The notes beneath the pieces are model-generated. The model made no database searches, was not told the origin of the DNA, and worked only from the letters and a program-made list of their open reading frames with translations. The position numbers and the translations under genes were made by a program. Of a stretch of 49,510 nucleotides of DNA, positions 1 through 49,510 are shown piece by piece. This DNA comes from Paracoccus sp. (in: a-proteobacteria) (lineage in GTDB: Bacteria > Pseudomonadota > Alphaproteobacteria > Rhodobacterales > Rhodobacteraceae): NCBI RefSeq assembly GCF_030604785.1, contig NZ_JAUVVF010000027.1, positions 1-49,510 of the forward strand. Reading direction: 5' to 3'. Positions within the stretch are counted from its first letter, which is position 1. The number at the start of each line of letters is the position of its first letter.

Positions 1-513
1 AATCACGGATCAAGCGCCAATCTCTCGACGCCCAGCCCGGTCATCCATTCCCAGAATTTCCTCAGAAGAACCAACCTCAAGGCCGCTTCCCCATCCCCTC
101 AAGCGTTCCCGCCTTCGGTGAAGCGGTAGATAGGCGGAGCAAACGGCAGACGCAACAGGAAAAATGACAGGGAGATGAAAGTTTCTCGCAACCCACTGTA
201 TTCGATGTGGAAATACGATCCATGCCGGCCTCCGCCCCCCGAATCGCGGCAGAATCGCCCTCGCCGACAGCCTGCCTGCGCCCGGCTTGAAATCGGCGCG
301 CCCTGCCCCTAGCTTTGGCCTTGGCGGGTTTCTGCTCTTCGCGCGTGCGGCCATTTTTCCACTGGCCTATAAGTTTTCCGAGGGTGCTGGCTCTGTCGTG
401 ACCCTGGTCACGTTACCCGGTGCCCACCTGAATGATCAGGCTTTCGGGAAATCTGACGCCGCCGCGGTCGCTGCGGTTCCCGCCACCCCCCACACACCTC
501 CCGCGACACGGAA
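1..513. other. Stretch with no supported gene
   Basis: No reading frame here has a convincing start, ribosome binding site or recognisable protein. The base composition is less GC-rich than in the flanking genes. Two structures stand out: a 7-bp inverted repeat with a 2-base spacer at 397-412 (CGTGACC-CT-GGTCACG) and a small hairpin at 427-440 (CCTGA-ATGA-TCAGG). The stretch may hold the upstream region of a gene outside the window, or a small RNA, but nothing seen decides between these. Confidence 0.5.
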
Positions 514-537
514 AAGGGCGACCCGAGGGCCGCCCTT
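514..537 (-). terminator. Rho-independent terminator of the DUF481 gene
   Basis: Inverted repeat AAGGGCG / CGCCCTT with a 10-base loop. Read on the minus strand the stem is followed by TTTT. It lies 28 bases beyond the stop codon of the DUF481 gene. Confidence 0.75.
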
Positions 538-565
538 CCAGAGAGACAAGTGATCGAGGGAACGA

Positions 566-1444
566 TCAGAAGCCGTAGACGACCGCGACGCCCAGACGGT
601 TGTCGGTGCGGGTTTCGCGATTTTCGACATATTCGGTGCGATAGCTCACACGGGTCGCCAGCTGATCCGACACGCGGAAATTGACGCCCAGCTCGTTGGT
701 GATGCGGTCGTTCGCATCGCTCGAACCCAGATAGTCGGTGTCGTTGGTCAGGAAGACCATGTCGTTGAAGCGGTGATACAGGCGCGACGAGGCGATGTAG
801 CCCGTCTCGGTCACCGAACCTTCGTCGCCCGAGAAGGCGGCGCCGGTCTGCTGGTAGCGGATGCCGACACCGGCCTGGACGCGCCACGCAGTGTCCTGCG
901 TGTTGATGATTCGGTAGCCCGGACCGAAGCCGAGGAAGCCGTCGCGACGCAGGTCGTCCGGGCGGTTCGTGCCGTTCACCAGACCGTCGACCTTCAGGCT
1001 GCCGAGGGCGAAGCCGTAGAACTGGTCGTTGAAGTAGTACTGGGCGTCATAGATCGCCTGCGTCTCTTCGGTGTCGCGGTCACCGTCGTCGTTCTCGCCG
1101 TATTCGATCGAGACGCCGACGCTCTGCGCGAACTGGCCCTGGTTGTAGTTGACGCGGCCGGCGATCGCCAGATCCTGGTTCTCGGTGTTGCCGGTGCGGC
1201 CGGTGTAGCTCAGCGACATGGTGCCGAACAGGCCGGTGCGGCGGTCGGCGGGGCCGAAGCGGTCGGCGTCGGCCGAGCGGTCGAAATCGTCACGCACCGC
1301 ATCTTCGATATCGGTGATGCGGTCGTCGATCTGCGTCACGCCGACGGCGGTGGCGCCGGTAGCGCGCTCGGTCTGTGCCAGGGCGGGGACCGACAGGACG
1401 GCCATCATCGCGGCGGTGCTGGTCAACAGGGTAATCTTTTTCAT
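566..1444 (-). CDS. DUF481-family outer membrane beta-barrel protein
   Basis: 292 residues. A Sec signal peptide covers about residues 1-23 (lysines at 2-3, hydrophobic core, ALA before the cut). A short acidic segment follows, then from about residue 65 alternating amphipathic strands rich in Tyr, Gly and Asn. It ends in an aromatic residue (VVYGF), as BAM-inserted barrels do. This fits the DUF481/YdiY family, whose function is poorly known. The start at 1444 is chosen because a GTGAGGA ribosome binding site lies just upstream; GTG at 1456 and ATG at 1450 are in frame but would take up that site. It is a single-gene unit with its own terminator and a long upstream region. Confidence 0.8.
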   Translation of the reverse strand: MKKITLLTSTAAMMAVLSVPALAQTERATGATAVGVTQIDDRITDIEDAVRDDFDRSADADRFGPADRRTGLFGTMSLSYTGRTGNTENQDLAIAGRVNYNQGQFAQSVGVSIEYGENDDGDRDTEETQAIYDAQYYFNDQFYGFALGSLKVDGLVNGTNRPDDLRRDGFLGFGPGYRIINTQDTAWRVQAGVGIRYQQTGAAFSGDEGSVTETGYIASSRLYHRFNDMVFLTNDTDYLGSSDANDRITNELGVNFRVSDQLATRVSYRTEYVENRETRTDNRLGVAVVYGF

Positions 1445-1633
1445 CTTCATCCTCACGAGCTGAGTGTCGTCTGTCCGGCTGTGTCATGCCGGAGCATCTC
1501 TGCTGGTTTGAGAACTAAGGGTCCGCCCGCCGGGTTCAAACCCCAGCCCCACACAAGGGAAAATGCCGAAAACGTGAGGAAATCGTGATTTTCGCGAGAT
1601 CGGCAATAGATCGCTCAAATTGTGACGACATGA

Positions 1634-1665
1634 TTTGTGATGCAACCGGAACCCGTCATCACAAA
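1634..1665. promoter_or_regulatory. Operator-like inverted repeat upstream of the DUF481 gene
   Basis: Perfect 9-bp inverted repeat TTTGTGATG / CATCACAAA separated by 14 bases. A further TTGTGACG just to the left resembles the left arm. It lies about 190-220 bases upstream of the start codon at 1444. The arms recall CRP/FNR-type half sites (TGTGA, TTGAT), but the spacing fits neither class, so the binding protein is unknown. Confidence 0.35.
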
Positions 1666-1733
1666 GCGCAACGCATCCAGTAGGTTTGCGCCCTTTTCTC
1701 TTTGCGGTCGCCGTGATGAACGGATTCGTGCAT

Positions 1734-1786
1734 CTGAAACAGATGTGTGACTGCCTACTTGTTAGGCAGGTCATCCGTGGTTTCAG
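1734..1786. other. Nested stem-loop, possible structured RNA
   Basis: Outer arms CTGAAAC / GTTTCAG enclose inner arms CTGCCTA / TAGGCAG around a 5-base CTTGT loop; between the two pairs the match is imperfect. The strand of transcription is unclear. The terminator hairpin at 1884-1910 would also lie downstream of a plus-strand transcript from here. Confidence 0.3.
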
Positions 1787-1883
1787 AGCCAGGAACTTGT
1801 TGCCTTCACGCCACACTTATCGAACGGGCGCCACAGGTCAAGCCTGCTGGATGGCCGGAACCGAGGCCGCTCCGGAACATGAA

Positions 1884-1910
1884 AAAGGCCCGGTCAAGGA
1901 CCGGGCCTTT
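1884..1910 (-). terminator. Rho-independent terminator of the rib-nusB operon
   Basis: Perfect 12-bp stem AAAGGCCCGGTC / GACCGGGCCTTT with a 3-base loop, followed by T residues on the minus strand. It lies 24 bases after the nusB stop codon and closes the ribE-ribB-ribH-nusB run. Confidence 0.9.
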
Positions 1911-1934
1911 CGGATATGCACAGAACTGGCGGGT

Positions 1935-2414
1935 TCAGAACGCTTCGGGACGCAGTTCGCGGGCGACGTGATCCAGAACGGCGTTCAAGAATTTCGGCTC
2001 TTTTCCTTCCGGGAAGAAGGCCTCGGTCAGGCGCACATATTCCGAGATCACCACCTTGGGCGGCGCCTTGCCCGCAACCAGTTCCGCCCCGGCGGAGCGG
2101 AACATCGCACGCAGGACCGGGTCGATCCGGTCAATGGGCCAGCGCGCAACCAGGGCGCGGTCGGTGGCCTGGTCGATCCGCGACTGCCAGGTGACCGCAT
2201 CGTCCAGGATGCGCGCGAACAGATCCTCGTCCGCGGCCGAGGTCGGACCGTCGCGGTCGTCGGCGTCGATGCGGTAATTGCGGAATTCGCGCGTGACGCG
2301 CTCGGCGGATTGGCCGGCGGCCTCCATCTGGAACAGGGCCTGCACGGCATAAAGCCGGGCCGCACTGCTCAGGCTGCGGCGGTCGGGGCGCGGGGTGGCG
2401 GTGTCCGAATTCAT
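1935..2414 (-). CDS. nusB: Transcription antitermination factor NusB
   Basis: 159 residues, usual NusB length. NusB binds boxA RNA with S10 (NusE) and supports antitermination, mainly of rRNA operons. Visible family features are the N-terminal helix with ARLYAVQALFQ, the central DAVTW segment and the C-terminal KVVISEYVRLTEAF followed by KFLNAVLDHVAR. Its start overlaps the ribH stop by 4 bases, so it is translationally coupled to ribH, a common alphaproteobacterial arrangement. A strong terminator follows. Confidence 0.96.
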   Translation of the reverse strand: MNSDTATPRPDRRSLSSAARLYAVQALFQMEAAGQSAERVTREFRNYRIDADDRDGPTSAADEDLFARILDDAVTWQSRIDQATDRALVARWPIDRIDPVLRAMFRSAGAELVAGKAPPKVVISEYVRLTEAFFPEGKEPKFLNAVLDHVARELRPEAF

Positions 2415-2953
2415 GCGCGGCCCTGCCCGTCCAGCTCGCCCGCAAGGCGGATCACGTCATGAGGCACGGCGCGGCCGGGGGCCGATTGCCAGCGCCGCGC
2501 CAGCGCGACGAGGTGCAGGGCCGCCGCGGCGGCGCCGCCGCCCTTGTTCATGTCGGCGGGATCGGCGCGGCGTTCGGCCTGCGCCATGGTCTCGACCGTC
2601 AGGATGCCGTTGCCGATGCAGATGCCCTGAAGGCCCAGCAGGGTCAGCCCGCGCGAGCTGTCGTTGCAGACCGTATCGTAATGCGTCGTCTCGCCGCGCA
2701 CCACGCAGCCAAGCGCGACGAAGCCGTCATGCCGCCCGGCCCGCGCGGCAAGCGCGATGGCGGTCGGGATTTCCAGCGCGCCCGGCACCTCGACGATGTC
2801 AAGCTGCGCTCCGGCGGCCTCGGCCACGGCGCGCGTGCCGGCCAACAGGTCGTCAGCGATCGCGCGATAATAGGGCGCGACCACCGCCAGCAGCCGCACG
2901 GGCGCATCGAAATGCGGCAGCGGCAGGTCGTGTTGCTCGGTATGGGATGCCAT
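2411..2953 (-). CDS. ribH: 6,7-dimethyl-8-ribityllumazine synthase
   Basis: 180 residues. It condenses 5-amino-6-ribitylamino-uracil with the butanone phosphate made by RibB to give dimethylribityllumazine, the penultimate riboflavin intermediate. Diagnostic segments are VPGALEIPTAI, ALGCVVRGETTHYDTVC with the catalytic His, and GNGILTVETMAQAERR. The gene sits 3 bases after ribB and overlaps nusB by 4 bases. Its product is also the reported antenna pigment of CryB/PhrB photolyases, one of which is encoded at 9713-11236 here. Confidence 0.96.
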   Translation of the reverse strand: MASHTEQHDLPLPHFDAPVRLLAVVAPYYRAIADDLLAGTRAVAEAAGAQLDIVEVPGALEIPTAIALAARAGRHDGFVALGCVVRGETTHYDTVCNDSSRGLTLLGLQGICIGNGILTVETMAQAERRADPADMNKGGGAAAAALHLVALARRWQSAPGRAVPHDVIRLAGELDGQGRA

Positions 2954-2956
2954 GGC

Positions 2957-4075
2957 TCAGTCCTTGGGGATAGGCCGGGTGGAATGGATGGAAAGCCCGT
3001 AGCCGTCAAGCCCCACGACCTTGACCGGCGCGGTATTCGTCAGAAGGATCAGTTCGGACAGGCCAAGCGTGGACAGGATCTGCGCCCCCAGCCCGTATTG
3101 CCGCAGGATATGGGGCGCGGGTTCGCCGGGCTGGGTGATCTTCTCGACCAGATCACGGATCAGGACGACGACGCCGCGCCCCTCATCGGCGATGGCGCGC
3201 ATGGCGGCGGGCAGGCTGCCGCCCGATCCGCGCTGCACGCCCAGAACGTCATGCAGCGGGTCCAGCGCGTGCATCCGGACCAGAACCGGGCCCGGCGCGG
3301 TCAAGTCGCCCTTGGTCAGGACGATATGCTCGGCGCCCTGCGTCTCGTCGGCGAAGATGCGCATCATCCATTCGCCGCCATGTTCGGACACGACCTGGCG
3401 CTGCGCGCGCTCGACGATCAGGTTGTCGTGGCGGCGGCGATAGCGGATCAGGTCGCTGATCGTGCCGATCTTCAACCCGTGGCGCTGCGCGAAGGCCACC
3501 AGATCGGGAAGCCGCGCCATGCTGCCGTCGTCGTTCATGATCTCGCAGATCACGCCGGCCGGGTTCAGCCCGGCCAGCCGCGAGATGTCCACGGCGGCCT
3601 CGGTATGACCCGCCCGGACCAGCACGCCGCCGTCGCGCGCGCGCAGCGGAAAGATATGGCCGGGCGTCGCGATGTCGGCCGCCCCTTTCGAGGGATCGAT
3701 GGCCACGCTGACCGTGCGCGCGCGATCATGGGCGCTGATGCCGGTCGTCACGCCCTCGCGCGCCTCGATCGACATGGTAAAGGCGGTCTCGTGACGGCTG
3801 GAATTGCGCGGGCTCATCAGGCCGAGGCCAAGTGCCTCGATCCGGGCCGCGGTCATGGACAGGCAGATCAGCCCGCGCCCATGCGTCGCCATGAAGTTGA
3901 TCGCGTCGGGCGTGGCCATCTGCGCGGGGATCACCAGATCGCCCTCGTTCTCGCGATCCTCGTGATCGACCAGGATGAACATGCGGCCGTTGCGGGCCTC
4001 GTCGATGATCTCTTCGATGGGCGAGATCGCGTCAGACAGGTCCGTCTCGACAGGGCCGGGCTTTTCATACTGCAT
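2957..4075 (-). CDS. ribB: 3,4-dihydroxy-2-butanone 4-phosphate synthase with degenerate GTP cyclohydrolase II domain
   Basis: 372 residues, laid out as a RibBA fusion. Residues ~15-210 are an intact DHBP synthase that converts ribulose 5-phosphate to DHBP (acidic motif [10 protein letters not shown] at 37-46; GHTEAAVDI near 156). Residues ~215-372 look like GTP cyclohydrolase II, but the three zinc cysteines are gone: alignment of the segment [10 protein letters not shown]...QRGSGG puts Asp272, Gly283 and Gly285 in their places. The second half is therefore expected to lack the GCHII reaction, and a separate ribA should exist elsewhere. The gene lies in the ribE-ribB-ribH-nusB run. Confidence 0.92.
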
Positions 4076-4147
4076 GGGCTTACCTTTCCAGCGATTGCCC
4101 CTGATCTAGCCCAGCCGCACCGCAAGGGCCAGAGGCAGGGCGCCGCG

Positions 4148-4759
4148 TCACGGATGCCCGATGGTCCGGTCAGCCTCGGCAAGACGGGCGACATAGCGGG
4201 CCAGCGTGTCGATTTCCAGGTTCACGGCATCGCCCTCGGCGGCATCGCCCCAGGTCGTGACCTCTTGCGTGTGCGGGATGAGGTTGATGCCGAAGGACGT
4301 GCCCTCGACCTCGTTCACCGTCAGCGAGGTGCCGTTCAGCGCGACCGAGCCCTTGGGCGCGATGAAGCGCGCCAGCGCGGCGGGTGCCTCAAAGACCAGA
4401 CGCAGGCTGTCGCCCTCGCGCCGCGCCTCGGTGATCCGGGCCACGCCGTCCACATGCCCGCTGACGATGTGGCCGCCCAGCTCGTCACCGACGCGCAGCG
4501 CGCGTTCCAGGTTCAGCCGCTTGCCGACCGGCCAGCCGGCGCTGCCGATATTCGTCTTCGACAGCGTCTCGGCCGAGATGTCCACGTCGAACCAGTCGGG
4601 CCCCTTGGCGATCACGGTCAGGCAGACGCCATCGCAGGCGATCGAGGCACCCATATCCACACCCGCCATGTCATAGCCGCAGCCGATCCGGGCGCGCATG
4701 TCGCCCCGCATCTCGACCGCCAGCACCTTGCCGATATCGGTGATGATCCCGGTGAACAT
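4148..4759 (-). CDS. ribE: Riboflavin synthase, alpha subunit type
   Basis: 203 residues. It dismutates two lumazine molecules to riboflavin and a pyrimidine that RibH reuses. It begins with the signature MFTGIITDIGKV and has two lumazine-binding repeats, about residues 1-95 and 97-190, each with an LGDELGGHIVSGHVDG-like or FGINLIPHT-like segment. It is the first rib gene of the visible minus-strand run, 72 bases upstream of ribB. No FMN riboswitch was recognised in the 164-base region shared with the divergent capsule gene. ribD is not in the window. Confidence 0.95.
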   Translation of the reverse strand: MFTGIITDIGKVLAVEMRGDMRARIGCGYDMAGVDMGASIACDGVCLTVIAKGPDWFDVDISAETLSKTNIGSAGWPVGKRLNLERALRVGDELGGHIVSGHVDGVARITEARREGDSLRLVFEAPAALARFIAPKGSVALNGTSLTVNEVEGTSFGINLIPHTQEVTTWGDAAEGDAVNLEIDTLARYVARLAEADRTIGHP

Positions 4760-4923
4760 CGCTTTCCTTCCCTGAAACCTGCCTCGAGTTAGGACAAACC
4801 CCCTGCCCGTTCAAGCGGCCTGGGGGCGCGAAGTCGCGCATGCGCCGCGGCGCGGGGCAATTGCACGATAAATCGGTGGCGCCACGGGCCGTCTCATGCG
4901 ATGACTGGAGAAGGAAAAATCCG

Positions 4924-6294
4924 TTGTCCGCCAATAACGATCGCCCCATGTATCACCACAGCCCCGCGCTGCCCCAGACCGCCGACCGGCAGACCGGCAT
5001 CCCGCCGGAAGCCGTCACGGATCGCGTCTTCCTGATGCTGCAAGGTCCGCACGGGCCGTTCTTCAACCGCCTGGCCACGCTGCTGGCGGCGGCTGGCGCG
5101 ACGATCTGGCGCTGCGGCTTCAACGCGGGGGACCAGTTCTTCTGGTCGGACCGCGACCGCTTCATCCCCCATCACGGCAGCGTCGAGGATTGGCCGGACC
5201 ATCTGGACCGCATCCTGACCGAAAAGGGCGTCACCGACATCGTGCTTTACGGCGATGTGCGCGCGATCCACGCCATCGCCCGCGAAAAGGCCGCCGAACG
5301 CGGCATCACCGTCCATGTCTTCGAAGAGGGATATCTGCGCCCCTACTGGATCAGCTACGAACGCGAGGGTTCGAACGGCCATTCGGCGCTGATGCGGATC
5401 CCGCTTGCGCAGATGCGCGCGGCGCTGCGCGAACAGGTCAGCGAGGTTCGCCGCCCGCCCGCCCATTGGGGCGACATGCGCCAGCACAAGTTCTATGGCC
5501 TGTTCTACCACCTGCTGCTGCTGATCATGAACGGCGATTACCGCGCCTATCGCGGCCACCGCGCGATCCCGGTGGCGACCGAGGTGCGGCTGAATGCCCG
5601 GCGGCTGGTTCTGGCACCGCTTTACGCCCTGCAGCGCAGCCTGCAATGGCGCCGCCTGCGCCTGTCGGGCTGGCCCTTCAGCCTTGTGCTGATGCAGCTC
5701 GAACATGACAGCAATTTCCTCGGGCACTCGCCCTTTACCCGGAACGCGCAGTTCATCGACCAGGTGATCGACGCCTTCGCGCGCTCGGCCCCTCGCCATC
5801 ACCATCTGGTCTTCAAGGCCCATCCGCTGGAAGACGGGCGCGCGGGCAACCGTGCCGCGATCCAGGCGGCGGGCGAACGCAATGGCTGCCTCGACCGCAT
5901 CCACTACATCCGCGGCGGCAAGCTGGCCGAGATCCTGTCGCATGCCCGCGCCGTCGTCACGGTCAACTCGACCGGCGCGCAGCAGGCGTTGTGGCGGGGC
6001 ATCCCGGTCAAGGCGCTTGGCCGGGCGGTCTATGACAAGCCGGGCCTCGTCTCGGACCAGGATCTCGACACGTTCTTCGCCCGACCCATGCCGCCCGATC
6101 CGCAGGCCTATCGCGTGTTTCGCGATTATCTGCTGCAGACAAGCCAGATTCCGGGGGGGTTCTACGCCAAAAGGTCGCGCGCCCATGCGCTGCGGCTTGT
6201 GGCCGACATGATGCTGTCGCCCGAGGACCCCTATCAGGCCCTGGCCGCCGGTCATGTGACCCATCGGCACCAACCCACCGAGCGCGAGCGCTGA
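4924..6294 (+). CDS. KpsS-like capsule polysaccharide modification/export protein
   Basis: 456 residues from TTG at 4924. This start is preferred because GGAGAAGG lies about 9 bases upstream; ATG at 4948 is the alternative and ATG at 4840 is less likely. The protein matches the Capsule_synth (KpsS/LipB) family, cytoplasmic beta-Kdo transferases that build the oligo-Kdo linker of group 2 capsules on lyso-phosphatidylglycerol. Family features are FEEGYLRPYWI near residue 140, HDSNFLGHSPF, FKAHPLEDGR, and the nucleotide-binding end VTVNSTGAQQALWRGIPV. It is divergent from ribE and starts a three-gene capsule set. The exact acceptor and sugar are inferred from the family. Confidence 0.85.
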   Translation: MSANNDRPMYHHSPALPQTADRQTGIPPEAVTDRVFLMLQGPHGPFFNRLATLLAAAGATIWRCGFNAGDQFFWSDRDRFIPHHGSVEDWPDHLDRILTEKGVTDIVLYGDVRAIHAIAREKAAERGITVHVFEEGYLRPYWISYEREGSNGHSALMRIPLAQMRAALREQVSEVRRPPAHWGDMRQHKFYGLFYHLLLLIMNGDYRAYRGHRAIPVATEVRLNARRLVLAPLYALQRSLQWRRLRLSGWPFSLVLMQLEHDSNFLGHSPFTRNAQFIDQVIDAFARSAPRHHHLVFKAHPLEDGRAGNRAAIQAAGERNGCLDRIHYIRGGKLAEILSHARAVVTVNSTGAQQALWRGIPVKALGRAVYDKPGLVSDQDLDTFFARPMPPDPQAYRVFRDYLLQTSQIPGGFYAKRSRAHALRLVADMMLSPEDPYQALAAGHVTHRHQPTERER

Positions 6295-6297
6295 TCC

Positions 6298-6330
6298 CCT
6301 CTGCCGCTGCAATTCCGGTAGCGGCAGAGG
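6298..6330 (+). promoter_or_regulatory. 11-bp hairpin with an ops-like core between capsule genes
   Basis: Perfect inverted repeat CCTCTGCCGCT / AGCGGCAGAGG with an 11-base loop, starting 4 bases after the KpsS-like stop. No T tract follows on either strand, so it is not a clear terminator. The loop and 3' arm contain CGGTAGCG, an 8-base match to the ops element (GGCGGTAGCGT) that recruits RfaH at enterobacterial capsule operons. It may be an attenuator, processing site or pause site. Confidence 0.4.
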
Positions 6331-6398
6331 CAATTCGCCGCTAAATTGCGCCAAAAGGCGTCCGCCCCGACCGGACGATAATAACAGGAGTATCAGAG

Positions 6399-7529
6399 GT
6401 GACAGTACCCTTCCGTGCATCGGCCGTGTTCCGGTTGATGATGATTGCGTCGCTTGCCCTGCTGGCGGCCTGCGCCCTGCCCCGTTCCGGCCCGAACAAG
6501 ACCGAGATCTTTCGCGGCTCGGTCGAAAAAGGCGGCAACACGCATGTCATCTATGTCAACGACCACGTGACACGCGCCTCTGCCTTTGCGCCCGCTTTCG
6601 GCTTTTCCGCCAATTTCCGCAACGCCTCGCAGGTCGGCGCGGACGAGATCCGGGCCGGCGACCGGCTGGCTCTGGCGATCTGGGAAAACGTGCAGGACGG
6701 GCTGCTGACCTCGGCCGGGGCCAGTTCCGCCCAGCTGACCGAGATCCAGGTGGACAGCGACGGCTTCATCTTCGTGCCCTATGCGGGCCGGGTCCGCGCG
6801 GCGGGCAACACGCCCGACCAGCTGCGCCAGATCATCACCGACCAGCTTGCGGTCCGCACGCCCGATCCGCAGGTCTCGGTTGCGCGCGTGGCGGGCGACG
6901 GGGCGACGGTGTCGGTCATGGGCCGGGTCAGCGCGCAGGGCGTCTATCCGATCGAGCGGCCGACCCGTTCGCTGTCGGCGATGCTGGCGCGCGCGGGCGG
7001 CGTGGCCATTCCGCCGGAGGTCGCGGTGATCACCGTCAAGCGCGGCAGCGAATCCGGCAAGGTCTGGCTGACCGATCTCTATGCCAGCCCGACCAATGAC
7101 ATCGCCCTGCGTCCCGGCGACCTGATCGTCGTGGAAGAGGATCAGCGCACCTTCACCTCGCTCGGCGCGCTTGGCGGCCAGACCCGAGTGCCGCTTGGCA
7201 ACGAGGTCATCAACGCCGTCGAGGCGATCGCGATGGTCGGCGGTCTCAGCACCCAGCTGGCCGACCCGACCGGCGTCTTCGTCCTGCGCGACGAACCGCC
7301 CTCGGTCGCCAGCCGCGTGCTGGGCCGGCCCGTCGCCAGCACCACGCGCTTTGCCTATGTGCTGGACCTGACGCGTCCGAACGGGCTGTTCCTGGCGCGC
7401 GACTTCATCATCCGCGACGGCGACACGATCTATGTGACCGAAGCGCCCTATGTGCAGTGGCAAAAGACGCTTGGCGCGATCACGGGCAGCGCGGCGACGG
7501 CGGACAGCTTGTCGAACCTGGGCAACTGA
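6399..7529 (+). CDS. Wza-like polysaccharide export outer membrane lipoprotein
   Basis: 376 residues from GTG at 6399, with AGGAG 8 bases upstream. A lipoprotein signal peptide ends in LLAAC, giving a lipidated Cys25. A polysaccharide-export domain (about residues 75-165, with VPYAGRVRAAGNTPDQLRQI) is followed by SLBB-type repeats around 170-270 and 285-360. The length matches Wza (about 380). Wza-type proteins form the outer-membrane channel for capsule or exopolysaccharide. Its place between KpsS-like and KpsC-like genes supports capsule export. No inner-membrane ABC transporter (KpsMT) or periplasmic adaptor (KpsE) gene is present here. Confidence 0.88.
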   Translation: MTVPFRASAVFRLMMIASLALLAACALPRSGPNKTEIFRGSVEKGGNTHVIYVNDHVTRASAFAPAFGFSANFRNASQVGADEIRAGDRLALAIWENVQDGLLTSAGASSAQLTEIQVDSDGFIFVPYAGRVRAAGNTPDQLRQIITDQLAVRTPDPQVSVARVAGDGATVSVMGRVSAQGVYPIERPTRSLSAMLARAGGVAIPPEVAVITVKRGSESGKVWLTDLYASPTNDIALRPGDLIVVEEDQRTFTSLGALGGQTRVPLGNEVINAVEAIAMVGGLSTQLADPTGVFVLRDEPPSVASRVLGRPVASTTRFAYVLDLTRPNGLFLARDFIIRDGDTIYVTEAPYVQWQKTLGAITGSAATADSLSNLGN

Positions 7530-7536
7530 TCCGCCC

Positions 7537-9540
7537 ATGCAGGCCGAAAGACCAACAGCCGCCGGGATCCCCCGGCGGCTTCATGTTTTCAACCTGGGCT
7601 TCCTTCGCCAGCCGCGCCTTTCGCGCATCCTGACGCTGGCGGGCTGGAAACCCGTCTTAGGCCTGCCCGGCCCGGACGGCGCGGTGGGCATCTGGGGCGC
7701 CAGTCCGACCGCGTGGCGCGGGCGCCGCATCGCCGCGCGCACCGGCGCATCGGTGATCACGGTCGAGGACGCGTTTTTGCGTTCGATCCTGCCGGGTCGG
7801 GCGCGGGGTGCGCTGGCACGACGGGGTCCGATCGGTCTGCTGATCGACCCCGAAGGGCTGCATTTCGACCCGGACCGCCCCTCGCGGCTGGAACGCCTGA
7901 TCGGCGCGCCCCTGCCGCCAGAGATTGCGGCGCGGGCCCGCGACGCGCTGGCCCGGCTGCGCGCCGCCGATCTGTCGAAATACAATTCCCATGACCCCGC
8001 CCTGCAGGGACCCGAGCCCGGCTATGTGCTGGTGATCGATCAGACGCGCGGCGATGCCTCGCTGCGCGGCGCCGGACGGGAACTGTTTCTGTCGATGCTT
8101 GAGGCCGCGCGGGACGAGAATTCCGGCCAGCGCATCGTGATCCGCGCCCATCCCGAAACCGCCCAGGGCCTGCGGCCGGGCCATCTGACGCGCGACGATC
8201 TTCGCGAAGGCGAAATGATCTGCGACGCCCCCGTCTCGCCCTGGCGACTGGTCGAGGGGGCTGCGCGGGTCTATGCCGTCAGCTCGCAGCTGGGTTACGA
8301 GGCCTTGCTGGCGGGCCATCGGCCACGGCTTTTCGGCCTGCCCTTCTATGCGGGCTGGGGCCTCAGCGAGGACGAAGAGGCCCTGCCGCAGGGCCGCAGG
8401 GGGCACGCCACGACCGAGGCCCTGTTCGCCGCCAGTCATCTGGCCGGGCCGGTCTGGTATGATCCCTGCCGCGACCGCCTGACCGATTTCGAGGGCGCGC
8501 TGGACCAGATCGAGGCCGAGGCCAAAGCCTTCCGTCAGGACCGCGACGGCCATCGGGCCTATGGCATGCGGCTGTGGAAAAGGCGCTTTCTGGCGCGCGA
8601 ATTCGGGGATGTGCGGCCCCTGCGCTTCCAGTCGCGGCCCTCGCCTCAGGTCACGCTGGCTTGGGCAGGCGCAGCCGAGGCCGTGCCGCAGGCGATCCGG
8701 GTCGAGGACGGGTTCCTGCGGTCGCGGGGGCTGGGCGCGGCGCTGACGCCGCCGCTTTCCATCGTGGCCGACGATCTGGGGATCTATTTCGACCCCACCG
8801 CCCCCTCGCGCCTGGAGGCGCTGATCGAGGCGGGGCCGCCGCCGGGCGGCGAGGCGCGGGCGGGGCGGCTGATCGCGGCGCTGATCGCGGCAGGGCTGAC
8901 GAAATACAATCTGGGCGGCGGCGCGGACCTGCCACCGGCCGACGGGCGGCGTCGCATCCTGGTTCCGGGGCAGGTCGAGAATGACGCCTCGATCCTGCGC
9001 GGGGCGGGGGCCGAGCGGACCAATCTGGCGCTGTTGCAGCGGGTGCGGGCCGAAAACCCCGATGCGCAGGTGATCTACAAGCCCCATCCCGATGTCGAGG
9101 CGGGTCTGCGCCCCGGTCTGATCGCGCCCGAGGCGCTGGCGGCCCTGGCCGATCATGTCGCGAAACGCACCGATCCGCTGGCGCTGATCGCGGCGGTGGA
9201 CGAGGTCTGGACGATCACCTCGACCCTTGGCTTCGAGGCGCTGTTGCGGGGCCTGCCGGTAACGACGCTTGGCCGTCCCTTTTACGCGGGCTGGGGCCTG
9301 ACGCGCGATCTGGGACCGGCATTCGCGCGCCGCCGGGCGAGACCATCGCTGGAGGAGCTGGCCCATGCCTGCCTGATCGCCTATCCGCGCTACCGCGATC
9401 CGGTGACGGGCCTTCCCTGCCCCGCTGAACTGGCGCTGGAGCGTCTGGCCGCAGGGCGCGGCCTGCAACCCGCCGGATTGAGGCTGCTGGCCAAGGCGCA
9501 GGGTGCGCTGGCGGGCCATTCCTGGATATGGCGGCGCTGA
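7537..9540 (+). CDS. KpsC-like capsule biosynthesis protein, dual Kdo transferase
   Basis: 667 residues from ATG at 7537, 7 bases after the Wza-like stop; the frame is open further upstream but that part overlaps the previous gene. Two homologous modules are visible. Module 1 (about 10-320) has ITVEDAFLRSI, DPEGLHFDP, LSKYNSHDP, IRAHPET and YAVSSQLGYEALL. Module 2 (about 345-640) has IRVEDGFLRSRGLGA, DLGIYFDPTAPS, LTKYNLG, YKPHPDVEAG and ITSTLGFEALL. This duplicated layout is typical of KpsC (RkpJ), in which two retaining beta-Kdo transferase sites alternate linkages in the capsule lipid linker. It would act with the KpsS-like protein, which adds the first Kdo. Confidence 0.9.
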   Translation: MQAERPTAAGIPRRLHVFNLGFLRQPRLSRILTLAGWKPVLGLPGPDGAVGIWGASPTAWRGRRIAARTGASVITVEDAFLRSILPGRARGALARRGPIGLLIDPEGLHFDPDRPSRLERLIGAPLPPEIAARARDALARLRAADLSKYNSHDPALQGPEPGYVLVIDQTRGDASLRGAGRELFLSMLEAARDENSGQRIVIRAHPETAQGLRPGHLTRDDLREGEMICDAPVSPWRLVEGAARVYAVSSQLGYEALLAGHRPRLFGLPFYAGWGLSEDEEALPQGRRGHATTEALFAASHLAGPVWYDPCRDRLTDFEGALDQIEAEAKAFRQDRDGHRAYGMRLWKRRFLAREFGDVRPLRFQSRPSPQVTLAWAGAAEAVPQAIRVEDGFLRSRGLGAALTPPLSIVADDLGIYFDPTAPSRLEALIEAGPPPGGEARAGRLIAALIAAGLTKYNLGGGADLPPADGRRRILVPGQVENDASILRGAGAERTNLALLQRVRAENPDAQVIYKPHPDVEAGLRPGLIAPEALAALADHVAKRTDPLALIAAVDEVWTITSTLGFEALLRGLPVTTLGRPFYAGWGLTRDLGPAFARRRARPSLEELAHACLIAYPRYRDPVTGLPCPAELALERLAAGRGLQPAGLRLLAKAQGALAGHSWIWRR

Positions 9541-9554
9541 GGGCAGGCCTGGCA

Positions 9555-9612
9555 GGGGGGCGCTGCCCCCCGTCCTGCGGACTCCCCCCGGGATATTTTG
9601 ACCAAGGCAAAG
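9555..9612 (+). repeat. Intergenic hairpin repeat, copy A
   Basis: Starts 14 bases after the KpsC-like stop, in the same sense. Order: GGGGGGC-GCT-GCCCCCC hairpin, second hairpin GTCC-TGC-GGAC, then T, C6, and the tail GGGATATTTTGACCAAG followed by GCAAAG. Copies B (28062-28119) and C (44495-44557) share the first hairpin, the C6 tract and the tail except one base, and differ in the second hairpin while keeping its pairing. Confidence 0.88.
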
Positions 9613-9712
9613 GCGGGAATGGCGACGCTTGGCCGACGCGGCACCGCGACGCATTGGCAGGCCTTGGTTGGGCGGGGCAGTCTGGGCGGCCGATGGCTGC
9701 TCAGAGGATGCC

Positions 9713-11236
9713 GTGACACGACTGATCCTGGTGCTGGGCGACCAGCTTTCGCATGAGATCGCCGCCCTGCGCGAGGCGCGGCCGGGCGATGTGGTGCTGA
9801 TGGCCGAGGTGATGGACGAGGCGAGCTATGTCCGCCACCACCCGCAGAAGATCGCGTTCATCTTTGCAGCGATGCGGAAATTTGCGGCCGAACTGCAAGG
9901 CCGGTGTCTGGACGTGGCCTATACCCGGCTGGATGATCCCGAAAACAGCCAGTCTATCGGCGGCGAGATCCTGCGCCTGGCTGCTGCGCGCGGTGCGGCC
10001 GAGGTGATCGCCACCGAGCCGGGCGAATGGCGGCTGATCCGGGCTCTGGCCGATCTGCCGATCCCGGTGCATCAGCGGGCCGATGACCGGTTCTTTGCCA
10101 GCCATGCCGAATTCGAGGCTTGGGCCAAGGGCCGCAAGGAATTGCGGATGGAATGGTTCTATCGCGAGATGCGGCGCAAGACCGGCCTGTTGATGCAAGG
10201 CGACCAACCCGAGGGCGGGCAGTGGAATTACGACCATGACAATCGCAAGCCTGCCTCGGCCGATCTGTTGCGCGTCAGGCCGCCCGTCTGCGAGCCCGAT
10301 GCGGTGACGTCCGAGGTCCTGGATCTGGTCGAGGCGCGGTTTCCCGACAATTTCGGCCGCCTGCGTCCCTTTGGCTGGGCGACGGACCGGGCGGGGGCGC
10401 TGCGGATGCTGGATCACTTCATCCGCCATGCGTTGGACGAGTTCGGCCCCTATCAGGATGCGATGCTCGAGGACGATCCGTTCCTGCACCATTCGCTGCT
10501 GTCGCCCTATATCAATGCGGGGCTTCTGTCGCCGCGCGAGGTCTGCGAGGCCGTGGCGCAGGCCCATGCGCGGGGCGAGGTGCGGCTGAATTCGGCCGAG
10601 GGCTTCATCCGCCAGATCCTTGGCTGGCGCGAATACATGCGGGGGATCTATTTCCTCGAAGGGCCTGACTACACCACACGGAACGTGCTGGATCACCGCC
10701 GCGACCTGCCGCCCCTGTTCTGGGGCGCGAAGACGCGGATGAACTGCATGGCCCGCGTCGTCGGTCAGACGCGCGATCGCGCCTATGCCCATCACATCCA
10801 GCGCCTGATGGTCACGGGGAATTTCGCGCTGCTGGCGGGGATCGATCCGGCTCAGGTCCATGAATGGTATCTGGCCGTCTATGTCGACGCCTATGAATGG
10901 GTCGAGGCGCCGAACGTCATCGGGATGAGCCAGTTCGCCGATGGGGGCGTGGTGGGCTCGAAGCCCTATGTCAGCTCCGGGAACTACATCAGCAAGATGT
11001 CCGATTACTGCAGGGGCTGCGCCTACAAGGTCGCCGCGCGGACCGGTCCCGATGCCTGCCCGTTCAACCTGCTATACTGGGACTTCCTGGACCGCCATCG
11101 CGACCGTTTCGCGCGCAATCCTCGCATCGGCCGCATCTATGCGACCTGGGACAGGATGGACGAAGCACGCCGCCGCACGATCCGGGCCGAGGCGGCGGAT
11201 TTTCTGAACCGCATGGTCTCGGGCGAGACCGTCTGA
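9713..11236 (+). CDS. Iron-sulfur bacterial photolyase/cryptochrome (CryB/PhrB type)
   Basis: 507 residues from GTG at 9713, with GAGG about 5 bases upstream. It matches the FeS-BCP class, (6-4) photolyases or cryptochromes with FAD, a [4Fe-4S] cluster and a dimethylribityllumazine antenna. The four cluster cysteines are present: C345 (RMNCMARVV), C433 and C436 (DYCRGCAYK) and C449 (DACPFN). Each is offset by exactly 5 from C350/C438/C441/C454 of Agrobacterium PhrB. The FAD region with HHSLLSPYINAGLLSP and ILGWREYMRG is intact. The protein may repair (6-4) photoproducts, signal light as reported for Rhodobacter CryB, or both; the sequence does not decide. It follows repeat copy A and precedes an ABM-GNAT gene by 59 bases. 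Confidence 0.93.
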   Translation: MTRLILVLGDQLSHEIAALREARPGDVVLMAEVMDEASYVRHHPQKIAFIFAAMRKFAAELQGRCLDVAYTRLDDPENSQSIGGEILRLAAARGAAEVIATEPGEWRLIRALADLPIPVHQRADDRFFASHAEFEAWAKGRKELRMEWFYREMRRKTGLLMQGDQPEGGQWNYDHDNRKPASADLLRVRPPVCEPDAVTSEVLDLVEARFPDNFGRLRPFGWATDRAGALRMLDHFIRHALDEFGPYQDAMLEDDPFLHHSLLSPYINAGLLSPREVCEAVAQAHARGEVRLNSAEGFIRQILGWREYMRGIYFLEGPDYTTRNVLDHRRDLPPLFWGAKTRMNCMARVVGQTRDRAYAHHIQRLMVTGNFALLAGIDPAQVHEWYLAVYVDAYEWVEAPNVIGMSQFADGGVVGSKPYVSSGNYISKMSDYCRGCAYKVAARTGPDACPFNLLYWDFLDRHRDRFARNPRIGRIYATWDRMDEARRRTIRAEAADFLNRMVSGETV

Positions 11237-11295
11237 CGCTTGACGCCGCCGCCTTGCCCGGCGAGTTTGACGCAGGGGCATCGGGAGGAACAGGC

Positions 11296-12090
11296 ATGAT
11301 CTGCAGTTGCGGCCATCACACGGCGGCGGACCCGGAACTGGGTGGACAGACCGTCACCCTGTCGCGGCCGGCCGTCTCGCTGCACGGCCGGCTGATCTGC
11401 CAGAGCGCGTCCCAGATGCTGACCGCGCTGGACCTGCTGCCCGGTCACGTCGCCGCCAGCCGGGCCGAGCCGGGCTGCCTGCTGTTCAGGATCGACCAGA
11501 CCGACGATCCCGCGATCTGGACGCTGCGCGAGGTCTTTGCCGACGAGGCCGCCTTCGCCGCCCACCGGACCCGCAGCGCGGCCAGCCGCTGGGGTCAGCG
11601 CAGCCGCAAGATGGGCCGCGACTTTCATCGGCATGACACCCATCCTCGCATCCGGCCCGAAAGCCCGACGGACCGCGAGGGGCTGGACCGTTTGCTGCGG
11701 CTGGGATCGGGACGCGGGGCCAGGATGATGGAGCGTCTGCGCGCCGATGGCGACCTGACGCATTCGCTGATCGCCCATCTCGAGGGGCAGCCGGTGGGCC
11801 ATGTCGCCCTTTCACCGCTGGCGGCGGACACGCCTGCATTGGCGCTTGGCCCGCTCATGGTCCATCCGGCCTTGCGGGGCCGCGGGCTGGGGCGCGCCCT
11901 GATCGCCGCAGCGATCGAGGCGGCAGGCCCGGACCCTGTCGTCGCCTTCGGCCCGCCTGCGCTGTTCGCGCCCTGCGGCTTTCGCCCCGTCGAGCCGGAT
12001 CCGTCCGGCCAGGGGTCTGCGGCCCTTGTCCATGGCACGCTACCCGCAGGCAGCGCGATCCGGCAGGCCCACGCCTTCACCGATCCCTGA
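11296..12090 (+). CDS. Fusion of an ABM-type monooxygenase-like domain and a GNAT acetyltransferase
   Basis: 264 residues from ATG at 11296 with GGAGG 7 bases upstream. The frame is open far upstream, but that part is a shadow of the photolyase gene. A short N-terminus with CSCGHH leads into an antibiotic-biosynthesis-monooxygenase-like ferredoxin fold (about residues 28-112; LICQSASQMLTAL, EPGCLLFRID, EVFADEAAFAAHR). A GNAT domain follows (about 117-250), with LGPLMVHPALRGRGLGRAL carrying the acetyl-CoA loop RGRGLG. ABM domains often act on quinols or reactive small molecules; the acceptor of the GNAT half is unknown. The gene probably shares a transcript with the photolyase. Confidence 0.75.
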   Translation: MICSCGHHTAADPELGGQTVTLSRPAVSLHGRLICQSASQMLTALDLLPGHVAASRAEPGCLLFRIDQTDDPAIWTLREVFADEAAFAAHRTRSAASRWGQRSRKMGRDFHRHDTHPRIRPESPTDREGLDRLLRLGSGRGARMMERLRADGDLTHSLIAHLEGQPVGHVALSPLAADTPALALGPLMVHPALRGRGLGRALIAAAIEAAGPDPVVAFGPPALFAPCGFRPVEPDPSGQGSAALVHGTLPAGSAIRQAHAFTDP

Positions 12091-12092
12091 CC

Positions 12093-12106
12093 GGGGCGAG
12101 AGCCCC
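12093..12106 (+). terminator. Short GNRA-capped hairpin after the ABM-GNAT gene
   Basis: GGGGC-GAGA-GCCCC followed by TT, two bases after the stop codon at 12088-12090. The stem is only 5 bp, so it may be a weak terminator or a 3'-end stabiliser. Confidence 0.3.
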
Positions 12107-12162
12107 TTGCGCCCTTCGGTTTCAGCGTCCACATCTGAACCGGACAAGGGAAAGGACCGATC

Positions 12163-13977
12163 ATGGCAGGCAGCATGGCATTTGACGCGCAGGAACCGGC
12201 AAAGGGCGAATTCGGCGCTTTGCCCGAATGGGATCTGACCGATCTCTATCCCGCGCCGGACAGCCCGGAACTGGCCGCCGATACCGAGGCTCTGGGCCAG
12301 CGCGTCGCCCGCTTTGCCCAGACCTACCAGAACCGCCTGGCCGATCTGACGCCCGCCGAAATGCTGGCCTGCATCGAGGAATACGAGCAGATCGACATTC
12401 TGGCCGGCCGGATCATGTCCTATGTCGGGCTGCGTTATTACCAGAACACGACCGATCCGATCCGCGCCAAGCAGATGGGCGACCTGCAGGGCAAGATCAC
12501 GGACCTGACGACGCCGCTGGTCTTCTTCAGCCTCGAATTCAACCGCATCCCGGACGAGACCTATCAGGCCGTCTTTGCCGCCGCGGACGGCCCGGCGCGC
12601 TACAAGCCGGTCTTCGACCGGATGCGCGCGATGCGCCCACACCAGCTGTCCGACGAACTCGAGCAGTTCCTGCACGACAATTCGGTCGTGGGCGCCGTTG
12701 CCTGGAACCGCCTGTTCGACGAGACCACCGCCGCGCTGACCTTTGACGTGGACGGAGAGACGCTTGGCATGGAAGCCACGCTGAACCTCCTGACCGACCA
12801 CGACCGCGCCCGGCGCGAGGCCGGTGCCCGCGCGCTGGCCAAGGTCTTCACCGCGAATGTCGGATTGTTCGCGCGCATCCACAACACGCTGGCCAAGGAA
12901 AAGGCGATCGAGGACAAGTGGCGCAAGATGCCCTCGGCCCAACATGCCCGGCACCTGTCGAACCATGTCGAACCCGAAGTCGTCGAGGCGCTGCGCAATG
13001 CCGTCACCGCCGCCTATCCGCGCCTGTCGCACCGCTATTATGCGCTGAAGGCGCGCTGGCTGGGGCTGGACAAGCTGCAGGTCTGGGACCGCAATGCACC
13101 ACTGCCCTCTGACACGCCCCGGATCATCGACTGGCCAGAGGCCAGGGCGACGGTGCTGGACGCCTATGCGGGCTTTTCGCCCGATCTGGCCGATCTGGCG
13201 CGGCCGTTCTTCGACAAGGGCTGGATCGATGCGGGGGTGAAGCCCGGCAAGGCGCCCGGCGCCTTCGCCCATCCGACGGTGACGACCGCGCATCCCTATA
13301 TCCTGCTCAATTACCTGGGCAAGCCGCGCGATGTGATGACACTGGCCCATGAGCTGGGCCACGGCGTCCACCAGCGTCTGGCCGCAGGTCAGGGCGAGCT
13401 TCTGGCCTCGACGCCGCTGACGCTGGCGGAAACGGCCTCGGTCTTCGGCGAGATGCTGACCTTCCGCGCGCTTCTGTCCAAGACCACCGATCCGGCGCAG
13501 AAGAAGGCTCTGCTGGCTGGCAAGGTCGAGGACATGATCAACACGGTGATCCGTCAGATCGCGTTCTACGATTTCGAATGCCGCCTGCACGCCGCCCGGG
13601 CCGAGGGCGAGTTGACGCCCGACGACATCAACGCGCTGTGGATGCAGGTCCAGCATGAAAGCCTTGGCCCGGTCTTTGAATTCATGCCGGGATACGAGAC
13701 TTTCTGGACCTATATCCCGCATTTCGTTCATTCGCCCTTTTACGTCTACGCCTATGCGTTCGGCGACGGGCTGGTGAACGCGCTTTATGCCGCCTACGAG
13801 GACGGGCTGCCGGACTTCCAGGCCCGCTATTTCGATCTTCTCCGGGCGGGCGGTTCGCGTCACCACAAGGACCTTCTGGCGCCGTTCGGGCTGGACGCCT
13901 CGGACCCGGCCTTCTGGGACAAGGGCCTGTCGATGATCGAGGGCCTGATCGACCAGCTCGAGGCGCTGGAAGACTGA
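12163..13977 (+). CDS. pepF: Oligoendopeptidase F (M3 metallopeptidase)
   Basis: 604 residues from ATG at 12163 with AAGGA 7 bases upstream. M3B zinc peptidases cleave short cytoplasmic peptides. The catalytic zinc motif HELGH is at about residues 396-400 (TLAHELGHGVHQ), and the downstream ligand Glu lies in the TLAETASVFGEML segment, as expected. The N-terminal PepF-type helical domain (about 115-190) and the C-terminal HFVHSPFYVYAYAFG segment are complete. Length is typical (about 600). It stands alone between the GNAT gene and a second peptidase gene. Confidence 0.93.
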   Translation: MAGSMAFDAQEPAKGEFGALPEWDLTDLYPAPDSPELAADTEALGQRVARFAQTYQNRLADLTPAEMLACIEEYEQIDILAGRIMSYVGLRYYQNTTDPIRAKQMGDLQGKITDLTTPLVFFSLEFNRIPDETYQAVFAAADGPARYKPVFDRMRAMRPHQLSDELEQFLHDNSVVGAVAWNRLFDETTAALTFDVDGETLGMEATLNLLTDHDRARREAGARALAKVFTANVGLFARIHNTLAKEKAIEDKWRKMPSAQHARHLSNHVEPEVVEALRNAVTAAYPRLSHRYYALKARWLGLDKLQVWDRNAPLPSDTPRIIDWPEARATVLDAYAGFSPDLADLARPFFDKGWIDAGVKPGKAPGAFAHPTVTTAHPYILLNYLGKPRDVMTLAHELGHGVHQRLAAGQGELLASTPLTLAETASVFGEMLTFRALLSKTTDPAQKKALLAGKVEDMINTVIRQIAFYDFECRLHAARAEGELTPDDINALWMQVQHESLGPVFEFMPGYETFWTYIPHFVHSPFYVYAYAFGDGLVNALYAAYEDGLPDFQARYFDLLRAGGSRHHKDLLAPFGLDASDPAFWDKGLSMIEGLIDQLEALED

Positions 13978-14041
13978 CCGAAACGCTTTGCCGCTGAGCG
14001 GGGCCGGTTTATCATCGGCCGCCGACGATGCGGAGGGAATC

Positions 14042-15223
14042 ATGGCAAGACGCGCTGTGCTGGGGCTTGTCCTTGCGCTGGCCTCTGCACTTGCGCTGTT
14101 CTTCACGATTGCCCCCGCCAGGATCGAGCGCAGCATGAACGTCGTGTCCATGCCGCCCGGCGGCTGGCCGGTCACCGAGCACGCCCTGGCGCTGCATGCC
14201 GATCTGATCATCGGCGATCTGCATTCCGGCATGCTGGTCTGGGATCGCGACCCGTTGCGCCGCGCCGGTCGCGGCCACACCGACCTTCCGCGCCTGAAAG
14301 AGGGCAATGTCGCTGTGCACGTGATCGCGGCCAATACCGACAGCCCGTTCGGCCAGAACTACACGCGCAACCGCTCGGATTCGCGCGACCGGGTGTCGGC
14401 GCTGTTCATCACGCAGCTTCGCCCGCCCAAGACCTGGTTCTCGGCGATGGAACGTGCTCTGGAGCAGGCCAACGATCTTGCCGAGGCCGAGGCCCGCGCC
14501 CCCGAGACCCTTCGCATCATCCGCGCCCGCCCCGACCTCGACATGGTGCTTTCGGCGCGGCAGCAAGGCCAGCCGCTTGTGGGTGCCCTGCTCGCGATCG
14601 AGGGCGCCTATCTGCTGAACGGGGATCCCGCCAATCTTGACCGTCTCGTTCAGGCCGGGTTCCGCGTCGTCGGGCTGGTCGAGTTCCTCGACAACGAATT
14701 GGGTCCCAGCCTGCACGGCGAAAGCTATCGCGACTACGGTCTCACCGGTTTCGGTCGCCTGATGGTCCGGCGCATGATCGACCAGAACCTGATCATCGAC
14801 CTGTCCCATGCTTCGCCCGCCACGGTGGCCGACGTCCTGGCCATTCCCGGCGCTCGGCCGATCCTGTCGCATACGGGCGTCCTGTCGCATTGTCCCAGCA
14901 CCCGGAACATCGCTGACACCAAGCTGCAGAAGATCGCGGCGGCGGGCGGCCTGATCGGCATCGGGTTCTGGAGCGACGTCGTCTGCGGCACCACCCCGGC
15001 CGAAATTGCGGGCGCCATCCGCGCGGCGATCGCTCTGGTGGGCGAGGATCATGTCGCGCTAGGGTCGAACTGGGACGGGGGCGTCGAGGTGCCGTTCGAC
15101 GCGGCGCATCTGCCCGCCCTGACCCAAGCCCTGCTGGATGCCGGGCTGCGAGAGGAACAGATCCGCAAGGTGATGGGGGGCAACATGATCCGCTTCCTCA
15201 GCGAGGCCTTGCCGCAGCATTGA
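14042..15223 (+). CDS. M19 membrane dipeptidase family protein with altered zinc motif
   Basis: 393 residues from ATG at 14042, with GGAGG just upstream. One N-terminal hydrophobic segment (about 5-24) suggests a membrane anchor or uncleaved signal. The body is an M19 (renal dipeptidase-like) barrel. Seen ligands are Glu187 (AIEGAYLL), His256 (IDLSHAS) and His277 (ILSHTGVLSHCPSTRNI), with Asp345 in GSNWDGG. The first motif, normally His-x-Asp, reads DLHSGMLVW, so His61 is kept and the Asp ligand is Gly63. The enzyme may bind one metal or have changed activity. rbsD follows after 9 bases. Confidence 0.85.
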   Translation: MARRAVLGLVLALASALALFFTIAPARIERSMNVVSMPPGGWPVTEHALALHADLIIGDLHSGMLVWDRDPLRRAGRGHTDLPRLKEGNVAVHVIAANTDSPFGQNYTRNRSDSRDRVSALFITQLRPPKTWFSAMERALEQANDLAEAEARAPETLRIIRARPDLDMVLSARQQGQPLVGALLAIEGAYLLNGDPANLDRLVQAGFRVVGLVEFLDNELGPSLHGESYRDYGLTGFGRLMVRRMIDQNLIIDLSHASPATVADVLAIPGARPILSHTGVLSHCPSTRNIADTKLQKIAAAGGLIGIGFWSDVVCGTTPAEIAGAIRAAIALVGEDHVALGSNWDGGVEVPFDAAHLPALTQALLDAGLREEQIRKVMGGNMIRFLSEALPQH

Positions 15224-15232
15224 GAGGCTGGA

Positions 15233-15616
15233 ATGAAACGGACGACCCTTCTGAACGCGCCCTTGTCGGGGCTCATCGCCTCGATGGGGCATGGCGATCT
15301 GCTGGTCATCGGCGATGCGGGGCTGCCGGTGCCGCAAGGGGTTCGTGTCATCGATCTGGCGGTGACGCGGGGTGTGCCGGGGGTGTTCGACGTGCTTGAC
15401 GCGGTGCTGGCGGAACTGGTGGTCGAACGCTCGGCCGTGGCCAGCGAGGCCGACCCCGCGCTGGTGGGCCGGTTCGCCGAGCGCGACATCGGCGCAATGG
15501 GCCGTCTATCGCATGAAGAGTTCAAAGAGCACAGCCGCAAGGCCCGCGCCATTGTGCGCACGGGCGAGTGCACGCCCTATGCGAATATCTGCCTTTGGGC
15601 CGGTGTCGCATTCTAG
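15233..15616 (+). CDS. rbsD: D-ribose pyranase (RbsD/FucU family)
   Basis: 127 residues, start at 15233 with GAGAGG upstream. RbsD-type mutarotases interconvert pyranose and furanose forms of ribose, supplying ribokinase. Family markers are [16 protein letters not shown] with the catalytic His near residue 20, and the C-terminal [17 protein letters not shown]. No ribokinase or ribose transporter gene is nearby; the neighbour is the M19 gene, probably in the same transcript. FucU-like specificity cannot be ruled out. Confidence 0.9.
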
Positions 15617-15651
15617 GGCGGGAACCAGCCGATGATTACCGGTGTTCCGGT

Positions 15652-15663
15652 TGCATTAATGCA
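15652..15663. promoter_or_regulatory. AT-rich perfect palindrome upstream of the entericidin gene
   Basis: TGCATTAATGCA, a 12-base perfect palindrome, ends 25 bases before the entericidin start codon. A short hairpin ACCGG-TGTT-CCGGT lies immediately to its left. This could be a repressor or activator site; no regulator is identified. Confidence 0.35.
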
Positions 15664-15688
15664 GACAAAACAATCAAAGGAGTGTCTC

Positions 15689-15835
15689 ATGCAACGGAAA
15701 TTCATCGGCTTCGCCGCCCTTCTGGCCGTGATGGGTCTTGCCGCTTGCGAGACGGTGCAGGGTGCGGGCCGCGACATTTCGACCGCCGGCGAGGTCATCC
15801 AGCAGGAAAGCGCCGAGGCTCAGGCGGGCATGTGA
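15689..15835 (+). CDS. Entericidin A/B family lipoprotein
   Basis: 48 residues from ATG at 15689, with AAAGGAG upstream. A lipoprotein signal ends in GLAAC, giving lipidated Cys20. The mature part, ETVQGAGRDISTAGEVI and onward, matches the entericidin family, tiny envelope lipoproteins first described as a stress-linked antidote/toxin pair in E. coli. Only one entericidin-type gene is present here, so a pair is not supported. It has its own upstream palindrome and a downstream hairpin, suggesting a monocistronic unit. Confidence 0.88.
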   Translation: MQRKFIGFAALLAVMGLAACETVQGAGRDISTAGEVIQQESAEAQAGM

Positions 15836-15852
15836 GCCGCGACCTGCGGTCG

Positions 15853-15873
15853 GGCGGCGGTCTGACCGCCGCC
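15853..15873. terminator. GC-rich hairpin between convergent genes
   Basis: GGCGGCGGT / ACCGCCGCC, a 9-bp perfect stem with a 3-base loop, between the ends of the entericidin gene (plus) and the GAF gene (minus). It lacks a T tract on either side, so it may be an intrinsic terminator of reduced strength shared by both genes. Confidence 0.5.
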
Positions 15874-15885
15874 TGACACTTCGAT

Positions 15886-16365
15886 TCATTCCGACGGTTC
15901 AAGATAGCTGGCAACGCGCTGCGACTGCGCCTCGACCAGATGCAGGGCCTGTTCGTCCAGATCGGTGCGCGTGTTGCGGCTGAGAAAGCAGAACATGCCG
16001 AAGACGCTGCCATCGGCCCGATGAACCGGAACGCTGAGATGGCTGCCGATCGGAATCATCCGCGTGATGGGCAATTCGACAGCGATCGGATGCTGGCTGG
16101 TATCGCCCATCAGGCGCGGCAGGCCGCCATCCAGGATGTGCTTGCAATAGACCTCTCGCAGATCCATCGACTGGCTGGGCTGGATCAGCGCTTCAAGCCC
16201 CGGCGCGCTGACGGCACGGAAGACGGCGCGTTCGTCCACGAATTCAGAAAGATACCCCACCTCCATCCCCAAGGTTTCGCGCACTGTTTCCAGCGTCGTC
16301 TGGATCGCGCAAGCGCGGGTGGCGTCCGCCGCGATCTGCGGCAAAGTGGGGCTGTGCTTCGTCAT
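15886..16365 (-). CDS. GAF domain protein
   Basis: 159 residues from ATG at 16365 with AGGAGGT just upstream; the longer frame is rejected for lack of a site. Almost the whole protein is one GAF sensor domain (about residues 20-155; YLSEFVDERAVFRAV, YCKHILDGGLPRLMGDT, GSHLSVPVHRADGSVFGM). GAF domains bind small ligands, chromophores or haem. No output domain is attached. One Cys (YCKHIL) lies where phytochrome-like GAFs sometimes hold chromophores, but there is no other evidence of bilin binding. It is a stand-alone sensor of unknown signal. Confidence 0.8.
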   Translation of the reverse strand: MTKHSPTLPQIAADATRACAIQTTLETVRETLGMEVGYLSEFVDERAVFRAVSAPGLEALIQPSQSMDLREVYCKHILDGGLPRLMGDTSQHPIAVELPITRMIPIGSHLSVPVHRADGSVFGMFCFLSRNTRTDLDEQALHLVEAQSQRVASYLEPSE

Positions 16366-16441
16366 CGGGAACCTCCTGCGGCTGATCCCGGCCAGACTAA
16401 ACCCGAACCGCTCCTGAACGAGACCGATAGTGCCGACAGAT

Positions 16442-16876
16442 TTAGCGATCCGCCTCGGGCGGCAAGGGCTGGAACAGGGCCGCGACCTGTCGCTCGTGGG
16501 GCTTGAAGCGATGTTCGACCACATAGATGCCCTGCCAGCGGCCCAGCATCATTTGCCCCTTCTGCACGGGAATCTGCAGGCTGACCGGCAGGATCGCGGC
16601 CTTCAGATGGGCCGGCATGTCGTCCGGTCCCTCGTAGCGATGCGTGATCCAGCCCATCGAGGGATGGTCCGCCGGGGGCGCCAGCCGGTCCAGCCAGGCC
16701 AGCATGTCGTGCTGCACCTCGGGATCGGCATTCTCCTGGATCAGAAGCGAGGCCGATGTGTGCCGGATCATCAGCGTCAGAAGCCCGTCGCCCCTGCCCC
16801 GCAGCCAGGTCGCGACCTGATCGGTGATCTCATGGCAGCGCGGACCATGCGTCGTGACCGTGAAACTTGTCATCAT
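16442..16876 (-). CDS. YjbQ/UPF0047 family protein
   Basis: 144 residues. The family is recognised from HEITDQVATWL, LMIRHTSASLLIQEN, DMLAWLDRLAPP and the C-terminal GRWQGIYVVEHR. Members can show weak thiamine-phosphate synthase activity, but the physiological role is uncertain. The start overlaps the rmuC stop by 4 bases, so translation is coupled to rmuC. Confidence 0.9.
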   Translation of the reverse strand: MMTSFTVTTHGPRCHEITDQVATWLRGRGDGLLTLMIRHTSASLLIQENADPEVQHDMLAWLDRLAPPADHPSMGWITHRYEGPDDMPAHLKAAILPVSLQIPVQKGQMMLGRWQGIYVVEHRFKPHERQVAALFQPLPPEADR

Positions 16877-18339
16877 GGCGCGGCCCCCGACATGGGCAAC
16901 GCGGGCGGTTCGTCCTCGGGGTCGTGGTCCATGGTGATCTGCTTGCTGGCCCGGGCGCCGAGGCCCCGCAGCATCTCGACCTGCCGGATCACGTTGCCCG
17001 AGCCGCGCGACAGCCGGTCCAGCGCCTGACCCTGCGCCTTGTTGGCCTGATCCAGCGCGCGGCTGACGGCCTCCATCGCGTCGATCACGCCGGCCAGCTT
17101 GTCGTAAAGCGCCCCGGCCCGGCGCGCGATTTCGGCGGCGTTGCTTTCGCGCCGCTCGACCGCCCAGATATGTTCGACCGTGCGCAGGGTCAGCATCAGC
17201 GTCGTGGGCGTGGTCAGGCCGACCCGCCGCTCCATCGCGAAGGCGGCCAGCGAGGGATCGGCGCGCAAGGCCTCCGAGAAGGCGCCCTCGATGGGCACGA
17301 ACATCAGGACGTAGTCCACAGCGCCGTCATCCAGCCGCTGATAGCCGCGATCCGAAAGCTGCGTGACATGGGCGCGCATCGCGGCCACATGGCGACGCAG
17401 GGCTGCCTGTGCCTCGGCGGGGTCGTCATGGGTGACGGCGATCTCGTAATCGTTCAGCGAGACCTTGCTGTCGATCACCATGACCTTGCCGCGCGGCATC
17501 TTGACCACCACGTCGGGCCGCCACAGCTTGCCGTCGCCGTCGCGCCAGCTGGATTGCATGTCGTAATGCGTGCCGGCCAGCAGGCCCGAATCCTCAAGGA
17601 TGCGTTCCAGCACCATCTCGCCCCAGGCGCCTTGGCGCTGCTTGTCGCCTTTCAGCGCGCGGGTCAGCGCCACGGCCTCGCGGCTGATCTGCTCGCTGCG
17701 CTGGTGCAGTGACAGGATATGCTCGCGCAGGCGGACAGCCTCTTCGTCAAGGATGCGGTTCCGGCTGCTGAGTTCGGTCTGAAAGCGGTGAACCTGCTCG
17801 CGGAAGGGCGTCAGCAGCGCGTTCAGCTGATCGTTCTGGCTTTTCTGCAGATCGGCCTGCTGGTTGCGCAGCGTCTCGGCCGACAGCAGCTTGAACTGGC
17901 CGGTCATCTCCTCGCGCAGGGCGCGCAGCGTGGCGACCTCGCGGGCGCTGGCCTCTCGGTCCTTCTCGGCGGCCAGACGCGTCTCGGCCAGGCGCGTTTC
18001 CAGCGCGGCATGATCGCGACGGGCCTGATGCAGCGCGTCCGTCAGACTGTCGCGTTCCTCGGACAGTTCCGACAGGCGCGCGGCCTGCACATCCAGCCGC
18101 GCCTCGATCTGGCCCAGCCGCATCTCGGCCTGATGGGCACGGATGCCCGTCTGGGCGGCCTGATCCTCGGCCTGGGCACGCAGACGGTCGGCCGCGGCCA
18201 GCCGATCCTCGGACAGGGCCGCACGCTGTCCCGCCTGCGTCGCACGGCGCCAGAACAGCAAGACCGCCGCCAGCAGGACAAGCGACAGGATCTGCCATGG
18301 CAAGGCTCCGTTGACCGCAGGTCCAAGCGTATCCGACAT
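16873..18339 (-). CDS. rmuC: DNA recombination protein RmuC
   Basis: 488 residues from ATG at 18339, preceded by AGGGGGA. One membrane segment near residues 13-30 is followed by a long coiled coil (about 35-190), then the RmuC nuclease-like domain (about 200-440) with GAWGEMVLERILEDSGL, RPDVVVKMPRGKVMVIDSK and VPIEGAFSEAL. RmuC limits rearrangement at inverted repeats in E. coli, and its core resembles restriction-type PD-(D/E)xK nucleases. It overlaps yjbQ by 4 bases. Confidence 0.94.
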   Translation of the reverse strand: MSDTLGPAVNGALPWQILSLVLLAAVLLFWRRATQAGQRAALSEDRLAAADRLRAQAEDQAAQTGIRAHQAEMRLGQIEARLDVQAARLSELSEERDSLTDALHQARRDHAALETRLAETRLAAEKDREASAREVATLRALREEMTGQFKLLSAETLRNQQADLQKSQNDQLNALLTPFREQVHRFQTELSSRNRILDEEAVRLREHILSLHQRSEQISREAVALTRALKGDKQRQGAWGEMVLERILEDSGLLAGTHYDMQSSWRDGDGKLWRPDVVVKMPRGKVMVIDSKVSLNDYEIAVTHDDPAEAQAALRRHVAAMRAHVTQLSDRGYQRLDDGAVDYVLMFVPIEGAFSEALRADPSLAAFAMERRVGLTTPTTLMLTLRTVEHIWAVERRESNAAEIARRAGALYDKLAGVIDAMEAVSRALDQANKAQGQALDRLSRGSGNVIRQVEMLRGLGARASKQITMDHDPEDEPPALPMSGAAP

Positions 18340-18396
18340 GGCAATCCCCCTGAAAATGCGGCCAGTGTTCACATTTTGTGCCGCAAGACAAGGGCG

Positions 18397-18811
18397 CTAG
18401 CCTGGCAGCATCCGCAGAAAGCTGACGACGCTGCCCGCATAATCCCCCGGATTCACGGTCGAACTGCCCGAGCGGGCGAACCAGTCCATCAGCGACATCT
18501 GATCGCGGTCGGAATAGCGCATCGTCCAGTCCCGGAACAGACGGTGTTCCAGCGGACCCGAGGACAGGATCTGCACCGCGTCATGGCGGCGGTCCCGCAT
18601 CAGCAGTGCCAGCACCTCGCGCAGGGCCGGGGCCGGGCCTTCCAGCCATTGGAAGAACAGGCCCGATTCGTGGTGCAGGCAGCCGGTGAGGGCCAGATCG
18701 CGGTTGCGATCCCGCGCCGAGGCGAGGATGGCGCGCATGTCGTCATCGCTCAGCCAAGGTGCGGCATTGCTGCGGTAAAGCAGGAAAGAAAGTCCGGTCA
18801 GTCCATCAAGC

Positions 18812-18822
<11 letters not shown>
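18397..18822 (-). CDS. BLUF-domain blue-light receptor
   Basis: 141 residues. The full FAD-binding BLUF domain is visible, with key residues Tyr16 (LLYRSNA), Asn40 ([12 protein letters not shown]) and Gln58 (LFFQWLEG); each is exactly 5 less than Tyr21/Asn45/Gln63 of AppA. Trp100-x-Met102 matches AppA Trp104-x-Met106. About 35 residues follow the core, too short for an enzymatic output domain, so it probably acts through a protein partner. The start is TTG at 18822, inside the last codons of rpoD (11-base overlap), without a clear ribosome binding site. No in-frame ATG lies before the domain. Confidence 0.9.
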
Positions 18823-20791
<1,969 letters not shown>

Positions 20792-20859
20792 CAACGGCTC
20801 CCTTTTCAGCGGTCTGGCAGCGATTCGCGAGGAAACCGAATCGGCGCTTGAGACCAAGA

Positions 20860-20887
20860 TATCTAGCCTGCTTCGAGGTCGAATCAA
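20860..20887 (-). promoter_or_regulatory. Predicted rpoD promoter with GANTC in the -35 element
   Basis: On the minus strand, TTGATTC (20887-20881), 13 bases, then GCTAGATA (20867-20860). This closely fits the Caulobacter sigma-73 consensus TTGACGS-N10-14-GCTANAWC (7 of 8 in the -10). The -35 contains GATTC, a GANTC methylation site. Three more GANTC sites lie at 20822, 20838 and 20906. Confidence 0.5.
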
Positions 20888-20941
20888 AGACCGGCCCCAA
20901 GTGATGATTCGCAAAGCTGCGCGAGCGGCGGGCGGCAGCCC

Positions 20942-22864
20942 TTAGCGTCGCGGAGGCTTGCGCCAGATCTGACCCGATAACCAGTCCGACAGCTGCGCGG
21001 CCAAGGCATCGCGATCCTCGTTCAGGTCGCCCGTCGTCTCGATCTCGGGGCGCTCGGCGCGGTGGCGGGCGCGGGCGATCTGGCTGATACGCCAGGTCAG
21101 ACCCTCGTCGGCCTCGCCCTGGATCTCTGACTCGGCGCGCGCCAGTTCCGATTGCGCGGCGCGTTCAGCCTCGAGCCGGTCCAGAAGATTGCCCAGAATG
21201 GCGGATGCGGCCTCGTCCTGCTGCTGTTCGATGACGGTCGGGGTCAGCCCCAGATGGGAATCGCGCCTTAGCCTGTCAAGGCAGCGCGAACCTTCGGGCG
21301 TGCTGCCCTGTGTCAGCAGATCGTGCAGCAGGGCGGCGCGCTCGGGGTCATGCGGCATCAGGCGTTCCAGCCGCGCCTCGACCGGAGGGATGCAGGCCGG
21401 GCGCAGGGCGCAGATCAGGAGCGCCGCGCCTTCCAGCAGGTCGGCGCCGCGTTCGGGCACGGCCACCGGGACGGGGGTGCTCGTCGCCCGCGGGGCCGTC
21501 GAGGCCCCTTGGCGCCGGGCCGGGCTGCGCCCGGCCGCGCCCCGTCCGGAACCGGTCCGCCCCGAACCCGATGGCCGCCCGCCGCTGAAGAGAGCCCACC
21601 GCTTGTCGCGGATTTCCTGCTGGTAATGGCTGCGCGTCAGCTCGTCGGGGATGCGGGCGATGGCCTCGGACAGGCGGCGATCCAGCGCGGCCTTGCGTTC
21701 AGGGCTGTCAAAGACCTGCCCCTCGGTCTCGCGCGACCACAGCAGATCGACCAGAGGCCGTGCCTGATCCAGAAGCGCGCCCATCGCGCCCGGACCCGCG
21801 GCCTTGATCAGGTCGTCCGGGTCCTGACCGGAAGGCAGCATGACGAAGCGCAGGGCCTGACCCGGCCCGGTCAGCGGCAGCGCCAGATCGATCAGGCGCT
21901 GCGCCGCGCGCTGGCCCGCCGCATCGCCATCGAGCGCGATCACAGGCTCGGGCGAGACGCGCCACATCAGGCGAAGCTGTTCCTCGGTGATCGCGGTGCC
22001 CAAGGGGGCGACGGCGCCTTCGAACCCCGCGCGGGCCAGCGCGATGACGTCCATATAGCCCTCGGCCACGATCAGGCGCTGGCCCTTGGCCACCGCCGAG
22101 CGGGCGGGGCCCAGATTGTAGAGGTTGCGCCCCTTGTCGAAGAGCGGCGTCTCCGGGCTGTTAAGGTATTTCGCCCGCGCATTCGGATCCATGGCGCGGC
22201 CGCCAAAGCCGATGCAGCGCCCCTGCCCGTCGCGAATCGGAAAGATGATGCGCCCCCGGAACCGGTCATAGGCCGCCCCGCCGCCATCGGGGCGCGCGGA
22301 CATGCCGGCCTCGACGATCTGGTCCTCAGGGAAGCCCTTTTCGCGCAGCGCGGCGGTCAGGGCCGTGCGCTGGTCGGGGGCGAAGCCGATCTCGAACCGC
22401 TCCAGCGCCGCGTTGTCCAGACCGCGCCGAGCCAGGTAGTCGCGCGCCTCGGCGGCGGCCGAGGTCTGAAGCTGCAGGCGGAACCAGCGGCAGGCGGCCT
22501 CGGTCACATCCAGCAGCGTCTTGCGGCGGTCGGTGCGTTCGCGGGCGCGGGGGTCGGGTTCGGGCATCGACAGCCCGGCCTCGGCGGCCAGCAGCTTGAC
22601 CGCATCCATGAATTCCAGCCCGTCATGGTCGCGCAGGAAGCTGACCACGTCGCCCTTGGCGTGGCAGCCGAAGCAGTAATAGAACCCCTTCTGGTCGTCG
22701 CAATGGAAGCTGGCCGACTTTTCCTGATGGAACGGACAGGGCGCCCACCAATCGCCGCGCGCCTGGTTCGACTTGCGCAGATCCCATGTGACCTTGCGGC
22801 CGATCACGCGGCTGATCGGAACGCGGTTGCGAATCTCGTCGAGGAAGCCGGGGGGCAGGGACAT
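20942..22864 (-). CDS. dnaG: DNA primase
   Basis: 640 residues from ATG at 22864 (MSLPPGFLDEIR, the usual start in this family); an in-frame ATG at 22882 is possible. The CHC2 zinc ligands are C43, H46, C64 and C67 (CPFHQEK, YYCFGC). A TOPRIM core follows (about 250-345; IVAEGYMDVIALARAGF, IALDGDAAGQRAAQR). A low-complexity Gly/Arg/Pro linker (about 430-475) precedes the C-terminal DnaB-binding region. It makes RNA primers at the replication fork. It is upstream of rpoD, the conserved dnaG-rpoD order. Confidence 0.97.
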   Translation of the reverse strand: MSLPPGFLDEIRNRVPISRVIGRKVTWDLRKSNQARGDWWAPCPFHQEKSASFHCDDQKGFYYCFGCHAKGDVVSFLRDHDGLEFMDAVKLLAAEAGLSMPEPDPRARERTDRRKTLLDVTEAACRWFRLQLQTSAAAEARDYLARRGLDNAALERFEIGFAPDQRTALTAALREKGFPEDQIVEAGMSARPDGGGAAYDRFRGRIIFPIRDGQGRCIGFGGRAMDPNARAKYLNSPETPLFDKGRNLYNLGPARSAVAKGQRLIVAEGYMDVIALARAGFEGAVAPLGTAITEEQLRLMWRVSPEPVIALDGDAAGQRAAQRLIDLALPLTGPGQALRFVMLPSGQDPDDLIKAAGPGAMGALLDQARPLVDLLWSRETEGQVFDSPERKAALDRRLSEAIARIPDELTRSHYQQEIRDKRWALFSGGRPSGSGRTGSGRGAAGRSPARRQGASTAPRATSTPVPVAVPERGADLLEGAALLICALRPACIPPVEARLERLMPHDPERAALLHDLLTQGSTPEGSRCLDRLRRDSHLGLTPTVIEQQQDEAASAILGNLLDRLEAERAAQSELARAESEIQGEADEGLTWRISQIARARHRAERPEIETTGDLNEDRDALAAQLSDWLSGQIWRKPPRR

Positions 22865-22918
22865 GGTGCGATTATCCGGCATGAGGCGCTGCCCGGCAAG
22901 CGGGCGATCGGTCAGACC

Positions 22919-23506
22919 CTATGCGGCCCCCACGGCCCCGCGCGCAAGACCCCAGTAGATCTGCGCGATCCGGTCACGGTCCAGTCGGCCGCCCTCGCGA
23001 TACCAGTTCGTGACCCCGGTCAGCATGGCGATCAGCGCCAGCGTGGTCAGCTTGACATCCTCGATCCGCATCACGCCCGCCGCCACGCCGTCGCGCAGGA
23101 TGCGTTCCAGCATCGCCTCGTATTGCCCGCGCAGGGCCGCGATGCGGGCGAAATTTTCGGGCGTGAGGTTGCGAAGCTCCATGTAGGACAGAAAGACCGA
23201 ATCGGGGTGGTCGATGCTGAAGCCGATGTGGAAGCGCACGAAACGTTCCAGCCGCGCCAGCGGATCAGCCGCCGGATCGTCGCACCAGGCGTCCAGCAGG
23301 TCCTGCATATGGCTTTCCAGAAGATCATGCAGCAGCGCCTGCTTGTCGGGCGTATAGGCGTAAAGCGCGCCGGCCTGCACGCCCACCGCCGCCGCGATCT
23401 GGCGCATGGACACGGCCGCATAGCCCTGCCGCGCAAACAGGCGGCGGGCTTCGTCGCGAAGCAGGGGGCCGGTGATTTCGGCGCGGGAACCTTGTGTGCG
23501 GGCCAT
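22919..23506 (-). CDS. TetR family transcriptional regulator
   Basis: 195 residues. The N-terminal TetR helix-turn-helix is clear (VSMRQIAAAVGVQAGALYAY, about residues 32-51), followed by an all-helical ligand domain. TetR proteins usually repress divergent or own genes. Upstream lies a divergent lipoprotein-lldD pair, 76 bases away; downstream is dnaG in the same direction. Target and ligand are not known. Confidence 0.9.
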   Translation of the reverse strand: MARTQGSRAEITGPLLRDEARRLFARQGYAAVSMRQIAAAVGVQAGALYAYTPDKQALLHDLLESHMQDLLDAWCDDPAADPLARLERFVRFHIGFSIDHPDSVFLSYMELRNLTPENFARIAALRGQYEAMLERILRDGVAAGVMRIEDVKLTTLALIAMLTGVTNWYREGGRLDRDRIAQIYWGLARGAVGAA

Positions 23507-23582
23507 GCCCGTTCATAGCGCCCGCCCGCTGCCGCGAAAAGCTGCCATTGCCGCGACCGTGGGCTGGGCCTAGGGTTGCCCC

Positions 23583-23855
23583 ATGATCCTGCGCGCCCTG
23601 CCCCTATGCCTTGCCGCCCTGACCGCCGCCTGCGCCGAGCGCGGCGAATATCCGCGCCTTCTGCCCACGGCCGAGGTGCTGGCCGAACCGGCCCTGCCGG
23701 CCCATGCAGCACCGGCCGCCACGCCCGAGGGCGCGGCCCGGACCGAGGCCGATACCCTGTCGCGCGCCGAGGCCCTGCTGCGCCGCGCCGGGGGACTGCG
23801 CGGACCGGTGATCGAGCCCAGCCTGCGCGACCGCCTGACCGGCGCGGGCGGGTGA
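23583..23855 (+). CDS. Small putative lipoprotein, unknown function
   Basis: 90 residues. The lipobox LTAAC gives lipidated Cys17; the mature part is Ala/Pro-rich and ends in a basic, helical segment (SRAEALLRRAGGLRGP). I recognise no named domain. The pattern resembles short conserved lipoproteins of Rhodobacteraceae. It lies divergent from the TetR gene and 55 bases before lldD. Confidence 0.65.
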   Translation: MILRALPLCLAALTAACAERGEYPRLLPTAEVLAEPALPAHAAPAATPEGAARTEADTLSRAEALLRRAGGLRGPVIEPSLRDRLTGAGG

Positions 23856-23910
23856 TTGCGCCAAGGCGTGCCGACTGGTAAGGAAACCTGACCAGATCCC
23901 GGAGAGCCTC

Positions 23911-25077
23911 ATGCCCGCCATCACCTGCATCGAAGACCTCAAGGCGCTGCACCGCGCCCGCGCGCCGAAAATGTTCTACGACTACGCGGAATCGGGCAGC
24001 TATACCGAACAGACCTTCCGCGAGAACTGCACCGATTTCGCGCGGCTGCGCCTGCGCCAGAAGGTGGCCGTGGACATGTCGAACCGCAATCTGGCGGCGC
24101 AGATGGTGGGGCTGCCGGTCTCGATGCCGGTCGGGCTGGCACCGGTCGGGCTGACCGGGATGCAGCATGCCGATGGCGAGATCCTGGCCGCCCGCGCGGC
24201 CGAGGCCTTCGGCGTGCCCTTCTGCCTGTCCACCATGTCGATCTGTTCCATCGAGGACGTGGCCGAACACACCACCAAGCCCTTCATGTTCCAGCTTTAC
24301 GTCATGAAGGATCAGGACTTCCTGGCCGCGATCATCGAACGCGCCAAGGCCGCGAAATGCAGCGCGCTGGTCCTGACGCTGGACCTGCAGATCCTGGGGC
24401 AGCGACACAAGGACCTGAAGAACGGCCTGTCCGCCCCGCCCCGGATGACGCTGCCGGTGATGCTGGATCTGGCGACCCGCTGGAGGTGGGGCCTGAAGAT
24501 GCTTCAGACTAGGCGGCGCGGCTTCGGCAACATCGTCGGCCATGCCAAGGGCGTGGGCGACACGCGATCGCTGATGAGCTGGACGGCCGAGCAGTTCGAC
24601 GAGCGGCTCGACTGGGACAAGATCGCCGCGATCCGCGACATGTGGGGCGGCAAGCTGATCCTCAAGGGCATTCTGGACCCCGAGGATGCGCGCATCGCCG
24701 CCGATTTCGGGGCGGATGCCATCGTGGTCAGCAATCATGGCGGGCGCCAGCTGGACGGGGCGCTGTCCTCGATCCGGATGCTGCCCCATATCGTGCGCGC
24801 GGTTGGCGACCGGGTCGAGATCCACATGGACAGCGGCATCCGGTCCGGGCAGGACGTGCTGAAGGCGCTGGCCATGGGCGCGGACGCGGCCTGGATCGGC
24901 CGCGCCTGGCTGCATGGCCTGGGCGCGATGGGCCAGCCCGGCGTGACCCGCGCGCTGGAGATCATCCGCAAGGAACTGGACGTGACGATGGCGCTCTGCG
25001 GCGAACGCGACGTGGCCGCGCTTGGCCGGCACAACCTGCTGGTGCCACACGGCTTCGAGACCGAATACGGCGCCTGA
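23911..25077 (+). CDS. lldD: FMN-dependent alpha-hydroxy-acid dehydrogenase, L-lactate dehydrogenase type
   Basis: 388 residues, start preceded by GGAGAG. This is an FMN TIM barrel of the LldD/glycolate oxidase family. Seen are FYDYAESGSYTE at the start, PVGLAPVGLTGMQHADGE, the FMN segment FMFQLYVMKDQD, the catalytic SNHGGRQLDG with the proton-abstracting His, and the phosphate loop DSGIRSGQDVLKAL. Family enzymes oxidise L-lactate or related 2-hydroxy acids and pass electrons to quinone or cytochrome. L-lactate is the likeliest substrate given the length and the basic KMLQTRRRGF loop, but another 2-hydroxy acid is possible. Confidence 0.9.
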   Translation: MPAITCIEDLKALHRARAPKMFYDYAESGSYTEQTFRENCTDFARLRLRQKVAVDMSNRNLAAQMVGLPVSMPVGLAPVGLTGMQHADGEILAARAAEAFGVPFCLSTMSICSIEDVAEHTTKPFMFQLYVMKDQDFLAAIIERAKAAKCSALVLTLDLQILGQRHKDLKNGLSAPPRMTLPVMLDLATRWRWGLKMLQTRRRGFGNIVGHAKGVGDTRSLMSWTAEQFDERLDWDKIAAIRDMWGGKLILKGILDPEDARIAADFGADAIVVSNHGGRQLDGALSSIRMLPHIVRAVGDRVEIHMDSGIRSGQDVLKALAMGADAAWIGRAWLHGLGAMGQPGVTRALEIIRKELDVTMALCGERDVAALGRHNLLVPHGFETEYGA

Positions 25078-25198
25078 CGCGCCCCTGTTCCGGGCGCAAA
25101 AGGGGCTTCACATCCGCGCTGTCCTGCGATAAGGGCCACGACTTGTCGTCATGCACCCTGGAGGATGGCGACACCAACAACGGATAAGGAATACGATC

Positions 25199-25804
25199 AT
25201 GGCCAAAGAGATCCCGGATCTGGTGGCCGAGCCGCGCGCGGGGACAGGCAAGGGAGCCGCCCGCCAAGCTCGCCGCGAAGGCAAGGTGCCCGGCATCGTC
25301 TATGGGGACAACAAGGACCCCGTGTCGATCCAGTTCGACTTCAACAAGCTGCTGACCACGCTGCGCGCGGGCCGCTTCATGTCCACCCTGTGGAACCTGA
25401 AGGTCGACGGCCAGGATGACGTGCGCGTCGTCTGCCGTGGTGTCCAGCGCGATGTCGTCAAGGATCTGCCGATCCACATCGACTTCATGCGCCTGCGCCG
25501 CACCTCGAAGGTGAACCTGTTCATCCCGGTCGAGTTCATCAACCAGGACAAGTGCCCCGGCCTCAAGCGCGGCGGCACGCTGGTGACGGTCCGCGCCGAG
25601 GTCGAGCTGGTCGTGACCGCGGGTGACATCCCCGATCACATCACCGTCGATCTGGAAGGCCTGGATGTCGGCGCCACGATCCATATCGAGGACGTGACGC
25701 TGCCCGAAGGCGCCAAGCCCACCATCGACCGCAACTTCGTCATCGCGAACATCGCAGCCCCGTCGGCGCTGCGTTCGGACGACGCCGAGGAAGCCGCGGA
25801 ATAA
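25199..25804 (+). CDS. rplY: Ribosomal protein L25/Ctc (long form)
   Basis: 201 residues from ATG at 25199, with AAGGA about 9 bases upstream. The N-terminal 5S-rRNA-binding L25 domain (about 5-92; [20 protein letters not shown]) is followed by the TL5/Ctc C-terminal beta domain (about 98-185). This two-domain form is normal for alphaproteobacteria. A clean terminator follows at 25834. pth, its frequent neighbour, is not present. Confidence 0.96.
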
Positions 25805-25833
25805 TCTCCGCGCGCTTCGGTCGCATCAGACAG

Positions 25834-25858
25834 GGGGCGGTGCCATGGGCGCCGCCCC
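25834..25858 (+). terminator. Rho-independent terminator of rplY
   Basis: 11-bp stem GGGGCGGTGCC / GGCGCCGCCCC with one G-T pair and a 3-base loop, followed by TTT. It lies 29 bases after the rplY stop. Confidence 0.8.
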
Positions 25859-25905
25859 TTTCCATTCAGCGCAGCCTTTGCTAGCCCGCTTGCATGGAGA
25901 CACGC

Positions 25906-27243
25906 ATGGAACCCGTCCACATCATCGGCGCCGGCCTCGCCGGATCCGAGGCAGCCTGGCAGATCGCCCGTGCCGGCGTCCCGGTCGTCCTGCACGAGAT
26001 GCGCCCCGCCAAAGGCACCTTCGCGCACCGCACCGGCGACTGCGCCGAGATGGTCTGCTCGAACAGCTTCCGCTCGGACGACGACGTGATGAACGCCGTC
26101 GGCCAGCTGCACTGGGAGATGCGGGCGGCAGCCGGGCTGATCATGCAGATGGCCGCCCGCCACCGCCTGCCTGCGGGCGGCGCGCTGGCCGTGGACCGCG
26201 ACGCCTTCTCGGCCGCCGTGACCGAGGCGCTGCGGGCCGAGCCGCTGGTCACGATCCAGCCCGGCGAGATCACCGAACTGCCGGACAGCGGCAACTGGAT
26301 CGTGGCGACGGGGCCGCTGACCTCGGATGCGCTGGCCGGCGCGATCCGCCGGCTCACCGGCACCGAGGCGCTGGCCTTCTTCGACGCGATCGCGCCGATC
26401 GTCCACGCCGAGACGATCGACATGTCCGTCGCGTGGGAGCAGTCGCGCTATGACAAGGGCGAGTCGCTGGCCGAGCAGAAGGCCTACATCAACTGCCCGA
26501 TGACCAGGGCCGAATACGAGGCCTTCATCGACGCCCTGCTGGCCGCCGAGAAGACCGAGTTCCACGAGGGCGAGACGGCGGGCTATTTCGACGGCTGCCT
26601 GCCGATCGAGGTCATGGCCGAGCGCGGCCGCGAGACCTTGCGCCACGGCCCGATGAAGCCCGTCGGCCTGACCAACGCCCACCGGCCAGAGGAGAAGCCC
26701 TACGCCGTCGTCCAGCTGCGGCGGGACAACGCGCTCGGCACGCTCTACAACATCGTCGGCTTCCAGACCAAGATGAAGTACGGCGCGCAGACCCAGGTCT
26801 TCCGCATGATCCCGGGCCTGCAGGACGCCAGCTTCGCCCGCCTCGGCGGGATCCACAGGAACAGCTTCCTCAATTCGCCCACGCTGCTCGACGACCGGAT
26901 GCGCCTGCGCCTCGCGCCGCATCTGCGCTTTGCCGGGCAGGTCACGGGAGTCGAGGGCTATGTCGAAAGCGCCGCGATGGGCCTTCTGGCGGGCCGCATG
27001 GCCGCCGCGCAGGCCCTAGGGCGCGATTTGCCGCCCCCGCCCGTCACCACCGCGATGGGCGCGCTGGTCAACCACATCACCGGCGGTGCCGAGGCCAGGA
27101 CGTTCCAGCCGATGAACGTGAACTTCGGCCTCTTCCCGCCGCTCGAGGAGGCGAGGGGCGGCCGCCGCGGCCGCAAGGACCGTTATCCGGCCTACACGCA
27201 GCGCGCCAAGGACGATTTCGGGGCATGGCTGGCGGCGAGCTGA
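25906..27243 (+). CDS. trmFO: Methylenetetrahydrofolate-tRNA-(uracil-5-)-methyltransferase TrmFO
   Basis: 445 residues from ATG at 25906 with GGAGA about 5 bases upstream; ATG at 25894 would take in that site. TrmFO methylates U54 of tRNA to ribothymidine using methylenetetrahydrofolate and FAD. Seen are the FAD-binding [59 protein letters not shown] and [14 protein letters not shown]. The last 19 bases overlap gluQ, so the two tRNA-modification genes are coupled. Confidence 0.96.
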
Positions 27244-28061
27244 CGCGCTTTGCGCCCTCACCCACGGGGCTGCTGCATCTGGGCCACGCCTTCTCGGCGC
27301 TGATCGCGGCGACGCATGGCCGCTTTCACCTGCGGATCGAGGACATCGACCGGGATCGCTGCCGCCCCGAATTCGAGACCGCGATCTTCGAGGACCTCGC
27401 CTGGCTCGGCCTCGACTGGCCCCGGCCGGTGATGCGCCAATCCGACCGACTGCCCGCCTACCAGCAGGCGCTGGACCGCCTCGCGGCCCTGACCTATCCC
27501 TGCCGCTGCCGCCGCGCCGATATCCGCGCCGCCCTATCCGCCCCGCAAGAAGGCGCCCTGCCTGCGGGTCCCGACGGGCTGATCTATCCGGGCACCTGCC
27601 GCCACCGTGGCCACGATCAGGCCGGGCCCGATGACGTCATCCGCCTCGACGCGGCCCGGGCTTTCGCAGCACTCGGCCTCGACCGCATCGCCTTCCGCGA
27701 TCAGGCGACACAGCCCGACCGGGACCACGCTTTGACCGCGACCGAATTCACCGCCACGATCGGGGACGTGATCCTGTCCCGGCGCGGCATGGGCACGTCC
27801 TACCATCTGGCAGTCGTCATCGACGACGCCGCCCAGGGCATCACTCTCGTGACACGCGGCCGCGACCTGCTGCAGGCGACCTTCATCCATATCCTGCTGC
27901 AACGCCTTCTGGACCTGCCGACCCCCCGCTATCTGCATCACCGCCTGATCCGCGACGATGCCGGCAAGCGCCTCGCCAAACGCGACGATGCCCGCGCGCT
28001 GCGCCATTACCGAGAGGCGGGCGCCACCCCGGACGACATCCGCCGCATGATCGGCCTCTGA
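27225..28061 (+). CDS. gluQ: Glutamyl-Q tRNA(Asp) synthetase
   Basis: 278 residues, a truncated GluRS-like protein without an anticodon-binding domain. GluQRS charges glutamate onto queuosine at position 34 of tRNA(Asp). Seen are [19 protein letters not shown] (HIGH-type motif), [10 protein letters not shown], the zinc-site cysteines CRCRR and GTCRHR, and [13 protein letters not shown] (KMSKS-like loop). It overlaps trmFO by 19 bases. Repeat copy B begins one base past its stop, although that repeat is oriented with hisI. Confidence 0.94.
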
Positions 28062-28119
28062 CTTTGCCTTGGTCCAAATATCCCGGGGGGAGCCCGCAGG
28101 GCGGGGGGCAGCGCCCCCC
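28062..28119 (-). repeat. Intergenic hairpin repeat, copy B
   Basis: Minus-strand copy. It begins at the last base of the hisI TAG stop codon and fills the gap to the gluQ stop. Order: GGGGGGC-GCT-GCCCCCC, second hairpin GCCC-TGC-GGGC, T, C6, and GGGATATTTGGACCAAG followed by GCAAAG. Compared with copy A the second stem changes GTCC/GGAC to GCCC/GGGC, a compensatory change. Confidence 0.88.
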
Positions 28120-28475
28120 TACGCCATCGGCGTCATGATCTCGACCTCGGCGCCCTCGCGGATCGCGGTGTAGAAACAGGACCGCCGGTTCGTGTGACAG
28201 GCCGGCCCCGCCTGCCGCACCAGAACCAGCAGGCAGTCGCGGTCGCAATCCACCCGCATCTCGACCAGCTCCTGCACATGGCCCGAGCTTTCCCCCTTGA
28301 CCCAGAAGCCCTGCCGCGATCGCGACCAATAGGTCACGCGCCCCGTCTGCAGCGTGCGGGCCACGGCCTCGGCATTCATCCAAGCCATCATCAGGACCTC
28401 GCCCGATGCGGCATCCTGCGCGATGGCGGGAACCAGACCGGCCCCGTCATATTTGAGGCTGAGTGGGTCGAACAT
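28119..28475 (-). CDS. hisI: Phosphoribosyl-AMP cyclohydrolase
   Basis: 118 residues from ATG at 28475, with AAAGGA upstream. It opens the purine ring of PR-AMP in histidine biosynthesis. Visible are LMMAWMNAEA, YWSRSRQGFWVKGESSG, the metal-binding CDRDC and the CHTNRRSCFY zinc segment. It is a stand-alone HisI without HisE. The stop codon shares a base with repeat copy B. It is divergent from the IscU-like gene. Confidence 0.96.
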   Translation of the reverse strand: MFDPLSLKYDGAGLVPAIAQDAASGEVLMMAWMNAEAVARTLQTGRVTYWSRSRQGFWVKGESSGHVQELVEMRVDCDRDCLLVLVRQAGPACHTNRRSCFYTAIREGAEVEIMTPMA

Positions 28476-28550
28476 CCTGTTTCCTTTCACGGACCGGCCT
28501 CCTATCTAACGAATGCCTCCGGCCCGCGAAAGAACCCCAGGGAAAGAACC

Positions 28551-28994
28551 ATGTCCGACAGCGACCTCATGCAGCTCTATTCCCGCCGGATCCTCGCCTT
28601 GACGACGGTCATTCCGCATCTGGGCCGCCTGGCCGACCCGCAGGCCGAGGCGACACGGCGCGCACCGCATTGCGGCTCGTCGGTCAGCGTCCAGCTGCGC
28701 CTGTCGGGGGATCGCATCGCGGAATTCGCGCAGGAGGTGCGGGCCTGCGCGCTCGGCCAGGCCTCTGCCTCGGTTCTGGGACAGGCGGTGATGGGCTGCG
28801 ACCGCGCCGAGATCGCCGCCGCGCGCGAGGCGCTGCGTGCCATGCTGAAGGACGGCGCCCCGCCCCCCGCCGCCCCGTTCGAGGCGCTGGAGGCCCTGAT
28901 TCCCGCCCGCGACTATCCCAATCGCCATGCCTCGATCCTGCTGGCATGGGATGCGACGCTCGACGCGATGGACGCCGCCGCCCAGGCCGCCTGA
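28551..28994 (+). CDS. IscU/SufU-like protein with incomplete cluster-ligand set
   Basis: 147 residues from ATG at 28551, preceded by AGGGAAAG; longer in-frame starts lie inside hisI. The fold matches IscU/NifU_N scaffolds. Two ligand cysteines align: C41 (HCGSS) and C66 (ACALGQASASVL). The third position, Cys in IscU's HCS segment, is Ala127 (RHASIL), and the regulatory Asp after the first Cys is Ser43. C83 is extra. It is probably a divergent paralogue rather than the main scaffold; Fe-S binding is uncertain. No isc or suf operon gene adjoins it, but sufE is elsewhere in the window. Confidence 0.8.
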   Translation: MSDSDLMQLYSRRILALTTVIPHLGRLADPQAEATRRAPHCGSSVSVQLRLSGDRIAEFAQEVRACALGQASASVLGQAVMGCDRAEIAAAREALRAMLKDGAPPPAAPFEALEALIPARDYPNRHASILLAWDATLDAMDAAAQAA

Positions 28995-29026
28995 AACAGC
29001 GCCCCAGACCGACATGACATGAAAAA

Positions 29027-29050
29027 ACCGGCCCGCGGAAACGGGCCGGT
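29027..29050 (-). terminator. Rho-independent terminator of the 31-residue protein gene
   Basis: 9-bp stem ACCGGCCCG / CGGGCCGGT with a 6-base loop, followed by TTTTTT on the minus strand. It ends the small-protein transcript and also separates it from the convergent IscU-like gene. Confidence 0.85.
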
Positions 29051-29135
29051 CAAGTTGCGCGTGCTTCGGGGATCGGTTGACCGCACAGGCGAACGGTCAA
29101 AGGGCAACGCGGGGCAGAATACGGTGGAAGCAGGC

Positions 29136-29231
29136 TCAGGGTTGCAGGATCGCGGGCAACCACAGGACGATTGTGGTGATCACGGCCAGGGCGGTCACAC
29201 CGATGATGTCGGACAGAAATTCACGGGTCAT
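29136..29231 (-). CDS. 31-residue putative single-span membrane protein
   Basis: Begins MTREFLSDIIGVTALAV and ends LWLPAILQP. A charged N-terminus (residues 1-8) is followed by about 20 hydrophobic residues (9-28), enough for one membrane span. GAGGAG lies 8 bases before the ATG, and a strong minus-strand terminator lies about 86 bases after the stop, with a hairpin TTGACCG / CGGTCAA between (29077-29100). It starts 75 bases after the recG stop and may be read through from recG or have its own promoter. Function unknown. Confidence 0.72.
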   Translation of the reverse strand: MTREFLSDIIGVTALAVITTIVLWLPAILQP

Positions 29232-29306
29232 GGCAGCAACTCCTCTCTGTTGCTGCTTTGTTCCCATATTCATCCGATTCGGTAAAGAACTTTTTAAGAA
29301 CATCCG

Positions 29307-34485
<5,179 letters not shown>

Positions 34486-34502
34486 GGCCAATATATTCCT
34501 TC

Positions 34503-34556
34503 GATTCGCCGTGGTCCTAGCCCGACCATCGCGCCAACAGGTTAATATGCCGTTAC
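34503..34556 (-). promoter_or_regulatory. Predicted ctrA promoter with CtrA-like box and GANTC site
   Basis: Minus strand order: GTAA-N7-TTAA (34556-34542, one base off TTAA-N7-TTAA), then TTGGCGC (34537-34531), 9 bases, GCTAGGAC (34521-34514, 7 of 8 to the sigma-73 -10), then GAATC (34507-34503), a GANTC site near the expected transcription start. The ctrA ATG is at 34485. The spacer is one base below the usual range. Confidence 0.42.
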
Positions 34557-34576
34557 CATGCCTCCAGACGGGCAGA

Positions 34577-34861
34577 CTAATCAACCTTTGGTTGTCTAAA
34601 CCTCTGCAAGGACGTGACCTTCAGCGCGGTGCGGCCATGTTTCTCGACGGCACTGGCCCAGGCGTCGAGTTCCTCGTCCGACAGGCCGTAGCGGCGCAGA
34701 GCCTCGTCGCGCGTGATCAGACCGTGGCGGATGGCCAGCACGACCACTTCCTTGCGGCTGGCGACCCAACGGGTATCGCCGGGTGGCAGGTCCGCCATCG
34801 TCAGTATGCGTCCATCAGGCAAGGTCACGGTTCTTGGCCCCGAGCTCTTTTTCACGAACAT
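34577..34861 (-). CDS. sciP: CtrA inhibitor SciP (DUF1153)
   Basis: 94 residues, start preceded by AAGGACA. The protein is a DUF1153 helix-turn-helix. Seen are [39 protein letters not shown] and [18 protein letters not shown]. In Caulobacter SciP binds CtrA or DNA and blocks CtrA-activated promoters in swarmer cells. Here it lies directly upstream of ctrA, 91 bases from its start, in the same direction. A 14-base palindrome and a consensus-like -10 precede it. Confidence 0.95.
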
Positions 34862-34911
34862 TCAACCTGTCCTTCGTTCCATGGACAGACCATCGCATTG
34901 CCCCCTTGCCT

Positions 34912-34938
34912 ACGGGTTAACCCGTCTGCCGTTTTAGC
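34912..34938 (-). promoter_or_regulatory. sciP -10 element and TTAA-centred palindrome
   Basis: Minus strand GCTAAAAC (34938-34931) is a perfect match to the sigma-73 -10 GCTANAWC. Five bases on lies ACGGGTTAACCCGT (34925-34912), a perfect 14-base palindrome containing TTAACC, the CtrA half-site core, placed at the expected start point. The -35 is poor, suggesting an activator-dependent or weak promoter. Confidence 0.4.
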
Positions 34939-35029
34939 CCGCCGATCCCTTGAGAATGCCGGGCATTTGCATATATTTTGACGCAATCCGCCGCCCAACG
35001 GGCCGGCCCGCCCGCCCCCGGAGATCGCC

Positions 35030-36199
35030 ATGACCGCCACCACGCTGACTGATGCCCCTTCGGGTGTCGCGGAAATCAACAGTCTCGGCTTTGCCAAGCC
35101 GCCGGCGCAGACGCGCGTGGTGGTGGCGATGTCGGGCGGGGTGGACAGTTCGGTCGTCGCCGCCAAGCTGAAGGCCGAGGGCTATGACGTGATCGGCGTG
35201 ACGCTGCAGCTTTACGACCATGGTGCGGCGCTGGCCAAGAAAGGCGCCTGCTGCGCGGGTCAGGACATCCACGACGCCCGCCGCGTGGCCGAGCGGATGG
35301 GCTTTCCGCATTATGTGCTGGATTACGAAAACAAGTTCCGCGAATCGGTGATCGACGAATTCGCCGACGCCTATCTGGCCGGTGCGACGCCCGTGCCCTG
35401 CATCCGCTGCAACGAGCGGGTGAAGTTCCGCGACCTGCTGAACACGGCGCGCGATCTGGATGCCGATTGCATGGCGACCGGCCACTACATCCAGCGCAAG
35501 GTGGGCGCCAAGGCCGAATTGCACATGGCCGCCGACCCGGTCCGCGACCAGAGCTATTTCCTGTTCTCGACCACGCAGGAACAGCTTGATTTCCTGCGCT
35601 TCCCGCTTGGCCACCTGCCCAGCAAGGCCGAGACGCGGGCGCTGGCCGCCGAATACGGGCTGATCGTGGCCGACAAGCCCGACAGCCAAGACATCTGCTT
35701 CGTGCCGAACGGCGACTATGCCTCGGTGATCGAGAAGCTGCGTCCGGGTGCCGCCGATCCGGGCGAGATCGTGGATATGAAGGGCCGCGTCCTCGGCCAG
35801 CATCGCGGCGTGATCCATTACACGATCGGGCAGCGGCGCGGCCTGGGGATCGGGGGCCTTGGCGATCCGCTTTATGTGGTGCGTCTGGAACCCGACAGCC
35901 GCCGCGTCGTCGTGGGGCCGAAATCGGCACTGGCCACCACCATAGTCAACGTAACCGAGGTGAACTGGCTGGGCGACCAGCCCTTCGCGGGCGAGATCGC
36001 CTGTTCGGTCCGCATCCGCTCCACCCGGCCGCCCAAGCCCGCCATCCTGCGCGCCCTGCCCGGCAACCGCGCCGAGGTCGAGCTTCTGGACCCCGAGGAA
36101 GGTGTCAGCCCCGGCCAGGCCTGCGTGTTCTACGAGACCGGCGGAACCCGCGTTCTGGGCGGCGGCTGGATCAGCCTGCGTCGGCGGCCAGCTGCCTGA
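35030..36199 (+). CDS. mnmA: tRNA-specific 2-thiouridylase MnmA
   Basis: 389 residues, with GGAG 7 bases before ATG. MnmA adenylates and thiolates U34 of tRNA Lys, Glu and Gln. The PP-loop is [14 protein letters not shown]. The two catalytic cysteines are in [11 protein letters not shown] and [22 protein letters not shown] and the C-terminal beta-barrel (about 290-385) are intact. Its 3' end overlaps the convergent sufE by 29 bases, and both handle sulfur. Confidence 0.97.
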
Positions 36200-36581
36200 T
36201 CCGCGCGATCATCGCGCGCACGCCGTTCGAGCGCTGCGCCGAAAGATGTTCGTCCAGACCCAGCCGGGCCAGCTGCGCCTGCGCGTCCACGTCTGCCACC
36301 TGCCCGACGGGCAGGCCCGAATACAGCGCGTGCAGCACCGCGATCAGCCCGCGCACGATCAGCGCGTCGCTGTCGCCCTCGAAGTCGAAGCGGCCATTCT
36401 CGATCCGGGGCATGATCCAGACCTGGCTGGCGCAGCCGTCGACCTTGGTGGCGGGCACCTGAAGCGCCGGGTCCATCGGGGGCATGGCGCGGCCAAGCTC
36501 GATCACGTGGCGGTAGCGTTCCTCCCAATCGTCGAGGAAATCGAAGGTGGCGGCGAGGTCGTCAAAGGCGGGGGTGGCCAT
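36171..36581 (-). CDS. sufE: SufE family cysteine desulfurase-activating protein
   Basis: 136 residues. SufE accepts persulfide sulfur from SufS. The sulfur-accepting Cys50 lies in [10 protein letters not shown], with [22 protein letters not shown] at the start spanning the first helices (residues 6-27) and the conserved [17 protein letters not shown]. It is away from any suf operon. It converges on mnmA with a 29-base overlap of coding ends, so transcripts of the two genes can base-pair. Confidence 0.95.
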
Positions 36582-36717
36582 GGGGTTCTCCTGTCTCGGG
36601 GACCGGGGTAGCCTGCGCTTGTCCGAAGGTCAAAGAGGCTTTTCGGCGCGCGCCCTTTGGCCTAACACTCGGGCCTGTGCCGCCCCTGCGCGGCGGGACC
36701 GCAAGAGGAATGCCGCG

Positions 36718-37209
36718 ATGATCAGACTGACCCTGCCGCTGTTGATTGCCGCGCTGGCACTGTCGGGCTGCGGGCGGCTTGGCGACAGCAGGCTGAACCC
36801 GTTTCGCGGCGGCCCGACCACCCCGGCCACGCTGACCCCCGAGGGCGGCTACGCGCTGCGCGACGCGCGCCCGGCCGTTCCGATGCTGATGGGCGCGGAA
36901 TGGCAACCCCTGCCCGAGGGACGGCTGCTGGTCGTGCGCGGCCTTGCGCCGGTCAAGGGCTATCATTCGGCAGGCCTGATCACGGAACGGGTGCAGCCCG
37001 GCGGCAGGCTGGCGCCCGATGCCGACGGCGTGCTGCGCCTGCGCTTTGTCGCATCGCCCCCGGCGGCGGACGATCCGGCGGCGGCCCTGCGCGCGGATGC
37101 GGCGACCGACACGATCACCGTCGCGCGCCCGATCAGCTTTGCCCAGCTTCGCCGCATCGCGGCCATCGAGATCACCGGCGGCGACAGGGTCATCCGCCTG
37201 TCGCGCTGA
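36718..37209 (+). CDS. Putative lipoprotein, conserved, unknown function
   Basis: 163 residues from ATG at 36718, with AGAGGA 9 bases upstream. The lipobox LALSGC gives lipidated Cys18. The mature part begins with a Gly/Pro-rich stretch, then a compact domain (about 60-160) with LLVVRGLAPVKGYHSAGLI and TITVARPISFAQLRRIAAI. I know of no assigned function. It precedes dnaX by 57 bases in the same direction. Confidence 0.72.
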   Translation: MIRLTLPLLIAALALSGCGRLGDSRLNPFRGGPTTPATLTPEGGYALRDARPAVPMLMGAEWQPLPEGRLLVVRGLAPVKGYHSAGLITERVQPGGRLAPDADGVLRLRFVASPPAADDPAAALRADAATDTITVARPISFAQLRRIAAIEITGGDRVIRLSR

Positions 37210-37266
37210 TCCGGTTGCCGCCCCCCGGCGCGGGGGCTAAGGTGGCGGCTTCAAGACAGGTGCCCG

Positions 37267-39072
37267 ATGACCGAGACACAAGAGGCCGCATACAAGGTTC
37301 TGGCGCGGAAATACCGGCCCGAGACCTTTGCCGACCTGGTGGGCCAGGATGCGATGGTCCGCACGCTGAAGAACGCCTTTGCCGCCGACCGGATCGCGCA
37401 GGCCTTCGTGATGACGGGCATCCGCGGCACCGGCAAGACGACCACGGCACGCATCATCGCCAAGGGCATGAACTGCATCGGCCCCGACGGCACGGGTGGT
37501 CCCACCACCGAACCCTGCGGGCGCTGCGAGCATTGCGTGGCCATCGCCGAGGGGCGCCATGTCGACGTGATGGAGATGGACGCGGCCTCGCGCACGGGCG
37601 TGGGCGACATCCGCGAGATCATCGAATCGGTGCATTACCGGGCGGCCAGCGCGCGCTACAAGATCTACATCATCGACGAGGTCCACATGCTGTCGACCAG
37701 CGCGTTCAACGCGCTGCTGAAGACGCTGGAAGAGCCGCCCCCGCATGTGAAGTTCATCTTTGCCACGACCGAAATCCGCAAGGTTCCGGTCACCGTCCTG
37801 TCGCGCTGCCAGCGCTTCGATCTGCGGCGGATCGAACCCGAGGTGATGATCGCGCTCCTGCGCCGCATCGCGGATGCCGAGGGGGCCTCGATCACCGATG
37901 ACGCGCTGGCACTGATCACGCGCGCGGCCGAGGGCTCGGCCCGGGACGCGACCTCGCTTCTGGATCAGGCGATCAGCCATGGCGCGGGCGAGACGACCGC
38001 CGATCAGGTCCGCGCGATGCTGGGTCTGGCCGACAGGGGCCGGGTGATCGACCTCTTCGAGATGATCCTGCGCGGCGACGCCGCCGCCGCCCTGACCGAG
38101 CTTCAGGGCCAGTATGCCGACGGAGCCGACCCGGTGGCGGTGCTGCGCGATCTTGCGGATGTGACGCACTGGATCTCGGTCGCCAAGATCACGCCGGACG
38201 CGCTGGAGGACCCGACCATCGCCCCCGATGAACGCCTGCGCGGCCGCGATCTGTGCGAACGGCTGCCGATGCGCGTCCTGTCGCGGATGTGGCAGATGCT
38301 GCTCAAGGCGCTGGACGAGGTCTCGGCCGCGCCGAACGCGATGATGGCCGCCGAGATGGCGGTGATCCGCCTGACCCATGTGGCCGACCTGCCCGACCCC
38401 GAGGCGCTTATCCGCCGCGTCCAGCAGGCGCAGAACGCAGGCGAATTCGCGCGCGGACCCGCCATGGCCGGGACCGGTTCGGGGGCGGGCGCGCAGGCGG
38501 TGGAAGCCCCTCACGCGATGCGCCGCGCCCGCCCTGCACCGGCGGTCCAGTCGCGCGGTTCCGCAGCGCAGGCGCTGGCCGTGGCGCCGGAACTGGTCGA
38601 GAGCTTTCCCGACTTCGCCTCGGTCGTCGATCTGATCGCACGGATGCGGGACATGACGCTTTTGGTGATGGTCGAGCGCCATGTCTCGCTGGTGCGCTAC
38701 AGCCCCGGCCGGATCGAGTTCCAGCCGCGCGGCAATGCGCCTGCGGAACTGGCGCAGCGTCTGGCCGAACGCCTGCGCGGCTGGACGGGCGGGCAGCGTT
38801 GGGCGGTCACCGTCACGAACGAGGACGGCGCCCCCACCATCGCCGAGATGCGCGAGGCCGAGGAACGCGAAGCCCAGGAACGCGCCCTGGCCCTGCCGAT
38901 CGTCCAGCAGGTGCTGGCGACCTTTCCCGGCGCGACCCTGACCCGCGTCACACGCGCCGCGCCCCCGCCCGTCATCGCAGACGAGGCCGAGGGCGCCGGC
39001 AATCCCCATGACGGAACCGAAGGCCCCGTGGCCGAGGTTGAGGAATGGGACCCCTTCGAAGATGAGGATTAG
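37267..39072 (+). CDS. dnaX: DNA polymerase III subunits gamma/tau
   Basis: 601 residues. AAA+ clamp loader subunit: Walker A GIRGTGKTTT (51-60), zinc cysteines C70, C84, C87, C90, Walker B with IIDEVHML, and sensor 1 FATTEIRKVPVTVLSRCQRF. Domain III ends near residue 385; an Ala/Pro linker (about 390-435) leads to the tau C-terminal region and an acidic tail (EEWDPFEDED). No obvious slippery A6-7 frameshift site was seen, so only the full-length product is supported. ybaB follows after 3 bases. Confidence 0.97.
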   Translation: MTETQEAAYKVLARKYRPETFADLVGQDAMVRTLKNAFAADRIAQAFVMTGIRGTGKTTTARIIAKGMNCIGPDGTGGPTTEPCGRCEHCVAIAEGRHVDVMEMDAASRTGVGDIREIIESVHYRAASARYKIYIIDEVHMLSTSAFNALLKTLEEPPPHVKFIFATTEIRKVPVTVLSRCQRFDLRRIEPEVMIALLRRIADAEGASITDDALALITRAAEGSARDATSLLDQAISHGAGETTADQVRAMLGLADRGRVIDLFEMILRGDAAAALTELQGQYADGADPVAVLRDLADVTHWISVAKITPDALEDPTIAPDERLRGRDLCERLPMRVLSRMWQMLLKALDEVSAAPNAMMAAEMAVIRLTHVADLPDPEALIRRVQQAQNAGEFARGPAMAGTGSGAGAQAVEAPHAMRRARPAPAVQSRGSAAQALAVAPELVESFPDFASVVDLIARMRDMTLLVMVERHVSLVRYSPGRIEFQPRGNAPAELAQRLAERLRGWTGGQRWAVTVTNEDGAPTIAEMREAEEREAQERALALPIVQQVLATFPGATLTRVTRAAPPPVIADEAEGAGNPHDGTEGPVAEVEEWDPFEDED

Positions 39073-39075
39073 GCG

Positions 39076-39420
39076 ATGATCAAGGGTTTGGGCGGCATTG
39101 GCGACATGGCCAAGATGATGAAGGCCGCCAAGGACATGCAGGACAAGATGGGCCAGATGCAGGAAGAGATGGCCCGCATCACCGTGACCGGAGAATCCGG
39201 CGCGGGGCTGGTGCGGGCCACCTGCACCGCAAAAGGCGAGCTGACGGAGCTGGAGATTGACCCCTCGATCTTCGTTCCCTCGGAAAAGGAGGTCGTCGAG
39301 GACCTGATCCTTGCCGCCATCAAGGAGGCGCAGCGCCTGGCCGAGGAACGGATGAAATCCGAGATGGCGAAGATGACCGAAGGGCTGGGCCTGCCGCCCG
39401 GCATCAAGCTGCCCTTCTGA
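39076..39420 (+). CDS. YbaB/EbfC nucleoid-associated protein
   Basis: 114 residues. Small dimeric DNA-binding protein. Visible are the Met/Lys-rich N-terminal helix (MKAAKDMQDKMGQMQEEMA), the beta core TVTGESGAGLVRATCTAKGE and EIDPSI, and the C-terminal helix with IKEAQRLAEERMKSEMAKM. It sits in the conserved dnaX-ybaB-recR operon, 3 bases from each neighbour. Confidence 0.96.
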   Translation: MIKGLGGIGDMAKMMKAAKDMQDKMGQMQEEMARITVTGESGAGLVRATCTAKGELTELEIDPSIFVPSEKEVVEDLILAAIKEAQRLAEERMKSEMAKMTEGLGLPPGIKLPF

Positions 39421-39423
39421 GCC

Positions 39424-40035
39424 ATGCGCGACCCGCAGGCCGAGGGCAGCGACGACATTCAGGCGCTGATCGCCCTGATGGGGCGACTGCCGGGGCTCGG
39501 TCCGCGTTCGGCCCGGCGGATCGTGCTGCAACTGATCCGCAGGCGCGGCGACCAGATGGCGCAGCTTGCCGCGCTGATGGAGAAGGTGGCGCAGAACTCG
39601 CGCGAATGCCTGTCCTGCGGCAACATCACCGACCGCGACCTGTGCGCGATCTGCGCCGACCCCGCCCGCGCCACGGGCGAGATCTGCGTGGTTCAGGACG
39701 TCGCCGATCTGTGGGCGCTGGAACGCGGCCGCGCCTTTCGCGGCCGCTATCACGTGCTGGGCGGCACGCTCTCGGCTCTGGACGAGATCGGCCCCGAGGA
39801 TCTGGGCATCCCGCAGCTTCTGGACCGCATCGCCTCTGAAAGCGTGTCCGAGGTGATCCTGGCGCTGAACGCGACCGTCGATGGCCAGACCACCGCCCAT
39901 TACATCGCCGACGCGCTGGAGGGGCAGGCCGTCACCGTCACGGGCCTTGCCCAGGGCGTGCCCATCGGCGGAGAACTGGATTATCTGGACGACGGAACGA
40001 TCAGCGCGGCGCTGAGGGCGCGGCGACGCCTGTGA
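39424..40035 (+). CDS. recR: Recombination protein RecR
   Basis: 203 residues. RecR forms a clamp with RecO that loads RecA at gaps. The helix-hairpin-helix ([20 protein letters not shown]), a four-Cys zinc finger ([16 protein letters not shown]) and a TOPRIM domain ([17 protein letters not shown]) are present in order. The C-terminal Walker B-like ARGVPxGGELDY-type segment reads [14 protein letters not shown]. The stop lies 3 bases from the convergent S8 protease stop. Confidence 0.97.
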
Positions 40036-40038
40036 GCG

Positions 40039-41058
40039 TCACTGGATCCGGGCGGGTGCCAGGGCGCGGGCAAGGCTTGCCTCGCCCCGGCCGTGCTGGG
40101 CGGGATTGTAGTTGCGGATCGTGTCGGTGCGCGCGGTGTCCAGCAGGCGGTTGCCGATCTGCGTCGGCGTGGCATTGGTGAACTTGCTGCCCAGGACGGC
40201 CGCGTATCCGCTGACCACCGGCGCGGCATAAGAGGTGCCGTCCAGCCCGGTCAGATCGCCCCGGACGCCGACGGTCAGGAACTGGCGCTGCGCGCGACGA
40301 TCCTGCCCCGGGCGGTTCGAATAGCTGGCCAGATTGGCCCGGTCCGAGGGCGAGCCATGCCGGTCCAGCGCGCCCACGAAGATCGCCGCATCGCTGCCCA
40401 GCAGCGCAAGGTTCAGGTAATCGCTCCGGCCCGCCCGGTTCGCCCCGCCAAGCGCCGCGCCGTCATTGCCCGCAGCCTTGACCACCAGAGCCGATCCCTG
40501 CCGCGCATGGCGGATGACCGAGGCTTCTTGCGCCGACCATGCGATCCGCGCGGGGCTGTGACCGGCGGTCGCGAACATGGCATAGCTCAGATTGACGACG
40601 TTCAGGCCGGCGCCAAGCGACACCGCGCGGTTGGACCCCATGTCGTGGCGGCGCAGCTGTGCCTGCGGGGCCAGCAGCGACAGTTCAAGCTGCGTCCAGT
40701 CGCCATGACGCTGGCTCAGCCGGCCGGTGCCCAGATCGGCCTCGATCCGCGCGCCGCGGTCGAAACTGTCCACGACGGTGACGCTGGTGCCCTGTCCGCG
40801 ATAGCCCGCATTCCAGGCATCCGCGACATCGGGATGCATCCAGGGCCGGAACTGCGGATGCGTTGCCTGCCGAGGGGCGGGACGGCTTGCCACGACCGCA
40901 CGGCGGGTGGCCGCCGCAGGCCGCGCGCCCTGCCCGTCACGGGCGAAATCCTGACCCAGGGCCCCAAGCGCCGGATTCTGCGCCGATACCGCCTGGGGCG
41001 CGGCCAGCGACAGCAGGATGGCGAAGAAGGCTGCTAGGGGGCGGTAGGGGCGTGTCAT
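40039..41058 (-). CDS. Secreted S8 (subtilisin-like) serine protease
   Basis: 339 residues. The signal peptide is about residues 1-26 (ending AVSAQ). The full catalytic set is seen: Asp97 (TVVDSFDRG), His118 (SQRHGDW), oxyanion Asn198 (AAGNDGA) and Ser276 (GLDGTSYAAP). A short Ala/Arg-rich region (27-70) could be a brief propeptide. The catalytic domain is small, with the Asp-His spacing shortened to 21 residues. The gene is monocistronic, convergent with recR, and its start codon is immediately preceded by a hairpin that holds part of the ribosome binding site. Substrate unknown. Confidence 0.9.
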   Translation of the reverse strand: MTRPYRPLAAFFAILLSLAAPQAVSAQNPALGALGQDFARDGQGARPAAATRRAVVASRPAPRQATHPQFRPWMHPDVADAWNAGYRGQGTSVTVVDSFDRGARIEADLGTGRLSQRHGDWTQLELSLLAPQAQLRRHDMGSNRAVSLGAGLNVVNLSYAMFATAGHSPARIAWSAQEASVIRHARQGSALVVKAAGNDGAALGGANRAGRSDYLNLALLGSDAAIFVGALDRHGSPSDRANLASYSNRPGQDRRAQRQFLTVGVRGDLTGLDGTSYAAPVVSGYAAVLGSKFTNATPTQIGNRLLDTARTDTIRNYNPAQHGRGEASLARALAPARIQ

Positions 41059-41059
41059 T

Positions 41060-41085
41060 CTGCATCCTCGGATAACCGGATGCAG
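41060..41085 (-). promoter_or_regulatory. Hairpin over the ribosome binding site of the S8 protease
   Basis: Minus strand CTGCATCC, 10-base loop, GGATGCAG, a perfect 8-bp stem ending one base before the ATG at 41058. The GAGGA ribosome binding site falls across the loop and 3' arm, so folding would limit initiation. Confidence 0.45.
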
Positions 41086-41180
41086 TCCTAATATGGCTGA
41101 TGGTATTCCTCCTATACCGCCTTACGGATGGGCGGCATCCTTTCGGATGGGTCGCCGGGCTGTTCGGCCCCTAAAGAAAA

Positions 41181-41208
41181 GGCCCGCCCCTTCATCAAGG
41201 GGCGGGCC
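41181..41208 (-). terminator. Rho-independent terminator of rpmI-rplT
   Basis: 12-bp perfect stem GGCCCGCCCCTT / AAGGGGCGGGCC with a 4-base loop, followed by TTTTCTTT on the minus strand, 25 bases after the rplT stop. Confidence 0.92.
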
Positions 41209-41233
41209 GTTCCTCGGAATGACGAGGCCACGA

Positions 41234-41593
41234 TCAGGCGGCGGCTTTCGCCTTTTCGACGATCGCGCCAAAGGCTTCGGGCTCGTTCACGGCCAGATCG
41301 GCCAGAACCTTGCGGTCCACCTCGATCCCGGCTTTCGCCAGAAGGTTGATGAAGCGCGAATAGGTCATCTCGGCGTCGACCAGACGGACGGCGGCGTTGA
41401 TGCGCTGGATCCACAGGGCGCGGAAATTGCGCTTGCGGTTCTTGCGGTCGCGGGTGGCGTACTGGTTCGCCTTGTCCACGGCCTGGGTGGCGGTGCGGAA
41501 GTTCCGCGAACGGGCGCCGTAATAGCCCTTGGCCTGCTCCAGGACCTTCTTGTGGCGGGCGTGGGTGACCTTGCCGGATTTAACTCGTGCCAT
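41234..41593 (-). CDS. rplT: Ribosomal protein L20
   Basis: 119 residues, standard length. Strongly basic N-terminus ([20 protein letters not shown]) and the conserved core [20 protein letters not shown] are present. It binds 23S rRNA early in 50S assembly. It follows rpmI by 15 bases and ends at a strong terminator. infC, often at the head of this operon, is absent here. Confidence 0.98.
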
Positions 41594-41608
41594 TGTTCAG
41601 TCCTCGGA

Positions 41609-41809
41609 TCAGCGGTTGTAGGGCATGTATTTCTTGACGATCTTGGCATCCGCGTCCGAAAGGACCGTGGTGCCGCGCGCGTCGCGAATGAACTTCGTGG
41701 TGCGCTTGATCATGCCGTGGCGCTTGCCGGCCTGGGCGGATTTCACCTTGCCCGAGGCCGTGAACGAGAACCGCTTCTTGGCAGCGGATTTGGTCTTCAT
41801 CTTCGGCAT
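41609..41809 (-). CDS. rpmI: Ribosomal protein L35
   Basis: 66 residues from ATG at 41809 with AGGAG 6 bases upstream. It has the typical start [14 protein letters not shown], followed by [18 protein letters not shown] and the end KKYMPYNR. It is cotranscribed with rplT from a predicted promoter at 41887-41915. The upstream in-frame extension is not used, since the native start matches the family. Confidence 0.97.
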
Positions 41810-41886
41810 TTTCATCTCCTTCATCAGAGTGAACGCGCGACTCGGCAATGCCAACTTGGCCGGCCGCACGGGATCGGAAGCGTGCC

Positions 41887-41915
41887 TGATAAGCGCGCTT
41901 GCGTGATTTGGCAAG
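41887..41915 (-). promoter_or_regulatory. Predicted rpmI-rplT promoter
   Basis: Minus strand TTGCCA (41915-41910), 17-base spacer, TATCAG (41892-41887): 5 of 6 and 4 of 6 to the sigma-70 consensus. The leader to rpmI would be about 70 bases. No L20-type autoregulatory pseudoknot was recognised by eye. Confidence 0.48.
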
Positions 41916-41920
41916 AGGGG

Positions 41921-42142
41921 TCAGGGCGCGATGCGGCCCGTCAGCCTGTCCAGCGATGCAGCCAGCCCTTCGGGGCTGAACGGCTGGGGCTGCATGGCAA
42001 AGGCCCAGAAGATCAGCAGGATGCCCGCGACGAAGGCCAAAGCCGCCGCGCGCGGCGGCTGGGTCCGCAGAAGCTGGACCACTGCCAGAACGACCGACAG
42101 CAGGCACAGGACCAGACCGGCCCCCAGAAGAATATCCGTCAT
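41921..42142 (-). CDS. Small two-span membrane protein, unknown function
   Basis: 73 residues. Two hydrophobic helices, about 4-24 and 34-50, are joined by a short basic turn (LLRTQPPR), with a polar C-terminal tail. It lies 28 bases after the pyk stop on the same strand, so it is probably cotranscribed with pyk. I do not recognise a named family. Confidence 0.68.
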   Translation of the reverse strand: MTDILLGAGLVLCLLSVVLAVVQLLRTQPPRAAALAFVAGILLIFWAFAMQPQPFSPEGLAASLDRLTGRIAP

Positions 42143-42170
42143 CGCAGACCCCCGTTGATGCGTGGCCCGA

Positions 42171-43616
42171 TTACTCGGGATCGCTGGCGTAGATCAAGCG
42201 TTCGTCGCAGGGCGCGATCCGCAGGATGTTGGTCGAACCGGCGACGTTGAAGGGCACGCCCGCCATCACCACGACCTTGCGGCTTTCATCCGCGAACCCG
42301 AACTTGCGCGCGGCGCGGGTGGCGTTCACCACGGCCTCCTTGAAGCGCGACAGGCGCGCGGTCGCCACGCCATGCGTGCCCCAGGTCAGGCAGAGACGGC
42401 GCAGCACGCGATCCTCGGGCGACAGCGCCAGGATCGGCACGCGCGGACGCTCGCGCCCCACCAGGCTGACGGTCTGGCCCGACTGCGTGAAGACGCAGAT
42501 CGCCGCCACATCGGTGGTCTCGGCGATCTCGCGCGCCGCGGTCACGATCGCATCGGGGACCGAGGACAGCGAGGCCTTGCGCGCCGCCTCGATGATCGAG
42601 CGGTAGTTCGGGTCCGCCTCGACCGAGCGGGCGACGCTGTCCATCGTGGTCACGGCCTCGACCGGATAGCTGCCCGCGGCGCTTTCGGCCGACAGCATGA
42701 CGGCATCGGCGCCCTCGTAGATGGCATTGGCCACGTCGCTGACCTCGGCGCGGGTCGGCATCGGGCTTTCGATCATCGATTCCAGCATCTGGGTCGCCAC
42801 GATCACCGGCTTGGCGGCGCTGCGGCACAGGCGGACCAGACGCTTCTGGATCGGCGGCACCGAATGGACCGGCAGTTCCACGCCCAGATCGCCCCGCGCC
42901 ACCATGATCCCGTCCGAGACCTTGAGGATCTCGTCAAAGGCGCGCACGGCGGCGGGTTTCTCGATCTTGGACAGGATGGCGGCGCGGCCACGGGCCAGCA
43001 CCTTGGCCTCTTCGACATCCTCGGGGCGCTGCACGAAGGACAGGGCCAGCCAGTCCACGCCCAGTTCGCAGGCGAATTCCAGATCGGCGCGGTCCTTGTC
43101 GGACAAGGCCGCCAGCGGCAGGACCACGTCTGGGACGTTCACGCCCTTGCGGTCGCTGATCGTGCCGCCCACGGTGACGGTGCAATCGGCATGTTCGGGA
43201 CCGCAGGACACGACCTTGAGGCGGATCTTGCCGTCATTGACCAGAAGCTCGGCGCCTTCGACCAGCGCCGCGAAGATCTCCGGATGGGGCAGCTGCACGC
43301 GGCTGGCCGTGCCGGGCTCGGGGCTGAGGTCAAAGCGGAACGAATCGCCCTCGGACAGGTCGTGCGGGCCGGCCGCGAACTGGCCCACGCGCAGCTTGGG
43401 GCCCTGCAGGTCGGCCAGGACGGCGATGGGGCGGCCCGTCTCGGCCTCGATGGCGCGGATTGCGTCATAGCGCGCGCGGTGATCCTCGTGGCTGCCATGG
43501 CTCATGTTCAGCCGGAACACGTCTGCCCCCGCTTCGAACAGAGCCCGGATCATCTGGCTGCTGGACGAGGCCGGCCCAAGGGTGGCCACGATCTTCACGT
43601 TGCGATGTCTTCTCAT
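42171..43616 (-). CDS. pyk: Pyruvate kinase
   Basis: 481 residues from ATG at 43616 ([15 protein letters not shown]), with GGCGGGA upstream. It converts phosphoenolpyruvate and ADP to pyruvate and ATP. Visible are [15 protein letters not shown], the catalytic lysine in [12 protein letters not shown], the metal site in [12 protein letters not shown], and [25 protein letters not shown]. The C-terminal allosteric domain is present (about 355-475). It is divergent from the amidohydrolase gene. Confidence 0.97.
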
Positions 43617-43713
43617 AGTCCCGCCCCTTTGACGTTTAGCGCTATCTATGGCGCAAATGCTGCGTGGCGGCAACTGGCGTCCGGCCCGCATTCATCGTAA
43701 GCAGGCCTGCAGC

Positions 43714-44472
43714 ATGAATGATGACGCAACCATGACGGAACCCGCCTTCTGGATCGAGGGCCAGAATCGCCCCTCGCGCTGGCTGATCACCTGTGATCAC
43801 GCCACGAACCGCGTGCCGGACTGGATCGGCGGCGGCGATCTGGGCATCGCGCCGGCCGACATGGCCCGCCACATCGCCTATGACGTGGGTGCGGCCGGCC
43901 TGGCCTCGGCCCTGGCGGAGCGGATGGAGGCGCCGGCGATCTTCTCCGATTTCTCGCGGCTGGTGATCGACCCGAACCGGGGCGAGGACGATCCCACCCT
44001 GCTGATGCGGCTTTACGACGGCACCGTGATCCCGGCCAACCGCGACGCGGATGCGGCAGAGCGCGAAAGGCGGCTGGAGCGGCTGCACCGGCCCTATCAC
44101 CGGGCGCTGGCGTCGCTGGCCGACAGCCATCCCGCGCGCTGCATCTGCGCGATCCACAGCTTCACGCCGCAGCTTCGCGGCCGCCCGCCCCGGCCCTGGC
44201 AGGTCGGCATCCTCTATTCCCACCGCGACGCGCGGCTAGGCCCGGCCATGGTGGCGGCCTGCCGGGACGAGGGCTGGATCACCGGCGAGAACCAGCCCTA
44301 TGACGGGCATCTGGACGGGGATTCCATCGACCGGCACGCTTTGGCCCATGGGCGTCCGAACATGCTGATCGAGCTTCGCAACGACCTGATCGCCTCGGCC
44401 GAGGGTCAGGCGGAGTGGGCGGCACGGCTGGCGCCGGTCATCGCGGCGGTTCTGGCGCAGGCGGGGCTTTAG
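43714..44472 (+). CDS. N-formylglutamate amidohydrolase family protein
   Basis: 252 residues from ATG at 43714; ATG at 43648 or 43732 are in-frame alternatives. The family (HutG-like) hydrolyses N-formylglutamate or related formyl amides using zinc. Seen are LITCDHATNRVPDW (metal His), DFSRLVIDPNRGEDDPTL, LHRPYHRAL, CAIHSFTPQLRG and LIELRNDLI. No histidine-degradation genes adjoin it, so the physiological substrate is open. Repeat copy C starts 22 bases after its stop. Confidence 0.87.
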   Translation: MNDDATMTEPAFWIEGQNRPSRWLITCDHATNRVPDWIGGGDLGIAPADMARHIAYDVGAAGLASALAERMEAPAIFSDFSRLVIDPNRGEDDPTLLMRLYDGTVIPANRDADAAERERRLERLHRPYHRALASLADSHPARCICAIHSFTPQLRGRPPRPWQVGILYSHRDARLGPAMVAACRDEGWITGENQPYDGHLDGDSIDRHALAHGRPNMLIELRNDLIASAEGQAEWAARLAPVIAAVLAQAGL

Positions 44473-44494
44473 CGCGCTTGGCGGGAAAAGAAAG

Positions 44495-44557
44495 GGGGGG
44501 CGCTGCCCCCCGATCGCCGGCGGCGATCTCCCCCCGGGATATTTGGACCAAGGCAAA
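44495..44557 (+). repeat. Intergenic hairpin repeat, copy C
   Basis: In the same sense as the upstream amidohydrolase gene. Order: GGGGGGC-GCT-GCCCCCC, second hairpin GATCGCC-GGC-GGCGATC, T, C6, and GGGATATTTGGACCAAG followed by GCAAAG. Its second stem is 7 bp and unrelated in sequence to those of copies A and B, while the flanking blocks are conserved. Confidence 0.88.
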
Positions 44558-44598
44558 GACGGGCCGCCGGAAGAGTTTTCCGGCCCCCCTTCTTCCGG

Positions 44599-45459
44599 TC
44601 AGATCGCGGCCTTGCGGCTTTCTTCCAGATAGATCTCGCGCAGGCGGCTGGCGACGGGGCCGACCTTGCCCGAGCCCACGGCGGCGCCGTCGATGCTGAC
44701 GACCGGCATCACGAAGGCCGAGGCCGAAGTGATGAAGGCCTCGTCGGCGGCCTGGGCCTCGGCGATGGTGAAGGGGCGTTCCTCGACCTTCATCTGCGCC
44801 TCGGCGGCAAAGCGCAGGACGGCGGCGCGGGTGATGCCGTGCAGGATGTCATGGCTGAGCTGGCGCGTGACGATCGTGTTGCCCTTGACGATATAGGCAT
44901 TGTTCGACGTGCCTTCGGTCACATGCCCGTCCTGCACCATCCAGGCATCGTCGGCGCCGCGGGCCTTGGCCTCCATCTTGGCCATCGAGGGGTAGAGAAG
45001 CTGCACCGTCTTGATGTCGCGCCGGCCCCAGCGCAGATCCTCGACGCTGACCACGCTCCAGCCGGTTTTCGCGGCCGGGGCATCCGCGAGGCCGGGCTTG
45101 GCCTGCGTGAACATGACGACGGTGGGGACCGTGTCCTCGGGGGGATAGGCGAAGTCGCGGTCGCCGGGATTGCCGCGCGTCACCTGAAGATAGACAAGAC
45201 CGTCGGTGATGCCGTTGCGCGCCACCAGGTCGCGATGGGCGGCAAGGTATTCGTCGTCGGACAGCGGATTGGCGATGGCCAGTTCCGCGAGCGAGCGCTT
45301 GAGGCGGATCATGTGGCCCTCGAAGTCGATCAGCTTGCCGCCGAGCACGCTGACCACCTCGTAGACGCCGTCGGCCATCAGGAAGCCGCGGTCGAAGACC
45401 GAGACGCGGGCCTCGGATTCGGGCAGGTAATCGCCGTTCACATAGACTGTCCGCGTCAT
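44599..45459 (-). CDS. dat: D-amino acid aminotransferase (fold type IV PLP enzyme)
   Basis: 286 residues from ATG at 45459 with GGAGGA upstream. The enzyme moves amino groups between D-amino acids and 2-oxo acids. Seen are VFDRGFLMADGVYEVV, the PLP lysine Lys150 in RRDIKTVQLLYP, and the PLP-binding EGTSNNAYIV. D-alanine transaminase fits best by these motifs; a branched-chain or 4-amino-4-deoxychorismate relative is less likely. It is separated from the TIGR02186 gene by about 70 bases. Confidence 0.88.
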   Translation of the reverse strand: MTRTVYVNGDYLPESEARVSVFDRGFLMADGVYEVVSVLGGKLIDFEGHMIRLKRSLAELAIANPLSDDEYLAAHRDLVARNGITDGLVYLQVTRGNPGDRDFAYPPEDTVPTVVMFTQAKPGLADAPAAKTGWSVVSVEDLRWGRRDIKTVQLLYPSMAKMEAKARGADDAWMVQDGHVTEGTSNNAYIVKGNTIVTRQLSHDILHGITRAAVLRFAAEAQMKVEERPFTIAEAQAADEAFITSASAFVMPVVSIDGAAVGSGKVGPVASRLREIYLEESRKAAI

Positions 45460-45530
45460 CGAGATCCTCCTTGCGCGTGGCTTGCGCGCCGGTCCTGCGC
45501 CCAAAGCGGCCGCAGGTCAAGAACCTGGCA

Positions 45531-46382
45531 TCACGCGCGGCGCAGCTTGCGGAATGCGGCCGAGGCGCCCCAGCCCGCCAGCACCGCCACGGCCAGCGAC
45601 ATCAGCCCGTAAAGCAGCGGCTGGTCGAAGGCCAAGCGGTAGAGCCAGCGTTCCAGCCCGACCTTTCGGACCATGATCGGGGCGCGATGGACATCGATCA
45701 CCTGACCGTCGCGCACGAGAAAGATGCGGGTCTTGTATTCGCCCTCGACCAGGGTGGCGGGCAAGGCGATATCGGCGCGGAACAGCGTCTCCTCGGCCAG
45801 ATGAACGCCGCCCTCGTCCAGAAGGAAGCGGCCCTCGGCCTCGCGCAGGCGCAGAAGCGCCTCGGTAAAGGGCACGGTGTCGCGGACCTCGAGCGCCCCT
45901 TCGAAGGCGCGCATCGCCTGCGGCAGCGAGATGCGGTAGCGCGCATCCCAGGCCGGGTCGAGGATCTGGTCCAGCGGCCCGGTCGAGGCGACGGCGTAGT
46001 AGCTGGGGGCCGCGCCCACCTCGACGCGTTCTGTGTTGATCCAGATGCCGGCCCGGCGCGCCTTGCGCCAGACCGTCAGCGCCTGCGAGGGGGCCTCGAC
46101 CGTGACGATGACGTGCAGCGGCGTGTCCGGGATCGGCGTCTCGCGCCGGATCGCGCCGTAGATCAGGATGTCGGACCCGTCGAAGCTGGCGGTGATCGCG
46201 ACCGAGTCGCTGGACAGGCCCACGACGACCTGTTCGGCAGGCTGTTCGGCCTCGGGGCGGCTGACATTCTCGGGGGCGGGCGCGCGCGGCAGGCCCGGAT
46301 CGGGATAGAGGGGGAACGCCTCGTCCTGCGCCAGCGCGGCAGGGGCCAGGGCAAGGGCCAGGATCAGGGCCAGCCGCCGCAT
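45531..46382 (-). CDS. TIGR02186 family membrane-anchored protein
   Basis: 283 residues from ATG at 46382, whose A is shared with the TGA of the TauE-like gene (TGATG). The N-terminal signal peptide is about 1-18 (ALAPAALAQ). A large periplasmic beta-rich domain (about 45-240; GSDILIYGAIRRETPIP) precedes one C-terminal membrane span (about 253-275) and a basic tail. The family regularly neighbours TauE/SafE exporters in Rhodobacteraceae, so it likely works with the exporter. Its biochemical function is unknown. Confidence 0.82.
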   Translation of the reverse strand: MRRLALILALALAPAALAQDEAFPLYPDPGLPRAPAPENVSRPEAEQPAEQVVVGLSSDSVAITASFDGSDILIYGAIRRETPIPDTPLHVIVTVEAPSQALTVWRKARRAGIWINTERVEVGAAPSYYAVASTGPLDQILDPAWDARYRISLPQAMRAFEGALEVRDTVPFTEALLRLREAEGRFLLDEGGVHLAEETLFRADIALPATLVEGEYKTRIFLVRDGQVIDVHRAPIMVRKVGLERWLYRLAFDQPLLYGLMSLAVAVLAGWGASAAFRKLRRA

Positions 46383-47299
46383 CACCGCGCCCTCACCACG
46401 ATCGAGTAGAGGTCCTCGGGCGGCAGGAACAGGTCCAGCGCCAGCTTGCCGCAGACCGCCAGCACCAGCAGCGCAAGCAGGATGCGCAGCTGCTCGGCCC
46501 TCAGCCTTGCACCAAGCGAGGTGCCAATCTGCGCGCCCACGACCCCGCCGACGATCAGCAGCACCGCCAGCATCACGTCGACCGTATTGTAGCTGACCGC
46601 GTGCATCAGCGTGGTGAAGGCCGTGACGAAGGTGATCTGAAAGAGCGACGTGCCGACGACGACCTTGGTCGGCATTCCCAGCAGATAGATCATCGCCGGG
46701 ACCATGATGAAGCCGCCGCCCACACCCATGATCGCGGCCAGAACCCCCACCGCCAGCCCGACCAGCAGGGGCGGAATGACGCTGATATAGAGGCCCGAGG
46801 CGCGGAACTTGACCTTGAGCGGCAGGCGATGGACCCACATGTGATCATGCAGCTTGCGCCTTGGCGCAGCGGGATTGCGGGCGCGGCGCAGCGCGCGGAT
46901 GCTTTCCTGCAGCATCATCGTGCCGATCAGGCCCAGAAAGACGACATAGCAGAGCTGCACGACCAGCTCGACCTGGCCCAGCCGCTGCAGGACGTTGAAG
47001 ACCAGCACCCCGAGCGCCGATCCGACAAGCCCCCCCGCCAGCAGCACGCCCCCCATGCGGAAATCGACGGTGCGGCGCTTCATGTGGGCCAGCACGCCGG
47101 AAACGGACGAGGCCACGACCTGGTTCGCGCCGGTCGCCACGGCGATGGCGGGCGGGATGCCGATGAAGAACAGAAGCGGCGTGATCAGGAAGCCGCCGCC
47201 CACGCCGAACAGGCCGCTCATCAGCCCGACCAGCCCCCCCAGGCCGATCAGGGTGAAGGCGTTGACCGAAACCTCGGCGATGGGAAGATAGATCTGCAT
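46382..47299 (-). CDS. TauE/SafE family sulfite/sulfoacetate exporter-like permease
   Basis: 305 residues from ATG at 47299; the ribosome binding site is weak. About eight membrane helices lie in two repeats, each opening with the family motif: [13 protein letters not shown] near residue 29 and [13 protein letters not shown] near 190. A long cytoplasmic loop (about 135-165, [12 protein letters not shown]) separates the halves. TauE proteins export sulfite, sulfoacetate or other organic anions; the substrate here is not shown. It is translationally coupled to the TIGR02186 gene. Confidence 0.88.
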
Positions 47300-47469
47300 G
47301 CTGCCGCGCCGGTTGCCCGGATCAAGGATGCAACACCCCCCGGCACAGGTCAAACCGCTTTCGGCCGCCTCGCAACGGGTTGAAGCAGGCGCGGGCGGCG
47401 GCTAATCAGGTCCGGTCACGATGGCGTGCGCGCGACCGCGCGGGCCGTGTTCGGCGGGGGAATATCGGC

Positions 47470-48282
47470 ATGCGCATCCTGATCACCAACGATGACGGCA
47501 TCAACGCCCCCGGCCTTGAGGTGCTGCACCAGATCGCCACCGAACTGGCCGGCCCGCACGGCGAGGTCTGGACCGTCGCCCCCGCCTTCGAACAATCGGG
47601 CGTGGCCCATTGCATCAGCTACACCCACCCCACCATGATCGCCCGCCTGTCCGAGCGCCGTTATGCCGCCGAGGGCAGCCCCGCCGATTGCGTGCTGGCC
47701 GCTGTCGGCGACCTGATGGCCGACGCCCTGCCCGATCTGGTTCTGTCGGGCGTCAATCGTGGCAACAATTCGGGCGAGAACGCGATGTATTCCGGCACGA
47801 TCGGCGGCGCGATGGAGGCCGCCTTGCAGGGCCTGCCCGCCATCGCGCTGTCGCAATATCTGGGCCCGGAAACCGCCGATCTGGCCGACCCGTTCGAGGC
47901 CTCGCGCCGGCACGGCGCGTCGTTGATCCGGCAGCTTCTGGATCACGGCGACTGGGATTCCGACAAGGATTTCCGCCTGTTCTACAACGTGAACTTTCCG
48001 CCGCTGCCTGCCTCGAAGGTGCGCGGCATCCGCGTGGCGCCTCAGGGCAAGCGGCGCGGCAGCCGGTTCGGCGCCGTGCCTTATACCGCGCCGAACGGGC
48101 GGCGCTTCATGTGGATCGCCGGCGGCTCGCAGCAGGCCGAGGCACAGCCGGGCAGCGATGTGGCGGTGAACCTTGACGGTTACGTCTCGGTCACGCCGAT
48201 GCGGGCGGACCTGACCTGCCATGCCTCGCTGTCGCGCCTGGCCGGTGCGCTGGACGGCAAGCCCCTGGCCTTCGGGGACTAG
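47470..48282 (+). CDS. surE: 5'-nucleotidase SurE
   Basis: 270 residues from ATG at 47470, preceded by GGGGGAA. This metal-dependent survival phosphatase acts on nucleoside monophosphates. It begins [15 protein letters not shown] with metal ligands Asp8 and Asp9, then Ser43 (FEQSGVAH) and the Asn-rich [18 protein letters not shown]. pcm follows after 3 bases, the classic surE-pcm-nlpD order. Confidence 0.97.
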
Positions 48283-48285
48283 ACC

Positions 48286-48957
48286 ATGATCGAGGACGAA
48301 GCCGAGGACGCGCCCGATCACGACCCCGCCGAACGCAAGATGCGGTTCCTGTTCGCGCTGCGCTCGCGCGGCGTGACCGACCCGCGCGTGCTTCAGGCGA
48401 TGGAGCGGATCGACCGGGGCCTCTTCGTGCGCGGACAGTTCGCAGACCGCGCCTATGAGGATACGCCCCTGCCGATCCCCTGCGGCCAGACGATCAGCCA
48501 GCCCTCGGTCGTGGGCCTGATGACGCAGGCGCTGGCGGCTGGCCCCCGCGATACCGTGCTCGAGGTCGGGACGGGCTCGGGTTATCAGGCCGCGATCCTG
48601 TCCGGCCTCTGCCGCCGGATCTATACGGTCGACCGTCACCGCCGTCTGGTTCAGGAAGCCGAGGCGATCTTTCGCGATCTGGGCCTCTACAACATCACCG
48701 CGCAGGTGGCCGACGGTTCGCGCGGATTGCCCGATCAGGCGCCCTTTGATCGCATTCTCGTGACGGCCGCAGCCGAGGACCCGCCGGGGCCGCTGTTGGC
48801 ACAGCTGAAGATCGGCGGTATCATGGTGGTTCCGGTCGGACAATCGGACGCGGTCCAGACCCTGATCCGTGTCACGCGGTCCGAAACCGGTTTCGATTAC
48901 GACGAATTGCGACAGGTTCGTTTCGTGCCGCTGGTCGAGGGGTTGGGCCAGACATGA
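48286..48957 (+). CDS. pcm: Protein-L-isoaspartate O-methyltransferase
   Basis: 223 residues. It repairs isoaspartyl residues in aged proteins with SAM. Visible are [20 protein letters not shown], the SAM-binding [29 protein letters not shown] and [14 protein letters not shown]. An acidic N-terminal extension ([12 protein letters not shown]) precedes the domain. Coupled to surE; the NlpD-like gene follows after 42 bases. Confidence 0.96.
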
Positions 48958-48999
48958 CCCCCGCCGGCGGATGGGCAGGCAGGCTGAGGGCATAAGATC

Positions 49000-49510
49000 A
49001 TGAGTGGGAATTTCAGGCGGCTTGCCGCAACGGGCTTCGTTCTGGGCCTGCTGGCCTCGTGCGGGCCGAATGGCGGCTTCGACCCCGATCTGCGCGGCTG
49101 GATGCCGGGCAATCTGGCCACCGATGACGCGGCGGCGGCCGCACCGGCCCGGCCCGAACCCGACCAGCGCGGCGTGATCACCTTTGCCAACGGACAGGTC
49201 GCGGTGGCGCGGGCAGGCGACACGCCCTCGGCCATCGCGGCAAGGCTGGGGCTGGGCGCAGCGGAACTGGCGCGGCACAATGCGCTGATGCCCGACACGG
49301 TGCTGGAGGCCGGCGCGGTGCTTGTCCTGCCGTCGCGAGTGGCGGGCGCCCCTGCGGGCGGCGCGGCGGGCGCTGGCGGCGTCGCGGCGGTGACCGACCC
49401 CTTCGCCAACCAGCCCTCGCGCAGCACGGCGCCGACCGGCACGCCCCCTGCGGCGGCCCCGGCGGCGACACCCGCCGCCAGCCCGACTGCCGCGCCGCGC
49501 GAGCATGTCG
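49000..49510 (+). CDS. NlpD-like LysM lipoprotein, 3' end outside the window
   Basis: 170 codons are visible with no stop before the window ends. The lipobox LLASC gives lipidated Cys21. A LysM domain (about residues 65-108; TFANGQVAVARAGDTPSAIA, LGLGAAELARHN) binds peptidoglycan. A long Ala/Pro/Thr linker follows. By family and position after surE-pcm, an M23 (LytM) domain is expected beyond the edge; NlpD proteins with that domain control amidases at division. The LytM part cannot be seen. Confidence 0.88.
   Translation, partial: MSGNFRRLAATGFVLGLLASCGPNGGFDPDLRGWMPGNLATDDAAAAAPARPEPDQRGVITFANGQVAVARAGDTPSAIAARLGLGAAELARHNALMPDTVLEAGAVLVLPSRVAGAPAGGAAGAGGVAAVTDPFANQPSRSTAPTGTPPAAAPAATPAASPTAAPREHV

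Follow-up and report, generated by a model that had tools for sequence, protein, structure and literature searches.

The window analysed here (the whole 49,510-nt stretch, positions 1 to 49,510 of contig NZ_JAUVVF010000027.1 of a Paracoccus sp.) carries three copies of an intergenic element, all built from the same parts (Table 1). Copy 1 lies 14 nt past the end (9540) of a KpsC-like gene (Pfam Capsule_synth), in tandem sense, with a photolyase-related gene downstream. Copy 2 has the G of the hisI TAG (28121-28119) in common with that gene and occupies the whole gap between hisI and a convergent class I tRNA-synthetase-like gene (27225-28061, +), whose stop is 1 base from the end of the copy. 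Copy 3 follows the end (44472) of an N-formylglutamate amidohydrolase gene (Pfam name) by about 22 nt and faces a convergent aminotransferase class IV gene (44599-45504, -). With a convergent neighbour, copies 2 and 3 are each also 3' of the gene on the opposite strand. The places, strands and distances given in the preliminary description agree with the sequence, apart from the limits of copy 3, which has seven G (44494-44500) and a tail ending at 44558, not 44557. The shared C6 and 23-base tail had exactly three matches in the window, compared with none in 100 shuffles. Operon duplication, already dismissed in that description, is ruled out by the Pfam families of the neighbours in the window and at loci elsewhere in the genome: the host genes are unrelated.

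Table 1. Parts of the three copies, from the sequence and gene calls (window positions, listed in the reading direction of each copy)
Part	Copy 1 (+)	Copy 2 (-)	Copy 3 (+)
Whole element	9555..9612	28062..28119	44495..44558
First hairpin, G6	9555-9560	28119-28114	44495-44500 (seventh G 44494)
First hairpin, loop	9561-9565 (CGCTG)	28113-28109	44501-44505
First hairpin, C6	9566-9571	28108-28103	44506-44511
Second hairpin and T	9572-9583	28102-28091	44512-44529
Third tract, C6	9584-9589	28090-28085	44530-44535
Linker G	9590	28084	44536
GGA	9591-9593	28083-28081	44537-44539
TATTT	9594-9598	28080-28076	44540-44544
NNN	9599-9601	28075-28073	44545-44547
11-nt tail	9602-9612	28072-28062	44548-44558

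The three copies belong to a repeat family that is far above chance in its own genome: two tail patterns found at least 73 sites (54 and 19), 64 of them with the hairpin, while the reversed control patterns found 0 and 0. These are lower bounds, as the two patterns miss C10:95241, C17:32164 and other copies. A strict pattern of the element matched 88 of 198 Rhodobacteraceae genomes and 1 of 207 other Alphaproteobacteria; a further search gave 48 matches in 149 genomes (11 with reversed patterns), and another more than 150 in 325 genomes (9 with reversed patterns). Among carriers the tails are lineage-specific, and at one orthologous site across relatives the element is present only patchily. 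The tail also occurs without the hairpin, as it does at 9 of the 73 own-genome sites, downstream of hisI in several genera and in genomes G051 and G053. Rfam 15 had no match in the window at gathering scores and none at the element in three further loci (L009, L043, L077) at E up to 0.5; of the 727 papers matched by a literature search with pieces of the sequence, the 30 listed were unrelated. With one copy as query, no match was found among 50,697 phage records, and we rejected phage cargo as an identity; a query of the same kind matched nine plasmid records, whose annotated regions place one copy in tandem sense, two in tandem antisense and two between convergent genes, with two more lacking annotation.

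The bias toward the 3' side of genes holds genome-wide. Across three genomes (the own genome, G003 and G011) there were 129 hairpin copies with both flanks resolved, genes outside the window being called by a simple codon-usage caller, and 122 of them lie in gaps with at least one gene 3' end (60/62, 45/45 and 17/22, respectively). For most (110/129; 55, 41 and 14), the distance is at most 31 nt to a stop codon in sense or at most 20 nt to one in antisense. Only seven are in divergent gaps (2/62, 0/45 and 5/22); in the own genome, 2 of 62 copies compare with 46 of 183 gaps (p = 6e-6), a background drawn from the fetched loci themselves with copy-bearing gaps included. The further claim that the element always reads in the sense of the upstream gene does not survive: of the tandem copies, 44 read in sense and 24 in antisense (p = 0.02). 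Pfam was used to check the calls in the window (seven ORFs, six with a family) and, elsewhere in the own genome, around nine tandem copies in antisense and one in a divergent gap; for all nine antisense copies, both neighbours match Pfam families on the called strand. One of the antisense copies (L027) has a sense tRNA-Leu gene 84 nt upstream, and recounting it gives 45 versus 23 (p = 0.01). A tRNA or tmRNA gene lies within 400 nt of five copies; apart from L027, no conclusion is drawn on tRNA genes as hosts. Polarity is real in one respect: close neighbouring pairs, among the matches listed from 11 genomes, are tail-to-tail in 16 of 16 cases (12 of 12 without G104, G126 and G160, which were added after such pairs had been seen there). 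Three of the four pairs in the own genome are in convergent gaps and one (C3:113594/113770) is elsewhere. At some sense copies, no more than 10 nt separate the element from the start of the following gene, which would be odd for a full terminator.

The preliminary description had correctly seen the G6/C6 hairpin, but had missed how the parts after it match it. The element opens with a hairpin, Gn-loop-Cn; then come a short link or a second hairpin, the third tract (again Cn), a linker, the block GGR-TATTT-NNN and the 11-nt tail, and in most copies the 3-nt spacer is fixed. The third tract is as long as the stem in 61 of the 64 own-genome copies (shuffle mean 30.7, maximum 43), and it follows the purine strand of the stem in parallel, or “mirror,” order, so that an A in the stem is answered by a T at the mirror position. 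Among 100 rows with asymmetric stems, 47 fit the mirror order only, 20 fit neither and none fit the antiparallel order only (12 rows fitting both, and 50 symmetric rows, carry no direction information); in a second set of 48 rows, 34 were mirror and 0 antiparallel. A minority has A instead of T opposite the stem A (13 A-only rows versus 47 T-only). A register scan with the linker set from the loop alone (n = 128) also peaks in parallel (stem A opposite T 52 and opposite A 21, compared with 24 and 9 in antiparallel), though the picture is blurred, since choosing the longest linker can absorb the final C and stems that are symmetric were counted too; the mirror count in asymmetric rows is the cleaner test. 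Two other accounts of the third tract, as a rival strand for Watson-Crick pairing with the G tract and as a copy of the first C tract, both predict antiparallel order, seen alone in 0 of 100 rows, and were rejected.

The linker, in turn, is complementary to the hairpin loop in 58 of 76 distinct pairs (shuffle maximum 47) and, where it has two or more bases, in 36 of 54 (shuffle maximum 27), both among the matches listed and with 25 of 290 strings unparsed. The second hairpin varies and remains paired: among the matches listed, 191 distinct segments hold only 31 non-Watson-Crick pairs out of 1193, scored on the best-scoring stem and without a shuffle control. Both counts leave out nested duplicates and five rows without a third tract (G003:C2:345950, G008:C1:2200340 and G011:C1:303055, 733815 and 1936529); the second-hairpin set also omits exact duplicates and two strict-pattern rows (G209 and G040:C435), and the tail-to-tail count above omits the G003 and G011 rows among those five. 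Mirror order, equal length and loop-linker complementarity are hallmarks of a triple helix formed by a single strand and clamped through the loop, and the third tract runs parallel (13 A-for-T rows excepted) and matches the stem in length, as in the pyrimidine motif. Folding-energy z-scores of the single copies (-0.11, 0.52 and -0.95) carry no information, given the GC-rich sequence and a program that is blind to triple helices.

From the parallel match of third tract and stem and the match of linker and loop, we predict that the transcript folds as a clamped triple helix. The reading we favor, tentatively and a little short of thinking it probable, is that the element is a repeated gene-end module whose transcript folds in this way and likely generates the 3' end of the message and protects it. 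The folded form would be the RNA of the sense strand, with the third tract in the major groove forming C+.G-C and U.A-U triples; contiguous C+.G-C triples require protonation. The knot would end right before the fixed 8 nt GGRUAUUU, so that RNA polymerase might stop near UAUUU and 3'-to-5' exonucleases might meet a barrier, and the purine-rich 11-nt tail could be recognized by a factor that varies from lineage to lineage. Of the 3'-UTR module suggested in the preliminary description, the 3'-side repeat stands, and its roles as terminator or mRNA-end protector are ones the element may have. RNase E processing at UAUUU was also considered and is not preferred, since only about 2% of cleavage sites fall in 3' UTRs in the available part of one report (PMC6238624).

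Several observations tell against the message-end reading. A third of the tandem copies are antisense with the structure equally kept, 5 of 22 G011 copies are divergent and the G053 tail copies split into 7 tandem sense and 7 antisense; many tail copies have no hairpin, a true U tract is lacking (UAUUU only), A stands opposite A in 13 rows, and the second-hairpin mismatches fit the complementary strand better. An unlikely alternative is that the complementary strand folds, in the order G tract, hairpin, G tract, loop, C tract, into a purine-motif triplex (G.G-C with A.A-T or T.A-T) in RNA or melted DNA, and acts at gene ends as a block or insulator that works in either orientation. T and A opposite A-T pairs both fit the purine motif, a triple helix that does not require protonation, and the second-hairpin mismatches (11 A.C and 14 T.C/C.T versus 1 G.T) become mostly G.U and G.A on that strand. 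Antisense copies are structurally as intact as sense ones, in third-tract length (22/24 versus 36/44) and in linker match (22/24 versus 39/44). The excess of sense over antisense copies in tandem gaps and the tail-to-tail pairs speak for the top strand instead, as do the loop-linker exceptions that become complementary if G.T is allowed, though these are few (3/76).

We consider it quite unlikely that the element is a REP-like mobile DNA repeat, for which gene ends are harmless insertion sites and the folded single strand has no role beyond the copying of the repeat. It is extragenic and has many copies, few of them divergent, as expected of such repeats, and the patchy orthologous site, the lineage-specific tails and the two orientations also suit this reading. 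Against it are the pair polarity and the second hairpins, which differ between copies and are nevertheless paired, suggesting selection at each copy. The RAYT transposase (Y1_Tnp, PF01797) had no match in the own genome (98.5% complete) and was present in 5 of 14 control genomes; the REP-like element of RAYT type raised in the preliminary description is thus unsupported, and rejected, for the own genome.

Fainter still is the prospect that what matters is the 19-nt tail, as a site on DNA for a putative protein that marks or blocks gene ends, with the hairpin as an optional helper. The hairpin-less sites and the fixed 3-nt spacer fit such a site, but the conserved three-strand matching would be left unexplained. 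Ordinary intrinsic terminators with a chance C-rich third tract would account for a GC hairpin and short U-rich stretch at gene ends, and are already disfavoured and highly improbable given the mirror covariation, the length match, the loop-linker complementarity and a stem that ends at least about 12 nt before UAUUU.

If the triplex of the message-end reading does form in RNA, bacteria would have here a very numerous natural set of intramolecular triple helices (64 hairpin copies in this genome, and relatives in many genera), and the family, whose members include many marine and photosynthetic species, a new means of terminating or protecting its messages. Natural variation among the copies, A-T stems included, offers ready-made tests of triple-helix rules; should the complementary strand fold instead, the copies would be a natural library of purine-motif triplexes in DNA or RNA. 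A farther-reaching reading, somewhat less likely than not, is that triple-helical RNA ends the messages of an entire bacterial family, with a parallel third strand in the groove and a loop-linker lock. It would be a novel kind of signal for ending transcripts or shielding their ends, perhaps sensitive to pH, with a lineage-specific tail read by a putative factor.

Among known systems, REP/BIME elements with RAYT transposases are extragenic, many-copied and hairpin-forming and avoid divergent gaps, as the element does, but it differs from them in sequence, in its parallel third tract, 11-nt tail and pair polarity, and in the lack of a RAYT in its own genome. Intrinsic (Rho-independent) terminators likewise place a GC hairpin and then a U-rich stretch at gene ends; here the hairpin is not directly followed by a U tract, as the third tract lies between the stem and UAUUU, which is all the U there is, and conserved sequence continues beyond. 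ENE/MALAT1-type RNA triple helices protect 3' ends, and the ENE uses U.A-U triples with a poly(A) tail; the element resembles them in the predicted triple helix at an RNA 3' end and the proposed exonuclease resistance, whereas its predicted triples are mainly C.G-C and the element is internal to a repeat. The HRC-8-4 motif, as an excerpt of its description has it, is also a Rhodobacterales-only stem with a conserved loop and terminator-like sequence nearby, but is tied to cco/hvrB loci and followed by a U run (PMC8632094), whereas our element is dispersed over unrelated genes. A structural likeness is to the SAM-V riboswitch, a major-groove triple-helix pseudoknot with the third strand 5' of the helix in the portion of the account available (PMC6061858), and to the preQ1-II and preQ1-III riboswitches, major-groove triple-helix pseudoknots in an excerpt that also mentions ENE/MALAT1-type triple helices (PMC11625349): like the fold predicted here, they have a helix with a third strand in the major groove and loop pairing as a lock. 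As those excerpts present them, the riboswitches are 5' ligand sensors with few, mixed triples (PMC6061858; PMC11625349), while the element lies at the 3' ends of genes, with tens of copies in a genome, and, compared with SAM-V, has the purine strand first, then the pyrimidine strand and then the third strand, for which 4-8 triples of like kind are predicted.

The positions that the preliminary description had given for the three window copies all held, and the C6 tract with its 23-base tail had three matches in the window, against none in 100 shuffles. Pfam assigns the genes upstream of copy 1 (9555-9612, +), copy 2 (28062-28119, -) and copy 3 (44495-44558, +) to Capsule_synth, PRA-CH (hisI) and FGase, respectively, and those on their other sides to photolyase-related, class I tRNA-synthetase-like and Aminotran_4 families. 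Convergent genes flank copies 2 and 3, and copy 2 fills almost exactly the gap between two stop codons. A full copy opens with a G tract (4-7), a loop and a C tract. Between this C tract and the third tract, also of C, lies a middle segment, in most cases 3 nt (e.g., GGA) and otherwise a second hairpin that varies in sequence. A linker (mostly 1-3 nt) and GG(A/G)-TATTT come next, followed in most copies by three free bases and then an 11-nt tail. The tail varies by lineage (CCAAGGCAAAG, CCAAAGCAG, ACAGAAGATG, CAAGATGAAG and others), and two forms coexist in this genome (CCAAGGCAAAG and CAACGAAGAAG) and in G051, from another genus (CCAAGATGAAG and CAAAGAAGAAG), as if there were two readers.

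Across the 3.14 Mb (83 contigs) of this Paracoccus genome, the tail GGATATTT-N(0-6)-CCAAGGCAA occurs at 54 sites and a second tail, TATTT-N(0-7)-ACGAAGAAG, at 19, both lower bounds for the family, with no site for either reversed control. The hairpin is present at 64 of these 73 sites. Eight of the nine sites lacking it (L051, L054, L056, L061, L062, L064, L067, L070, L072) have the second tail, with ATGGGTATTTNNNCAACGAAGAAG in six of the eight; a sense stop codon precedes six of the nine by 4-33 nt. A whole-copy search gave 41 places, every one of them bearing either tail, in a few cases with an altered base. The hairpin pattern gave 3-204 raw matches, nested starts included, in 13 genomes of the genus (this one among them) and 0-4 in controls; a stricter element pattern had matches in 88 of the 198 family genomes, all controls staying at zero. 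Searched across the class, it matched this genome and one of 209 more, that one being among the 207 that lie outside the family. The host of that single full copy (G483:C112:52518-52549) belongs to a different alphaproteobacterial family, and transfer or contamination may account for it. An almost identical copy and flank at the ends of contigs C21 and C83 (L020, L021) probably stems from a duplication or from a split in the assembly. No Rfam family matched the window, or the element region of loci L009, L043 and L077 at E up to 0.5. At the hisI locus, where the nearest named relatives are Paracoccus species (P. bogoriensis top, 96%), a strict pattern places a full element directly 3' of hisI, in its sense, in 12 of 80 loci, titled almost all as Rhodobacteraceae genera or bacteria; read by eye, some of the remainder have the tail alone and some neither, and a few neighbours carry the element reversed.

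Copies are rarer in divergent gaps of this genome (2/62 copies vs. 46/183 gaps, p = 6e-6) and commoner in convergent ones (31/62 vs. 35/183, p = 4e-8), the background including gaps that hold copies.

Gene arrangement around copies with both flanks resolved, in this genome and two compared genomes
Arrangement	This genome (62)	G003 (45)	G011 (22)
Convergent	31	18	5
Tandem, sense	20	17	7
Tandem, antisense	9	10	5
Divergent	2	0	5

Sense copies begin a median of 21 (this genome), 9 (G003) and 12 nt (G011) from the stop codon to the G tract. The element had been described as always in the sense of the upstream gene; the antisense tandem copies in all three genomes contradict this, and those of this genome are real, since both neighbours match Pfam on the called strand in 9/9. 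Upstream of one of these nine lies a tRNA-Leu gene of the same sense as the copy. Over the three genomes, 18 of 24 antisense tandem copies have no more than 13 nt between their end and the facing stop codon. One (L034:2984, contig C33) separates mraY from a Mur ligase gene, a tandem pair in which a sense terminator would cut an operon. Direction still matters: all 16 pairs lying <=250 nt apart (347 places, 11 genomes) are tail-to-tail, as are 12/12 without three genomes added after pairs had been noticed there. Between convergent genes at L029 (C7:14227/14255), L032 (C10:104700/104736) and L019 (C41:2344/2485), the facing tails make up an inverted repeat. For two further genera, the tandem tail copies are sense/antisense in 5/3 (G051) and 7/7 (G053) cases; the five annotated of seven plasmid regions comprise one tandem sense (folD/purU), two tandem antisense and two convergent copies. 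At L038:2980-3030 (C31), a sense copy has the called start of the next gene 4 nt beyond it, its tail continuing directly into that gene's putative ribosome-binding site.

In this genome, third tract and first C tract are equal in 61 of the 64 hairpin copies (5000 shuffles: mean 30.7, maximum 43). As all-G stems are uninformative on direction, stems containing A were searched: GGAGG...CCTCC matched in 62 of 325 family genomes, and 150 rows (61 genomes) were analysed, 50 of them symmetric stems. Among the matches listed, the 100 asymmetric rows comprise 47 with the mirror form alone (34 distinct, 22 genomes; e.g., GGAGGG / CCCTCC / CCTCCC), none with the antiparallel form alone, 13 in which a mirror form carrying A in place of T stands alone, 8 with such an A form in mirror and antiparallel order alike, 12 with both the mirror and the antiparallel form and 20 with none. 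Of the 48 rows from a second search (GGGGA...TCCCC; 25 of 149 genomes, loci partly common to the first set), 34 have the mirror form and 0 the antiparallel one; 2 are A-variants, 4 show neither form and 8 lack a third tract. Mirror order is the requirement of a third strand parallel to the purine strand.

The loop centre, in turn, is complementary to the linker (TTTGC/GCA, TTCGC/GCG, TTCAC/GTG, TTTCC/GA or GGA, TGTCT/GA, TGCCT/GG, xCx/G, xTx/A). Among the matches listed from this genome, the genus and the family (265 of 290 strings parsed), 58 of 76 distinct pairs are complementary (2000 shuffles: mean 37.4, sd 2.8, maximum 47), and with linkers of >=2 bases 36 of 54 (mean 18.2, maximum 27). 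With this clamp, the third tract would start at the stem base, run up the stem and end at the loop, so that a single strand folded back on itself could meet all three matches. Covariation supports a three-strand fold, and our best reading is that the sense RNA folds as a triple-stranded knot that likely makes and shields the message end. Hairpin 1 would form as the sense transcript exits RNA polymerase; the strand would double back via hairpin 2 or the short link, laying the third tract along the stem, and the linker would lock on the loop. The knot would end 3 nt ahead of UAUUU, leaving a gap that would fit RNA release; afterwards the knot would resist 3'-to-5' decay. We infer both release and protection.

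The main rival is that the complementary strand folds, in the purine motif, and several points against the sense-RNA fold give it this standing: the antisense third of tandem copies is equally intact in structure, a minority have A at A-T positions, some copies are tail-only, and in a sense-RNA triple helix C must be protonated. The second hairpin (191 distinct versions among the matches listed) has 31 non-Watson-Crick among 1193 pairs, counted without a shuffle control, and its mismatch bias (11 A.C and 14 T.C/C.T vs. 1 G.T) also suits the complementary strand. A duplicated C tract and a competing Watson-Crick partner were rejected, as each predicts an antiparallel third tract, which never stood alone among the matches listed in the first set or in the second.

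Full-text literature, thin on subscription journals, yielded no paper on the element among those listed, a weak sign of absence. One study of PNPase-dependent 3' ends reports that MEME found no motif (PMC7866481); other Rhodobacterales motifs appear in PMC8632094, and PMC8625941 and PMC6238624 were also consulted. Triple helices are known from riboswitches, as described in PMC11625349 and PMC6061858.
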